Shown in pieces: positions 1 through 64,000 of a stretch of DNA of 64,000 bases. Positions within the stretch are counted from its first letter, which is position 1. Each line of letters begins with the position of its first letter. Made by a program: the position numbers and the translations under genes. Source of the stretch: Hericium rajendrae (lineage: Eukaryota > Basidiomycota > Agaricomycetes > Russulales > Hericiaceae); contig CM065884.1 of NCBI GenBank assembly GCA_033439255.1, positions 2,294,001 to 2,358,000 on the forward strand, given 5' to 3'. The notes beneath the pieces are model-generated. The model was not told where the DNA came from and searched no databases. It saw only the letters and a list, made by a program, of their open reading frames with translations.

Positions 1-473
1 GGTGAGTTAATGGGCATTTAGGTTTATGTCGGGTGGCTACTACTGTACATTTAGTTAAATGGTTACATCTAGTGGTGACGCGCGAAATGCGAGGGCCGTG
101 AGCGGCACAGCAAAGCTCCGCACGCGTCGCGAGGGCTATGTCAGGACAGCAGGATCACGCGGAGTCGGTGGGGGTACGTGCGAGGTGCGCAGTCAGCCGG
201 GCCACGCACGAGTTGTGCGTGACGTGCGTGCGACAGCGGGACCATGCATGCGATGGTGGGGTCGCGCGCGCGATGATAGGGGCATGTACGCGGTGATGGG
301 GTCACAAGCGTGGCCATGGGTGTGTACATGGGTGCCTTTGGGCACTCGAGGGTGTGCGTGCGCACGGGCATGCCTGTCGGGGGTCATCCGAGGCCGTATG
401 CGCGCAGCCGGAGGCAGGCGCGGGCATGCACACGCGCAGGCGCAGGCGGAGTGCCGGAACCCATGGGCAGGCA

Positions 474-546
474 GGTGGAGGCGGAGAGGTGGGCAGGCAG
501 GCAGAGGTGGAGGCGGAGAGGTGGGCAGGCAGGCAGAGGCGGAGGC
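474..546. repeat. 33-bp direct repeat in G1 island
   Basis: Two nearly perfect tandem units of about 33 bp, built on 'gaggtgggcaggcaggcag'. GC-rich low-complexity sequence with no function visible. Confidence 0.6.
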
Positions 547-705
547 ATGAGCAGGCAGGCGGAGGCACAGTCGCGGGCTTGCCTGTGCTGTCAACGCTGT
601 GCGCTGAAGCATTGTTGGCAGCCCAGGGCTATGCATGCGCTGTGGGGCCATGCGCAGGCATGCACGGACTGCTGGGGCCATCACGCATGTCGCGTTGCAC
701 TTGCT

Positions 706-735
706 CGAGCCTCGTTGCCATGGCAACGAGGCTCG
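706..735. promoter_or_regulatory. Perfect 30-bp X-box-like palindrome in G1
   Basis: A perfect palindrome centred on GTTGCCATGGCAAC, the canonical RFX-family X-box half-sites (GTTGCC and GGCAAC). It lies on the same arm as the intron and stem-loop at 848-921. Related palindromes occur in G2 (3304-3327), G3 (20315-20339) and F1 (37269-37297, 37522-37552). Binding by an RFX protein is inference from the motif only. Confidence 0.55.
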
Positions 736-847
736 ATGAGGTGGGCGGCATTGAGTCGGTGGCGTTGTCGGGGAGATGTGATAGCGGGCGTGGCGGGGTC
801 GTAGTCGAGGGGAGTGGGGCGGTGTGGGGTACGAAGATACAAATGCG

Positions 848-921
848 CAAGTATCGCTCGTGTAAACGAGCGATACTCGCTTTGTTAGTACGAAAAGACA
901 AAGAATATTGTAATTACTTAC
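848..921 (-). ncRNA. Intron plus stem-loop module (G1)
   Basis: On the minus strand a 42-nt intron (921 to 880) begins GTAAGT and ends TACTAAC-AAAG. It runs straight into a stem-loop with arms GAGTATCGCTCG and CGAGCGATACT. The same arrangement of donor, branch site, acceptor and stem-loop recurs at least ten more times in the window. I infer a spliced non-coding transcript starting near 1100-1240 on the minus strand. No coding frame is conserved between copies. Confidence 0.6.
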
Positions 922-1250
922 CTAACATGACCCTCCCCGCATCTACTAGCCCACCGGAGTGTCGAACGACGCCTTGCGTCGTGTGTTGACTCTTGAGCGA
1001 GGTTGAGTGAAGGAAGGCGAGAGTGGAGAGAGGAAAGTGAGGAAGTCGTGCCGAAGTCCCTCAGCCACAGAGCACTTGACGCGAGCCCAGCTTTCTTCGA
1101 CATCAGAAAGTCAAATAAAATCGTGATAAATCCAGAAAAAAGGGAGCTTCTACATATTATTCGTAAGACCAGAATCAATGAGCTAACTAGATATCTAATG
1201 GACAGTACGCTCGCGACCCGAGAAGTCAACTTAACCAAGTCTAATTCCTA

Positions 1251-1345
1251 GCCTTTCTCGCGGCTGTCGGCAGCGCCCGGCAGCCACATTTGCGGCTCCG
1301 ACTGGGCACGTCTGGGCTTAGCCTTATAAGGCACGCGCGACGCGT
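1251..1345. promoter_or_regulatory. Divergent promoter zone of G1
   Basis: GC-rich block with repeated GGCAG/CCGGCAG words followed by TATAAG at 1325-1330 for the plus strand. Spliced, AT-rich sequence follows to the right, and a spliced island transcript is inferred to the left. G2 has the same block (about 4010-4080), and G3 and G4 have it inverted. Confidence 0.45.
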
Positions 1346-1481
1346 CGTCTCTTTCCTCTCAACCATAACAATCTCTTCTGCCACGTCGTCATCTCTGCTC
1401 GTCGTTGTCTGCTCGTCATTGTCTGCTCGTCGTTGTTTGCTCGTCGTCATCTGCTTGTTGTTATCTCTGCTCGTCATTCTT

Positions 1482-1660
1482 AAGGTACAGTTGCTATTGT
1501 TTTCTTTCTTATTCTTATACTAATATTAAGTATTATCTTAATAGATTTTCGCTTTTCTAATGCTTTGGTAAGTTCACCTTGTAGTCTTCGGTTGTTGTGT
1601 CACTCACTAGTATGTGTATACTTATTAGATTTTCGCTTTTTTGTTATTTAGGGTAAGTTT
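1482..1660 (+). ncRNA. Spliced micro-exon transcript of G1
   Basis: Downstream of TATAAG (1325) and a CGTCGT-rich leader, a donor at about 1482 opens a chain of short introns. Two micro-exons are seen. The first, 1545-1567 (23 nt), follows AATAG and precedes GTAAGTTC. The second, 1629-1652 (about 24 nt), follows TTAG and precedes GTAAGTTT. Both begin ATTTTCGCTTTT. The same micro-exon start occurs in G2 (4358-4380) and, on the minus strand, in G3 and G4. No open frame is maintained, so I call it non-coding, with moderate confidence. Confidence 0.45.
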
Positions 1661-1879
1661 GTTTGTGATCTTTTGTATTGATTTTAGCTAATGCTTATCT
1701 TTTTGTAGTGTTTGTATATAAAATTTCATAGCTTTATGTAATGTTTATTAGTTCTATTATGTTGTAGTTAAATAGAGTAAATAAATGAAATTATGTTTTG
1801 ATCAATAATGTGATTGACTTTAGGCTATTGATGTGATCTTTTATTAAATATATAGAATTCTGTTTGTTATATAATTGTA

Positions 1880-2165
1880 GATTGAATAGTATAAATAGAG
1901 TCTATTGCTTGTATAGATGTGTCAAGTCTACCTTGTAAATATAGCTTACATCAATGATATAGCTTTCATAGCTTCTATAGCTATGTATCTTATTATAGCT
2001 GTATAGTCAGCTATGATAGCTATGATAGCACTTTATAGCATCTCCCTTGATCTCTATAGCACTATATAGCATTCCTTCTTGGTTATATAGGCTATGGAGT
2101 AAAGGGCAATGCTATGGCTCTAGGAACTCTATATAACTCTGATAGAGCTATGTAGCACCTCTACA
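1880..2165. repeat. 'tatag' repeat flank of G1
   Basis: Dense irregular repeats of the words CTATGATAG, CTATATAG and AGCTATG. Equivalent blocks flank G2, G3, G4 and the G5 remnant, so they are subterminal repeats of this element family. Confidence 0.7.
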
Positions 2166-2176
2166 TTTTCCTGATG

Positions 2177-2253
2177 CTGGGGCAAGCTGTGGATGAGGAG
2201 AGCGACACTAGCACATTGTCTTTCCTGCTGCTTGGCCTCGAGCTGGAACAAAC
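2177..2253 (-). pseudogene. Fragment of Ulp1-like gene between G1 and G2
   Basis: About 77 bp left between the end of G1 (2176) and the start of G2 (2254). Its minus strand reads as an open stretch of hydrophobic and Gln-rich residues that would continue the Ulp1-like peptidase fragment seen at 4985-5251. It is too short for independent recognition, and its identity rests on position. Confidence 0.35.
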
Positions 2254-3303
2254 ATCTGAAAAATTGGAATTTTATATAGCCAAAAGGCAGACTATATGTG
2301 CTATGAGAGCTCTATGTGTGCTATGTGGCAGGGCTATTCAGCTATGTAGAGCTATGTAGACTATAATAGTTATCATAGCAGGCAGTGCAACATATATAGA
2401 GCTATGTACTTGTAAGAGGGCACTATGAATGCTACAAACCCCTATAGGCAGCTTTGGTCACTATGATTGCTATCATAAGCCATCTAGACATCAGAGTGAT
2501 CAAGTCAAAAAAAAAATTATATTCGAGGCCATTACATTACAACAAAGTATATAAAGTAATGACTACATCACGCGCACATGTGAGGCCTTCAAAAAGCATC
2601 TGGGGGGGGCATTCTATCCGCACGCGGGATGCAGCGTGCACATGCGGCACATCGAGTGCGGGTGTGGTGCATCAAGCGCTGGCGCGGCACGGCGCGGCGC
2701 ATCGAGCGCTGACACGGGGTGTTACACGCGCGTGCAGGTCGTTGGGGCGCGGTGTGCTGCGCGTGCGTGCGGCATGTCAAGCGGCGTGGGAGTCGTCGAG
2801 CGGGCGTGTTGGGGGGTTACACATGCACGCGGAATGCTGCACGCTGGTGCGGCACGTCGAGCACGGGCGCGGGGCGTCGAGCGTGGGCATGGGGCGTTGG
2901 ATGCGGGCGCAGGGTGCTGGATGTGGGCGCGGGGTGCTGGACGTGGGTGCGAGTTGTCATGCACACGTGCAAGGCATTGAGCATCGCACACGCGCGCGTG
3001 TGGGACGTTGCGGGCAACTGCACCGTTGAGCGCGTGGCCAAGGCGTCGCGTGCGCGTCCGGGGCCCTTACTGGCCGTGGCGTGCGAGCGCGAGTTGCTGT
3101 ACCCATATTTGGGCCATGGGGTTCGAGCGCGGGGCTTGGGGATAGGGGGCTGTGGGTCACGCGGGGTGGATGCTGTGCGGGAGCTGGTGTATGTGCATTG
3201 GCGGGGCAGTGCGAGAGTACGCGCCATTGTGTGCAAGTGCGAAGCCGCCGCGCGGTCGGCGAGCATGCGGGAACATGTGCCATGGGCACGAACGATGTCC
3301 CGA

Positions 3304-3327
3304 GTCCCATTGCCATGGCAACGGGAC
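3304..3327. promoter_or_regulatory. X-box-like palindrome in G2
   Basis: Near-perfect palindrome GTCCCATTGCCA / TGGCAACGGGAC on the island arm of G2. It sits about 280 bp from the intron and stem-loop module, comparable with the position in G1. RFX-type recognition is inferred from the motif. Confidence 0.5.
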
Positions 3328-3606
3328 ACCTACCGCGCAGTCACCAGCGGACGTCGACGGCACGGGCCGCAACATTGCCTGCGCGCACGACGTGCAGACA
3401 ATGCGGCACGGTGGGCGTGCATAGTCCATGGCCCGGGGTGTGGGTGGCACATTGGGTGCGGGAGGTTGATGTTGCGCATGCGGGTAACCTGGGACGTTGG
3501 TGGCATCATTGAGGAGGTGAAGAGGGCGATGTGAAGGCAGCGGGGGTGGCAGAGATGTGATGTGGGCAGTGGGAGGTGGTGGGAGACGTTGCAATGTCGA
3601 GACAAC

Positions 3607-3679
3607 GAGTGTCGCTCGAAAACGAGCGACACTCTATGTTAGTACGAAGAAACAATAAAATACACTGTTTTTTACTTAC
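3607..3679 (-). ncRNA. Intron plus stem-loop module (G2)
   Basis: The minus-strand intron (3679 to 3634, 46 nt) starts GTAAGTAA and ends GTACTAACATAG. It is followed at once by a stem with arms GAGTGTCGCTCG and CGAGCGACACTC. Compared with G1, the stem differs by a compensated pair (A-T to G-C), which keeps the palindrome. Confidence 0.6.
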
Positions 3680-4009
3680 CTGGGGCCCTCTGGCTGCCTC
3701 AAGCCCGATCCTGCTGTGTTGATGCTCGATGTACGATGAAGAACGGAGGAAGCGAACGAGGAAATGGAGGAGGGGAAGGGAGAGTGAAGGAGAGTGGGTG
3801 GGAATGAGGACGTCTCGATGCGTTAAGTCAGTGCTTCAGCCACCGAATGCGCGAAGAGACTTTACAAATCAAATCAAATAGCTAAAAATACGAAAAAAAG
3901 AGAACAACTATACATTTCATGTCTGAGTAGAATACATGAGCTACTTATGTAGCAAGTGTACGGTACGTTACTGAGTAGCAGGTTCAACATAACCAACTCT
4001 AATCACTAG

Positions 4010-4100
4010 TCTCTGACGCGGCACTCGGCAACTCCCGGCAGCTGTGATTCTCGGCTTCGCCTGAAATTCGTATATAAGGCTCGCGCGATGCGCGTTGCCT
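4010..4100. promoter_or_regulatory. Divergent promoter zone of G2
   Basis: Contains CGGCAACTCCCGGCAG and TATATAAG at 4071-4078 (plus). The plus-strand leader is followed by a donor near 4228. On the minus strand the island transcript is inferred to begin at about 3900-4000, near a TATTTGATTTG block that is also present in G3 and G4. Confidence 0.5.
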
Positions 4101-4227
4101 CTTGCTCTTTAACCCTCACTATCCCTTGCCACGTCGACACGTTTGTCGTCGTCGTTTGCTCACTTGCCATCGTTTGCTTGCTCGTCGCCGTCGTTTGATT
4201 GCTCTCATCGTCGTTCTCTCCGTCGTT

Positions 4228-4440
4228 AAGGTAAGCCCTTATTCTTAGTTCTGTTATAACTTATATACTAATGTCTTCATACTTATTACAACACCATTGT
4301 AGTCCTACTAGGTAGACTTTGTTATATTTTGTACTGATGCTGTAAACTGTTTTGTAGATTTTCGCTTTTTTGTTAGTCTGGTAAGTTTTTATGTCTTATC
4401 TTTGTTATCTTTCAATACTAATGTTTTGTAAGATTTTGTA
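4228..4440 (+). ncRNA. Spliced micro-exon transcript of G2
   Basis: A donor (AAG|GTAAGCC) near 4228 leads to a micro-exon at 4358-4380. This begins ATTTTCGCTTTT, is 23 nt long, and is flanked by TTTGTAG and GTAAGTTT. It matches the micro-exons of G1 in length and first 12 bases. The rest of the leader is CGTCGTTTGCT repeats. Non-coding is inferred because no frame continues. Confidence 0.45.
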
Positions 4441-4780
4441 GTCTTCTATTTGGGTTTTGTTATCTACCTTTATCTTATCTTATCTCTTATCTTATCTCTT
4501 CTTTTATCTTATCTTCTTTTATCTTATCTATGTCTTATATAATATCTGTATATAGATATAGATGTTTGTATAGTTTAAAAGTTTGTTTATATAGTTTGTA
4601 TTATTGTTATAATACTTAATAAAATTTAAATTGATTTGTTCTTATTATTGATTGTTGTACTTTGTAAATCAAGTTTATTTTATTTATTAAATTGTAAAAT
4701 AAATTAGATACAATAAGTTCTGAAAGTTAACATAGTTTTGATAGTCATATATAATATATATAATATACATATAGTCTATA
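4440..4780. other. AT-rich spacer of G2, no gene seen
   Basis: TTATCT-type simple repeats (4470-4530), then AT-rich sequence without an open frame. It corresponds to similar spacers at 1660-1880, 19150-19440 and 28400-28650. Confidence 0.6.
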
Positions 4781-4984
4781 ACATAAATAGCATACATACA
4801 ATATGTAGTAAGCATAGCTTGTATAGCTACCTTATACTATGATACCTATGCCTTATAGTAAGGTAGCTATGATAGCTATGATAGCTCTCCATAGCTGTCC
4901 TATTTGGCTCTATAGCTCTATATAGATGACCTCTAAGCTATATAGAGCTATGAAGAAAAGGAGACAGCTATCAAGCTATTAGAG

Positions 4985-6230
4985 CTATGTAGCTGATATA
5001 GTGATATATAGCTCTGACAGATTTCTCAGATATGGAAAGCGAAGCTTCATGAACTCAGTACGTAGTACAATGCTGTCTCGAAAGGTGTGGCTCCATTTGT
5101 AGGTGAAATAATTGATGACCGCATGGTTGAGCATCTGCCCGGGACGAAGTCGTTCTACATCGGCGACTTTGCAGTCGTCGATGCAGACCTTACCATCCAG
5201 AACGCTGCACACCTCGACCTTAAAATCTCCATCGCAGACCTGGTCCTGCACGGTCTTCGAGACAGCATTAGACCATGGGCAAGAGATGTGGCAAGACTAC
5301 GCACCTGACGCAGAACATTCTGCACGCTCTTTCCTCCCTTGTCTCTCTAGTCAATAACTACTGCACGCACGCCTGTACTCCACATTTTCATACCAAAGAC
5401 AATGTCCCGAAAGCGAAGGCCAATCGCATGGAGGGACGCACTTTGCTCATCCCTCAACTGAAACAGGGAAAGCTTGGCCTCAAAGTCACCAAGATGGCTT
5501 AGCCCGAGAGCCACAGCCTCCTGGTAGCCAGATTGAAGGGCAAGAACAAGCCCATAGTTCAAGTCGTTTGCATCCTGCAGCAGAGTGGAGACTTGCTCAT
5601 GAATGGTGCGTTGCTCAGACACCACGCCGCTGTCGAGATCGGCGCAGGCCCACAGCCATAGAAGCTCGTTTGTCTTGAGCCAATCGTGAAACGTGTCGAG
5701 TGCCTTCACGACTTCAGACGTGACAGCCGGCAAGAGGAGGATATGCGGAGGTGGGTGCTGAGACGAAAGCAAGGGATGGGAGAGGGTGATTAAGGACGGG
5801 GAGCGGAGGCGAGACAAACAGGCTCGTGTGCGAGCTTTTGACTCAAGTCGTTCAGCGTGTGCCGCAAGGCCCTCAGAGGTGGAGAGGATGAAGATAGAGC
5901 CGTCAGCCCACTTCGCCGCCTGCTTGTTCCTAAGAAACGGCAAAAAAAAAGTAGTAAGTCACTCATATAATCCTCATAGTGCATGTTACTCACCTTCTTT
6001 GATTCACATTAAGCGCATCCATCCTCGCCTGCTCATCTGCTGTGTACGGGACACCACACCGCGATTTCGATCGAGAGCCCTTCGAGTCTGGACCGGCCTT
6101 CATAGATATTCTAGAGGTCCTACATAGGCATTTTGTAAAGATGTAAGTCACCTTCCAAAGAAAACAAGAGGGGATACTTACCGTTAAGCCTTGAGGAACG
6201 ATGGTGGTGAGAGCACAAGGCCAAGTCGAT
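4985..6230 (-). pseudogene. Decayed Ulp1-like (C48 family) protease gene of element P2
   Basis: Two minus-strand segments. The upstream segment (5943-5347) contains a helical region with WLKTNELLWLWACADL, YGLVLALQSGYQEAVALGL and LSLFQLRDEQ. I associate this with the region preceding the protease domain in transposon-linked Ulp1 proteins of agaricomycetes. The downstream segment (5251 to about 5030) carries RPGQMLNHAVINYF, matching the L-ND-VINYF-KW entry motif of Ulp1/SENP cysteine peptidases. The catalytic His, Asp and Cys would lie further on; the gene is cut there by G2 and G1. The original Asn-Asp is Asn-His here. Stops between segments mean it is broken unless unseen introns remove them. 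It faces away from the P2 transposase at 21601-24581. P1 inserted just upstream of it. Confidence 0.5.
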
Positions 6231-6299
6231 ATTCGACGTGTTGAACGTGCCCAAGTCGCAAGGTGTTAGACGCATTCATCAGCAAAAGGGCAATCTTCT

Positions 6300-7450
6300 G
6301 ACTGGTCTGACTGTCTGACTCTTGTCTGAGATTTCTGGATAGGTCCATTTCTCTGATTTACATATGAATAAAATAGTGTGTAGATCATTTTGTAAAATTA
6401 GACAAATATCAGACCTGTCAGATTTTTGAAAATCTACTAGACATAGCTAATCTTGTCAGACATTTACTAAATCCTCAGACAATTGCTATGTTTCAGATAC
6501 AATTAGACAGGTCCCTATTGTCAAGTATATTTCAGATACTTCAGACTTCTAATATCTGTCAGATATAAGTAAACTTGTCAGATAATAAAAAACTTATTAG
6601 ACAATTACAAGTTTTAGATATGATTAGATGAAACTCTATCATCAAGTATATTTTAGACACTTCAGACATTTTGCATTCATCAGATGCTATTGTTTTTGTT
6701 AGACAAACAATGTTATTCAGATACAATTAGACGGGTCCCTATCGTCAAGTATATTTTAGATACTTCAGACTTCTGATATCTGTCAGATATAAGTAAACTT
6801 GTCAGATAATGGACAACTTCTCAGACAGTTATAACTTTTCAGATACAATCAGACAGGTCTCTATCATCAAGTATATTTTAGACACTTCAGACATTTTGCA
6901 TTCATCAGATGCTATTGTTTTTGTTAGACAAACAATGTTATTCAGATACAATTAGATGGGTCCCTATCATCAAGTATATTTCAGATACTTCAGACTTCTG
7001 ATATCTATCAAATATAAGTAAACTTGTCAGATAATGGACAACTTCTCAGACAGTTATAACTTTTCAGATACAATCAGACAGGTCCCTATCATCAAGTATA
7101 TTTCAGACACTTCAGACTTCTAATATCTGTTAGATGTAAGTAAACTTGTCAGATAATAAGAAACTTTGTAGATAATTATAACTTTTCAGATACAATCAGA
7201 TAAGTCTCTATTATCAAGTGTATTTTAGATACTTTAAACATTGTACATTCATCAGATGCTATTGTTTTTGTCAGACAAACAATATTATTTAGATACAATC
7301 AGACAGATCTCTATTATCAAGTATATTTTAGAGACTTCAGACTTTTAATATCTATCAGATATAAAGAAACATATTAGATAATAAAAAACTTCTCAGACAA
7401 TCATAACTTTTCAGATACAATTAGATGAATCTCTATCATCAAGTGTATTT
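6300..7450. repeat. Left subterminal repeats of P1
   Basis: Irregular repeats of about 90-170 bp built on 'cagatacaatcagacagg', 'tccctatcatcaagtata' and 'acttcagacttctgatatc'. Such subterminal arrays are typical of CACTA-like transposase binding regions. The CTATCGTCAAG core reappears inverted at the right end (17828-17850) and in the MITE at 9533-9823. Confidence 0.75.
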
Positions 7451-7692
7451 TAGACACTTTAGAGTTTAGTATATTTATAATTTGTTAAAGTTTGTATTAG
7501 ATTTTAGACAATCAACTTATCTCAGATATATTCAAACAGATGTTTGTTGTTAGATAAAATTTTTGAGTCATTTTCTTGAGACTTTATATTAAAAATCTAA
7601 AAGGATGAGAGTTTTTACACAGAAATAGTAACATTACTTAACCTAATTGCACTTATCACACTGTAAAGATATAAAATAACACATCAATCAAT

Positions 7693-10600
7693 TTAAAATG
7701 CTATTTCATTAGCATGATGATCAGAAAACTTATTTACATAGTAAGTATAAAAGGAATCTAAGGAATAAGTATGTCTAAAGTCAGTAGGAAGAAATTCTGC
7801 TTCAAAAACAGGCATCAAGTGAGCTCCTCGCAAAATACTATCAACATGGATTACAGAACGAATATTGTTGCCATCTTCATCAAGTTCTCGCTCTACAATC
7901 CACATTTTGGTATCAGGATCTGGCTCTTCTCCAACAGGAACAAACCACTCTACATATGCACAAGGATATGTGACTTTGTGATATTCAAATGAAAAGAATA
8001 GAAGAACTCGTCCAATAAAAAGTCCCTGCATTCCTGGTAACTCTGTGCCACTTTCAACAAAAATGCAATCTCGACGTGAAGGTCCATATCGCCATTCTGG
8101 TGTAGAACGAATGCGATGACAATGCATGTTTGTCAGACCTGACAAATCACTAGGAGAATGATATAAGCAAGAGCAGAATGAAACACATCAACTCTATATG
8201 GAGCTCGAGGAAGTGCAGATAATTCTAATTCTGCTGATGAATGATCAGGATGAAGTTGATCATACACAAATCTTTGAATCATCTCAGAAAGCTCAGGATA
8301 ACCAATGTGACCTTCAAGCCTATGAAGTTCTCGAGGATAATGAGGTGCTTTCTTTCTAGCTAAAGTTACATTTGCCATATATTCTGGCACATCATATGCT
8401 GGTCCTCCATCTATATGATGCTTTGTAGCTTTTTCTTTATCTTCATTAAGTTCATCTTCATCTTCAAGTTCTGAATCTGATTCAAGATCTGAATCAGATT
8501 CAGATTCAGAGGAGTCTGGTTCATAGTCTGAGTCTATTTCTGATTCAGAGGAGTTTAATATAGATTTAGAATTATCAATGTTGACAAGATCTAGAGGCAA
8601 ATCAAGCATGCCACGAGCTATGAAGTCATTTTTAGCTGCAGCAAGTTTGTCAAGCCTCTGATTTGTGAGCAGCATCTGCTCGAGTGCATTAAATCTGCTA
8701 GAACGTCGCCATGGCTCTTTTACAGCTTTGATGTGTTTGGCCTCAGTTATAGATGTGCAAAGTCCATTTGGCACACCAAACAGCCGAATAAGTTCAACAT
8801 AATGCATCAGAGCATGCTGTTTAGGTAGAGAAAATGCTTCACGAATTTCAACATCCTTAAAGATAACTCGTTCTTTATGAAATTTTGCAAGTGCAGCTTC
8901 CATAGCATTTAGTGCAGTCTCATCAATAGTTGGCCTTCGTGCAAGATAGCAGAACTCCATGAATGCAGCAATAGCTCGAACCATCTGATCTGGAACATGT
9001 CCTTGAATTGCAGGCAAATATACCTTCATCAAAGCCTTAGAGTCATCACCAGTCCATTGCTGAAACCCACGTCCTTCAGGAAATCGATGCAGTTCTGGAA
9101 ATGAAGGAGCAGCAGCAATTCTTTGATCAATATCTGCCATAATTCCAGAAGCACGAGTTGGTCCATGTTCATGAATCAGATAATCTTCAACCCAAGCTAC
9201 CAAGTGATCTTTGAAAACACCCTTGATTACTTGATGCAAAAGATCAAATACAATAAGCTCATGAATATCTCCCCTTGGAAAATAAAATGTGAATGGCTAA
9301 GAAAATAAATTAGAATAAGTCAAAACTTTATATTTTAGCTAGTTGTACTCATCATGATATCAGGAACTATGCCATATTTATCCCAGAGATCTTTTGCCTT
9401 AGTGCCATGATTCATTAAAAATTCTGTATGTGTATGACTTCGAGTTCCACCACCTCCATCATCTAGATCTTTTGGTCGAGACAAGCATTTTGGACACCAA
9501 CCTGAAACAATACAAGATACCAGCACTTGTTCCATCAGGAAAAGGGGAAATGTCTGACTGTCTGACTGTCTGACAGTTGTCTGAAATGTCTAAACTTCTG
9601 ACCCACATATGGATGGAATTACATATAGATTATTATTATATAGAGCTCAGATAGACTCAGACTTCAGTCTGACATCAGACAAAAATGTCTGAAAGGCACT
9701 TGACGATAGGGACCCGTCTAATTGGTCTGATTGTCTGATCATCTGGACCAGACAGAACCAGACAGAATCAGATCAGATTAGACAAAGTCAGACACCATTC
9801 AGACAAATGCTGGTTTACTGATGTCAGGATAATCTCCAATATAAGGTCCAATCCCATAAATAACACGACGAAGATGTCCATCAGAACATCGAACAATCTC
9901 TGGAGTAGTCATGCCAGGACGCAAATGCTCAAGAATTGTACGCAAAGACTGTTGTATTAAATGCCGACGAAATTTACAAAAAGCCACATCATTTTGATAT
10001 CGTCTATCTGTTTTTCCAAGAGATAAAAATCCCAAGATGCTTACAGCATCTCTATGAGCTCGACGAACATTGTTATGCACATTTCCAATTGAACCATACA
10101 GTGGCCAAAATTCATTGTGTCCTGTAGCAACAGAGACTGTAGTTTTATCACTGCCTAGAATTACAGGCACAAACATAGCACCTTTGTTAGTTGGATCTTC
10201 AGCCATAATTGTATCAGCTTGTTTCCATGACCAATCTCCAGTCATAAAGTCTGTCCACTGTCGTTCACCATTTTCTTTAAGTTTCGCCTTGGAGCATAGT
10301 CAAATTCTTTAGCAAAATCAGGATTTTTTAGTTGGTTATGCACAAGTGTATGTGGATTGCGATACCAGACTTCAAATTCTTTTGACATCCATGAAGGTGG
10401 GTTTTTAGGTAGCTTTCCCTTATATTTTACTGCAAAACAAAGCCACTCAGCATCTCCATGCTCAATTGAATCAAGCACTGCATGGAGATCATCTTTATTT
10501 GCATATGGATATGCATCAGTAGTTTTGGCCCACATTCCCATAAGATGGTTAAATTTCTTCTTAGAAACTGGCATCTCTCGAAAAAGCAAATCTGCAGCCT

Positions 10601-11033
10601 CAAATTCTACTCGATTTCGAAAAGGAGACCAATTATTAGAATCAGGAATATCCTGTGGATGTGGAGCTGCTCCATCATCAAGATAGTTGCCTGCACTATC
10701 ACATGGTCTTCCATTGAGGTCAGGATGCATTATATTCTGAATTCCAGGCTCTGCAGCAATATCATCCATGTCATCATCTTCAAGTTCACCATAATGTGGA
10801 TCAGCATAAAATATATCTGGCACTTCTGATGAGGATGAACGAGACAATGGCCGAGGTGCAGGTTTCAAAGGCACATTGAGAGCATCATCATCTCTGTTTA
10901 ATTCAGGATGTATAATATGAATATGCTGCTGCAAGCCTCCAAGTGTCACAAAGCCCCTCCGACATGTAGAAGTCAAGGGTTGTGGGCAGACAAATATACG
11001 AGGCTTGTATTGCTTTCGGCGAGGAGGTGCCAT
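7693..11033 (-). pseudogene. Plavaka-family transposase of P1 (interrupted)
   Basis: The start is chosen at MAPPRRKQ (11033) because the P3 copy begins MAPR at the same place. Order: a C2H2-like finger (CPQPLTSTC...HIHIIH), an acidic linker, the conserved SDKTTVSV and IGNVHNNVRRAH region (about 10130-10010), GDYP (9830), CPKC (about 9490), then the core LHQVIKGVFKDH (9245), WTGDDSKALMKVYLP, RFNALEQMLLTNQRL (about 8690), an acidic Ser/Glu tract, and a C-terminal module ending YVNKFSDHHANEIAF (7693). An intron lies at about 9240-9350. Breaks: a MITE at 9533-9823, apparent 1-nt frameshifts near 10270 and 8160, and a degenerate splice donor near 9345. The family is inferred from these motifs and is CACTA-like; a D-D-E triad could not be assigned by eye. 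Confidence 0.7.
9533..9823. mobile_element. 291-bp MITE derived from P1 family, inside P1 transposase
   Basis: Ends CATCAGGAAAAGGG and GGTTTACTGATG, flanked by TC on both sides (9531-9532 and 9824-9825). The interior repeats P1's own right end, including CACTTGACGATAGGGACC-type sequence. Removing it with one TC restores the reading through the conserved GDYPEQ motif of the transposase, which confirms the edges. Confidence 0.8.
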
Positions 11034-11059
11034 TATAGCAACTGAGACAATCAGAAGTC

Positions 11060-11480
11060 TCTGCTTCAATTATGCAATCTCAAAATTTCAACACAGGATA
11101 TATCACAGCACAGTAGCACACAAGAATTATTCGCACTCAGACACAAGATATCCAAGCAAGATCTTCAAGTTAATGGATCACGCTTGAAGAAACAGAGCAC
11201 GACAAGATCAAAGCAAGCTGGCAGTCCCAAGTCAAGATCAAGATATATCTGATGTGAGACAAGCACGTATGTTGGAATAGGCTCAAAAGCGGCAAGACCA
11301 CAGTGCCTTTGCACCAATCAAGGCAAAACAGTTGGTAGCAAGTCCAAATGCCCAAGAGTGTCTTCACACACCCAAAATTGTGGCACTGCGAGTCAAAATA
11401 AGTCAGTTCCAAGTTTTAAGGCCGAGAATGCCCCACACCAAGCAGGGCAGTCACATCGAAAAGCATCCGCGCGGTCAGCA
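11060..11480. other. Spacer upstream of P1 transposase
   Basis: Intergenic sequence between the transposase start and the palindrome array. It should hold the transposase promoter, but I see no convincing TATA box. No gene seen. Confidence 0.4.
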
Positions 11481-12190
11481 GTATGGGAGAAGATGCCGTG
11501 AGGCACGATATATGTGCCCCACAGCATGCGCGAAGTCAGCAATACAAGAAGAAGCCGCGGGGCACGAATATCGTGCCCCGTGGTCTGCGCGCAGCCAGCA
11601 ATACGAAAGAAGATGCTGTGAGGCACGACATACATGCCCCACAGCATCCGCGTGCCCCACAGCATCCGTGCCCGACGGTCGCGTGGTTAGGTATACGAGA
11701 GAAAGAGACCGTCGGGGCACAATACGAAAGAAGATGCTGTGAGGCACGATATACGTGCCCCACAGCATCTGCGGTCAGCAGTACAAGAAGAGACCGTGGG
11801 GCACGAAATACATGCCCCACGGTGTGCGCACGGTTAGGTATACGAGAGAAGAGACCGTGGGGCACGAATATCGTGCCCCGTGGTCTGCGCGCAGCCAGCA
11901 ATACGAAAGAAGATGCTGTGAGGCACGATATACGTGCCCCACAGCATCCGCGAGGTCAGCAGTAGGAGAAGAGACCGCGGGGCACGAAATACGTGCCCCA
12001 CGGTGTGCACGCAGTCATCAGCACGAAAGGAGACAGCGTGGAGCACGATATTCGTGCCCCACGGGTGCGCACAGTCAGCAGAAGGAAAGGAGAGACCGTG
12101 GGGCACGAATTCCCTGCCTCACGGTCAGCTGCATAAACAAGAAAGCGTGGAGCACGTATCTCGTGCTCCACGATGTGCGCAATGCACTCG
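11480..12190. repeat. Tandem stem-loop array of P1 (about 11 units)
   Basis: Units of about 60 bp. Each contains a palindrome such as GGGGCACGA-ATA-TCGTGCCCC, flanked by outer pairs that change together: GATGCTGTG with CACAGCATC in some units, ACCGTG with CACGGT in others. Spacers carry 'gcgcagtcagcagtacgaaag'-like words. The array lies between the divergent transposase and accessory genes. Paired changes in both arms argue for maintained palindromy. A role (regulator binding, RNA hairpins, or transposase recognition) is unknown. Confidence 0.8.
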
Positions 12191-12552
12191 CCAGAACCAG
12201 AAAAATAACAAAACAAGTAGAATGAACTTACTGCAAAATGCGGGATACGAGGCACGGAGAGATGTGCGAGATGCAGGGATTCACGTTGAGCACCGGGGCA
12301 CGAAGGCGTACGAGCAGGGGTGTTCTGAAGATGGATGAATAGAGGCGAAGATACGGGCCGGGGGGAGCGTGCCGAAGGACGGGGGCTGTATGCAAGGCGA
12401 AGCGAGACTGGACTTACGTGAGCTCAGGACAGAGCAACGTAGAGACGGTTGCTTACCTCTGCTGTCGTCCTCTTGTTATTTCCGTTCGCCGTCTCTCTCG
12501 CTACACCAGCTCCTCTTACTCTTCGTTGCGTGCTTACTGCGTCTTGCTATCT

Positions 12553-15500
12553 ATGCGACCAAGGAGGGCTCGTGGGTCAGCTGCTGCTGCTGAGAAACCC
12601 CAAGAGCAGACTCACCAGACGTTGCCCAAGAACAGCATCAAGAAGAGACGCCGTACAACGGAGGAGGTGATGGCGGACGAGGCTGCCGAGAAGGCTGCCC
12701 AGCGCGCTGATGAAAGTCTTCGCGCACGCTCACAGGGAAAGGCGAGATCGAAAGAGCAGCCTGTGGATGCGGACGGTGGTGACGCGGAGTCGGATATGGA
12801 TGTCGATGGTCAGTCAGTGTTTTCACGGAGCATATCACTTTACTCACCTAGGATATCTGCATGTTCTAGCACCAGAGACCTCACAAACGACGCGAACAGC
12901 ACCCCAAAGAGCACGTCGAATGTTGCGTGCTCGTCCAGAGGTCGTGATCACCTCCGCAGCTGGCTCGAAGGTGGTGCCGAAACGTGTGCGAGCCGCAGGT
13001 GAGACCGACGTCGAGGAATCGCGTGAGACCAAAGATGCCGGACACAAGAGACACAAGTCTCGGCCGTCAATGGGCGACGGAGGTGGAAAAGCCGAGACAG
13101 GGGCGGGGGGACGCAGTGAGCAGGGCACGGAGAACGGGACAACGGAGGCTGGTGGGCAGGAAGACACGATCGAAGAAGATCAAGGTAAGCACTTAACTCT
13201 TAGCCATATACAACGGTTGGACTTACCTTTGAACACCCTATCGCAGCTCCTCGAAACGTCGATCGTCGCGATCACACAGATCGGACACCGAAACCGTCGA
13301 AACCGTCGAAGCACCCTAGGAAACCGAGCGGGAGCAGTGTTGAGGATAATGAAGTCCCGGATGAAGGTGGAGCAGTCAAGGAGGATGCACAGGACAGGGA
13401 TGAGGATGGTTATGAGGCTGGACAAGACGATGACGGCGCGAGGGAGAGATTGAAGAAGAGGAAAAAGGTCTCCTTCAAGGAGGGAGGTGCGTCGAAGACG
13501 AAGACAAAGGTTCCTGATGGCAGGTGAGTTGTTGCTTATCGGGCGCTCGAGTGATTTGCGGGCGCTTGCACCGTTTGCGTGCTGCTCGGCGCCTGTTTTA
13601 ATTTATTTCTCGTCGAGTTCCAACACAGTCTCGCGATCGAGACTCAGATCCTCGTTTTTCAGCTGTACAACACTCACATCACTATTCTCTCTCCGAATGC
13701 TTGTCCTTACTGGTATGCTGACACATCTTCCATTTAGAAAACATGGTATCCTCCCTGATTGGCAGTCAAAAATCCCCGGAGCAGCACAGTCAACATCTTC
13801 CTCCACCACAGCACCCCCGAAGTCGGACTCTACATCGACGACTCCTTCCCGTTCGACGAAGAATAAGCGCCGCTCTTCAAAAAAGGCAGGCGACGAGCAA
13901 ATCAAGATCAATGTGCTGGAGGATGAAGACGAAGACGATGCGGAGGAGGCTGCATCAGTACGGGCAGCCCAGGATAGCAAACGAAAGGTGCGTTTTTCCT
14001 TCTCACTCATGCTTGTCTGTTTGGTGACTATCTTATTGCAGCAGCTCAAAATACCGGTTCAAGTTATCATGAAAACCGTCACCTCCCCACGATTATCTCG
14101 AGACAAGGTATCTACGAACATGGCTATGCGAGGGGTGCGTTTTTGCCTCTTCCTTTTCTTTTGGCAAGTGCGGGTTTGGTGCAGGAGGTCGGGGACGACG
14201 TGGGATTCGAGGACGTGTCCGCGCGAGTAGATCGGCATCGATCTCGTCGATCAACTTAGCGAGTCGTGGGGGGTTGCACGCGGGTTGTGGGTCATGTAGC
14301 GCGGCGTCGTGCAGGTGTGCTCACTGACGGCGAGTATGACGTGCGAGTCGTCATGGGGCTTGCTCAATGCGGGCAATCTGTCGTTGTTCACGGGATATCT
14401 GACACTAACACTTTTTTTAACGATACTGTAGGAGAACAAACTCGCCAACAAGCAAGCCACCAACGCAGCTGCACAAGGCAATTCAAGTTCCGGCAAACAC
14501 AAGGTACGTTTTAGTCGTTATAAGCTGTTCTCTATTACTAACCCTTTCTAACCAAGGGCCAAGCCGATATCCAGCAAACCTTAAAAGACATTGCACGAGG
14601 CAGTTCAAGCAAGCAGAAGGTATGTTTATATTCACTATAATGTTGTTAGTATCCAGTCTCTAATGCACTAAAGTACAAACAGGATGCCCCACTTGCCGCG
14701 AGCAAGGCCTTGTCTGGCAGCAAGGCCCCAGCAGTCCCGAGCGAGACCGAGCCCGAGACAGATGAGGCCGCGCAGCCCATCGTCAAAGCCCCGGCACTCC
14801 AGAGCGAGACCGAGCCCGAGACAGATGAGGCCGCGCAGCCCACCGTCAAAGCCGCGGTTCTCCAGAGCGAGACCGAGCCCGAGACAGACGAGGCCGCGCA
14901 GCCCATCGTCAAAGCTGCGGTTCTCCAGAGCGAGACCGAGCCCGAGACAGACGAGGCCGCGCAGCCCATCGTCAAAGCTGCGGTTCTCCAGAGCGAGACC
15001 GAGCCCGAGACAGACGAGGCCGCGCAGCCCATCGTCAAAGCTGCGGTTCTCCAGAGCGAGACCGAGCCCGAGACAGATGAGGCCCTGCAGCCCTTCATCA
15101 AGACTGGGGATGTCCTGCGCAAGACCAAGCCTGAGGTGAACAAGGATGTCCAGCCCATTGTGCAAGTGCCAGAACTCCCGAGTGAGACAGAGCCTGAGAC
15201 GGATGAGTACGCGCCGCCTCGCATCCGGGCCCCTCGTCTCCCGAGTGAGACAGACCCGGATTATGATGATATAGAGGCCCGCAAGATGTTCGGGTATGCA
15301 GCGGAGGCTGCTCGCGAACACCCTCTCAGAGGTAGCATTGACAGGGAAAGTGATGCGGACATGCCATCGACCTTCTCCATTCCTCCTCCCTCTCGCCATA
15401 CACCATCTTCTATGAAGATCAATGCTCCTGCGCAGACTCCTGCACGCACAGTATCTGCCAGCAAGGCCTCACTGCCTGCACATACACCTTCTAGTAGGAA

Positions 15501-16741
15501 GGCTGCTCTGCCTGCTCGCATGCCAATTTCATCTACATTGAAGCTTGCTCATACGCCATCGTCATCTGTCGTAAGTTCACTCTGATTTCTTTATTCATCA
15601 CTGACTCTTATATTCTCTAGCGTCATACTCCTTCCAACATCACTGTATGTTTTTTATTCTGTTCTTTTGCCTCTTTCACTAAATGATATTTGTCAGTCGA
15701 CATCGAGTCGCTCTAGCTCTAGCCACACTAACGACAAGCTCCCTATTCCAGTAGACGAGTTCAACAACTTGTTCATTCTCATGTGGAAAGACTTCCTGGG
15801 CATTCGCTCAGAGCCATGGGTGATTAGCGGTTTGATTCCTCGCATGCAACAGCTGTGGAATTCGTGTTATCCTCTTGTGCCGCATGTAGTCTCTAACAAA
15901 GATGATGCTGTCTTTGGTGTGGTGAGTTTCATGTCTATTTTTTTTGTAGATGCACTTACATTTTTTTTTCTAGACTCGGCAGCGGACCTATGAGTAGCGG
16001 AGCCACTTTGCGTCTGTTGCTAAGGCTGTTGTTAAGGAGGAGTAGGCTCTATCTCTTTTAGGCTGTAGGGAGATTGCAAAGCCTGGTGAGACTGATGAAG
16101 ACCTGAAGCATGAGTGGATGCGCTTCAAACTAGGTCGGTTTGATGATCCAGCTGATCCTGAGGATTCTGGCACCATGCCTTTTATTTTTGGAGAGGTCAC
16201 TTACGAAAAGGATCATTCATTGGTATGTTTTCTTCTTTTAATTTTTCTAAGCTAAGGTTTGTTTCTATAGACCATCAGTGGCATGTTTAGGGGTGATATG
16301 GTGCTCAAGACCTTTGGTCGAGCTCATTTGTCTATTGTTGAAGCTCTTCCTGCTGAGTCTAGGCAGGATGGATGGCCCAGATCAGCTCTTTGCCTGGCTG
16401 TTGTTGCTGTGAGTGTCTTTCTGACTCTTCTTATAGAAGCTGATTTTGTGCAGATGGAGCGAGCCTTGTTCCTCAATTTATCAGTGAATGATCGTCCTGC
16501 CAATCTCAAAAACCCTGATGATATGGACTTTTCTGCTGGTAATTGGGGCTCAGCTTCTGTGCATTATATGAACACCATCAATGCTCTTTCTGACAAGAAG
16601 TGGAAGCTGATCATGGAGGGTGCTCAGGAGTATAGCATATCTAGAGTCAACCATAATCGTGGTCCTGTTGACTCTGAGCCTCAGGATGCTAGTGGCAGTC
16701 GTCGTCGCAATCTTATTGAGTACATGAGTGATGATGAATAG
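12553..16741 (+). CDS. Accessory gene of P1 (uncharacterised, low-complexity N-terminus)
   Basis: Multi-exon gene with splice phases that agree by hand for exons 12553-12808, 12870-13184, 13247-13523 and 13738-13987. Later exons include 14684-15569, about 15700-15920 and 16270-16741. The N-terminal half is basic and acidic low complexity. It contains KKRKKVSFKEG, which fits the RVxF docking motif of protein phosphatase 1. A 21-residue repeat follows (14728-15255). The C-terminal half has W/F-rich blocks (LPIPVDEFNNLF, FILMWKDFLG, TMPFIFGEV, FSAGNWGSASVHYMNTI) that align with the P3 accessory gene (52478-53448). An in-frame stop near 16043 suggests decay. I do not recognise the family. It is divergent from the transposase and is probably the second protein of this element type. 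Confidence 0.55.
14728..15255 (+). repeat. 63-bp (21-aa) coding tandem repeat
   Basis: Six near-identical units of LQSETEPETDEAAQPIVKAAV type, of which 20 residues or fewer are quoted here as SETEPETDEAAQPIVKA, followed by two diverged units. Acidic and proline-rich, in frame within the P1 accessory gene, so copy number can change without breaking the frame. Confidence 0.85.
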
Positions 16742-17947
16742 TTTGGTTTCTTCTTCTTCTTCTTTTAAAGTGATCTGACTTGTATTTTTTTTTTAGAATT
16801 TGATCTACAAATTGATATCCCTCTAGTTTGTCCTTTTCTTTTATTCTGCTGTTATTCTTACTTAATCTTGAATAGAGAACCTTGAACTTTGAACTTTCTT
16901 TTAGTTTGTCTGTTTTCTATCTTTTATTTTTCATCTGATCTAACTTTTAGATTAGCCCTTTTCTGATACAGCTGCATTTAATTTCTCTAATAGTTTGTTT
17001 TGTTTTGCTATTAATACTTTCATCTATGGCCTAGTATTTGGGTTTATGTTGCATGGGCGTTTAGTTGTTTACCTGCATAATCTAAAATGCAGTGGTTCTG
17101 ATCATTTGGTGTGATTTTGACTGTCTGATTAAGTTCTAATATAATATGAGCATTCTGATAGCTAAAATCTATCTAATCATTTGTTTTGACTGATTTGCTC
17201 TAAGTGATGCTGAATATGTCTGATTTGTTTAATTTTTGTCTAAGATTATATCTAATTTGTCTGAACTCTTGTCTAATAATTTCTGATGTATCTGACTTAT
17301 CTAATACTATATAAGTCAAGTCTGATATCATGCTCAGAGGAGAATCTGAATGATAAGGTTGCTCTGCCATAATGAAAAAAAATATCTTTAGGTAGCATCT
17401 AATTCTAGAAAAAAATCTAGCTTTAAAATAAGTGCTAGCCTTTAGATAACCTCTGACCTTTTAGATAACCTCTGACCTTCAGATAAACTATAATCTTCAG
17501 AAATACTCTACACCTCTAGATAAAGTCTGACTATCAGATGTACTCTGATCTTTAGATAAAATCTAAATTTTTAGACAAAACATGATACTCAGACAAAGTC
17601 TGACATCTAGAGAATATCTAATTTCAGACATAGATTAGAGAAATATCAGAGTTTGTCTAACTTGTAGATAAATTCTGATATTCAGATAATATCTAATGTC
17701 TAGATAGATTCTAAATCTAGAAAAAATCTAACTTTAGACTTTTGTCTGAAATTTAGATAGCTGTCTGAGATCCAGATAGCTGTCTGAGACTCAGAGAGCT
17801 GTCTAAGGTTAGATACTTTTATCTGAAAAACACTTGACGATAGGGACCCGTCTGATTGGTCTGATTATCTGATCATCTGGAGCAGACTAAATTAGACAAG
17901 ATCAGATAAAGTCAGACATCATTTAGACAAATGCACGTTTACTGATG
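16742..17947. repeat. 3' flank and right subterminal repeats of P1
   Basis: AT-rich 3' region (16742-17100), then 'tctgat/cagata' repeats and 'gctgtctgaga' units (17740-17810). Next comes CACTTGACGATAGGGACC (about 17828) and the end GTTTACTGATG (17947). No gene seen. Confidence 0.7.
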
Positions 17948-17954
17948 ACTTGTG

Positions 17955-18180
17955 GGCAGGCCGCTGATTCCGTGATTTTTTGTTGCCTAAATATGGGCAA
18001 CAAAAAATCATGGAACCAACGGCCCGGTCGCAGCGTGTCTAACACCTCGTGACTTGGACGGGCTGCGGGCAGGCCGTTGGTTCCGCAATTTTTCGTTGCC
18101 CATATTTAGGCAACAAAAAATCACGGAATCAGCAGCCCGCCCACAACGCGTCTAATGCCTCGCGACTTGGACGCGTTCAA
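17955..18180. repeat. Stem-loop pair of element P2
   Basis: Two large stem-loops in tandem. Each has arms of about 28-30 bp, such as CCGCTGATTCCGTGATTTTT paired across a short loop TAAATAT, followed by 'gtctaacacctcgtgacttgg'. The sequence left of P1 (6240-6276) is the other end of the same unit. They lie between the divergent Ulp1-like and transposase genes of P2, which is the same position as the P1 array. Confidence 0.7.
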
Positions 18181-18897
18181 TGCTGTAAACGCTCGTAAGT
18201 ACGCTTTAATGCAGACAGTCCTGCCCTGGTCGTCCTTCCTCACAGCGGCATAGCCATCATATGACAGTTATAGCATTGTGCTGTAGCAGGCAGCCAGTCA
18301 GGATGGTCAAGAAATTACGGTTCTGGGCAGAAACCAGCCCAACTGCATGCGGGGGCTTGTGAGCACAACTTACGGCTGTTCTGTGGTAAGTGACGTTTTC
18401 CATATTACTTATGCTGACTGTTTCCCTTCTCAGAGTTCTAGATTATCATGTGCCACATGTTGAAGGCAGCACAAATGCCTCGTGCCAGCATCGTTTGGCT
18501 CTTGCGCCTAACGACCTTTACCCTACCCACCATTTGCGATCCATGTTCACACCATCCTGTTGACTTTGGGTGCCAGTGCAGGTAAGTGCTCCCAGAAAAA
18601 TCTTCATGCTGTTGCACTTACTAGCTCGCTTGCCACTTTTCCATGCATGGGAAACATTTGGGTATAGCCAAACAAATCCCATGCTCCCTCATTACTGTGG
18701 TATACTTTGTTCAAATTGCTGTCCATTGTTGAGGTAAGTACTCGTTGTCCATGTTAAAACATTAACAGTGGAGACTAATATGGGTATTAGTTACTAATGG
18801 GTAAACGTCACCGACTTTCCCTCAATGGATCTGCCATTGCCACGGATCTGCGCTGCAGAAATTCTGGAGGCGGGTTTGACATGGTAACAGGCCTTGA
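18181..18897 (+). other. Unassigned P2 sequence upstream of G3
   Basis: Holds several donor-like GGTAAGT sites (18392, 18579, 18731) and acceptor-like CTCAG or CAG sites, but no continuous open frame. It may be eroded 5' exons of the P2 transposase, whose zinc-finger exon is missing from 21601 onward. No gene is called. Confidence 0.3.
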
Positions 18898-19369
18898 CAT
18901 CTGAGAAAAGCACCAGTGGTATATGGTACTATATATCCTACATAGCTCTGATAGAGCCATAGGAGTCCTCTTTTCTGCATAGCCCCTTCATAGTAGTGAG
19001 GTAATCTATATAGAGCTATGATAGCTACCATAGTTATCATAGCATCAGGCAGTAGCTATCATAGCTATCATAGCTGCTATAGCATATAGTAACTATCATA
19101 GCTATCATGACTATGTCAGCTATATAGTATATCATACCATATCTAGCTAGTAAGACTGCTATTCACTCTATGTCAACTCTGACAAATATGTTAATTATAG
19201 AATATTATAAATTTATCAAAAAGAAAATAAGAATAGCCTATATTATATTTGAAACATTCAAAACATCGAAAATTTAAAAGCATTATATTTCAAACAATAT
19301 CCAAGTACATTAAGCACAAATTACAGACATTACTACAATATAATATACTACAAAACAGAATAACACTAA

Positions 19370-19630
19370 AAGATAAGATAGTACTGAAGATAAGATAAGA
19401 TAGACTTAAAGATAAAAGATAAGATAAGACTCACTTCAAAGATAAGAAAAAGCGAAAATAATCTACAAGACAAAGTCAACAAATTAATATACAAGGTAAA
19501 GATATATATAAAAACATAAGACTTACTTAAGATAATAAAAGCGAAAATGTATAAGTCTACAAAGAACAGTAGGGTTAGTGAACAATGAAACAGCATGATA
19601 ACAACATAACAGCTTACCGAACATCACAAA
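19370..19630 (-). ncRNA. Spliced micro-exon transcript of G3
   Basis: Minus-strand donors (reverse of ACTTAC at 19521-19526, CTCAC near 19431, CTTACC near 19616) alternate with short exons that contain ATTTTCGCTTTT, as in G1 and G2. The start is inferred downstream of TATATAAG (19713-19720, minus). Open frames are absent. Confidence 0.4.
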
Positions 19631-19689
19631 GTTGAAGCAAAAGAAGAGAGCGCGACGAAAAACAGGGGATGGTGGTGGTAAGAAAGAGA

Positions 19690-19800
19690 GAGAGGAAGCG
19701 CGTCGTGCATGTCTTATATAGACGTGGCGATCGGAGCGTCAAATATAGCTTGGCGAGACCGGGCCGGGCATTGCCGGGCATCGTGCCAGAGGCTGGCCGT
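19690..19800. promoter_or_regulatory. Divergent promoter zone of G3
   Basis: TATATAAG on the minus strand at 19713-19720, next to GGCATTGCCGGGCAT-type repeats (about 19768-19785). The plus-strand side shows the shared block TTTTATTTGATTTGTTAGAG at about 19925. Confidence 0.5.
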
Positions 19801-20111
19801 TAGATTCCATTAAGTGGATTTCGATACCTCCGAGTATGTTGTACAGTAGCTACATAGATAGCTCATTCATTGTATTTCAGCCGATGTGCTGTATCTTGTC
19901 ATCTTTTTCGTGAATTAAATCGATTTTATTTGATTTGTTAGAGTCGAAACCGCGAGACGCGACAGTCGACAGCTGAAAGTCGTCGCGCGACTTGTGCTTG
20001 CAACACTCCCTCCATCTCTCCATCCATCTCTCCCTTCGTCTCTCTCTCTCCATACACGCGGCTGTCCTCAACACTCGGGAGGGGCTTATTAGATGGCTTG
20101 AGGGCTAACAG

Positions 20112-20186
20112 GTAAGTTAAAAAAAGTCTATCATTCGCTTCTCGTACTAACACAGCGAGTATCGCTCGGTGAACGAGCGATACTCG
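20112..20186 (+). ncRNA. Intron plus stem-loop module (G3)
   Basis: A 44-nt intron (20112-20155; GTAAGTTA ... GTACTAACACAG) is followed directly by a stem-loop with arms CGAGTATCGCTCG and CGAGCGATACTCG. Same layout as G1 on the other strand. Confidence 0.65.
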
Positions 20187-21180
20187 TGCTCTCGTTCTTG
20201 CAACCGCGCGTACCACGCCCCCATCCCCTTCGACACTCCGTGTCCACGTCCACCAGCCCGCTGCAGCCCCGCCCTTCCGAGTTCCGACAACGCTGTCCGC
20301 GTCCGCGTCGTCGTGCCTCGTTGCCGTGGCAACAGGCGCGACACGTCGTTCGCCCGGCTCCCGCGCCCTCGGATCCCCTCAACGACCCCCCCGCACGTCC
20401 TCAACAGATTCGTGCGGGTCCATCTCGCCGTCGACAACGTGCTCGCGGCGGCGGCACTTGGCTGGGCGCACACGACCATGCACGGTGGCAAGCCCGCGTG
20501 GTCTGAGCTGCGCGAGCAAGGCCAAGCAAGACCGCGCCGACTCGCGACGCGGCCACGCACGATCCGCGACACCTCGCTCCGCCCTGCGCATGCCTGTGCG
20601 CCGACGCCATGCCCCGCGTACGTCCGCCCCAGCTTCCACATGCAAGCGCGCGACCAGGCGGGTCCACACGAGCGCGCCCACGGCCAGCACGACTCGCGCA
20701 CCCCGCCCGGCCTGGCATGGCCTGTGCGCCGACGCCCCGTCCCGCGCACGACCCTCGCGCGGTCACCTCGCCCCGCGCACGAGATAGGCCGCGCATGACC
20801 GTGCTGACTCGCGCGCGGCCATGCACGATCCGCGACACCCCGCCCCGCCCGGCGCGTGGCCTGTACGTCGACGCCATGCCCCGCACACGGCCGCCTCGCC
20901 CTATGCACGCGCGTACAGCCAGGCACGGCCGCGTCAGCTCGCGTGCGGCCACGCACGATCCGTGCACCCCGCCTCGTCCCATGCATGGCCCGTGCGCCGA
21001 TGCCTTACCCCGCACATGGTCGCCTCGCCCCATGCGCGCGCGTACGGCCACGCACGGCCATGCCAGCTCGCGCGCGGCCACGCACAGCTCGCGCACCCGG
21101 CTTCGTCGCCCTGCCCCGACAGCATGCACCGGCCGGGCGAGAGCGCGCCTGTCCGCGCACACACAGATAGTGATGCGCAA
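20187..21180 (+). other. CpG-rich island of G3, probably non-coding
   Basis: About 1 kb of GC-rich sequence with repeating 'cgcgcacgacc' and 'ccatgcacg' words. Long ORFs exist in all frames because stop codons are rare at this composition. Their products are Arg/Ala/Pro/His-rich without a domain, and none is conserved with the G1 or G2 islands. An X-box-like palindrome lies at 20315-20339. Confidence 0.6.
20315..20339. promoter_or_regulatory. X-box-like palindrome in G3
   Basis: GTTGCCGTGGCAAC core inside a longer imperfect palindrome, about 130 bp downstream of the stem-loop module. Confidence 0.5.
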
Positions 21181-21600
21181 GAGGTGCGAGGGCGCGAGGT
21201 CTATTCAGAACCTTCGTTTACTAGTTTAATGGTATTAGATTTGTCTACAGTAGTCTACACCTTGAATATAAGAAATTTTGGACTTAAATGTCTTGACTGC
21301 CTAGGTGACCCATCATAAGAACTATAGTAGCCATAGTAGTCATAGTTTCCCTTGGTAAGTATCATAGTCCTATGTATATGACACCCCTAGCTATAGAGGC
21401 TATGGCACCCTATGTATTTAACACTTCATGCTATAGAGGCTATCATAGGCCCCATAGCTCCACATAGCTAAATAGTCCAAGTTCATAGCCCTCATAGCTC
21501 ACTGATAGGGCCCATAATAGGACTTGCTACTATATAAAAAACAGATTTCTCAGATGTTTACTACCATCAACGCACCTCAAAATCGTGCAAGGAATACAAC

Positions 21601-24581
21601 ATGGGGAAGAAGAGGGAGGTCTGGCAGACAGAATGGGATATCCTGGAGACCATTTTGCATACGCCGGAGGAGGATGAAGTCAGGGACGTGGGATCTGATG
21701 AGGATGAGGATGAGGACATTTCCGACGACCCTGCACAAGTACTGAGAGCCTTTAATGAAGATTTCTACAGATTTTTACCTCTTTTGGGACCAGATTCTGG
21801 GGTGCCTGAGTCTGCGGGTGGAGGAGATCCTGGACCTTCTACTATGGCCTCAGCTTCTCACCGTCTGAGGCCTACTGTGAATGCTTTATCCCTTGATGAC
21901 AATGAGGACCTGCGTGTGGAAGATATCCATCCCACTGCTGCATGGGAGTTCGGAGAGGATGCCACCCTGGATGCAAGTTGGCGTCAGTTCTTTCAGCTCA
22001 TGTGCAGCAAGCATCTCGAAGTAGGAGATGCAGAAAAGATCCAAAACTGGGCTCCTTTTCGATCCGAGATGGACTGGAGGGTTGCGAAGTGGGCTGTTCA
22101 AGAAAATGTAGGTCACAACACCTTCGACCGATTTCTGGCCATCCCTGGGGTACGTTCAATCTTTCCGTGGTTGTACTTTCCAATGGGGCTGATCTATCTT
22201 GCAGACTGTAGAACATCTTGGTATCCAGTACCACAATACGAGGGAACTTTTGAATATTGTCGACTCCATCCCAGCCCGCGCTGACTGGCTCACCAAGATG
22301 TTCGTATTCTCGGACCGGCTCGATGAGGAGCATTTCGTTCAGTACAGAAATCCTTTGGATGCAATACAAGCTCTCTTGGGCAACCCAACCCATGCGCAAC
22401 ATATCATCTACCGACCATCCAAAGTATTCGCTGATAAGAATCGAAAGACAAGGATTTACCAAGAAATGTGGACAGGTAAATGGTGGAACGCTGTTCAGGT
22501 GTGCTACTAGCTTAACTGCTCCTTCTTTGAAGCTTGCTCACAGTTCGTCATCTATAGAATCTAATACCTGAAGGACATTGCATTGCTCCCATCATTATTG
22601 CCAGTGACAAAACACAGCTTACCCAGTTCACCGGCAATAAGACGTCCTACCCTGTATACCTCACACTGGGTAACATTCCATGATCAATTCGACGCCGACC
22701 ATCTCAGCAAGCTTGCATTCTCATAGGCTATCTCTCCGTTGCTAAAATCAGGAAGGCTGGTATTACCAAGGCTGAGCGCAAGGCCCGTGCTCAGATTCTT
22801 TTCCATGATTCCATGCGGTTGATACTCCAGCCATTGAAGGAAGCTGGAAGAAAAGGAATTTCTATCACTTGCGGTGACGGCAAAATACGCAAGATTCACC
22901 CCATTCTTGCAGCGTACGTGGCAGATTACCCAGAGCAGTGTCTCGTGGCCTGCACCAAATACGGCGACTGTCCTAAATGCAGACCCAAGGTGTTGGAATC
23001 TCGCAAGCCAGGTACCAAACGTAGCCACAAGGAGATGCTGGACATCATCAAACTGTCGAAGGTGAACACAAAGTCAAGATCTGCTTTTAGCGAAGCATGT
23101 TTAGATCAAAGCGTTGCAGGCATAGAACATCCTTTCTGGGAGGGCTTTCCGCACACGGACATCTACAGGTCCATCACCCCCGATGTTTTGCATCAGCTCC
23201 ATCAGGGCGTTTTCAAGTATGTCGTCAAATGGTGCGGAAAGCTGTTGACCAGCGAGGAACTTGATGAACGCATTCACCATCTCCCTCCTGCATTTGGTGT
23301 ATGGCACTTCAAAAATGGTCTCTCCGCTCTTTCTCAAATTTCCGGAACAGAGCATAAGAACATGGCAAAGATTCTTCTTGCATGTTTGGTTGGGAGAGTT
23401 CCTTCTGGTCTTCTGGTTGCTTTCCATGCCCTTTTAGATTTCATCTATATCGCCCAGTATCCCACTCATGACGATACGACCCTTGGCTATCTGGAGAAGG
23501 CGTTAGATGACTTCTTCAAGAACAGGCAGGTCTTGAAAAATCTCGGCATACGCAAGCACTTCAATATTCCTAAACTCCATTCCTTGGTTCATTATACAGA
23601 GTCCATCCGTCTGTTTGGAACGACGAATAACTACAATACTGAAATGTTTGAACGCTTTCACATTGACTTTGCTAAGGAGGCATGGCACGCTTCAAACCAC
23701 CGAGACGAGTGACCACAGATGGCACAATGGCTCACTCGTCGGGAAAAAGTAGCCATGTTTGATACCTTTCTTCAGTGAGAGGGAGCTACGACAACACCTT
23801 GTACTATGCCTCCTTTGAAACCGACACCATCCATTCAGGTTGCCAAACGACCCCCATTTCCCAAGGTTCCTATATTGTCTATCGAGAAGGAACATGACGC
23901 TCCTGGTTTCACCCTAGCTCTCAAGCGCTATATCAACAACTTTCTTCCTATCACGGAAAAGGCCAAACGTAGGCAGATTCAAGATGGCACACTTCCCTTT
24001 AAGGATCTTGCTTTATACCGCAGCTTCAAATTCACCCGTACAGAGCTTGGGCACTCTGATGTCATGACTTCACCTGATCGTGAATGAGAGACAGTAAAAG
24101 TGCAGCCTGCAACGCGTAAACAGGCAGCTCGATTTGACACCATTATTGGACTGTATTCAGCTGGTGCAGAGTCTACAGGTGTTGAAGGTACCTTTTAATC
24201 TCACCTTAATCTCACCTTTCTAATTCATAGGACTATCTAGGGACTCGTGTCGGACGTGTTCGTGTAATCTTCAAGCTTCCGGAGAAGGTCGCCCACTTTA
24301 CGCCGTCATGGACCAAAGAGGAATTGGCTTATGTGGAGTGGTATACCCCCTTTCAGCCCACTGCAAACAAAAACCACATGATGTACAGTGTGTCTGTAAC
24401 AGTGAAAAGAGAGGGAAGTATTGTACTGTTATCTCAAATTCGACAATCATGCCATCAACTTATTTCACATTTTGCCAAGAAGGTTGACAGATCCTGGGCT
24501 TCAGAAAAGGTCCTTGATCAGGCGCATTCATTCTATGTTAATAATTGGGCAAGCATGCATGCATATCAGACAATTTGGTAG
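21601..24581 (+). pseudogene. Plavaka-family transposase of P2 (decayed)
   Basis: Exon 1 runs from about 21601 to the donor near 22150 (acidic N-terminus, then NWAPFRSEMDWRVAKWAVQE). A second exon (22205-22497) carries HRADW-like and YQEMWTGKWW motifs. A third (from about 22557) carries SDKTQLTQFTGNK and YPVYLTLGNIP, hallmarks of classical Plavaka transposases. 22690-23712 carries RRRPSQQACIL, ILAAYVADYPEQCLVA, DCPKC, TPDVLHQLHQGVFK, and LHYTESIRLFGTTNNYNTEMFERFHIDF with the CxxC pair; the last motif is only summarised here. Several in-frame stops (near 22680, 23712, 23778 and 24087) make it a pseudogene. The usual N-terminal C2H2 finger is missing, probably separated by G3. The C-terminal half is proline- and lysine-rich and ends near 24581. 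Confidence 0.7.
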
Positions 24582-24797
24582 CTTAATTTTGAATATATTT
24601 CATGTTTCTTTCTTTCAGCAGAGGCTGCACTACAGATGCTATAGTAGAAAGCTCGCTACCACACGTAACAATGGGCATTAATCAATATCAGAACACCGGC
24701 TATTATACCCCACCGGCAATCTATCAGTAACACAGGCACCAGTTCTGTAATGAAACGTAATGTAGCCACAGCTATCAATCAAAAAACACTTTTTCCA
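24582..24797. other. P2 3' flank, no gene seen
   Basis: Short AT-rich stretch between the transposase remnant and the retrotransposon fragment. No recognised ends. Confidence 0.4.
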
Positions 24798-26397
24798 GAT
24801 GCTCATGTTGAAACAATTCCCAATGCCATCCCTACCCATCCCTTCCAAGACATTACCTCGGACTTCATCGTCAAACTCCCAGAATGCCAAGGCTATGACT
24901 CCATCAATGTGGTCGTCGACCATTTTACAAAGCACGTCTCCTTCACTCCTTGTAAAGAGACCATTACCAGTGATGGCACAGTCGACATTCTTTTTGACAG
25001 GATTTATTGGAACTACGGCCTCTGGGAATGCCTCATCTCTGATTGTGGCCCACAGTATGCAGGCAAAGTCATGCATGACGTCTTTGACAAACTTGGTATC
25101 AAGTCCTCCCTCAGTACTGCCTATCATCCACAGACTGACGGTGAGTCAGAACGCATCAATCAAGAACTCGAGCAGTTCCTTCACACCTTCTGCAACTACC
25201 GTCAGGATGATTGGGTCCAATGGCTCCCTTACGCTGAGTTCTCGCACAACCACCGTATCCACAGTGCCACTAACTGAGCTCCATTTGAAATGCTCCTCAG
25301 CTATATTCCCACTGCCATCCCCACTGTCAACCCCACATTGTCTACACCTGCCATCGAGGATCGTTTCCCTCATCTCGAACAGCTTCGCACTGAGGTCCAG
25401 GCCAGCCTTCAAACAGCTGCTGACCTTATGAAGTGCAACAACCAGGACCATATGCACAACACCACTGTCCACTTCCAGGTTGGTGACAAGGTCTGGCTTG
25501 ATGGCAAGAACATCAAAACCATGCGGTCCAAAGCTAAGCTTGCTGATCAATGCCTGGGACCTTTTGAAATCACTGACATCCTGGGCCCAGTCTCTTATCG
25601 ACTGAAGCTGCCACCCACCTGGCGTATCCACCCAGTGTTCCATACATCCCTGTTGTCCCCTTACAAGGAAACCGATGCTCATGGCCCCAACTTTCCTGCA
25701 CCACCACCTGACCTTGTGGAGGGCGAGGAAAAATACGAAGTTGAGTTTGTCCTCGATGCTCGTCTCACCCAGAACAAACATGGCATTGAATATCTCGTCA
25801 AATGGGCAGGCTACCCTGATTCAGAAAATCAGTGGCTTTCACGTACCTCCCTTTCCAATGCTCATGGTGCAATCACCGACTTCTACACCTGCCATCTGCA
25901 TGCACTCAAGGCTCCCAATCTTCGTGGACTCATCTACCTCGACCCTGTCCATGCTCATCATGGAGAGGGGATGATGTCACAGATCACTCCATTTCTCTCC
26001 GCCTTCCTCTCTGCCATCAAGGCATCACATCGGTCATGTGCTCCAGCAGCCCCATCACATGTTCACTTCCTCACATGACCTGGGGCTATCCTTCACCCAT
26101 GCTCTTGTTCCCCTTTGGGACATCCTATTGTTCTTCTTTCCATTGTTCTCCTTTTGGCCACCATTGTTCTCACTCTATTGTTCGACCCGTTATGGTGTCC
26201 ATTGTTCTTTTCCCATTGTCGTCCCGGTACTTATAGGCTCCCTGTCACTCGCCTGTTTCCCTAGATTGTCCACTTTGTCTGTACTGTACTATACCTCCAA
26301 TACAGGTCACTGTGCTGCTAGTTGCTCTCTGCTCTCTCGCTCTCATCATCACTGGTGACTTGGGTGGTTCTCTGCTGTCTATGACCGAGTCTTGACA
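24798..26397 (+). mobile_element. Truncated family-A Ty3/gypsy retrotransposon (3' part)
   Basis: Fossil. The sequence matches the young element at 55187-62286 from the integrase core onward, then the chromodomain region and a complete 423-bp 3' LTR (25975-26397). The whole 5' part is missing. It is broken, with a small number of interruptions. Differences from the young copy are mostly CpG to TpG or CpA, as expected for an old, methylated copy. Confidence 0.9.
25975..26397 (+). repeat. Family-A LTR
   Basis: 423 bp, starting TGTCACAGATC and ending GTCTTGACA. Same length as both LTRs of the young copy. Confidence 0.9.
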
Positions 26398-27241
26398 CAC
26401 ACAGCCTTTGTCTGTGTCCTGCTTGCTCAAATGTGCACATTAAATAGTTAAAATATTTGTACATACTTCTGAACATCCATTTGAGCTAATTCCATGACAG
26501 ATTTGACACAAACTCACTGATCATTCATCTATTGATAAAACATTTTTGTAAGACCTCTATCAGAGTCAGAGAAACAAATCCCAAACAGAATGATCTCTGT
26601 ACATCCTCATTCCTTGCAAATCTTTCAGCTGCTTTATGTGATGTTCAAGAGTAATGTATATTATTTGTTATTTGTAGATTTGTTTGATAGATTGCTGCTA
26701 TATTATCAGCCTAACACTGCTGATCATGTGCACAGTCCAATGTGACACTTATCTAAATTTATACACTATCAAGTATTGCAACCATTTTAAATAACAGATC
26801 TTGCATTATAACTTGAACATAGTCTCTCACATGTGAAATATATGAAAATTAGATCAAGTGATAGATAAAAACACCTCCAATCTCATCAGATCCATTTATG
26901 TCACACTAGACTATGCACATGATCAGCAGTGTTAGGCTAATAATGTAGCAGCAATCTATCAAACAAATCTACAAATAATATATATTACTCTTGAACATCA
27001 CATAAAGCAGCTGAAAGATTTGCAAGGAATGAGGATGTACAGAGATCATTCTGTTTGGGATTTGTTTCTGTGACTCTGATAGAGGTCTCACAAAAATGTT
27101 TTATCAATAGATGAATGATCAGTGAGTTTGTGTCAAATCTGTCATGGGACTAGCTCAAATGGATGTTCAGAAGTATATAGAAATATTTTGACTATTTAAT
27201 GTGCACATCTGAGCAAGCAGAACACAGACAAAGGTTGTGTG
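26398..27241. repeat. 844-bp foldback (large inverted repeat) element
   Basis: Left arm about 26398-26747, right arm about 26900-27241, roughly 345 bp each, separated by about 150 bp. Ends CACACAGCCTTTGTC and GACAAAGGTTGTGTG. It begins at the very base after the family-A LTR. No coding. Probably a foldback-type non-autonomous DNA element, or an inverted duplication. Confidence 0.8.
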
Positions 27242-27309
27242 ACTGTCACTCTTGGCTAGCTATTCTCGTTACTTTTGGTGATATCGAGTACAGCAGTTAC
27301 TCATCTCTA

Positions 27310-27591
27310 TATCAAGAAACATTTCAATTTACTTGTTAATCTTATTTACCTTTTTTTGATCTGGTTGATCTGGTTTTGATCTAGTTTTTGTCTGAATTTT
27401 CTCAAAAGCAGCTTAAGTGATTTTTGACATATATACTATAGACAAAAAAGGTGCAACATTATAATAGAATATATTAAAAAGCTCAAATCACATATTTCAA
27501 AAATCTCAGACAAAAACCAGATCAAAATCAGATCAACCAGATCAAAAAAAGGTAAATAAGATCAACAAGTAAATTGAAACATTTTCTGATG
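27310..27591. mobile_element. 282-bp MITE (family D, copy 1)
   Basis: Long inverted ends built on 'caatttacttgtt' and 'ttttttgatctggttgatctg', terminating TATCAAGAAAC (C to T at the first base) and TTTTCTGATG, flanked by TA on both sides. The same family forms the split copy at 34306-38524. Confidence 0.8.
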
Positions 27592-27710
27592 TAATTGTAT
27601 ATCATAATAGAATTTCTGATATTTGAAGCTTTTACAAATCTGAGAGCATTCTGATTTATCTCTAACAGTATCTTGAGGTCCAATAATCTGATAGTGTCTA
27701 AGAGTGATCT
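27592..27710 (-). repeat. Fragment related to MITE interior at 29237-29345
   Basis: The reverse strand shares 'ttggacctcaag', 'agaatgctctcag' and 'atatcagaaatt' with the MITE at 29128-29508. No ends seen; a relic. Confidence 0.5.
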
Positions 27711-28639
27711 TGTTAAGAACTGTAGGTTTCATTTTCTTAACTTGACATCACTCTCTTCGACATCCACACCATGGTTGATGTTCTGTTGCTCCATTCCCTT
27801 TATTTAACCATATCTACATGCATGCATGGACTCTATCATCACACTGCTCTGATCCACTATTCATTTCCATCATGATTGTTGTAGTGCTTTTCTATCTACC
27901 TCCCCTATCATGTTTTATCTCCATCATATGCAGTACAATGCTATGCAATGTACAGTTACTACTGTTACCTTAGATACAACTCTCAGCTGTGCATCCTCCT
28001 GTATTTAACCAGTTGAGCTAAGTCCCTTAGACCTCAGCTTAACCATTTTGCAACTCTATAGGATTTACCTCCTGTCAGTCATCATCTGAGAAATTTAACA
28101 GTGGTATATAGCACTATGTAGCCTATATAGCTCTGATAGGGCTATAGCAGTTTCCTTTTCTACATAGCACTCTATAGCAGCAAGACAATCTATATAGAGC
28201 TATCATAGCACTCTATAGCAGTAAGACAATCTATACAGAGCTATCATAGCTATCATAAGGTAAGGTAGTAACTATCATAGTCATCATAGTTATCTGTTAT
28301 AAGATGATAACTATCATAACTACCATAGCAAATCATAATTATCACAGTTATATTAGCTATGTGGTATATCTTTAGTATCATATTATATGTAGTTAGTTAG
28401 ACTACTATTGGCTCTATATCATCTTTACCAACAATGTTACTCAAAAAGCTATAAACTCATCAATTAAATAAAATAATTATAGTACATCTGAGATATTGAA
28501 AATATTGAAAATTTAAAAGCATTATATTTCAACTAATATTTGATTATAATACATCTACAAACATTACTAACAAATCTATGGTATACTATAAGATATGATA
28601 AGACTATAAGATAATGATAAGATAAGATAAAAGATAAGA

Positions 28640-28910
28640 TAAAGATAAAACTTACTGTCAAGATAAGAAAAAGCAAAAATGATCTACAAAAGAAGTCAAC
28701 AAATTAGTATTACAAGATAAAATAAAAACATAAGGCTTACCTAAGAAAATAAAAGCAAAAATGCAAAGTCTGCAAAGAACAATAGAGTTAGAAGCAATCA
28801 AACAATGTAGCAACATATCAAAGAAAATAAAAATGCAAAAATGCATAGACCACAAATAACATAAGGTTAGAGACAATAAAACAATATGACAACTTACCAA
28901 ACATAAGAAA
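28640..28910 (-). ncRNA. Spliced micro-exon transcript of G4 (decayed)
   Basis: Repeated minus-strand donors (CTTACC or CTTACT) and short exons reading ATTTTTGCTTTT, which is the G1/G2 micro-exon word after CpG loss. Driven from TATATAAG at 28992-28999 (minus). Confidence 0.4.
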
Positions 28911-28984
28911 GTCAAAGCAGAAGAGGAGAGATGATGAAAGATGAGAGATGGTAGTGGTAAGGAAGAAAGTGAGAAAGTGAGTCA

Positions 28985-29060
28985 CGCATGCCTTATATAG
29001 ATGTGGCGAGTGCCAAATGCATGTGATGCCACTCGACCCAGGTGCTGTTGGATGCTACAT
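28985..29060 (-). promoter_or_regulatory. Promoter of G4 minus transcript
   Basis: TATATAAG at 28992-28999 on the minus strand, in the same context as 19713-19720 of G3. Confidence 0.5.
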
Positions 29061-29127
29061 CAGAGGCTAAGGCAACAGACATCATTAAGTTCGTGTCACT
29101 GCCCGGTAGCCTGTAGTATAGTAGCTA

Positions 29128-29508
29128 CATCAGGAACCTTGACAACTTTCTGATTGACCTGCGGTCATCTGATAGCATCTGTCAGAACTCATGCGAGTGA
29201 AATCAGATGAATCAGATGGTATAAGCCAGCATCAGACACTATCAGACACTATTAGTTTGTTGGACCTCAAGCTGAGCTGAGAAATTTCTCAGAATGCTCT
29301 CAGTTTTATGTAAATTTTGGATATCAGAAATTATGCTATAGTGGATAGTTAGAGATGGATAACTACTATAGCTAACAATAGATGTTAACTCTTAAATATA
29401 TAAGCTGAATCAGATATCGTCATTTGAAAAGTAATATTAGACAGATTAGATCCTACAGTAGGGTTAGAAACTGTCAGACTCATCAGAAAATTGTCAACCT
29501 TTCTGATG
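29128..29508. mobile_element. 381-bp MITE (family E, copy 1) in G4
   Basis: Ends CATCAGGAACCTTGACAACT and TTGTCAACCTTTCTGATG, flanked by TA on both sides. It splits the leader of G4 at the point where G2 and G3 read 'gtagctacataagtagctc'. Same family as 48527-49107 in P3. Confidence 0.85.
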
Positions 29509-29777
29509 TAGGTAGTTAGCTCATGCAATCGAATTATATTGGTGAATTGTATACAGATTTTTTTTCTTAGATTTGTGACTATTTTATTTGATTTGCTAAG
29601 CTCGAGACATTTGAACTCGCATGCATTTGGTGGCTGAGCCACCAAAACACACGTCAAAGTTCAAATGTTGAACTTGAGCTTCCACCACTCCCTTCCCTCT
29701 CTTCCTTCCCTCTCTCCGTCCATTGCCATCAAACCAAATACCAAAAAAGGGTAACAGAGTGACGAGGGCCCTCTCAG

Positions 29778-29850
29778 GTGAGTAAACAAAGCTTTCCATA
29801 TTGTTTTTTTGTGCTAATGTGGGGAGTATTTCTCATTCGAGCAATACTCT
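29778..29850 (+). ncRNA. Intron plus stem-loop module (G4, decayed)
   Basis: Intron from GTGAGTAA (29778) to GTGCTAATGTGG, then a stem with arms GAGTATTTCTC and GAGCAATACTC. The pairing is weakened relative to G1-G3, in step with the age of the copy. Confidence 0.55.
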
Positions 29851-31613
29851 CACCCTCGCTGGCCTCTCCCACCCTCGCTGGCCTCTCCCATCCATTTGCC
29901 GGCCTCTTCCATCCATTTGCCTCCTGCCACCATCTCTTCCCTGCTGCTGCCTCCCCCCGTCGACTCACCCCCAATTCTGCCACCACACCCTGTCGACCAC
30001 CCCAATTCTGTTGCCACGCACATGCTGCACAATGCACACAGCAGCCCACTGCCTCATGTATGGGCCAGGCATGCTGCTCACCACTCACTGCCTCCTCGTC
30101 TCGCACACGGGCCCAGGCACTGTGTGCAGCCTTGCTGTGCTGCGCATGCCAGCACATGCATAGTCGGTGGATGGCCATGGCCATGCACAGGCATGCCAGT
30201 GAATGTCAGCACATGGACGCATGCACGTTGTGCATGGCTGCACGAGGTGTGCTTGCACATGGGCCCCAGTGCCTCGTGCACAGGCCTTTGCATCGTGCAT
30301 GGGCCCAGTGCCTCATGCATGCCTGCCGTGCCCCGTTGCTCTCTGCTGCACCTCATGCATGAGCAAGCACCCTGCGGATGCCCACTGCACTTTGTGTACA
30401 GGCCTGTAGCAGCCCAGCACTTTGCCAACCCCACCGCACCTTGCCAATGCCTGCCGCACCTCATGCATGAGCCTGTGGCAGCCCCAAGCCCCATGACACT
30501 ACCATGCCTTGTGGATGCCTGCCACACCGCATCCTGTGGTACCTTGTGCACGAGCCAGAGGGAGCTCCATGCCTTACGCATGGGCCCATCAGATCCTGAC
30601 ACCTCGCCGATGCCTGCTGCGCTTCGCCCACAGGCCCGCTGCACTCCAGCGACTCGAGCCGTGCCCTGCTGCACCTCATGCACAGTCCAGGGGCAGCCCT
30701 GCACCCTATGCACAGGCCCTCATGCCTTGCAAGCATGGGGCACCTTGTGCATGGCCCCCAATACCTCACACATGGGCCGGCCACCTGCCATGTCTTGCAC
30801 TCACTGCTCACATCTCGCATATGGGCCCGCCATAGCCCGACATTGGTGCACATGGCTCAACACCATCTGCATGCCACCACACCATCCACATGGCTGTCGT
30901 GGCCACTGTGCCTCATTTATGACTGCTGTGCCACATGCACAACTACCATGCTGTGCATGCCTACCACGCCTCATGCACACCCTTGTGTTAGGCATGCACT
31001 GTCCATACTAGTATTGTACATGATTGTACTAGTAGCCATATTAAATATAATTGATTTTTTTTTCGTACTTGGTTGTCTTTTGAGATAGTAATAATAGTAT
31101 TCATACCTTACTTACTGTAGGGACCATAGGGACCATAGGGACCATAGCAAGCCAGTGAGTTGATATAGTAGCTATAGCTGCCCCTCAGAAATATATAGCA
31201 CTGTATAGTGTCTAACTACTGCTATATAAGCTATGATAGGCCTCATAGCCTTATATAGTTGAGAAAGGTAGCTACATAGATGATGATAGACCTCATAGCA
31301 TTATGATAGAATATATAAATGAATACTAGACTATATAAAATTTTAATTTCTCAGATGACCAGTGCCCTTCAAGTCCCTCCGCTTTGCGCTTCCCTCTTTC
31401 AATTGCTCTCGACTCCATCCATCATCAAGAATATTCTGTGAAGATCTTTAAGGTCCACTCCATACACCAGAGTCACCCCCCTCACCAAATATCACCATTG
31501 CTCCCCTCATTCTCCTATACCTTCTCCTCAAAGCATCAGATAACAAATTATTGGATGAAGATAGGACACATTGTTGCTACCTAGAGGAGGATCAAGCAAC
31601 CCCTTACCAAATC

Positions 31614-32201
31614 TGTAGAATCAAGGTGTGGCCAAAACTCTACACCTACAATGAAGAAACAGACCTCCTTTACTACAACTGCTAAGGACCAATGTCCTGT
31701 AGTGACTGAGTAGGGGCTTAGGCTACACACACAAACAACAAAGGCTGACCTGCTTAAGAGGCAATCAACAATGGAGAGAGTCGAGAGCAATTCAGAGAGG
31801 GAAGTGCAAAGTGGAGGGACTTAAAGAGCACTGGTGACTGACAGGAGGTAAATCCTATAGAGTTGCAAAGTGGTTAAGCTGAGGTCTAAGGGACTCAGCT
31901 CAACTGGTTAAATACAGGAGGATGCACAGCTGAGAGTCGTATCTAAGGTAACAGTAGTAACTGTACATTGCATAGCATTGTACTGCACATGATGGAGATG
32001 AAACATAATGGGGAGGTAGATAGAAAAGCACTACAATGATCATGATGGAAATGAATAGTGGATCAGGGCAGTGCGATAGAGTCCATGCATGCATGTAAAT
32101 ATGGTTAAATAAAGGGAATGGAGCAACAGAACATCAACCATGGTGTGGATGTCAAAGAGAGTGATGTCAAGTTAAGAAAATGAAATGTACAGTTTTTAAC
32201 A
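31614..32201 (-). repeat. Family-B LTR (minus)
   Basis: Starts TGTTAAAAACTG (32201, reading leftward) and is taken to end TTCTACA at 31614. The inner end is uncertain because no second full copy is available. Shared with 27711-31412 and 34144-38699. Confidence 0.65.
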
Positions 32202-33488
32202 CTACCCTCTTTCTATGACACGTTGATCTGATGTGTCCTAGTAATCCCAGCCAGGAAGGCCCTAGCTTGGGTAATGCAGATGGTCCTCATCATCTGCCCA
32301 GGTGCACCAGCTTGTCCAGACCTGCTCTTTGGAGGGATGTAGGGGTTCCTGCCAGCCCATTGCCCACAGTTGGTCTGACCAGTACATGCAATGCTCCTTC
32401 AGCTTGTCAATGCCGACATTGGCATCTTGGAGGTGATTGAGGAGGAGTTGGCAATGGGCTTGGAAGGCATTGGCTGTGGGGTTGAGGTGCTGATTGATAG
32501 GGTGGACTGGGTCCTCAGTCTCATGGTGGGTATCCCAATGGACGGTTGATTGGGCAGAGACAGGTGGGAGTCCTCCTGAGCACCAGGCTCTCTGGGCATC
32601 CTGGTGACACTGCCTTCTACAGTCCCTTATGACATGCTCCAACCTGTGACAGTGGAAGAAGAAGGGTTTCTTGGCATGAAAGGCTGAGGTGGTGGGGGGT
32701 GCATTGGGTGTGGCGTTGGAGGAGGGTACAGGGTGTGGGGTGACAGGATGATCATTACTGACAGTCATGATGACATTAACAATGACAGGGTCGAATCTTC
32801 CCTGTTGCTCATCCACACGCCATTCAGACACAGCTCAAGGATGGGCCCCCAGGCTGTAGACTCCATTGCCAGACTTGGTGTCACTGAGGGTGAGGGCCAC
32901 CAAAGAACCGGGCAAAGTGGTGGGTTCAAAGTCATCCGGTGTGATGAGGTCAGAGAGGGAGTTCTGAGAAGCAGCAGCTGGAGATGGAAGACTGGGGGCA
33001 GAGAGGCCCGCAGCAGAGAGGATGGCAGGGAAGGTGAGGGCAGGCATCATTGAGAGTAAACGAGAAAGGTGAGGGTGAGAGTGAAGAGGCTGAGAATGAA
33101 GTTGAGGGCAAGGAGTGTGGTGTGGTAGTATCCAGTTTGGATGCTGGTTTGGAAAGGATTTGTGAGGCTCCCTTTTATGTGCTGGCAGTAAAGGGTTCTT
33201 GCAGCGATTGATGAAAGGCATCAGCCTCAATGCCAAGGCTTCTAATGGGCCTTGGGGCATTCAGGTGTTTCTGATGGTACTCAGCAATCTTGTTCTTGGC
33301 ATTTGCAATATTTTCAGCCAGTTCTCATGACATTTTTGCATCAGGAAATCCTTTCCATTTGATGAGGTGTTGGAGATGTCAGTTTTTGCCATAGACATGA
33401 GATCTGACCACACCTTTGACTTTCCATTCCTGTTTTCCATCTATAACCTTCAGAGGAGGGGGTGTGTAGCCTGAGTTCAGGCCATGTT
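31614..33488 (-). mobile_element. Family-B Ty3/gypsy retrotransposon, 3' part
   Basis: Fossil on the minus strand. Parts: chromodomain region with HLIKWKGFPDA (about 33330-33470), a tail with an ELAENIANAKNKIAEYHQ-like helix, a CCHC-like knuckle segment (about 32640-32700), a polypurine stretch at about 32202-32215 and a 3' LTR at about 31614-32201. The upstream part (gag, protease, reverse transcriptase) is absent. It is broken and abuts a family-A LTR at 33489. Confidence 0.75.
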
Positions 33489-34143
33489 TGTCAAGACTCA
33501 GTTGTAAACAGCAGAGAATCACCCAAGTCACCAGCGATGATGGGAGCGAGAGAGCAGAGAGTGACTAGCAGCACAGTGACCTGTATTGGAGGTACAGTAC
33601 GGTACAGACGAAATGGACAATCTAGAGAAATAGGCGAGTGACACATCAGGAACCCTTACAACTTTCTGATGCATCTGATTCTGTCTGACTCAATCTGATT
33701 TCAATCTGATTGATCTGAAAAATGTTTTAAAGGACTTTTGAGCTATGTATTATATATATAAAAGATAAAATATTGTAACTGTTTATCTTTCAACTCTCAA
33801 ATATCTATTTCTTGAAAAATCAGATCAATCAGATTGAAATCAGATGCATCAGAAAGTTGTAAGGGTTCCTGATGCAGGGAGCCTATAAGTACTGGAGCGA
33901 CAATGGGAAAAGAACAATGGACACCATAATGGGTTGAACAATAGAGTGAGAACAATGGTGGCCAAATGGAGAACAATGGAAGAGAGAACAATAGGATGTT
34001 CCAAAGGGGAACAAGAGCATGGGTGAAGAATAGCCCTAGGTCATGTGAGGAAGTGAACATGTGATGGGGCTGCTGGAGCACATGACCGATGTGATGCCTT
34101 GATGCAGAGAGGAAGGCAGAGAGAAATGGAGCAATCCGTGACA
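33489..34143 (-). mobile_element. Family-A LTR (minus) split by a MITE
   Basis: Fossil LTR with ends matching the 423-bp family-A LTR. After removing the 231-bp MITE and one CA it is about 422 bp. No family-A internal region adjoins it, so it is a solo or recombined LTR. Flanks belong to family B on both sides. Confidence 0.85.
33644..33874. mobile_element. 231-bp MITE related to P3 ends
   Basis: Ends CATCAGGAACCCTTACAACT and its inverse, differing from the P3 terminal repeat at two bases. Flanked by CA on both sides (33642-33643 and 33875-33876). An internal-deletion relative of P3. Confidence 0.9.
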
Positions 34144-35654
34144 TAAGGGACCCAGCTTAACCAGTTAAATATAGGAGGAGGCACAGCCATAAGTTGTATC
34201 TAATGTAATGGTAGTAACTGTGCATTGTGTAGCATCGTACTATGCATTGTGTAGCATCGTACTATGCATGATGAAGATAAAACACAATGGGGGAGTAGAT
34301 AAGAGCATCAGCAAACCTTTTCATTTACTTGTTGATCTGATTTGCCTTTTTTTGATCTGGTTGATCTGATTTTGATCTGAAAATTTTTTTAATATGCAAT
34401 TTGAGCTTTCTAATATCTGTTATTATAATATTGCATCTTTTTTTTATCTATGATGTACATATTAAAAATCACACAAACTGCTCTTAAAAATTTTCAAAAA
34501 AAAAACCAGATCAAAACCACATCAGGAAATGAGGAATCTTCTGACTAGTCTGACTGTCTGACTTTTGTCTGAGAGTTCTGAACAGGTCCATTTGTCTGAC
34601 TCACATATGAATAAAATAATGTGTAGATCATTTTGTAAGATCAGAAGAATATCAGATATAAACAGACCTATCAGATTCTTAAAAGTCTATCAGATAAAGG
34701 TAATTTTGTCAGACATTCAATTAAAGTCAGATTATTGCTACTTTTCAGATAGAGTCAGGTAGGTCTCTATCATCCAGATGTTCTCAGACATATCAGATTC
34801 TTACACATCTGTCAGATGAAGGTTATTTTGTCAGGCATTAAATAAATGTCAGACCATTGCTACTTTTCAGATAGAGTCAGGTAGGTCCCTATTGTCCAGA
34901 TGTTTTCAGACATGTCAGATTGTTATGTATCTGTCAGATGAAGATTATTTTGCCAGACAGTTAATGTTTATCAGACCATTGCTACTTTTTAGATGAAGTT
35001 AGGTAGGTCTCTATCATTCAGATTTTTTCAGACATGTCAGAATTTTAAAAATCTGTCAGATGAAGATTATTTTGTTAGACATTCAATAAATGTCAGACAA
35101 TTGTTACTTTTCAGATAGAGTCAGATAGGTCTCTATTATTCAGATACTTTTAGATATGCCAGACCTTTGAACTTTGATCAGACATTATTAAGTCTTTCAG
35201 AGATTGAATTAAAGTCAAATAGCTGCTACTTTTCAATTAAGTCAAATAAGTCCTTATCATTTAGGTTCTTTTAAACATATAAGACTTATGAACTTGTTTC
35301 AGACATTATTGATCTTGTCAGACATTAAATGAGAGTTAGACAGTAGCTATTTATCAGACAAAGTCAGATAAGCCTTCAGACACATCAGACATCTAAAATT
35401 TTATCAGATATTTACAGTTGTCTCAGACTTAAAGGTCAGAAAGTGAACCTGAGCACCACAGAAATCAAATCCAAGCTTAAATCTGGATCTGAATGGCTGC
35501 TATAAAATCAGAACTGGCACCGGGATCAAATGGAAAATCAGACTTTGATTTTAAATTGGACTTGAGCTCAATCTGAACTTAGGCTGAGTACTCACAACAG
35601 CTTTGCAGAGTCTAGATTTAACATGCATAAATTGACAACTTGACATGATCACTG

Positions 35655-36440
35655 AAGGCCCACGTGCCTGTAGGACCCGAAACATTCTCGTTTCGAACCC
35701 CACAGCATGCGCGGGCAGGTAACTACGAAAACCGAAGGTCCGCGCATCTGTAGGACCCGAAACGTTATCGTTTCGGGCCCTACAGCCTGCGCGGGTAGGT
35801 AGCTACGAAAGCCGAAGGTCTGCGCATCTGTAGGACCCGAAACGTTCTCGTTTCCGGCCCTACAGCCTGCGCGGGGAGGTAACTACGAAAATCGAAGGCC
35901 CGCACATCTGTAGGGCCCGAAACGATGATGTTTCGGGCCCCACAGCTTGCGCGGGCAGGTAGATACGAAAATAGAAGGCCCACGTATCTGTAGGGCCCGA
36001 AACGATGATGTTTCGGGCCCCACAGCTTGCGCGGGCAGGTAGACACCATAGTCGAATGTCCATGCATCTGTAGGGTCCGAAACGTGAACGTTTCGGGCCC
36101 CACAGCTTGCGTGGGCAGGTAGATACGAAAATAGAATGCCCATGCATCTATAGGGCCCGAAACGAAAACGTTTCGGACCCCACACCTGCGCGGGCACGTA
36201 GATACGATAATTGAAGGCCCGCGCAGCTGTAGGGCCTGAAACGAAAACGTTTCGGGCACCACAGGTGCTACGGGCAGGTAGATACAAAATTCGGAGGCCC
36301 GCGCAGCTGTAGGGCCCAAAATGAAAACGTTTCGGGCACCCCAGCCTGCGCGGGCAGGGAAATACGATAACAAAAGGCCCACGTACCTGTGGGGCCCGAA
36401 ATGCACAGATTTCGGACCCAGTAGCCTGCGCGGGGAGGAG
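35655..36440. repeat. Tandem stem-loop array of F1 (about 10 units)
   Basis: Units of about 78 bp. Each holds a palindrome such as GGGCCCGAAACG / CGTTTCGGGCCC with a short variable loop, followed by 'cacagcttgcgcgggcagg' and 'agatacgaaaatagaaggcc'. Unlike in sequence to the P1, P2 or P3 stem-loops, but the same in plan. A shorter array of the same family lies in F2 (41340-41660). Confidence 0.85.
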
Positions 36441-36495
36441 GGCGCGAGACACGCGACGGACGGGGTGGGGGGTTTGGTGCAAACGAGAAAACGGA

Positions 36496-36735
36496 GAGTA
36501 CTGCTCGTTATCGAGCAGTACTCCCGAGATTAGCACGAAAGACGATGAAATACTAAATTTAGGACTCACCTTAGAGCCATCTAGCCTCCAGTAAGCCCGT
36601 CCGGCCTTCTAACGCGTCCTTCCGGCCTTCGAATTGATGTCAGAGAGTGCGAAAATAGGGAGTACTGCTCGAAAACGAGCAGTACTCCCCGAGTTAGTAC
36701 AATGAACATATACAATAATAGACCTAGCGACTTAC
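36496..36735 (-). ncRNA. Two intron plus stem-loop modules, minus arm of F1
   Basis: Module 1: intron 36735 to about 36691 (GTAAGTCG ... GTACTAACTCGG) and stem-loop 36658-36689 (arms GGGAGTACTGCTCG and CGAGCAGTACTCCC). Module 2: intron 36569 to about 36527 (GTGAGTCC ... GTGCTAATCTCG) and stem-loop 36496-36523. Between them lies an exon with CGGCCTTC repeats. Transcription is inferred leftward from the promoter at 36800-36960. Confidence 0.65.
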
Positions 36736-36799
36736 CTAGGCCTCGACTAAGCCCCTCAGGCCTTCAGGGGATCAGAAAATGAAGAAAGAATGGAGGGGA

Positions 36800-36960
36800 G
36801 GAGAGACGAAAGACAGCAAGTACGACTCTAACGTTTCAACGCACGTTGAGCTTCCGGCAAGCCAACGGCCCAGTCGGCAATCCCCGACCGGCAATCCCCG
36901 GCAACGCGCGTCGACTTCAACGTTCAACAGTTCAACGTTTCAATGTTCAACTCCCTTACT
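36800..36960. promoter_or_regulatory. Divergent promoter zone of F1
   Basis: Contains GTCGGCAATCCCCGACCGGC and CGGCAATCCCCGGCAACGCG repeats plus 'ttcaacgtttcaa' repeats. Spliced modules point away from it on both sides. F2 has the same block inverted at about 40690-40770. TTGCCGG words are shared with G1-G3. Confidence 0.5.
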
Positions 36961-37071
36961 GAGACTCGTAGTCTCGTAGATCTCTCGTCCCACCCGTCTT
37001 CTTCCTCTTCACACATGCCGCCTCACATCGTTCGACGTTTAGGAGGGTTGTAGCCAGGTTGAGGGGCTTAG

Positions 37072-37149
37072 GTAAGTAGAACAGTCCTCAATTCTTGTCG
37101 TGTTATGCTAACAAAACGAGCATCACTCGAGTGATGCTCATTGATCCTT
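37072..37149 (+). ncRNA. Intron plus stem-loop module (F1 plus arm, first)
   Basis: Intron 37072 to about 37126 (GTAAGTAG ... TATGCTAACAAAAC), then a perfect stem with arms GAGCATCACTC and GAGTGATGCTC. The arms differ from the other modules by compensated pairs. Confidence 0.6.
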
Positions 37150-37268
37150 CCCTTTGATGCCCAGATCACCCCCAGCACCACCCTATATTCCTCCTACGAC
37201 ACCCCGCAACCATGCTTATGAACCCGCCCCCATCCCACTCCTTCGACAACCTCGCCGGCAACATCGTC

Positions 37269-37297
37269 GAGTCTCGTTGCCGTGGCAACGAGGCTCG
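37269..37297. promoter_or_regulatory. X-box-like palindrome in F1 (first)
   Basis: GTTGCCGTGGCAAC core flanked by TCTC and GAGG arms, 120 bp downstream of the stem-loop. A second site with GTTGCTGTGGCAAC lies at 37522-37552. Confidence 0.5.
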
Positions 37298-37521
37298 GCT
37301 GCACGTTATTCAATGCGCCTCGCCCCGCCTCCTGCGCATTCCCGCGTGGCTTCAACAGCCCGCGGTCACTGTCCACGACTCGAGCGAGCTCTCAAAAGCT
37401 CGCATGCATCTGCTCCATCGCTTTCTGCCTCCGCGCATGCCCCGAGTGCGTGTGCACCACGTCCGCAAGCCTCCACCCCTCTGCTTCCCTCAACCCCGCC
37501 CGCGGCGTCAGCGTCGACATC

Positions 37522-37552
37522 GATCCTCGTTGCTGTGGCAACGAAGCTCGAT
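37522..37552. promoter_or_regulatory. X-box-like palindrome in F1 (second)
   Basis: Arms ATCCTCGTTGC and GCAACGAAGCTCGAT around TGTG; imperfect. Same motif as 706-735. Confidence 0.45.
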
Positions 37553-37618
37553 AAACATCGTGCGCTGTCCAGTCGCTGTCGAACGGATTCGTGGCAGTCT
37601 CTAGGGTAACAAACAATT

Positions 37619-37692
37619 GTAAGTTAATCTTGTTAATCTTGGTTGTTCTCATGTACTAACAAAGAGAGCATTGCTCGTTATCGAGTGATGCC
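37619..37692 (+). ncRNA. Intron plus stem-loop module (F1 plus arm, second)
   Basis: Intron 37619 to about 37664 (GTAAGTTA ... GTACTAACAAAG), then an imperfect stem with GCATTGCTCG opposite CGAGTGATGC. Confidence 0.5.
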
Positions 37693-39309
37693 TTCTTTCT
37701 TTGTACTTAGACTCTCGATGCCCTGTAGTCTCGTGACAGCACAGTAGGTCCTTCGCAGGTGAGTATGGTATTCTTTTCTCATTTTTTTGTCCCTAAATCA
37801 TTTCTCTTTGGTTACACCTCATCTGACCTCCGATGCACCCCTTCCTGCACTCCAACATGATGACTCCATTCCCATGCATCTCCTCTTGACTATGTGTACT
37901 TATCTCTAGACCCAAGTCCTAGAGATGAATATCATATAATTAGACTGATTCTGATGTCTGACCTTATATGACTTCTATCTGATTTTGAGTGTGAACTCAA
38001 ATATGTCTGAGAAATAAGCCTGCTTTTGCACAATGTCTGAAATCTGAAGGTTTATCTAGACATCTGACTGTTAGACATTATCTTATGTCAGACTTTGATC
38101 TGATATCCAATCATAAGTCTGACCTCAGATACAACTAAGATAAATATCAGAGAACATCTGCCTCTCAGATAAACTCTGATACTTAGATAAGATCTGACAT
38201 TCCAGACAATTGTCTGATATTCAGATGGCTGTCTGACTCTCAGACAAGATCTGATATTTAGATGGCTGTCTGACTCTCAGATAAGATCTGACACTCAGAT
38301 GGCTATCTGATACTCAGACTTTGTTCTGAAATCAGACACTTTTATCTGAAAGACACTGGACGATAGAGACCTACCTGACTCATCTGACTGTCTGTATGGT
38401 CTGAATCAGATCAAATCAGATACAATCAGATATCAATCAGAAATTTCCAGGTTTACTGATGCAGATCAACCAGATCAAAAAAAGGCAAATCAGATCAACA
38501 AGTAAATGGAAAGGTTTGCTGATGGAGAGCACTGCAACAATCATGATAGAAATAAATAGTGGATCAAGGCAGTGCAATAGAGTCCATGCATGCATGTAGA
38601 TATGGTTAAATAAATGGAATAGGGCAATAAGACATTGACCATGGTGAGAATGTCGAAGGGAGTGATGTTAAGTTAAGAAATGAAATGTACGGTTCTTAAT
38701 GACCTGTGTATGTATAGCCTCGCACTCTCCACAGAGTGTTTTCATGGCTGCACATGCCTGAGTCAGTACTTGCACTACCTGAACAGTGTGCGCACAGCTG
38801 TGCATGTCCCTGCCAGCATGCATTGACATGCTCATAGCTGCACACTTCCCTGCCATAGTGCAGTGGATGCATACACATGTCACTAGCACCATGTACATGC
38901 CTGTACACATCCAATGCAACCTCTTCTGTCCAACTACACATGCTCAGCCATGCATCTGTTCGTCAGCATGTGCAAGACCATACACAACACAAGGTCATGC
39001 ATGTCCTGGCAGTGTGTGGAGGTGCAGAACTCCATCAGTAAACCTGGAAATTTCTGATTGGTTTCTGATTGTATCTGATTTGATCTGATTCAGATGATCA
39101 GACAGTCAGATCAGTCAGGTAGGTCTCTATTGTCCAGTGTCTTTCAGACAAAAGTGTCTGATTTCAGACAGTCATCTAAGAGTCAGATAGCTGTCTGGAA
39201 GTCAGACAAGTGTCTGAGAGTCAGATTCTATCTGGAAGTCAGATCTTGTCTGATATTTCACTTATCTATATCTGAAGTCAGATCGTGTCTGAAATTCAGA
39301 TTCTGTCTG

Positions 39310-39475
39310 AAGTCAGAGTTTAATCTGATAGTCAGAGTTTAATCTGATAGTCAGAGTTTAATCTGATAGTCAGAGTTTAATCTGATAGTCAGAGTTTAAT
39401 CTGATAGTCAGAGTTTAATCTGATAGTCAGAGTTTGATCTAATAGTCAGAGTTTGATCTAATAGTCAGAGATATC
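39310..39475. repeat. 19-bp tandem repeat in F2 subterminal region
   Basis: About eight copies of 'agtcagagtttaatctgat', nearly identical, so recently expanded. Absent from the matching part of F1. Confidence 0.85.
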
Positions 39476-40205
39476 ATGATGTCAGATATAAACCAGAACA
39501 TGATTTCAGATCAGATTGCAATCAGGTCAGATCAGATGAACCTCAGATTAAGGTCCAGACTATCCATTTCAGAACAGACAAGATTATTCCATTCAAAACA
39601 TTAAAACCAAAGCTAGATTAATAGCAGCATGTTACATCATAAGTATCAGAGGCCATGAGGTAGGCAGGCAGAGTATGCAACAAACTACATAATTGAAGAT
39701 GATTAAGGAAAGGTGACTGGGATATATACCTTTGTAGGACACGCCAGGGCTGTCTCAGGTAGGTGCAGGGCTGTTCTGATCGTGCAAGCTTGAACACATC
39801 TGTTTGGGGTCATGCACGACACCGCGGGGCCACGTTGCGACGGCGAACCATTTATGACATAGTGGTCCACGCGCGAAGCGTGAATGCCATGTACGATAGA
39901 TATCGCGGGCTGTGCACAGCAAGCAGCCACACACAAGGCATGGGTGCTTAGAGTGCCGTGCAGGCCACGCATGCGATGAGGGAACCATACAGCACAACGT
40001 GACCAGGCCATACGGGAGATGTGGGAGCCGTGTGGGTCCGTGCTGGCTCACAAGCATCCGTGCGGAGTCCTGCACAAGATGAAGGCAGTGTGCGGAGGAG
40101 CAGAGGGCATGGGGGAGGTGGGACGTGCAGTGGACGAGGGCACAGCAGAGATAGCCTGCAGGGTGCGGGGTGCGGGAGAGCCGAGGGAGAATGTTGAGAG
40201 AACAA

Positions 40206-40550
40206 GGAATACGGCTCATTATCGAGCAGTACTCCTTAGTTAGCATCATAAACAATGGAATGACGAGAATCCTTGCTCACCTTTTGCTCTTCCAGAGTCT
40301 AGCAATTCCCCCTCGCCCTTCATCATCCCTCCGCGCGCAAGGGCTGAGGGTCGAAGGGCGCGAGAAATGGGGGCACGGGAGAGGCACCGAGGGCGGCAGT
40401 GGCGAGGATGCGGAATGGACGCGGCAGCGAGGAGGGCCAAGGGATGTGCGGGGGTCAGAGAACGAAGACAACAGAGAGTATCGCTCGAAAACGAGCGATA
40501 CTCTCATTATTAGTACGGGTTCACAACAAGAATGAAGAACTACTACTGAC
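40206..40550 (-). ncRNA. Two intron plus stem-loop modules, minus arm of F2
   Basis: Module 1: donor GTCAGTAG at 40550, branch GTACTAATAATG, stem-loop 40474-40505 with arms GAGAGTATCGCTCG and CGAGCGATACTCTC (same stem core as G1 and G3). Module 2: intron about 40280 to 40237, then a degenerate stem at 40206-40235. Confidence 0.6.
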
Positions 40551-40689
40551 CTTTGATACCCAGGAACCCTCTGCGATCCATGCGGGGCTCGTTTTGATGA
40601 TGAACAGCGAGACAGAGAATGGAAAGAGGAGGAATGAGGACGAGTGGAGTCGGAGTGACAGGATTATGAGGATAGGTTGAACTTCGAAG

Positions 40690-40770
40690 TCGACGCGCGT
40701 TCCCGGGCATTGCCGGTCGGGGATTGCCGACCGGACCGGTGGCTTGCCGGAAGCACAACTCACGTTTGAA
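40690..40770. promoter_or_regulatory. Divergent promoter zone of F2
   Basis: GGGCATTGCCGGTCGGGGAT followed by TGCCGACCGG repeats, the inverse of the block in F1. Confidence 0.5.
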
Positions 40771-40879
40771 ACGTCTAAGTCGTACTTATCGATTTATCCC
40801 TTGCTGTTTCTCATCTTCGTCCCCTCCATCCTTCGGTTTCTGATGCCCTGAAGGCTTGAGGGGCTTATTCGAGTCCTAG

Positions 40880-41127
40880 GTAAGTCATAAAACTTGTTCT
40901 TGCATTGTTCATTGTATTAACTCGGGGAGTGCTGCTCGTTTTCGAGCAGTACTCCCCGTTTTCGCGTTCTCTAACGTTAATTCGAATTTCGAAGGCCGGA
41001 TGGACGTGTTAGAAGGCCGGGCGGACTTGCTGCAGGGCAGAGGGCTCTAAGGTGAGTATCAAATCTGTTATTCTACTGTCTTTCGTGCTAACTCCGGGAG
41101 TACTACTCGATAACAAGCAGTACTCCC
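40880..41127 (+). ncRNA. Two intron plus stem-loop modules, plus arm of F2
   Basis: Intron 40880 to about 40924, stem-loop 40924-40957 (arms GGGGAGTGCTGCTCG and CGAGCAGTACTCCCC, loop TTTT). Then an exon with GGCCGG repeats, intron 41052 to about 41096, and stem-loop 41096-41127. This arm corresponds to the minus arm of F1 unit for unit. Confidence 0.65.
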
Positions 41128-41339
41128 CGTTATTTGTTCTTCCTCAAGACCCACAGCCCCACCCCGATTATCCCGTGTCCCGCGCCCTGCACACCACCTC
41201 TCTCGTGTCCCATTTCCCGCGCGTGCTCCGACTCCACCTCGATTCCCGCATGCCTCCGTCTCCTCGCGCATGACCTCGCACGACCTGCACAACCCTGCAC
41301 CCCGCATCCCCGGTAAGTGCTCCTTTCTTAAGCCTTTAT

Positions 41340-41660
41340 ATTCGCCTGCAGCCCGCGCAGTCTGTAGAGACCGAAATGCATGCATTTCGGGCTTACAGGC
41401 GCGCGGGCTTTCTGCTCTCATGTCTGCGTGCCCGTGCAGGCTGCTGGGTCCGAAATATGTGCATTTCGGGCCCCTCAGGTGCGCGGGCCTTCGAATCTCG
41501 TCTCTACCTGCCCGCGCAGGCTGTGGGGTCCGAAACCTTTGCGTTTCGGGCCCTACATGTGCGTGGACCTTCGGTTATCGAGTCTACGCGCCCGCGCAGG
41601 TGTGGGGTCAGAAACGTTTTCGTTTCGGGCCGTACAGGTGCGTGGGCTCCCTGTTTCCTC
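41340..41660. repeat. Stem-loop array of F2 (4 units)
   Basis: Units of about 80 bp with CCGAAAN(8-10)TTTCGGGCC palindromes and 'tgcccgcgcaggctgtgggg' spacers. Same family as the 10-unit array of F1. Confidence 0.75.
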
Positions 41661-41736
41661 CCTCCCTCCCTCGCGTTTGTGCCCTATCGAGCATCAACAC
41701 GGCCAGAGCGGGTTTTCAGCAGGCAGAGGGCTGTAG

Positions 41737-41806
41737 GTGAGTAAAGAATGATTTTCTTTACCTTTTTTCGTACTAATCAAGAGTCGCTCATTTTCGAGCA
41801 ACGCTC
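41737..41806 (+). ncRNA. Intron plus stem-loop module (F2 plus arm, third)
   Basis: Intron GTGAGTAA (41737) ... GTACTAATCAAG, then an imperfect stem with GAGTCGCTC opposite GAGCAACGCTC (41781-41806). Two further introns without a clear stem follow near 42176-42222 and 42460-42507. Confidence 0.5.
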
Positions 41807-44199
41807 GTTCTTTCAACGGCTCCTCAAGCCTCCCACCATCTATCGCACATCGCCATCATCAGTCCCCGCGGCTCTCCGCTCACCTTTACCACCCTCCGCG
41901 CGCCATCCCATGTACCACCACCTCTTTCGTGCCCCATGCCCCATCACGTCCCTCCTTTCCTGCGTCCTTCACCCCACGCCCATCCCACTCCCTGCATAAC
42001 CTTGCCGTCTCGTAGGTGGACCTGCATTAACACACACAGCACGGCACGCACAAGCACAGCATCCACACCTCGCGCGCAGGCATCCACGCTTCGCACGTGG
42101 ACCAGTCATGTCGTGCTTGGTCCAGCCATTGTATGCATGGGCCCACACGACTCCGCACGGATCTGCACCCAAGATAAGTAAAGCTGCCCTCTATTTTATT
42201 GCTTGTTGTGCTAACTTGGCTCCCCATTACGTGCCTTGCATGTTGCGTTTCCTGTGGTCCATGCCTCGTGCATGCCGCGCCAATCCTTCTGCCCTCTGCC
42301 TTCCTCGCACCCAGTGCGACTTGTACAGGCCTCCACCTTCTTGCACACAGCCCCGCACAACCCCGCACAATCTCAGACGAATGCGAAGGTCCACATCATC
42401 TTGTGAGCAGACCCGCATCGGTTCACACAGCACCCATGTCTCGTGCGTAGTCCACGGTGAGTAAAATACCTGCTATACAATAATCTATCGTGCTAATTCG
42501 GCTTTCTGCCTCACCAATTAAAGGTCCAAGGGGCTTTCTGGAGGCAAAGATGAGTCCAACAGCCTTTATCGTATTTAACCCAGGGGACCCACTTGAACAT
42601 GATGGATCTACTACTTAGCTTTATATATTCTTGTAATTACTTAGCTAAAGAACAGAGCAATGTGGGCTGCGTAGTTGTTGTGTCTGCTATGGCTTATAGA
42701 TATCATTCTAAATCTGAGCTTAAGATCAGCCTGATTTTAAGTCCAAGTTCTCTTCTGAGTCTTTATTCTGAGTCTGACAGTTCAAGTTCAAGTCCAAGTC
42801 CAATTTGCCTGATTTCAACTTTGATTGATAAAGATGCTGATGTATCAATAAAAACATACAGATGTCTTGATAGATGAAAAGTGATATGACAGTGTTTAAT
42901 GTTTGATGTGTCTGATAAGTACTAGATGATAGAGACCTTTCTGACTCCATCTGAAAAGTAACAATGGTCTGACATTTATTAACTGACTAGTAAAATGATC
43001 TTCATCCAGATATATAAAAATCTGATCTGAAAACATCTGGATGATAGAGACCTACCTGACTTCATCTGAAAAGTATCAATGATCTGACTTTTATTTAATG
43101 TCTAACAAGATTACCTTCATCTGATAGATGTATGAGAATCTGATATGTCTGAGAATATCTGGATGATAGAGACCTACCTGACTTTATCTGAAAAGTAGTA
43201 ATAATCTGACTTTTATTTAATATCTGACAAAATTACCTTTATCTGACAGATGTAGAAACATCTGACATGTCTGAAAAAATCTGGATGATAGAGACTTACC
43301 TGACTTCATCTGAAAAGTAGCAATGGTCTGACATTTATTAACTGTCTGGCAAAATAATCTTCATCTGACAGATACATAAGAATCTGACATGTCTGAAAAC
43401 ATCTGGATGATAGAGACCTACCTGACTCTATCTGAAAAGTAGCAATGATGTGACTTTTATTTAATGTCTGACAAGATAACCTTCATCTGACAGATGTTCA
43501 AGAATCTGACATGTCTGAAAACATCTGGACGATAGAGACCTACCTGACTTCATTTGAAAAGTAGCATTAATCTGACATTTATTGAATGTCTGACAAGATT
43601 ACCTTCATCTGACAGATTTTTAAGAATCTGATAGGTCTGCTTATATCTGATATTCTTCTGATTTTACAAAACAATCTACACACTATTTTATTCATATGTG
43701 AGTCAGACAAATGGACCTGTTCAGAACTCTCAGAGAAAAGTCAGACAGTCAGACTAGTCAGAAGATTTCTCATTTCCTGATGTCTGTGTGCATTGTCATG
43801 CATACCTCTGACAGTGTGAGCATGCCCACATATGGTGCCACCTTCCTGTGCACATGTCTCTGCCCCTGTACTGCACATCACAATCATGTTAGCATGGGCA
43901 TGGTCCCAGACAGTGCACATGGTCATGTCTATCTATGTATACCCTTGCATGATCAGAGCCACTAGCACACAGCCATGGATGTGCTTTTTTGTCCCTGACA
44001 GCCTGTGCCTCCTGCATCTATACTCCATCCCAAAAGTGCAGTGCACCTGTGGCCACAGCTGCCTGTAATTCCCTCCAACAGTGTGCACCTATATGCCACA
44101 TCATTGCAGTCATATCATGTGCCATGACAGCATTTACTGTACACCTGTCACACCTTACCTACCTTAGTTGCATCAGGAACCCTTGGAACTTTCTGATGC

Positions 44200-45230
44200 A
44201 TCTGAAACTGTCTGAAACATATCTGAAATTGTCTGATTGTCTGATGTATCTGAAATTTTTTTTGATTTCTGATGGATTTTTTCTCAGATATATATCAGAC
44301 TTGTCAGATATATGTCAGATATATCTAAAATTTGTAAAACAGATCAGATATCAATCAGATCTCTTTCAGATTTTTCAGATTAGAATCAGATTTAGAACAC
44401 AATCTCAGAGTCAAATCATATTGATATCAGATGATTATAGATTTTGAGCATGATCTCAGAATAATATCAGATCAAATGAGAGATATTGATAGAGTTCAGA
44501 TGTAAATCAAAAACAGATTAACAATAATGTTAATCATCAGACTAATACCAGATTTGATAAGAAATTAACTTTATTATCAGACTCAATTCAGATTATAATC
44601 AGATATAATCAGAAATAAGTTATTTTATCAGATATAGCTTAGAAAAAGAACAGATCTGAGTACTATTTTCAGATAAGATTAGAAGCCATCAGATTTAAGC
44701 CTCATTATCAGGCTTAAATCAGACTTGAATCAGAATTTGATTGTTCTTCAGATATACTCAGATATTAACTTTATAAATCAGATTTCAATCAGATAAAATT
44801 CAGATTTACTTCAGATCTGTACACTTATCTCAGAACTATATCAGACTTTATCAGAAATAAGCTATTTTATCAGATATAGCTTAGAAAAAGAACAGATCTT
44901 AGTACTATTTTCAGACAAAATTAGAAATTATCAGATTTAAGTCTCATTATCAGGCTTAAATCAGACTTGAATCAGATCTTGATTGTTTCTCAGATATACT
45001 CAGATATGTACTTTACAGATCAGATTTACTTCAGATCAGTATACTTGTCTCAGAACTATGTCAGACTTTATCAGATTTATATTCATTTATTAGAATCAAG
45101 TCAAAAATAGATCAGATTTCAATCAGAAAATCAGACTTTGCTCAGAATCAGATCAGATATTATCAGATTAAACTCAGACTCAAGTTAGATTGTTCTCAAA
45201 AAAAAAATTCAGATTGTTAGTCATTACTAT
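44200..45230. repeat. Left subterminal region of P3
   Basis: Degenerate 'atcagatttcaatcag' and 'agaacagatcttagtactatttt' repeats, the latter as a direct duplication (about 44650 and 44890). No gene. Confidence 0.6.
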
Positions 45231-45259
45231 TAAAAGTACACAAATGAAAAGATATTCTA

Positions 45260-48190
45260 CTAAAAGGTTATCTCATTCGCATGATGATCAGAAAATTTGT
45301 TGACATAGTAAGAATGAAAAGCATCAAGGGTATAAGTATGATGAAAGTCTGAAGGAAGATGTTTATTACCATAAACTCCAATTAAATGAGCACTTCGAAG
45401 TATAGTCTCTAAGTGAACAACAGAGCACACTCTTTCACCATCTTCATCTACTTCTCTTTTAACAATCCACATTCCAGTGTCTTTATCTGGCTTATCATCA
45501 ACAGTAATAAACCATGAAATTAATGCATATGGATAAGTGACTTGTTTGTGTACAAAAGAAAAAAATAGCAACACTTGACCAACAAAAAGCCCTTGTATTC
45601 CTGGTAAATCAGGATTACTTTCCAAAAAACACAATCACGACGTGCAGGACCATTGTGCCATTCAGGATTTGATCGTATACGATGCTGATGAAATCCTGTT
45701 CTTCCAGATAAATTACTAGATGAATAGTATGTAGCAATAGCTGAATGAAAAACATCAATTTTATGTGGTACTTTTGGGCATTCAGATAGTTTCACATGTG
45801 ATGAATTTTTATCAGGTGTTGCTTTGAGCTGATCATATAAAAAGTGACAAATCAATTCAGGAAGATCTGGCTGTTGAATATATTTTGAAAGCTTATAAAG
45901 CTTTCTAGGATATCCACTTGTCTCAGCTTCTGATTTTGCCATTTTAACATTTGCCATGATCTTAGAGCCATCTACTGGTCCACCATCTCATAAAAATCTA
46001 TAATCTTCTGCATTATAAGGCAATTGAGACAATTTAATTTTATCATCTTCTACAGCTGAGTCATCATCAGAGTCTGTCTTTGCAGCTAATGGTTTGTCTA
46101 ACATTCCACGATCAACAAAATCATCCCAGCATGCTGCTAATTTATCAAGCCTTTGATTTGTTACAAGCATTTGTTCAAGAGCATTGAATCGACTAGAGCG
46201 ATGCCATGGTTCTTTTATAGCTCTAATATGCTTTGACTCTGTGATAGATGAACACAGTTCATTGGGCACTGCAAATTCTTCAATCCGATGATGATAATGT
46301 TTTAAAGAGTGCTGCCGAGGTAGAGATATACCATTTGGATATATTTCAGCTTCTACAAATATTTCTCTTTCTTTCCAAAATATCTTCAAGGCAGCCTCTA
46401 TCTTATCTAGAGTATCTTCATCAATTGTTGATCTTCGTGCAAGATAACAAAAATCTAAAAGTGCATGAACACAATGAACCATTCTCTGAGGAACAAGACC
46501 ATCAATTGCAGGCAAGTACACTTTCATTAATGCCTTAGAGTCATCACCAGTCCATTGTGAAAATCCACGTCCATCTGGAAAACGATGAAGCTCTGGAAAT
46601 GCAGATACAGCAGCAATTCTACAATCAATTTCAGCAAGAATTTCAGATCCAGCTGCTTTGCCATGTACTTTTATCAGATATTTTTCAATCCAAAGCACAA
46701 TATGATCATGAAATGTGCCTTTAATGATTTGATGCAAAAGATCAGGAGAAAGAAATTCATGAATATCAGCATGAGCAAAGTATGCTGTAAATGGCTAAAC
46801 AAAACATTAGATAGATGTTTAAGAAGATATAATTGCACATACTAACCATTATACCTAGAACTATACCATACTCTTACCATAGTTGTTGATTAGTCTTGGA
46901 TCCCATCAATTCACATGTATCCTCATGACTTCTTGGACCACGATCAGGATCATCATCAAGTTGCTTTGGTCTGCATTTGCATGTAAAACACCAGTTTTTA
47001 ACAATAGCAGACAAATCAACTTACTCAAGATAATCTCCAATATAAGGACCAAGACCATAAATAACACAGCGCAAGTGCCCATCAGGGCAGCGATGTACTT
47101 GTGGTGTAGTTAAATCAGGTCGCAAATATTTTAAAATTGCTTCCAATGACTCATGCAAAAGATGTTTCTTGAATCTGCAAAATGCAACACTTTTTTTACT
47201 GCTGCGATCTGCTCTTGCAACAGAAAGAAAGCCCATAACAGTTAAAACATCATGATGAGCACGACAAACATTATTATGCACATTGCCTATTGATGCATAG
47301 AGTGGATAATATTCATTGTTGCCTGTGCCAACTGAAACTGTAGTCTTATCACTTCCCATAATAAGAGGCACAAACATGGCACCATGAGTTTTGGGATCTT
47401 TAGCAATTTTATCAGCCTGATGCCATGTCCAGTTTCCTGACATAAAGTCTGTCCAGCATCTCTTGTTATTTTTAAACTGGCGTTTAGGAGCATAGTCAAT
47501 TTCACCCTTGAAGTCAGGGTTGACCAGCTGATTTTTTATCACTGTATGTGGGTCTCGATATCACACTTCATATGTAGCCAACATCCATTTAGGAGGGTTT
47601 TTCTTTGGAATCTTTCCAGTATAGTTCACTGTAAAATGGTACCATGGTGCATCTCCCAAAGTAATAGAATCAAGAACACCATGTAAATCTTTTTGATTTG
47701 CAAAAGGTAGCTCTCCATCATGAGAAGCAGCCCACAAGTCCATGAGATCATTATGATTATCCTTAGAAATCTGAACTCGATGGAATAGCAAATCTGCAGT
47801 CTCAAATTCAACTCGATTTCAAAATGGAGACCAATCATTTTTATCTTTGGGTAGAGGAAGGCCACATGGCTCTGCATTTGGATCAATATAATTTCCATTT
47901 CTGTCACAAGGTCTGCCATCAAGAATGGAGTGCGTCTCAGTGCGCAATTGATCATCATTATGATTATTTTCAGCCATATCAATATCAGAATCAGAATCAT
48001 CATGGTGCATAGCAAACAGAGATGGAAATTCAGGTGGAGGTGAAGGGCCTCAAGAGTGAGAGGCAAAGGGATGAACAGCATCTATGTGTTGTCGAAGACC
48101 CCAAGGTGTCCTAAACCCATGACGACAAGAGTTAGAAGTTGGCATAGGACAAGCTATTGTTCGAGGACGGTGGACACTTCGAGGAGCCAT
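45260..48190 (-). pseudogene. Plavaka-family transposase of P3 (decayed)
   Basis: The start MAPRSVHRPRTIACP at 48190 aligns with P1. Order: a C2H2-like finger, an acidic linker, SDKTTVSVGTGNNE (about 47350), IGNVHNNVCRAHHD, GPYIGDY (47030), an exon boundary, LHQIIKGTFHDHIVLW (about 46735), WTGDDSKALMKVYLPAIDG, RFNALEQMLVTNQRLDKL (about 46180), and a C-terminal module ending YYVNKFSDHHANEITF (45260). It is closer to P1 than to P2. Several in-frame stops (for example near 48050, 47820, 47560 and 45990) and a frame change near 45620 mark it as inactive, despite the intact element ends. Confidence 0.7.
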
Positions 48191-48526
48191 GAATATGACA
48201 GAGCCTAGAGCACAAGCAAAAGAATGCACAAGGAGCCACTCTGACTCAGAAAGTCAACTGCAAAAATAAGAAAACGAAGGCTTGCCAATGATTCAGATGT
48301 ATTCGAAAGTCAAATCAATGTATATTGCCAAGTCAATTAGTGCAGCAAGTCAATTTGCACAAGAAGCAAGGCTGCTATTCTCCAAGTATGAGTTGAAGGA
48401 GCTGCTCTGCACAACAGATATCAAAAGAGAAAATGGTGTGAGCATGGCTGCGGCTAGATCTTCTCGTAGCATTGCTCCAGACCTGTGGCTACAGTGAAGG
48501 CAACCTCAGCAAAGACTACCTCTCTA

Positions 48527-49107
48527 CATCAGGAAGGTTGACAACTTTCTGATTGACCTGACAATTCTCAACCCTACTGACAGCTCCTGATTGACCTGAT
48601 CCACCTGAAAGCAATCTTAACAGGCAAATATCTGATCAAACTTTTACATTTAAGTAAAGACATTTATTGTCAGATATATAAGTTTGTAATCTCTAACTAA
48701 TAGATATAACAAAATCTCTGATATCTAAAATTTTCTAAATCTGAGAGTGTCTGATCTGAGATTTTTTTCAAATCTGGAGGTCAAATATCTGAAAATTATC
48801 TGCAACTGTCTGAGAGCATCTGATGATGTCTGACACTGTCTGATCCATCTGACTGATATTTGACCTCCAGATTTGAAATCAGACACTCTCAGATTTTCAA
48901 AAATTTCAGATATCAAAGATTTTGATATATCTATTAGTTAGAGATTAAAAACTTATATATCTGACAATAAATGTCTTTTCTTGAATGTAAAAGTCTGATC
49001 AGATATTTGCTTTCCAAGATTGCTTTCAGGTGGATCAGGTCAATCAGAAGCTGTCAGTAGGGTTAGAAATTGTCAGGTCAATCAGAAAGTTGTCAACCTT
49101 CCTGATG
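48527..49107. mobile_element. 581-bp MITE (family E, copy 2) in P3
   Basis: Ends CATCAGGAAGGTTGACAACT and its inverse, flanked by TA on both sides. It lies between the divergent P3 genes. The interior is itself partly palindromic ('tgtcagatatataagttt' twice, inverted). Confidence 0.9.
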
Positions 49108-49158
49108 TACTTGCAACTGTCAGCACCACAACCTATATTTCTTCCTCTCGCAGTTAGT

Positions 49159-52100
49159 ATGCCACCTCAGTCTCAAAAGAGGCATTGTGACCCTCACCAA
49201 TTTCCTATTCTTGTCCACTCTGACGGTGGGGACCAAGAACAGATGCCACGCAAGTGGCGACAGTCCGAGCTCCAGCTGCTCATGGAAGATGCAGCATGCA
49301 ATGGTAATGTTCCGTCAACAAGTGGGCACACAGGCATTCAGACACAGAGAGGGACCACCAGTGCCATGCCCCAAGTCATCATCAATAGACGTCGTGGGCA
49401 GGAAAAATGACACGCAGAACAGCAGCAAGTCCCACGACGTGTCACAGCCAGCAACGTGCGAAGGCAAGGCCATGCAGCCAGCACCGAAGCAGAAGGGGAA
49501 GATGTCGAAGACCAGGGGGTGGAAGTTGAAGGGGACAATGGTGAGCAAAGCTCGTTCTGATTTTCGAAAGGGAACTTACCTGGAAACCCACTCAATCGAA
49601 GGAGCAGTCAAAACACCAAAACAGCAGGATGAGAGTGACACAGAGTCAGATGATGGCACCGAGCCTCCACCGGTTGTTCATCGGGCTGAACGGGAGGAAG
49701 AGGAAGAGTCGTCACATGCCAGCAAAGGCGCCAATGGGCAGGATGATTATTGGATTGAGGACGATGCAGAAATAATGGAGTTGGATCGGGAGATCGAGAG
49801 GCTGGAGGAGATTGGCCGCGAGATCAGTGACAAATTCTTGGAGATGGATGGTGAGTACAGGGAGTATGGTGGGGGACACGGTAAGTACTATGAAGATACA
49901 GACGACGGTCAGTACTTCAAGTTGTTATCGAGCTGTATTAGTACTCACCTTAGATCTGCACACAGATAACATGAAGTCAGATGATGCCAACTCCCGTGCA
50001 GTGTCTGAGCCCAAAGACGATGAATACGAGGATGAGGAAGAGGCTGAGGAAGAGATGGTGGATGTCAAAGAAGACAATGACAAGGCTCCTGTGAGGGGGA
50101 AGAAGAAGAAAGTAAGTTTCAAACAGAAGATTTCAGATCGATAAGTAGATGCTCTGCATATTTCCTATCTCGGACAATTCTCTTACTCACGACTGCCATG
50201 CCTGTCCACCATGTTTATTGAAAACTCCACCCTATCCCCTCCCAAACATCGCATCTGACCTCCAGAGCCGGACTCCAACCCAACTGGCACGAGAAAACAC
50301 AGTCACAAGCCCGTTTTGCAACCAAGAACGACTTGTCCAAACGTACAATGTCTTCCCATCACCCTAGCAAGCAACAGCAAACCCTGGAGTCCAATGATGA
50401 CAATGACAAGGAATCCGAGGTCAACAGAATGGAGTTCAGGGTCAAGGGAGCAAGGAAGATTCCATCTCAGGTGCATAGTATATCTTTGTGCTCCGTTAAC
50501 AAAGCTAACATGCTTAATATCTAGTTACAGATCACTTTTGATCACTCACCCCTCCCCGAAGACAACACCCTCGTGCATTCCTCTAGCCCAGACTTCACCC
50601 ATCTACGTACCCCCGTTCGACTCGAAGATGATGAGGAGGAGCTAGCTTCTCCCTGGTCATCTTCCGCATGCCGCCGCATGTCGTCTTCGCACCAAAACCA
50701 ATGGTCCTCACATGCATACAACTGGGACGAGCCAGATGCCACTGAGAACGAGCCGCAAGAGGCTTGTTCTCGTTCTGCATCTTCGTCTGCACATCTTAAG
50801 CTCGACAAAAATGAACCAAAGGTTCATTTTCATCTTTTTTTCCCTGTCTATTCTCATTTTTTATTGCAGCCAGGGTTCTGTTGATGAGAACGAGCCCATC
50901 GGGGCTCATTCTCGTGCTTTTGCCTCATCTTTGCATGCTCATGGCCGGGCCCAAGGCAAGAACAATGAGAACGAGCCACAAGAGGCTCGTTCTCGTGCCT
51001 CATTTTCCTCTTCAAGCCAGCATGTCCGGACACGGAGTCATGTCCTTGAGAACGAATGAGAGGTTCGTTCTCTCATGTCATTCTCCTATTTCTCTAGCTA
51101 ATATGGGTCACAGGTGCCGGTTAACGGGGACGAGCCCACTGGGGCTCGTTCCCATGGAACATCTTCCTCCTCGTGCCAGCAACTTCGTATCGATGAGAAC
51201 GAGCCAGAAGAGGCTCGTTCTCGTGCTCTGGCTTCTTTGTCACATGCTTGTGGTTGGGCCCAAGGCAACAACAATGAGAACGAGCCACAAGAGGCTCATT
51301 CTTGTGCCCCATCTTCCTCCTCACACCACCAACCCCGTGTCAACGAGAACAAGTCCACCGGAGCTCGTTCTCGTGCTCCTATGTCTTCTTCACATGTGTG
51401 GGGCCGGGTATTGGGCAACAACAAGAATGAACGAGATGAGGTTTGTTTCTCATCGTTCATTCATTTCATTCTGTTGTTTCTCTAGCTGACATTGGTAATA
51501 GGTGCCGGTTAACAGGAACAAGCCCACTGGGGCTCGTTTTTGTGGAATATCTTCCTCCTCGTGCCAGCAACTTCGTATCAACAAGAACGAGCCTAGCAGG
51601 GCTCGTTCTCGTGCTCCGGCTTCTTCGTTGCATGCCCGTGGTCGGGCCCAAGGCAATAACAATGAGAACGAGCCACAAGAGGCTCATTCTTGTGCCCTGT
51701 CTTCCTCCTCATGCCACCAACCTCGTATCGACGAGAATGAGTCCACCGGGGCTTGTTCTTGTGCTCCTACGTCTTTTTCACGCATGTGGGGCTGAGCCTT
51801 GGGCAATAATGCCAAGAATGAGCCACAAGAGGCTCATTCTCATGCACAGTCTTCCTCCTCGCACTGCCAAACCCATACCGACGAGAACCAACAAAACGAG
51901 GTTCATTTTTGTCATATTTGGTGCTGCTGCTGTCACTAACCCTTTACTATGCCCACCCACAACAGGAATGAGCTTGACCTAGCTCGTTCTTGTTCTCGTG
52001 CTCCTCTGTCATTGTCACACCAGGACTCCCAGAACCAGCCCAGCAACCAGCTCAGCCACAAGAACAACAAGAATGAACATGTTATTGTTCATTCTCGTCG

Positions 52101-53448
52101 AACGTACAGTTCTTCTTCTCGACGCACTGTGTCAGCCCCACAGATGACACCTGCTCATGATATGCGCACCAGGCAGCATTCATCTTCAGCACCAAACAAG
52201 ATTCGTACTGTGGTATGTGTCTCCTTTTTGCTTTGTCTGTCTGTATCTAATCTTTTGTCTTATAGCCTGTGACACCTGCACGTTTGCATGGACTTCAGGC
52301 ATCTTCATCTCAGCAGGTAAGTCTTACTGCCTTATAATTTTTCATGAATATAATGTTGATGTTCTTGTTAGAGTTTGCAAACACCATGTCCTCATTCTCG
52401 TCATCTGGCAGAGGAAGAGGATGACAGTGAGTCTGAGATGATTGGCTCACAACGCAGTAAGATGAGGAGGCCTAGCAACTTAAATCTGCCCCCAGGCACG
52501 CTGCAGCAGTGGCAAGACATCTTCTTGCCCATGTGTCGGGACTTGATGGGTACACGCACTGATCCATGGGACATGCAGGAGCTCCTCGAGCCCATTCAGG
52601 AGCTCTGGGATCTAGTTTTTCCTTCTGTCCCTTGTGAGTTCAAGGACAAAGATGATATGGTGTATTCTTTGGTGTGTTGTTCTCTGTTATGCATTCAATA
52701 ACTTATATATCTTCTTGCCTTAGTTGATGCAGCGAATCTATGAATGGTGTCGTGGCTTTGCTTCTGCAGCTGTTGATGCTGTTGCTGATCACTTTTGGAG
52801 CATCGTGTCTGTCACTGACAATGACCTTGATGCGAAGGAAGCATATGCTGCAAAGATGCTTGGCTTTTCTGATGCCGGTGCTAATGCAACTCTTCCCTTT
52901 ATCTTTCGCACATCACTTAAAGATAATAATGGGCATACAGTAAGACCTTTCACTATTATCTTTTACTACTAATGTATCCTTGACAGGTCTATGAGGATGC
53001 TTTCATGTCTCAAGTCATCTTGCAGACATTTACTGTTGCACATTTCCAGAGTGTGTCAGAGATGCCTAAGAGTTCTCGGCAGAGTGAATTACCAGCTGGT
53101 GCATTAGCACTCGCTACTGCTGCAGTAAGTCTGTTCTCCTTCTTAATTTCACTTATCTAAGATGTGCATTAGGTTGAGCGCACTTGGACATGGTGGTTGT
53201 ATTTTGATCCAAATTCACCTGATTCCCAATTGGAGACAAGAATCAAGAGCTGGTTCTCCTACGACATCTGGGGTGATGTTACTGATGATTATGCAGAAGT
53301 TATCAGTGGCTTCACTCCAGAGAAGTGGAATGCTATCGCAGATGCAGTATCTGAGCTGCTTCAGCCTAAGCGGAAGATCACTGATGTTCCAGGCAAATCA
53401 GCCATTACTACTTGTTGTCGTAATCTCAAGACTTTGGCCAACATGTAG
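49159..53448 (+). CDS. Accessory gene of P3 (uncharacterised)
   Basis: Multi-exon gene divergent from the transposase. The start MPPQSQKRH at 49159 is the first in-frame ATG. The N-terminal part is acidic low complexity (for example EDDAEIMELDREIERLEEIG, predicted coiled coil). It is followed by KKKKVSFK (about 50100), the same RVxF-type motif as in P1. A central stretch (50749-52097) codes through a run of stem-loops. The C-terminal domain (52478-53448) has LPPGTLQQWQDIFLPM, YEWCRGFASAA, LPFIFRTS, TVAHFQSV and a final W-rich block. These exons align with P1. Several introns (donors near 50110, 50468, 52671, 52940 and 53125) are supported by resumed similarity. One frame break near 49410 is possible. 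The family is not recognised. Confidence 0.55.
50749..52097 (+). repeat. Stem-loop array inside the P3 accessory gene (about 18 units)
   Basis: About every 75 bp, arms GAGAACGAGCC and GGCTCGTTCTC enclose a 4-6 base variable loop, followed by 'tcgtgc' and Ser-rich coding. Examples: 50749, 50884, 50968, 51194, 51275, 51581 and 51662. Some units have paired changes (AATGAACC with GGTTCATT at 50809; GAGAACGAA with TTCGTTCTC at 51049). In one frame this reads NEPQEARSRA repeats. The array may be coding, structural, or both. Confidence 0.8.
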
Positions 53449-53904
53449 ATTGGATTGATTGGATTGGTTGGTGATTGGTGATTGAGCATGTTTGACTTGA
53501 TGTTTGGGTTTTCTTATTATATCTCTGATTTTGATCACTACTCAGTTCTGATTCTCTTTCTTAGGTTCTTTTAATATCTTCTTAGAGTATCTCTTTCTCA
53601 TATCTCTTGGTGTCTGAATTGTTCAACTCATCATACTCCTGATTTTGATCTCCACTCAGTTCTAACTTTTTTTCTAGATCTTTTTAATGTCTTCTCCAAG
53701 TATTTTTTTCTCTTTACTTCTAAAGATCTTTAATGCTTTCTGATCTTACCCTTTGCTTCCTTTTGATTTGACTATGCCTATCTTTGAATTTTGTATATCT
53801 CTTACTGCATAATGTTAAGCTGCATTTTGTATTTTGGGTGTGATTTTGACCTAATCTGAAAGTCTGATCTAAATTTATATTCTGATCTGATTTTAAAATC
53901 TAAC

Positions 53905-54065
53905 CTGACTAGGGTTTCTGACCTAACTAGAGTTTCTGACCTGACTAGGGTTTCTGACCTGACTAGAATTTCTGACCTGACTAGAATTTCTGATCTGCTA
54001 CTTCTAATCTGACTAAAATTTCTGATCTGACTAAGATTTCTGATCTGATTAAACTTTCTGATCTG
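53905..54065. repeat. 18-bp tandem repeat near right end of P3
   Basis: About eight copies of 'tctgacctgactagggtt' with drift, in the right subterminal region. Confidence 0.8.
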
Positions 54066-54537
54066 ATACAAATCTGACTGATCTGATCTCAGACAAAAGT
54101 CTAAAAGCAGAAAAAGTTCTGATCAACAGATTGTCCATCTGATATCAGAAATCAATTCTGTTTTCAGATTTATTTCTGATGTTCTGAGTATCTGATTTCA
54201 GAAAATTTTCTGATATCAGACAAAATCAGATAAAATCAGATCATCAGAAAGTTCCAAGGGTTCCTGATGTGTACTGCTGTAGCTTCTAATATAATATTTT
54301 TTTGACTTGACAACTCTGATCTCTAGCTGGCTTATCATAATGATCATAGTGAGTGTAGCTGTCTATAGGACACCTATAGCACTTATAGGATCCTCTTATA
54401 AGTACATAGCTCTATATACCTTGCTCTTTCTCCTATGATATCTATCATGGTCTCCATAGCTCTACATAGCTGGTATAGATCTCTCATAGCACATATACCT
54501 TGCCTTTTGGCTATATAAAATTTCAATTTTTCAGATG

Positions 54538-54674
54538 TCTGACTGAGTCTGATAGCCTTCTAATCTTATAAAATAATTTACACACTATTTTGTTCATATG
54601 TAAGTTAGACAAATGGACCTATTTGATGTAAGTTAGACAGTTAGACTAGTTAGAGGATGGCTCTTTTTCTGATG
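54538..54674. mobile_element. End fragment of an F-type element
   Basis: Matches the 43640-43782 end of F2 ('cacactattttgttcatatg', 'gacaaatggacct', 'agttagactagttagag') and stops at CTGATG. The rest of the element is absent. Confidence 0.6.
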
Positions 54675-55181
54675 TATCCTCACACAGTGTATGAGGCCAA
54701 CTGCTCATGCATGGCAGCTGCACCCTCATGCTCAACACATTTTTTAGTACTCATGTATGCATGAGAACTACTGTTGGTTGTATGATGTAGACTGATCTCA
54801 TACATACTAATTCTTGCTGCATTAGAGAAAGTTTAGACATACAAAATCTGCAAGAAGTACAGTAAGTAATGATAAATGAGTAGACTATATATATAAGAGT
54901 AAATAATTTATGTATATATACCATAAGCTAATATTAATATACATCCTATGATTAAAAAGTGTGTAGGTTACTTGTAAGTTACTTGCAGGTCAACCTATTT
55001 GAAGAAAATCTTGATTTAGATCTAGATAGGTCTTAGCTACTAGGTTACAAGTCAGAGACTCATAAGTAAAATCAGCAGATATACTTCAAGTTGCATCAAC
55101 TCATGAGTGACTCTTATCAACTTTGACTTGTGTCGAATCCTAATCATATTCATTTTAGAAGAAAGGTAGCTCTGCATGACT
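54675..55181. other. Unassigned sequence left of the young retrotransposon
   Basis: AT-rich, with a short TG/CA-rich part at 54680-54770. No open frame, repeat end or gene recognised. Confidence 0.5.
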
Positions 55182-55186
55182 AGCAT

Positions 55187-55609
55187 TGTCACGGATCGCT
55201 CCATTTCTCTCCGCCTTCTTCTCTGCCATCAAGGCATCGCGTCGGTCATGTGCTCCAGCAGCCCCATCACATGTTCACTTCCTCACATGACCTGGGGCTA
55301 TCCTTCACCCATGCCCTTGTTCCCCTTTGGGACATCCTATTGTTCTCCCTCCCATTGTTCTCCTTTTGGCCACCATTGTTCTCACTCTATTGTTCGACCC
55401 GTTATGGTGTCCATTGTTCTTTTCCCATTGTCGTCCCAGTACTTATAGGCTCCCTGTCGCTCGCCTATTTCCCTAGATTGTCCATTTCGTCTGTACCGTA
55501 CTGTACCTCCAATACAGGTCACTGCGCTGCTAGTCGCTCTCTGCTCTCTCGCTCCCATCATCGCTGGTGACTTGGGTGGTTCTCTGCTGTCTACGACCGA
55601 GTCTTGACA
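55187..55609 (+). repeat. 5' LTR, family A
   Basis: TGTCACGG ... CTTGACA, 423 bp. A TATA-like ACTTATAGG lies at about 55441. Confidence 0.95.
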
Positions 55610-56848
55610 CCTGGACAATCTCTCATACACCTGCCTCACCTCCCTACTATCGCCCATCATACCTTTCTTCTTTGAACCCTTCACCGCCGACATCTTCACC
55701 GAATCCCGACATCCATTCCATCAACCTCATCTCCCCTTTCCCATCGCCAACACCATCGAGGGTAGTGCACTCATCCCCCTCCTCCGCTATTGTGCTGTGA
55801 AGCGTTGGGAAGCCGAAGGAGTTTGGTTTCGATTGAGGTCGTGGAAACCACGTGCAGGTGCTATCTCCATTGCCTTATACGTTCGAATTCGAGTTTCCTT
55901 TGACGTCGACTTGCAAGAATTCACGTTCGGTGCCTCAGATATCGCTTACCACTGTCGCCAACCCAACCGAGGATCCCCTGCAAGTATCCTACCATCGACC
56001 TCGTTCCCCTTTTGCACACTAGGTCTCTTCACCCCCGAACCCTCACCTGAGCCTGTGTGGGCCAGAGAACGCCTCGGCCACCGATTCCTCAGAAACCCGT
56101 ACTCGGACCCCCTGTACCCTCGTGCTCTTGGTCGTCGCCCAGTTGCGGCTGACTTCTTCTAGACCTCACCATTGATCCCACCGACCCCCGTTTCCAGACC
56201 ACAGAACCATACCCACTCGGCGTCTTCGCCTCGCTCGACGAATACTTCATCTACACCCTTTCTGGCATCGTTCGAATAGACTTCGTCACTCCGGACGAGG
56301 ACGACGACGGTCCCGCACAGTGGTACTTCGCCGATCGTGACGACCAGGCAGACCTCGAGCTTAATGACTTCGACGTCGCAGCTACAGAACACCGTCGCCA
56401 ACACCCCGCTACCCCGCCGCTTCCCACCGTTGCCCTTCCTAGTGCAGATTCTCCCCCTGCTCGCACCACCCCACTTGTTGTTCCCCCAGGTATTACCTTC
56501 AACCCGGTAACCAACAACTACTACGCATACCGCTCTGACACCAATCGGCTTGTAGTCAGTTGGAGACCCAGCCTCGTAGAAGAAAGTGACCTGTGGTTTT
56601 GGCAGGCCAGTACCCTCTTCTTAACCACTGCAGAACTCGCACTCTCTCAAGCAGTTATAGAGAATCTCGCTCAGCAACAAGCTACCCGCCTCGATACCCT
56701 TCGGGCCCCACCACCACCACCTGTTTCGACGCCTACCCCAGTACCAGTCCCCTCACCTGCTCCACCCGTTGCCGCTGTTGCATCGACATCCACCGTCAAC
56801 GTCAAACCAACCATTGCCACAGCCCCCCCTGTTCAGCCATCCATCGAC
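55610..56848 (+). other. Leader and gag-proximal region of the young retrotransposon
   Basis: Between the 5' LTR and the recognised gag part. It contains open, Pro/Ser/Thr-rich stretches (for example 55797-56162 and about 56160-56850) that may belong to the gag product. I do not assign them. No clear tRNA-type primer site was recognised next to the LTR. Confidence 0.5.
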
Positions 56849-57838
56849 ATGTCCAACCCTGAGATCGGCGTCAAACCTGCTCCCTTTGAGGGAGATCGTT
56901 CCAAGTCCAAGGAATTCCAGCTGCGTATTCGCTTATTCCTTCGCGCCAACTCCACCCGGTATAAAGATGATACCGCCCAGATCTCCCTCTTCCTCGACCT
57001 CTGCCAGGGCCCTATCGCCGGCCAGTGGGCCACCCAGCGCGTCGAGGAGATCCTTGAGGATGACGATCTCGTGGCTGCAAAAACATCTCCAGCTCATGTT
57101 CCCCGCTACGCCAACCTCACCGCCCTTCGAACTCGCTTCAACTTGGACTTCTCTCCCCTTGACGACTCCAAGGATGCCTCCCATGCTATCCAGACCCTCC
57201 AGATGGGTACGCGCCCGGTAGTCGACTACATCACCGAGTTTGAGTCCTTCGCCCCTCGCACCGGCTACAATGACGTGGCCCTGATCGACTGGTTCCTGCA
57301 TGGCCTCAACAGCGCCCTGCGCGATGATTGCCAGCGCAGCTACCCCACGCCCACCACCCTGGCTGAGTGGAAGGCGAGGGCCCGTGACAGGAATGCTGCC
57401 TACCTCATGCGCACCCGGTTCCAGAGTCCCCGCCCTACAACTGGGCGCACCCCGGTGAGCACTCGCTCCCCTCAGTCCACATCTACTGGCCGATCCCGCA
57501 CAGTCGCTGCTACAGGTGCCCCACTGTCCAAACTCTCGGAGCCTGACCGTGAGCGCCTCAGGCGTGAGGGTGGTTGCTTCCGCTGCCGCCAGAAGGGCCA
57601 TGGCTTCCGCGACTGCCCCCTCAATGCCGACTCCAACCCCCGTGCCCCAACCCCTCGTGTCCGAGCGCTAGAAACCGGCTCTGCCCCGGGAGTAGCTCCA
57701 GAAGATGCAGCCGCCGCCCTTGCTGTCCCCGCCATCAACAGGTCCATCGCCGACTTATCGTCACAGTTGAAGGACTTGAGCGAGGAAGAGAGGGAAGAGG
57801 CAAAGGCTGCATTAAAGGATATGGTTGAGGGTTTTTAA
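56849..57838 (+). CDS. Gag part of family-A retrotransposon
   Basis: A 329-residue open frame with the retrotransposon gag fold region (KEFQLRIRLFLRANSTRY, FNLDFSPLDD, LHGLNSALRDDC). A CCHC zinc knuckle (CFRCRQKGHGFRDC) lies near residue 245, followed by a short acidic tail. Structural protein expected to form the particle. The true start may lie upstream. Confidence 0.85.
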   Translation: MSNPEIGVKPAPFEGDRSKSKEFQLRIRLFLRANSTRYKDDTAQISLFLDLCQGPIAGQWATQRVEEILEDDDLVAAKTSPAHVPRYANLTALRTRFNLDFSPLDDSKDASHAIQTLQMGTRPVVDYITEFESFAPRTGYNDVALIDWFLHGLNSALRDDCQRSYPTPTTLAEWKARARDRNAAYLMRTRFQSPRPTTGRTPVSTRSPQSTSTGRSRTVAATGAPLSKLSEPDRERLRREGGCFRCRQKGHGFRDCPLNADSNPRAPTPRVRALETGSAPGVAPEDAAAALAVPAINRSIADLSSQLKDLSEEEREEAKAALKDMVEGF

Positions 57839-57861
57839 AGCGCCCCCCGGTCACGTCGTCC

Positions 57862-58548
57862 GTGGGTGGCAAGAAACATTTCTTTGATCCGTCGAATCGC
57901 TTCTCTGTACTATCCGACCCCTGTGAGCAATCGTATCCATCGTCTTTGCGCATGTCCGCTATCACACCCAACCGTCAGACACCGTCCATTACGCTCCAGG
58001 CCAAGATTATCACTGCCCCGATCAAGAAACAAATCGACGCTGAGGCACTTCTCGATAGTGGTGCAGAAGGCATTATTATGCACCCCGAGTTTGCCAAGAA
58101 ACACCAGTTCCCCCTCAAGAAACTCCCTAAACCCTTTCCCGTTCGCAACGTGGACAACTCCGAAAACATCATGGGCTGGGTCCGCTATTCTGTCAACCAG
58201 AACATCCGCATTTACGCCAAGGACTCGACGTCCTTCCATGAGGAGACAGCTGAGTTCTATCTCGTTGATATTGGCGACTATGACATTATCCTTGGGACCG
58301 ATTGGTTACAGGAACACAACCCTGAAATTGATTGGGTCTCTCGTCGTGTTGACATGACTCGCTGCCCTCCCTCTTGCACCCTGAATAAGCCCCCGGTCAA
58401 AAACCTGTCCACTCGCTCAGAACACCGCCAATCAGCCCCTCGTCCACCAGTCCTCAGTACCGCTGCTGTACTGCTCCCCCCACCTTGCCCCCTCCATTGC
58501 TCCCACTGCCCCCGCCATTTGTTCCTGCCCCACTTCCCAAATACGTGA
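57862..58548 (+). CDS. Aspartic protease part of family-A retrotransposon
   Basis: Open frame with LLDSGAEGIIM (the D-S/T-G active site), NIRIYAKDSTSFHEETAEFY strands and IILGTDWLQEHNPEIDW, typical of retropepsin-like domains of gypsy Pol. The Pol frame starts within its 3' end (58485), so the two overlap. Confidence 0.85.
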   Translation: MGGKKHFFDPSNRFSVLSDPCEQSYPSSLRMSAITPNRQTPSITLQAKIITAPIKKQIDAEALLDSGAEGIIMHPEFAKKHQFPLKKLPKPFPVRNVDNSENIMGWVRYSVNQNIRIYAKDSTSFHEETAEFYLVDIGDYDIILGTDWLQEHNPEIDWVSRRVDMTRCPPSCTLNKPPVKNLSTRSEHRQSAPRPPVLSTAAVLLPPPCPLHCSHCPRHLFLPHFPNT

Positions 58549-61500
58549 TCCCTGCTCGCCGAGTCCAAGGTGTCCGTCTTCGCCGCATCCACCTGTCCAA
58601 AGTCCCTGCACGTCTGTTTACCGAGGATGATGACCCGCGACCTAACGTCGATGATGACTGGGTTGAAGAGGGTCTTCGCCTAGCTGGTGTTCTCCCTGAC
58701 TGGGACACACCACCCCCTCCAGATGACGACCCAGACTACCAACATACCATCCGTATCCGTCGCTCTTTCACCAATGCTCAGAAACTGGCTGAGCGTGTGG
58801 CCGCCCATGTTGCGGAGAAGTCCTTTGCTGAGATGGTTCCCCCTCAGTACCAGGATTTCCAACCCGTCTTCGATGAGGAATCCTCCCATCGCCTTCCTGA
58901 ACGTCGCCCTTGGGATCACGCCATCGACCTGAAAGATGGTTTTGAACCCCGTTCATGCAAGGTCTATCCCATGGCTCCCACTGAGCAGGAGGACCTCGAT
59001 TCGTTCCTTGATGACCAGGTCAAAAAAGGCTACATCCGTCCTTCCAAATCCCCTATGGCGAGTCCCTTCTTCTTTATCAAGAAAAAAGATGGAAAACTAC
59101 GCCCCGTCCAGGACTATCGCACCCTCAACAAGGGCACCATCAAGAATGAATATCCCCTGCCCCTCATCTCTGAACTCGTTGACAAGCTCAAGGGTGCCAA
59201 AGTCTTCTCCAAGATGGATGTTCGTTGGGGTTACAACAACGTTCGCATCAAGGAGGGTGACGAATGGAAAGCCGCCTTCAAAACCAACCGCGGTCTCTTT
59301 GAACCCCTGGTGATGTTTTTTGGTCTTACAAACTCCCCTGCCACGTTCCAAGGAATGATGAATGAACTTTTCAAGGATCTCATTGACACGGGCAAAGTCG
59401 TCATCTACATGGACGATATCCTCATTTTCACCGAAACCCTCGAAGAACATCGCGACCTCGTGCGCAAGGTCCTCCAACGCCTCCAGGACAATGACCTCTT
59501 CCTCAAACCAGAGAAGTGCTCTTTCGAGCAGCCCTCCGTTGAGTTCCTCGGTCTCATCGTCTCCCATAACACGCTTGCCATGGACCCCGTCAAGGTTGCA
59601 GGCATCGCTGAATGGCCTGCCCCCCGTAACGTCAAGGATGTCCAGTCCTTTGTTGGCTTTGGCAACTTCTATCGACGCTTCATCCAGGACTTCTCCAAAG
59701 TCGCCCGTCCCATGTTTGACCTTACCAAGAAAGACCATCCTTGGGCCTGGTCTGCTGAATGTCAACATGCCTTTGAGGCTCTTAAAGCTGCGTTCACCTC
59801 GTCCCCAGTCCTTATCATGCCTGACCCATCCAAACCCTACTTGGTTGAGGTTGATGCCTCAGACTATGCCACAGGAGGTATCCTATCCCAGCATGGGGAG
59901 GACGAGCAATGGCACCCTGTTGCTTACATCTCCAAGGCCTTCACTGCCCCTGAACGCAACTACGACATTTATGACAAGGAACTCCTGGCCATCATCCGCG
60001 CCCTCGAAGCCTGGCGGCACTACCTGGAAGGCTCTCCCCATACTGTGGAGATCTGGACTGACCATAAGAACCTGGAATACTTCAAGTCTGCCCAAAAGCT
60101 GAGTCGTCGTCAGGCTCGCTGGGCTCTCTTCCTCACTCGTTTCGACTTCACCTTGATCCACAAACCCGGTATTCATCACCGGCCAGATGCCATGTCGAGA
60201 CGACCTGACCATAGAGAGGGGGTGGACGACGACAACTCAGATCGTGTCCTCCTCGACCCCAAGTACTTCCAGATTCGTGCTACACGTCCAGCCGCTGTCA
60301 AGTCCATTGGCAATGCTGATCTTCGCCAACGCATTCGCAATGCCAAGACCAAGGATATCGAGGTCGTTCAAGCCCTTGACGTGATCCTGAACAACGGTCC
60401 TCGCTCCCTCGTCAAGAACCTCCAAGAATGGAACTATGAGGATGGCCTCATCCTCTTTCGTGGCAAAGTCTACATCCCTGCTGACAAGGACCTTCGGCGA
60501 GATATCGTCAAGCTGCATCACGACACTCCCATGGCTGGTCACCCCGGACGCTACAAGACCTATGAGCTCCTCAGTCGCAACTACTGGTGGCCCGGTATGT
60601 CTGTCTTCGTTCATGATTATGTTGATGGCTGTGCTACCTGCCAGGCCACCAAGGTTCAAAATCACCGCCCCCATGTTGAAACAATCCCCAATGCCATCCC
60701 TACCCGTCCCTTCCAAGACATTACCTCGGACTTCATCGTCAAACTCCCAGAATGCCAAGGCTATGACTCCATCAATGTGGTCGTCGACCGTTTTACAAAG
60801 CACGTCTCCTTCACTCCTTGTAACGAGACCATTACCAGTGATGGCACAGTCGACATCCTTTTTGACAGGATTTATCGGAACTACGGCCTCTGGGAACGCC
60901 TCATCTCTGATCATGGCCCACAGTACGCAGGCAAAGTCATGCGTGGCGTCTTTGACAAACTTGGTATCAAGTCCTCCCTCAGCACCGCCTATCATCCACA
61001 GACCGATGGCGAGTCAGAACGCGTCAATCAAGAACTCGAGCAATTCCTTCGTACCTTCTGCAACTACCGTCAGGACGATTGGGTCCAATGGCTCCCTTAT
61101 GCTGAGTTCTCGCACAACCACCGTATCCACAGCGCCACTAACCGAGCTCCATTTGAAATGCTCCTCGGCTATATTCCCACTGCCATCCCCACTGTCAACC
61201 CCACATCGTCTACACCCGCCGTCGAGGATCGTTTCCGTCACCTCGAACAACTTCGCACTGAGGTCCAGGCCAGCCTTCAAACAGCTGCTGATCTCATGAA
61301 GCGCAACAACCAGGACCATATGCATGACACCATCCACTTCCAGGTTGGCGACAAGGTCTGGCTCGATGGCAAGAACATCAAAACCACACGACCCAAAGCT
61401 AAGCTTGCTGATCGACGCCTGGGACCTTTCGAAATCACTGACGTCCTGGGCCCAGTCTCTTATCGACTGAAGCTACCACCCACCTGGCGTATCCACCCGG

Positions 61501-61967
61501 TGTTCCACACGTCCCTGTTGTCCCCTTACAAGGAAACCGATGCTCATGGTCCCAACTTCCCTGCACCACCACCTGACCTTGTGGAGGGCGAGGAAGAGTA
61601 CGAAGTTGAGTCTGTCCTCGATGCTCGTCTCACTCGGAACAAACGCGGCATTGAATATCTCGTCAAATGGGCAGGCTACCCTGATTCAGAAAATCAGTGG
61701 CTTTCACGTACCTCCCTTTCCAATGCCCATGGTGCAATCACCGACTTCTACACCCGCCATCCGCATGCACTCAAGGCTCCCAATCTTCGTGGACTCATCT
61801 ACCTCGATCCCGTCCATGCTCATCACGCACTCCAGGCGAAAGTGCGTCTTAGAGAGGGGGTGATGTCACGGATCGCTCCATTTCTCTCCGCCTTCTTCTC
61901 TGCCATCAAGGCATCGCGTCGGTCATGTGCTCCAGCAGCCCCATCACATGTTCACTTCCTCACATGA
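58485..61967 (+). CDS. Pol part: reverse transcriptase, RNase H, integrase, chromodomain
   Basis: A 1160-residue open frame. Reverse transcriptase: KKDGKLRPVQDYR, FSKMDVRWGYNNVRI and VVIYMDDILIF (the YMDD catalytic motif, about residue 308). RNase H: VEVDASDYATGG and ELLAIIRALEAWRHYLEG. Integrase: an H-H-C-C zinc region (HPGRYKTYELLS, CATCQ), a D-D-E core with DFIVKLPECQGYDSINVVVD and GESERVNQELE. C-terminal chromodomain: EYEVESVLDARLTRN and YLVKWAGYPDSENQWLS, which in this family can direct insertion to particular chromatin. Its end overlaps the 3' LTR. Confidence 0.95.
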   Translation: MPPPLLPLPPPFVPAPLPKYVIPARRVQGVRLRRIHLSKVPARLFTEDDDPRPNVDDDWVEEGLRLAGVLPDWDTPPPPDDDPDYQHTIRIRRSFTNAQKLAERVAAHVAEKSFAEMVPPQYQDFQPVFDEESSHRLPERRPWDHAIDLKDGFEPRSCKVYPMAPTEQEDLDSFLDDQVKKGYIRPSKSPMASPFFFIKKKDGKLRPVQDYRTLNKGTIKNEYPLPLISELVDKLKGAKVFSKMDVRWGYNNVRIKEGDEWKAAFKTNRGLFEPLVMFFGLTNSPATFQGMMNELFKDLIDTGKVVIYMDDILIFTETLEEHRDLVRKVLQRLQDNDLFLKPEKCSFEQPSVEFLGLIVSHNTLAMDPVKVAGIAEWPAPRNVKDVQSFVGFGNFYRRFIQDFSKVARPMFDLTKKDHPWAWSAECQHAFEALKAAFTSSPVLIMPDPSKPYLVEVDASDYATGGILSQHGEDEQWHPVAYISKAFTAPERNYDIYDKELLAIIRALEAWRHYLEGSPHTVEIWTDHKNLEYFKSAQKLSRRQARWALFLTRFDFTLIHKPGIHHRPDAMSRRPDHREGVDDDNSDRVLLDPKYFQIRATRPAAVKSIGNADLRQRIRNAKTKDIEVVQALDVILNNGPRSLVKNLQEWNYEDGLILFRGKVYIPADKDLRRDIVKLHHDTPMAGHPGRYKTYELLSRNYWWPGMSVFVHDYVDGCATCQATKVQNHRPHVETIPNAIPTRPFQDITSDFIVKLPECQGYDSINVVVDRFTKHVSFTPCNETITSDGTVDILFDRIYRNYGLWERLISDHGPQYAGKVMRGVFDKLGIKSSLSTAYHPQTDGESERVNQELEQFLRTFCNYRQDDWVQWLPYAEFSHNHRIHSATNRAPFEMLLGYIPTAIPTVNPTSSTPAVEDRFRHLEQLRTEVQASLQTAADLMKRNNQDHMHDTIHFQVGDKVWLDGKNIKTTRPKAKLADRRLGPFEITDVLGPVSYRLKLPPTWRIHPVFHTSLLSPYKETDAHGPNFPAPPPDLVEGEEEYEVESVLDARLTRNKRGIEYLVKWAGYPDSENQWLSRTSLSNAHGAITDFYTRHPHALKAPNLRGLIYLDPVHAHHALQAKVRLREGVMSRIAPFLSAFFSAIKASRRSCAPAAPSHVHFLT

Positions 61968-62286
61968 CCTGGGGCTATCCTTCACCCATGCCCTTGTTCC
62001 CCTTTGGGACATCCTATTGTTCTCCCTCCCATTGTTCTCCTTTTGGCCACCATTGTTCTCACTCTATTGTTCGACCCGTTATGGTGTCCATTGTTCTTTT
62101 CCCATTGTCGTCCCAGTACTTATAGGCTCCCTGTCGCTCGCCTATTTCCCTAGATTGTCCATTTCGTCTGTACCGTACTGTACCTCCAATACAGGTCACT
62201 GCGCTGCTAGTCGCTCTCTGCTCTCTCGCTCCCATCATCGCTGGTGACTTGGGTGGTTCTCTGCTGTCTACGACCGAGTCTTGACA
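61864..62286 (+). repeat. 3' LTR, family A
   Basis: 423 bp, identical by eye to the 5' LTR. Confidence 0.95.
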
Positions 62287-62291
62287 AGCAT

Positions 62292-62731
62292 AGCCTTTGT
62301 TTATAACTGTTTTGTACCAGCCATAACAAGGCAGTAAGTAGAAGTCTTGATCTTTTTTTAAATCAGTTTGAAATTGATGATGAATTATTTGTTATTTTCT
62401 ATATTTACTGTCCATTGCTCTTCTCTGATAGATGGGTAGAAATCTAATAGCAGGTCATATCAAGTATCAAACTGTGCCAGATTGGATATAGTCTAAGCCA
62501 TCATTTTATCACTATTAGATCTTAATCCTTAGCAACTTTGAAAAGGCTTAGAAATCTTATATTCTATGTAATATTTGTAGAAAACCATTTTTTTTTACTA
62601 GTATATCCTTTTAGCTAACCTGCTGTATATCTTCAAAAATATAAATTCGAATTCTGACACGAATCCTTTCTTCAACTTTGTACTCATAGAATAATGAAAA
62701 CAGAAAATTAAGGATTTAGAGAAATCACTAT
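62292..62731. other. Downstream region of the V-ATPase gene, no gene seen
   Basis: AT-rich 440 bp between the retrotransposon and the stop codon of the minus-strand V-ATPase gene. It probably holds that gene's 3' untranslated region and polyadenylation signals. Confidence 0.6.
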
Positions 62732-64000
62732 TTACAAAGTCTGCCATGGATGGCTAACTAGTGCTTGCACAGACTTAAGTGCTTGATATCGAACATTAGG
62801 ATCTTCATGTGACATGAGCTCCATTACACGAGTCTTCGCGCCCAGATCAACAAGCATTCTGATAATACTTTATAAACACAAAACAAAAAATAAAGTTAGA
62901 AACTTACTTCTTGCCACGTTCATAGTGTTTGGCATATTGGCCAAGGTCATGAGCTGCCACAGCCAGTACAACTGGGTCTGTTGACTCTTGTAAAAGCTGG
63001 ATAAGTTGCCTAAAAGAGTAAATAAATCGAGTGTGAAGGCGGGCAGAAGCACAAATCATACTTAAGACTCATGCAGTCTTGTTCGTTGAATTTGACAATA
63101 GACATTCTCCAAAATGTGTCGGAATCATGCACCGGAGACCATGTCAGATGCCCAGATGTCAGCTCTGAGTTGTACTCATCCCACGTGCTGGAACTGCTAT
63201 CAGCACAGTGCACTAACACGCGTGATCAGTGACTGAAACATACGTCAAACTCTCAGACCGGGACCTGAGTTCATCTTGAAGGTACTGTATATCCTCCACG
63301 ATATCTTCGTCTGACCACTTCCGCAACGCAAGATTGTTACAGAACGGTAGCAGTTCGGTAGCGAGCATGGTGGGAAGGTTCGCAGAAGGGGCTTTCGAGA
63401 CGAGGTTCTGTTCAACTAGTTCAGCAACAGGCACAGAAAGAGCACAATAGAAAAAACCTTTAACATAGCGATGATTACCCGGATAACCTTCTCCTTTACT
63501 GCTGCTTGGGCAATATCAACGACAACTGGTATAAGACCGTATTTCCTAAGTGCAAATGAAGACTCGCACATAATACTAATTGAGCTCCCGTGACTCACTT
63601 ATTTATCTCTTCGGCAACTTCTTGTTCAAAAGTGAGCATCCAAAAGCAGAATGCGATTTGGTAGTTCATCTGGGGACCAGAGTTCGATTTTAAAATATCG
63701 ACTAGGCTAGCTCACAGTCAACGCAATTCAGATACTTATGAGTAAACGGACTTACGCATGGATCAAGGTAGGCATAGCCCAAACAGCTCTGCGAACCTCA
63801 GTTCGCGGAAGTAAAACTTCAAGACACTGTACTGCGATATCCCGCTTCTGCGGTGATGATGTTTGAATGAAGGAGGATGCCAAAATGCGAAGGAAGGCTT
63901 CAATATGAGGAGAATAGACCGTGACCGATCCTGAACTGATTTGGCACAAGCTTTAATGGATGTGGAAAACTTCGAAAAAAAGGTCGCGTACCTCAAAAGT
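62732..64000 (-). CDS. VMA13: V-type proton ATPase subunit H, C-terminal part
   Basis: Host gene continuing beyond the right edge. Minus-strand exons: 63992-64000, 63756 to about 63930, 63599-63706, 63458-63545, 63244-63407, 63062-63196, 62908-63009 and 62732-62858 (stop TAA). Introns are 43-58 nt. Splice phases agree by hand from exon 63756 onward. Conserved blocks: GPQMNYQIAFCFWMLTFEQE, YGLIPVVVDIAQAAVKEKV, RVIIAMLKNLV, SPVHDSDTFWR, QLLQESTDPVVLAVAAHDLG, YAKHYERGKK and SHEDPNVRYQALKSVQALV. These match the armadillo-like C-terminal domain of subunit H, which couples the V1 and V0 sectors and silences free V1. The 63458 donor is GTTTTT, which is unusual. It acts at the vacuolar membrane in ATP-driven proton pumping. 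Confidence 0.93.

Follow-up and report, generated by a model that had tools for sequence, protein, structure and literature searches.

Intron-like modules with covarying hairpins recur in Plavaka-type and related transposons of Hericium rajendrae

A compact module, in which a splice donor motif is followed by a branch site close to consensus and then directly by a stem-loop, recurs 13 times in the 64,000-nucleotide stretch of Hericium rajendrae DNA analysed here (hereafter the window; GCA_033439255.1, contig CM065884.1, positions 2,294,001 to 2,358,000). All 13 copies sit within larger transposons, and the uniform order and spacing of their parts is far beyond chance. Judging from the letters of the copies, matched changes in the two arms have kept the hairpin, and the hairpin may steer the splicing of element transcripts.

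Module architecture and copy number

The donor is GTAAGT in seven modules, GTGAGT in four, and GTGAGC and GTCAGT in one each. At a distance of 31–36 nt follows the branch motif TRYTAAY, present in 13/13 modules and a perfect TACTAAC in five of them. The distance from the branch motif to the start of the stem's GAG is 5 nt in ten modules, 4 nt in one and 3 nt in two. A strict script requiring donor, branch site and hairpin found 10 instances in the window, against a mean of 0.01 and a maximum of 1 in 100 local dinucleotide shuffles. A sequence-only reading of this DNA had proposed that intron-like units with a stem-loop recur on both strands; this recurrence was confirmed, and the donor, the branch site and the stem-loop directly behind it were present at all ten of the sites that it listed.

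The collection of copies by covariance model, also proposed in that reading, was carried out within the window. The model was built from the 13 modules and run without filters, with rows kept up to E=5. It returned 28 rows. Thirteen were the modules in sense (E 5e-16 to 3e-9), another 13 were echoes of these stems on the reverse strand, and two were at chance level. This stem type therefore has no other copy in the window. Three of the 13 modules, at 37619–37698 (+), 40202–40280 (−) and 41737–41808 (+, with a poor stem), are additions to the original list. Searches of Rfam families and for tRNAs gave no match, and the exact hairpin pattern was found in neither viral nor prokaryote contigs.

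Host elements

The modules are distributed over two kinds of element. Four G elements carry one each: G element A (1–2176, minus strand, visible part only) has module A at 850–921 (−); G element B (2253–5030, minus strand, right end approximate) has module B at 3607–3679 (−); G element C (18898–21556, plus strand) has module C at 20112–20186 (+); and G element D (28083–31357, plus strand) has module D at 29778–29850 (+). The F region, in a correction to the earlier reading, consists of two mirrored elements. F-left (34520–38461, minus strand) contains F1 (36658–36735, −) in the transposase-side direction, F2 (36496–36569, −) as the second module on the presumed transcript of F1, F3 (37072–37139, +) in the other direction, and F4 (37619–37698, +), which has an acceptor-like TTTCTTTGTACTTAG behind its stem. 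F-right (39033–43782, plus strand) contains F5 (40202–40280, −), F6 (40474–40550, −; donor GTCAGT), F7 (40880–40958, +), F8 (41052–41127, +) and the poorly paired F9 (41737–41808, +).

The original statement that no described element family has this plan is not supported by comparison of the element ends. An element at 6277–17947 (minus strand) encodes the Plavaka transposase domain PF18759, and both of its ends are common to F-left and F-right (65–66% between F-left and 6277–17947). All three elements end in CATCA..TGATG, as does PlavakaB, which is described as having a PF18759 transposase, these same ends and a target site duplication of 2–3 bp (PMC12730594). The ends of the G elements depart from this pattern: C and D end in CATCTG..CAGATG, B has CATCTG at one end, and CATCAG occurs only in A, at its single visible end. 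We file the G elements as Plavaka-like by resemblance only, and not as PlavakaB. Because an ORF with PF18759 is absent from the ORF list of both F and G elements, these are at most non-autonomous members. A single alignable family of F and G elements was considered and rejected, as F-right and C, and likewise F-left and A, were unmatched.

G element D interrupts a repeat of which an empty copy lies at about 31830–31860; its flanks, AT/AC, compared with CAGTCACCAGTGC in the empty copy, are compatible with a 2 bp duplication and one change. No clear target site duplication was seen at the F elements or at 6277–17947. The Plavaka proteins of the window had no relative in viral contigs, prokaryote contigs or plasmids, and Pfam matches to SNAP and Ebola_NP (ORFs 14650 and 49106) were weak, under the cut-offs, and were disregarded.

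Stem pairing and conservation

The paired arm changes between units that had been read from the sequence were borne out, and they exceed what shuffling produces. In the module arms, 92.8% of 166 cells are paired, and both sides have changed in 20 cells at 6/13 pairs. None of 500 shuffles reached the observed arm percentage, cells or score; the observed number of pairs was reached in 50/500 and the number of pair types in 282/500. Core positions matched in 57/65 cases, with none of 20000 permutations as good, and when only one row was kept per distinct right core (seven rows) the match was 31/35, equalled in 12/20000 permutations. Eleven of the 13 stems tested fold alone (z −2.0 to −8.1), and the modules share with downstream-stem introns a stem of 6 bp or longer after the branch site.

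On the strand presumed to be sense, the imperfect pairs comprise 39 G-U and 22 A-C cells, or 20 and 18 after removal of repeated events; a different script gave 18:5 in three arrays. We dropped this bias as proof of selection on RNA because of the 20:18 ratio, which leaves the idea that an RNA rather than a DNA palindrome was kept without support from these counts.

Among G elements A, B and C, conservation peaks at the module. In their alignment, module identity is 0.73, against 0.48 ± 0.09 (maximum 0.68) in background windows of 74 nt at 18900–20350 of G element C, and the part with branch site and hairpin is the highest 40-nt window of the alignment (0.81). With G element D added, windows in the end repeats (0.72) are about equal to the module window (0.71). 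Directly behind the hairpin, identity in the G elements drops to background. There was no support for a conserved protein downstream of the G hairpins: identity is 0.28–0.46 by 40-nt window at 20180–20700 of C, and the sense ORF at 29818–31011 has no Pfam match. Within the inner side of both F elements, a single match between the end repeat and the promoter zone passed the limits of 60 nt minimum length and E 1e-5; it covers F4/F6 and is about 90 nt long and 68% identical.

Branch-site and hairpin units arrayed ahead of the transposase

The Plavaka element also contains an intron-like leader of its transposase at 11386–12231 (minus strand). This stretch of 846 nt opens with GTAAGT, continues as an array of branch sites plus hairpins and closes with a CTGAC..CGCAG acceptor. 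Hairpins stand behind CTRAY sites in 7/9 aligned units and their stems are unrelated in sequence; both sides have changed in 8 cells at 4/16 pairs. The stretch looks like one intron in being poor in AG (14 against 32.6 expected, with GA at 31; 0/5000 shuffles as low), and the 669 nt upstream of it have 43 AG against 31.4 expected. As the array units are copies of one another, this depletion does not amount to independent events.

Where the intron might end

Our favoured reading, held with slightly less than even confidence, places the stem inside an intron, downstream of the branch point and upstream of the 3′ splice site. On this view, Plavaka-type DNA transposons and their relatives lacking a transposase ORF would carry the modules as leader introns. 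With its stem core 3–5 nt behind the branch site, the hairpin would hide or bypass the AGs that adjoin the branch point, and the spliceosome would take an AG beyond it, as for a downstream stem. A like device may have been multiplied into the array of the transposase leader, and the element could benefit by tuning or delaying leader splicing.

In favour of this reading stand the uniform order and spacing of the modules, the conservation peak, the stems that fold alone and covary, and the AG-poor transposase leader. Acceptor-like sites and a scarcity of AG argue in part for a 3′ splice site beyond the stem: the first 60 nt behind the four G stems contain no AG (4.7 expected) and four GA. Controls weaken the case. 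Across all 13 modules the first AG downstream comes late (8e-5), but so does the first GA (2e-3), which weakens an AG-free tract behind the stem as proof, and the 60 nt behind all 13 modules together have 19 AG against 21.4 expected. Past the stems of the G elements, a non-G AG is first reached after 70–191 nt, which counts against the reading. So do the loss of strand bias among imperfect pairs, the end-repeat windows that equal the module window once G element D is added, the hairpins in a coding repeat and the properties of the F array described below.

The sequence-only reading had the intron end exactly at the stem with an AG, the next exon opening with a hairpin that would act in spliced RNA. 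A non-G AG does stand there in 6/13 modules (A, B, C, F4, F5 and F9) and reads TAG or CAG in modules B and C, but in the other seven the first AG is the stem's own GAG, and an exon that starts with the hairpin remains putative. Such an exon would agree with the CAG that precedes the stem in 8/13 units of the F arrays described below and with the fall of G-element conservation to background directly behind the hairpin. The AG at the stem would, however, end only 5–9 nt from the branch A. That distance is 12–14 nt in the three most trusted coding introns of the transposon genes; 26 candidate coding-intron rows also include candidates at 5–7 nt. We regard this placement as unlikely. A cause at the level of DNA also appears doubtful. 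The palindromes could be bound as DNA by a protein of the transposon or the host, or palindrome-templated mutation could maintain their perfect pairing; either way, they would have inherited their position after an intron-like motif along with the module. Palindromes are plentiful in the elements, and the imperfect pairs lose their strand bias once repeats are removed, as such a cause would allow. It sits poorly with the closely fixed spacing from the branch motif in 13/13 modules and with the same order of parts around unrelated stems in the transposase leader, and we would not expect paired changes at variable positions if these were unconstrained spacer bases of a protein site.

Quite improbable, in our view, is splicing that halts after its first step as in fission yeast telomerase RNA. 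The hairpin and a distant AG would then hold up step two, and the 5′ exon would come free as a short RNA. In Schizosaccharomyces pombe a strong branch site and a long distance lead to release, and GUCAGU, the sequence of the F6 donor, also serves as TER1 donor in two further fission yeasts (both PMC4299874). The perfect TACTAAC in 5/13 modules and the distant non-G AG of the G elements resemble this arrangement. Against it, the branch site is imperfect in 8/13 modules, several F modules have near acceptors, and the at least two successive modules on the same presumed strand in F fit ordinary multi-intron splicing better. Broader still, and in our estimate improbable as a whole, is a portable splicing switch in a transposon lineage, a branch site plus hairpin whose stem sequence is replaceable while position and pairing are kept. 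Arrayed in the transposase leader and retained in transposase-less relatives, it might delay or uncouple the second step and thereby meter transposase expression or release short 5′ exon RNAs.

Relation to known systems

Stable stems behind the branch site of spliceosomal introns are described in Saccharomyces, where 21/88 introns have downstream stems (PMC12350175). In the elements studied here, by contrast, one homologous module with covarying arms recurs in putative transposon leaders, with its core 3–5 nt past the branch motif, a like device arrayed and its 3′ splice site only putative. Term searches of the accessible text of the PlavakaB paper returned no stem-loop and one mention of a palindrome, which concerns other genes (PMC12730594). 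Hypoxylaceae stwintrons and related introns are likewise multiplied fungal introns with inverted repeats, but in that case the introns multiply on their own and carry the repeats at their termini (PMC8469720), whereas here the intron rides in a larger transposon and its stem follows the branch site. Introner elements are introns that themselves spread into many genes; the 13/13 copies in the window lie within larger transposons, which speaks against the module being one. The likeness to spliceosomal cleavage of telomerase RNA is limited to the strong branch site and distant AG of some G modules; the released 5′ exon of that system is here only putative (PMC4299874).

Within the literature surveyed, where several searches covered only some of the matching papers, no description of the module was seen: a covarying stem this close to the branch site is reported there for yeast introns and not for transposon leaders. 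If the stem acts on splicing, it would place a transposase under structural control, in a form accessible to ordinary splicing reporters. The natural stem variants offer a ready series for asking how near the branch point a helix may sit and how the choice of 3′ splice site shifts.

Hairpin arrays of the F elements

F-left carries an array of 80-nt hairpin units at 35651–36438 (minus strand), and F-right has its counterpart at 41351–41645 (plus strand). The CAG before the stem is acceptor-like and the branch-like motif is degenerate. Covariation in the F array does not exceed shuffles, and its scarcity of AG is not specific to AG (AG 29, GA 28, expected 36.9). Palindromes are abundant in these elements more generally, occurring in the arrays and in a coding repeat.

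A recurrent module in transposon leaders

A module made up of a donor, a branch site and a hairpin is real and lies in the leaders of Plavaka-type elements. All ten examples reported by the sequence-only reading were found in place, and a branch-site scan added three, giving 13 in the window: one in each of the G elements A to D (1-2176(-), 2253-5030(-), 18898-21556(+) and 28083-31357(+)) and nine, F1 to F9, in the F elements. These 13 are the sense matches of a covariance model (E 5e-16 to 3e-9); of its 28 rows, the remaining 15 comprise 13 echoes on the reverse strand and two matches at chance level. The model was trained on the same 13 modules, and its run shows only that the window holds no further copy. 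A strict donor-branch-hairpin script returned 10 places, against a mean of 0.01 and a maximum of 1 in 100 locally shuffled windows. Donor and branch motif are 31-36 nt apart in the 12 modules for which the scan listed a donor; F6 has the donor GTCAGT, 35 nt from its branch motif. In 10 of 13 modules the GAG of the stem starts 5 nt past the branch motif; the distance is 4 nt in one and 3 nt in two. At two more places in F-right, 42170-42260(+) and 42450-42500(+), a donor-like site is paired with TGCTAAY, with no hairpin behind. No such module was found among the titles and abstract openings listed from the open-licence literature, a weak negative.

Pairing and covariation of the arms

The claim that the arms differ by paired changes is borne out: in an alignment of the 13 modules, both sides are altered in 20 cells and in 6 of 13 pairs. 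Overall, 92.8% of 166 cells are paired, and RNAalifold recovers the same stem. The rows share ancestry, and the following shuffle and permutation figures are not to be taken as probabilities: the paired percentage, cells and score were reached by none of 500 shuffles, the count of pairs by 50 and that of pair types by 282; at five variable core positions 57 of 65 cells match, equalled in 0 of 20,000 permutations, and when a single row stands for each distinct right core, 31 of 35 match in seven rows, equalled in 12 of 20,000. Folded singly, 11 of the 13 modules gave z from -2.0 to -8.1.

Placing the intron end

From the branch A to the end of the first AG past the branch site the distance is 5-9 nt. 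Candidate introns in the transposon genes (26 rows, many of them overlapping alternatives) give 5-45 nt, some 5-7 nt; the three most trusted, on the basis of donor and CTRAY site, give 12-14 nt (46877(-), 52940(+) and 22150(+)). Past the stem, a non-G AG is first completed after 13-191 nt, with good acceptor context in F4 (TTTCTTTGTACTTAG), F5 (CCCCGCACCCTGCAG) and F2 (CTCCTCCCCGCGCAG). The first AG there comes late (8e-5), and so does the first GA (2e-3). Over 60 nt past the stem, AG occurs 19 times against 21.4 expected in all 13 modules, and 0 times against 4.7 in the four G modules.

The tiny introns had been said to end exactly at the stem-loop. Six of 13 modules have an AAG, TAG or CAG at that point that would allow this; in seven the GAG of the stem comes first. 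An exon starting with the stem is unlikely. We tentatively favour, on sequence grounds, a stem that would lie within the intron, as yeast downstream stems do (PMC12350175). The mechanism is likely a fresh variant of a known intron structure, with putative transcription and splicing.

Either selection or the palindrome itself maintains the module. Palindrome-templated mutation could yield paired changes without RNA selection, and palindromes are plentiful in these elements, including the coding repeat at 50740-52100. On the presumed sense strand, 39 imperfectly paired cells are G-U and 22 are A-C, or 20 and 18 without repeated events; this too speaks for a DNA-level cause, which we consider improbable.

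Hairpin arrays

The transposase leader is an intron-like stretch (11386-12231(-)) upstream of the transposase of the Plavaka element 6277-17947(-). On the minus strand GTAAGT lies at 12231 and the last base of CTGACTTATTTTGACTCGCAG at 11386, and a script found 11 hairpins in the 846 nt between. It holds 14 AG against 32.6 expected, a count as low in none of 5000 shuffles, and 31 GA; AG numbers 43 against 31.4 in the 669 nt upstream and 19 against 23.2 in the 485 nt downstream. A long stretch from branch sites to acceptor would show such scarcity, but these units are mutual copies. A CTRAY site precedes the stem in seven of nine aligned units; the two without (CTGGC) are near-identical copies with CAG at that spot. 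Both sides are altered in eight cells and in 4 of 16 pairs, values as high in 0 of 500 shuffles for cells and 153 for pairs. Covariation in the hairpin array of the F elements (13 units) was not above shuffles, and CAG directly precedes the stem in eight of its 13 units. By eye, stem sequences are unrelated among modules, leader array and F array.

Host elements

The F region consists of two mirrored elements, F-left (34520-38461(-)) and F-right (39033-43782(+)); their outer end reads CATCAGGAAATG and their inner end CATCAGTAAACC. Both ends of F-left match the transposase-bearing element 6277-17947 (65-66% identity). The G elements are mutually homologous: comparison of five pairs (all but A with D) gave 58-66% across the parts that align. 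Element D is inserted in a repeat with an empty copy close by. Comparison of F-right with C and of F-left with A gave no match.

Module identity is 0.73 in the A/B/C alignment, against 0.48 +- 0.09 (maximum 0.68) for 74-nt windows over 18900-20350 of C. It is 0.67 once D joins, with end-repeat windows at 0.72 against 0.71 for the best module window. In the stretch that separates end repeat from promoter zone, only one match of 60 nt or more joins the inner halves of F-left and F-right (37630-37717 with 40449-40539, 68%), and it spans F4/F6. Shared zones, 36780-36960 and 40680-40860 among them, are bordered by modules of opposite direction; by eye we infer these zones to be divergent promoters.

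The other arm of the G elements carries a recurring ATTTTYGCWTTTT at 1629(+), 4358(+), 28842(-), 28680(-) and 19459(-). Four of the five places have TAG a few bases upstream and a GTAAGT or GTGAGT donor downstream, and they look like repeated micro-exons of an opposite transcript. Palindromes around GTTGCCATGGCAAC (705-736, 3304-3327, 20320-20333, 37268-37297 and 37519-37552) sit 120-387 nt past hairpins A, B, C and F3; they resemble the X-box, the target of RFX proteins. Element 6277-17947 seems to contain a second gene, in divergent orientation, at 12343-16741(+), whose one ORF tested (14650-15582) had no Pfam match above cut-off. In the 18898-21601 region, element C stops about 44 bp short of a Plavaka transposase ATG at 21601(+), and gypsy-like sequence lies downstream of that gene.

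Genomic setting

No tRNA and no Rfam match was found in the window, and the coding stretches tested (nine ORFs) are transposon genes, a content that suggests a mushroom-type fungus. Plavaka transposase pieces lie at 8133-11069(-), 22684-23709(+) and 45991-46794(-). At 56153-61967(+) there is a retrotransposon that carries gag, RT, RNase H, integrase and chromodomain. Plavaka is reported from Agaricomycotina, with PlavakaB having CATCA..TGATG ends and target duplications of 2-3 bp (PMC12730594), and is confirmed as common in the genome of a mushroom (PMC8290104). An inverted repeat of 585 bp at 48525-49109, with arms 85% identical and CATCAGGAAGG at either end, is perhaps a foldback element. 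The coding repeat at 50740-52100(+) has a unit of ~80 nt, encodes protein like DENEPxEARSRA and contains a DNA palindrome inside many units.
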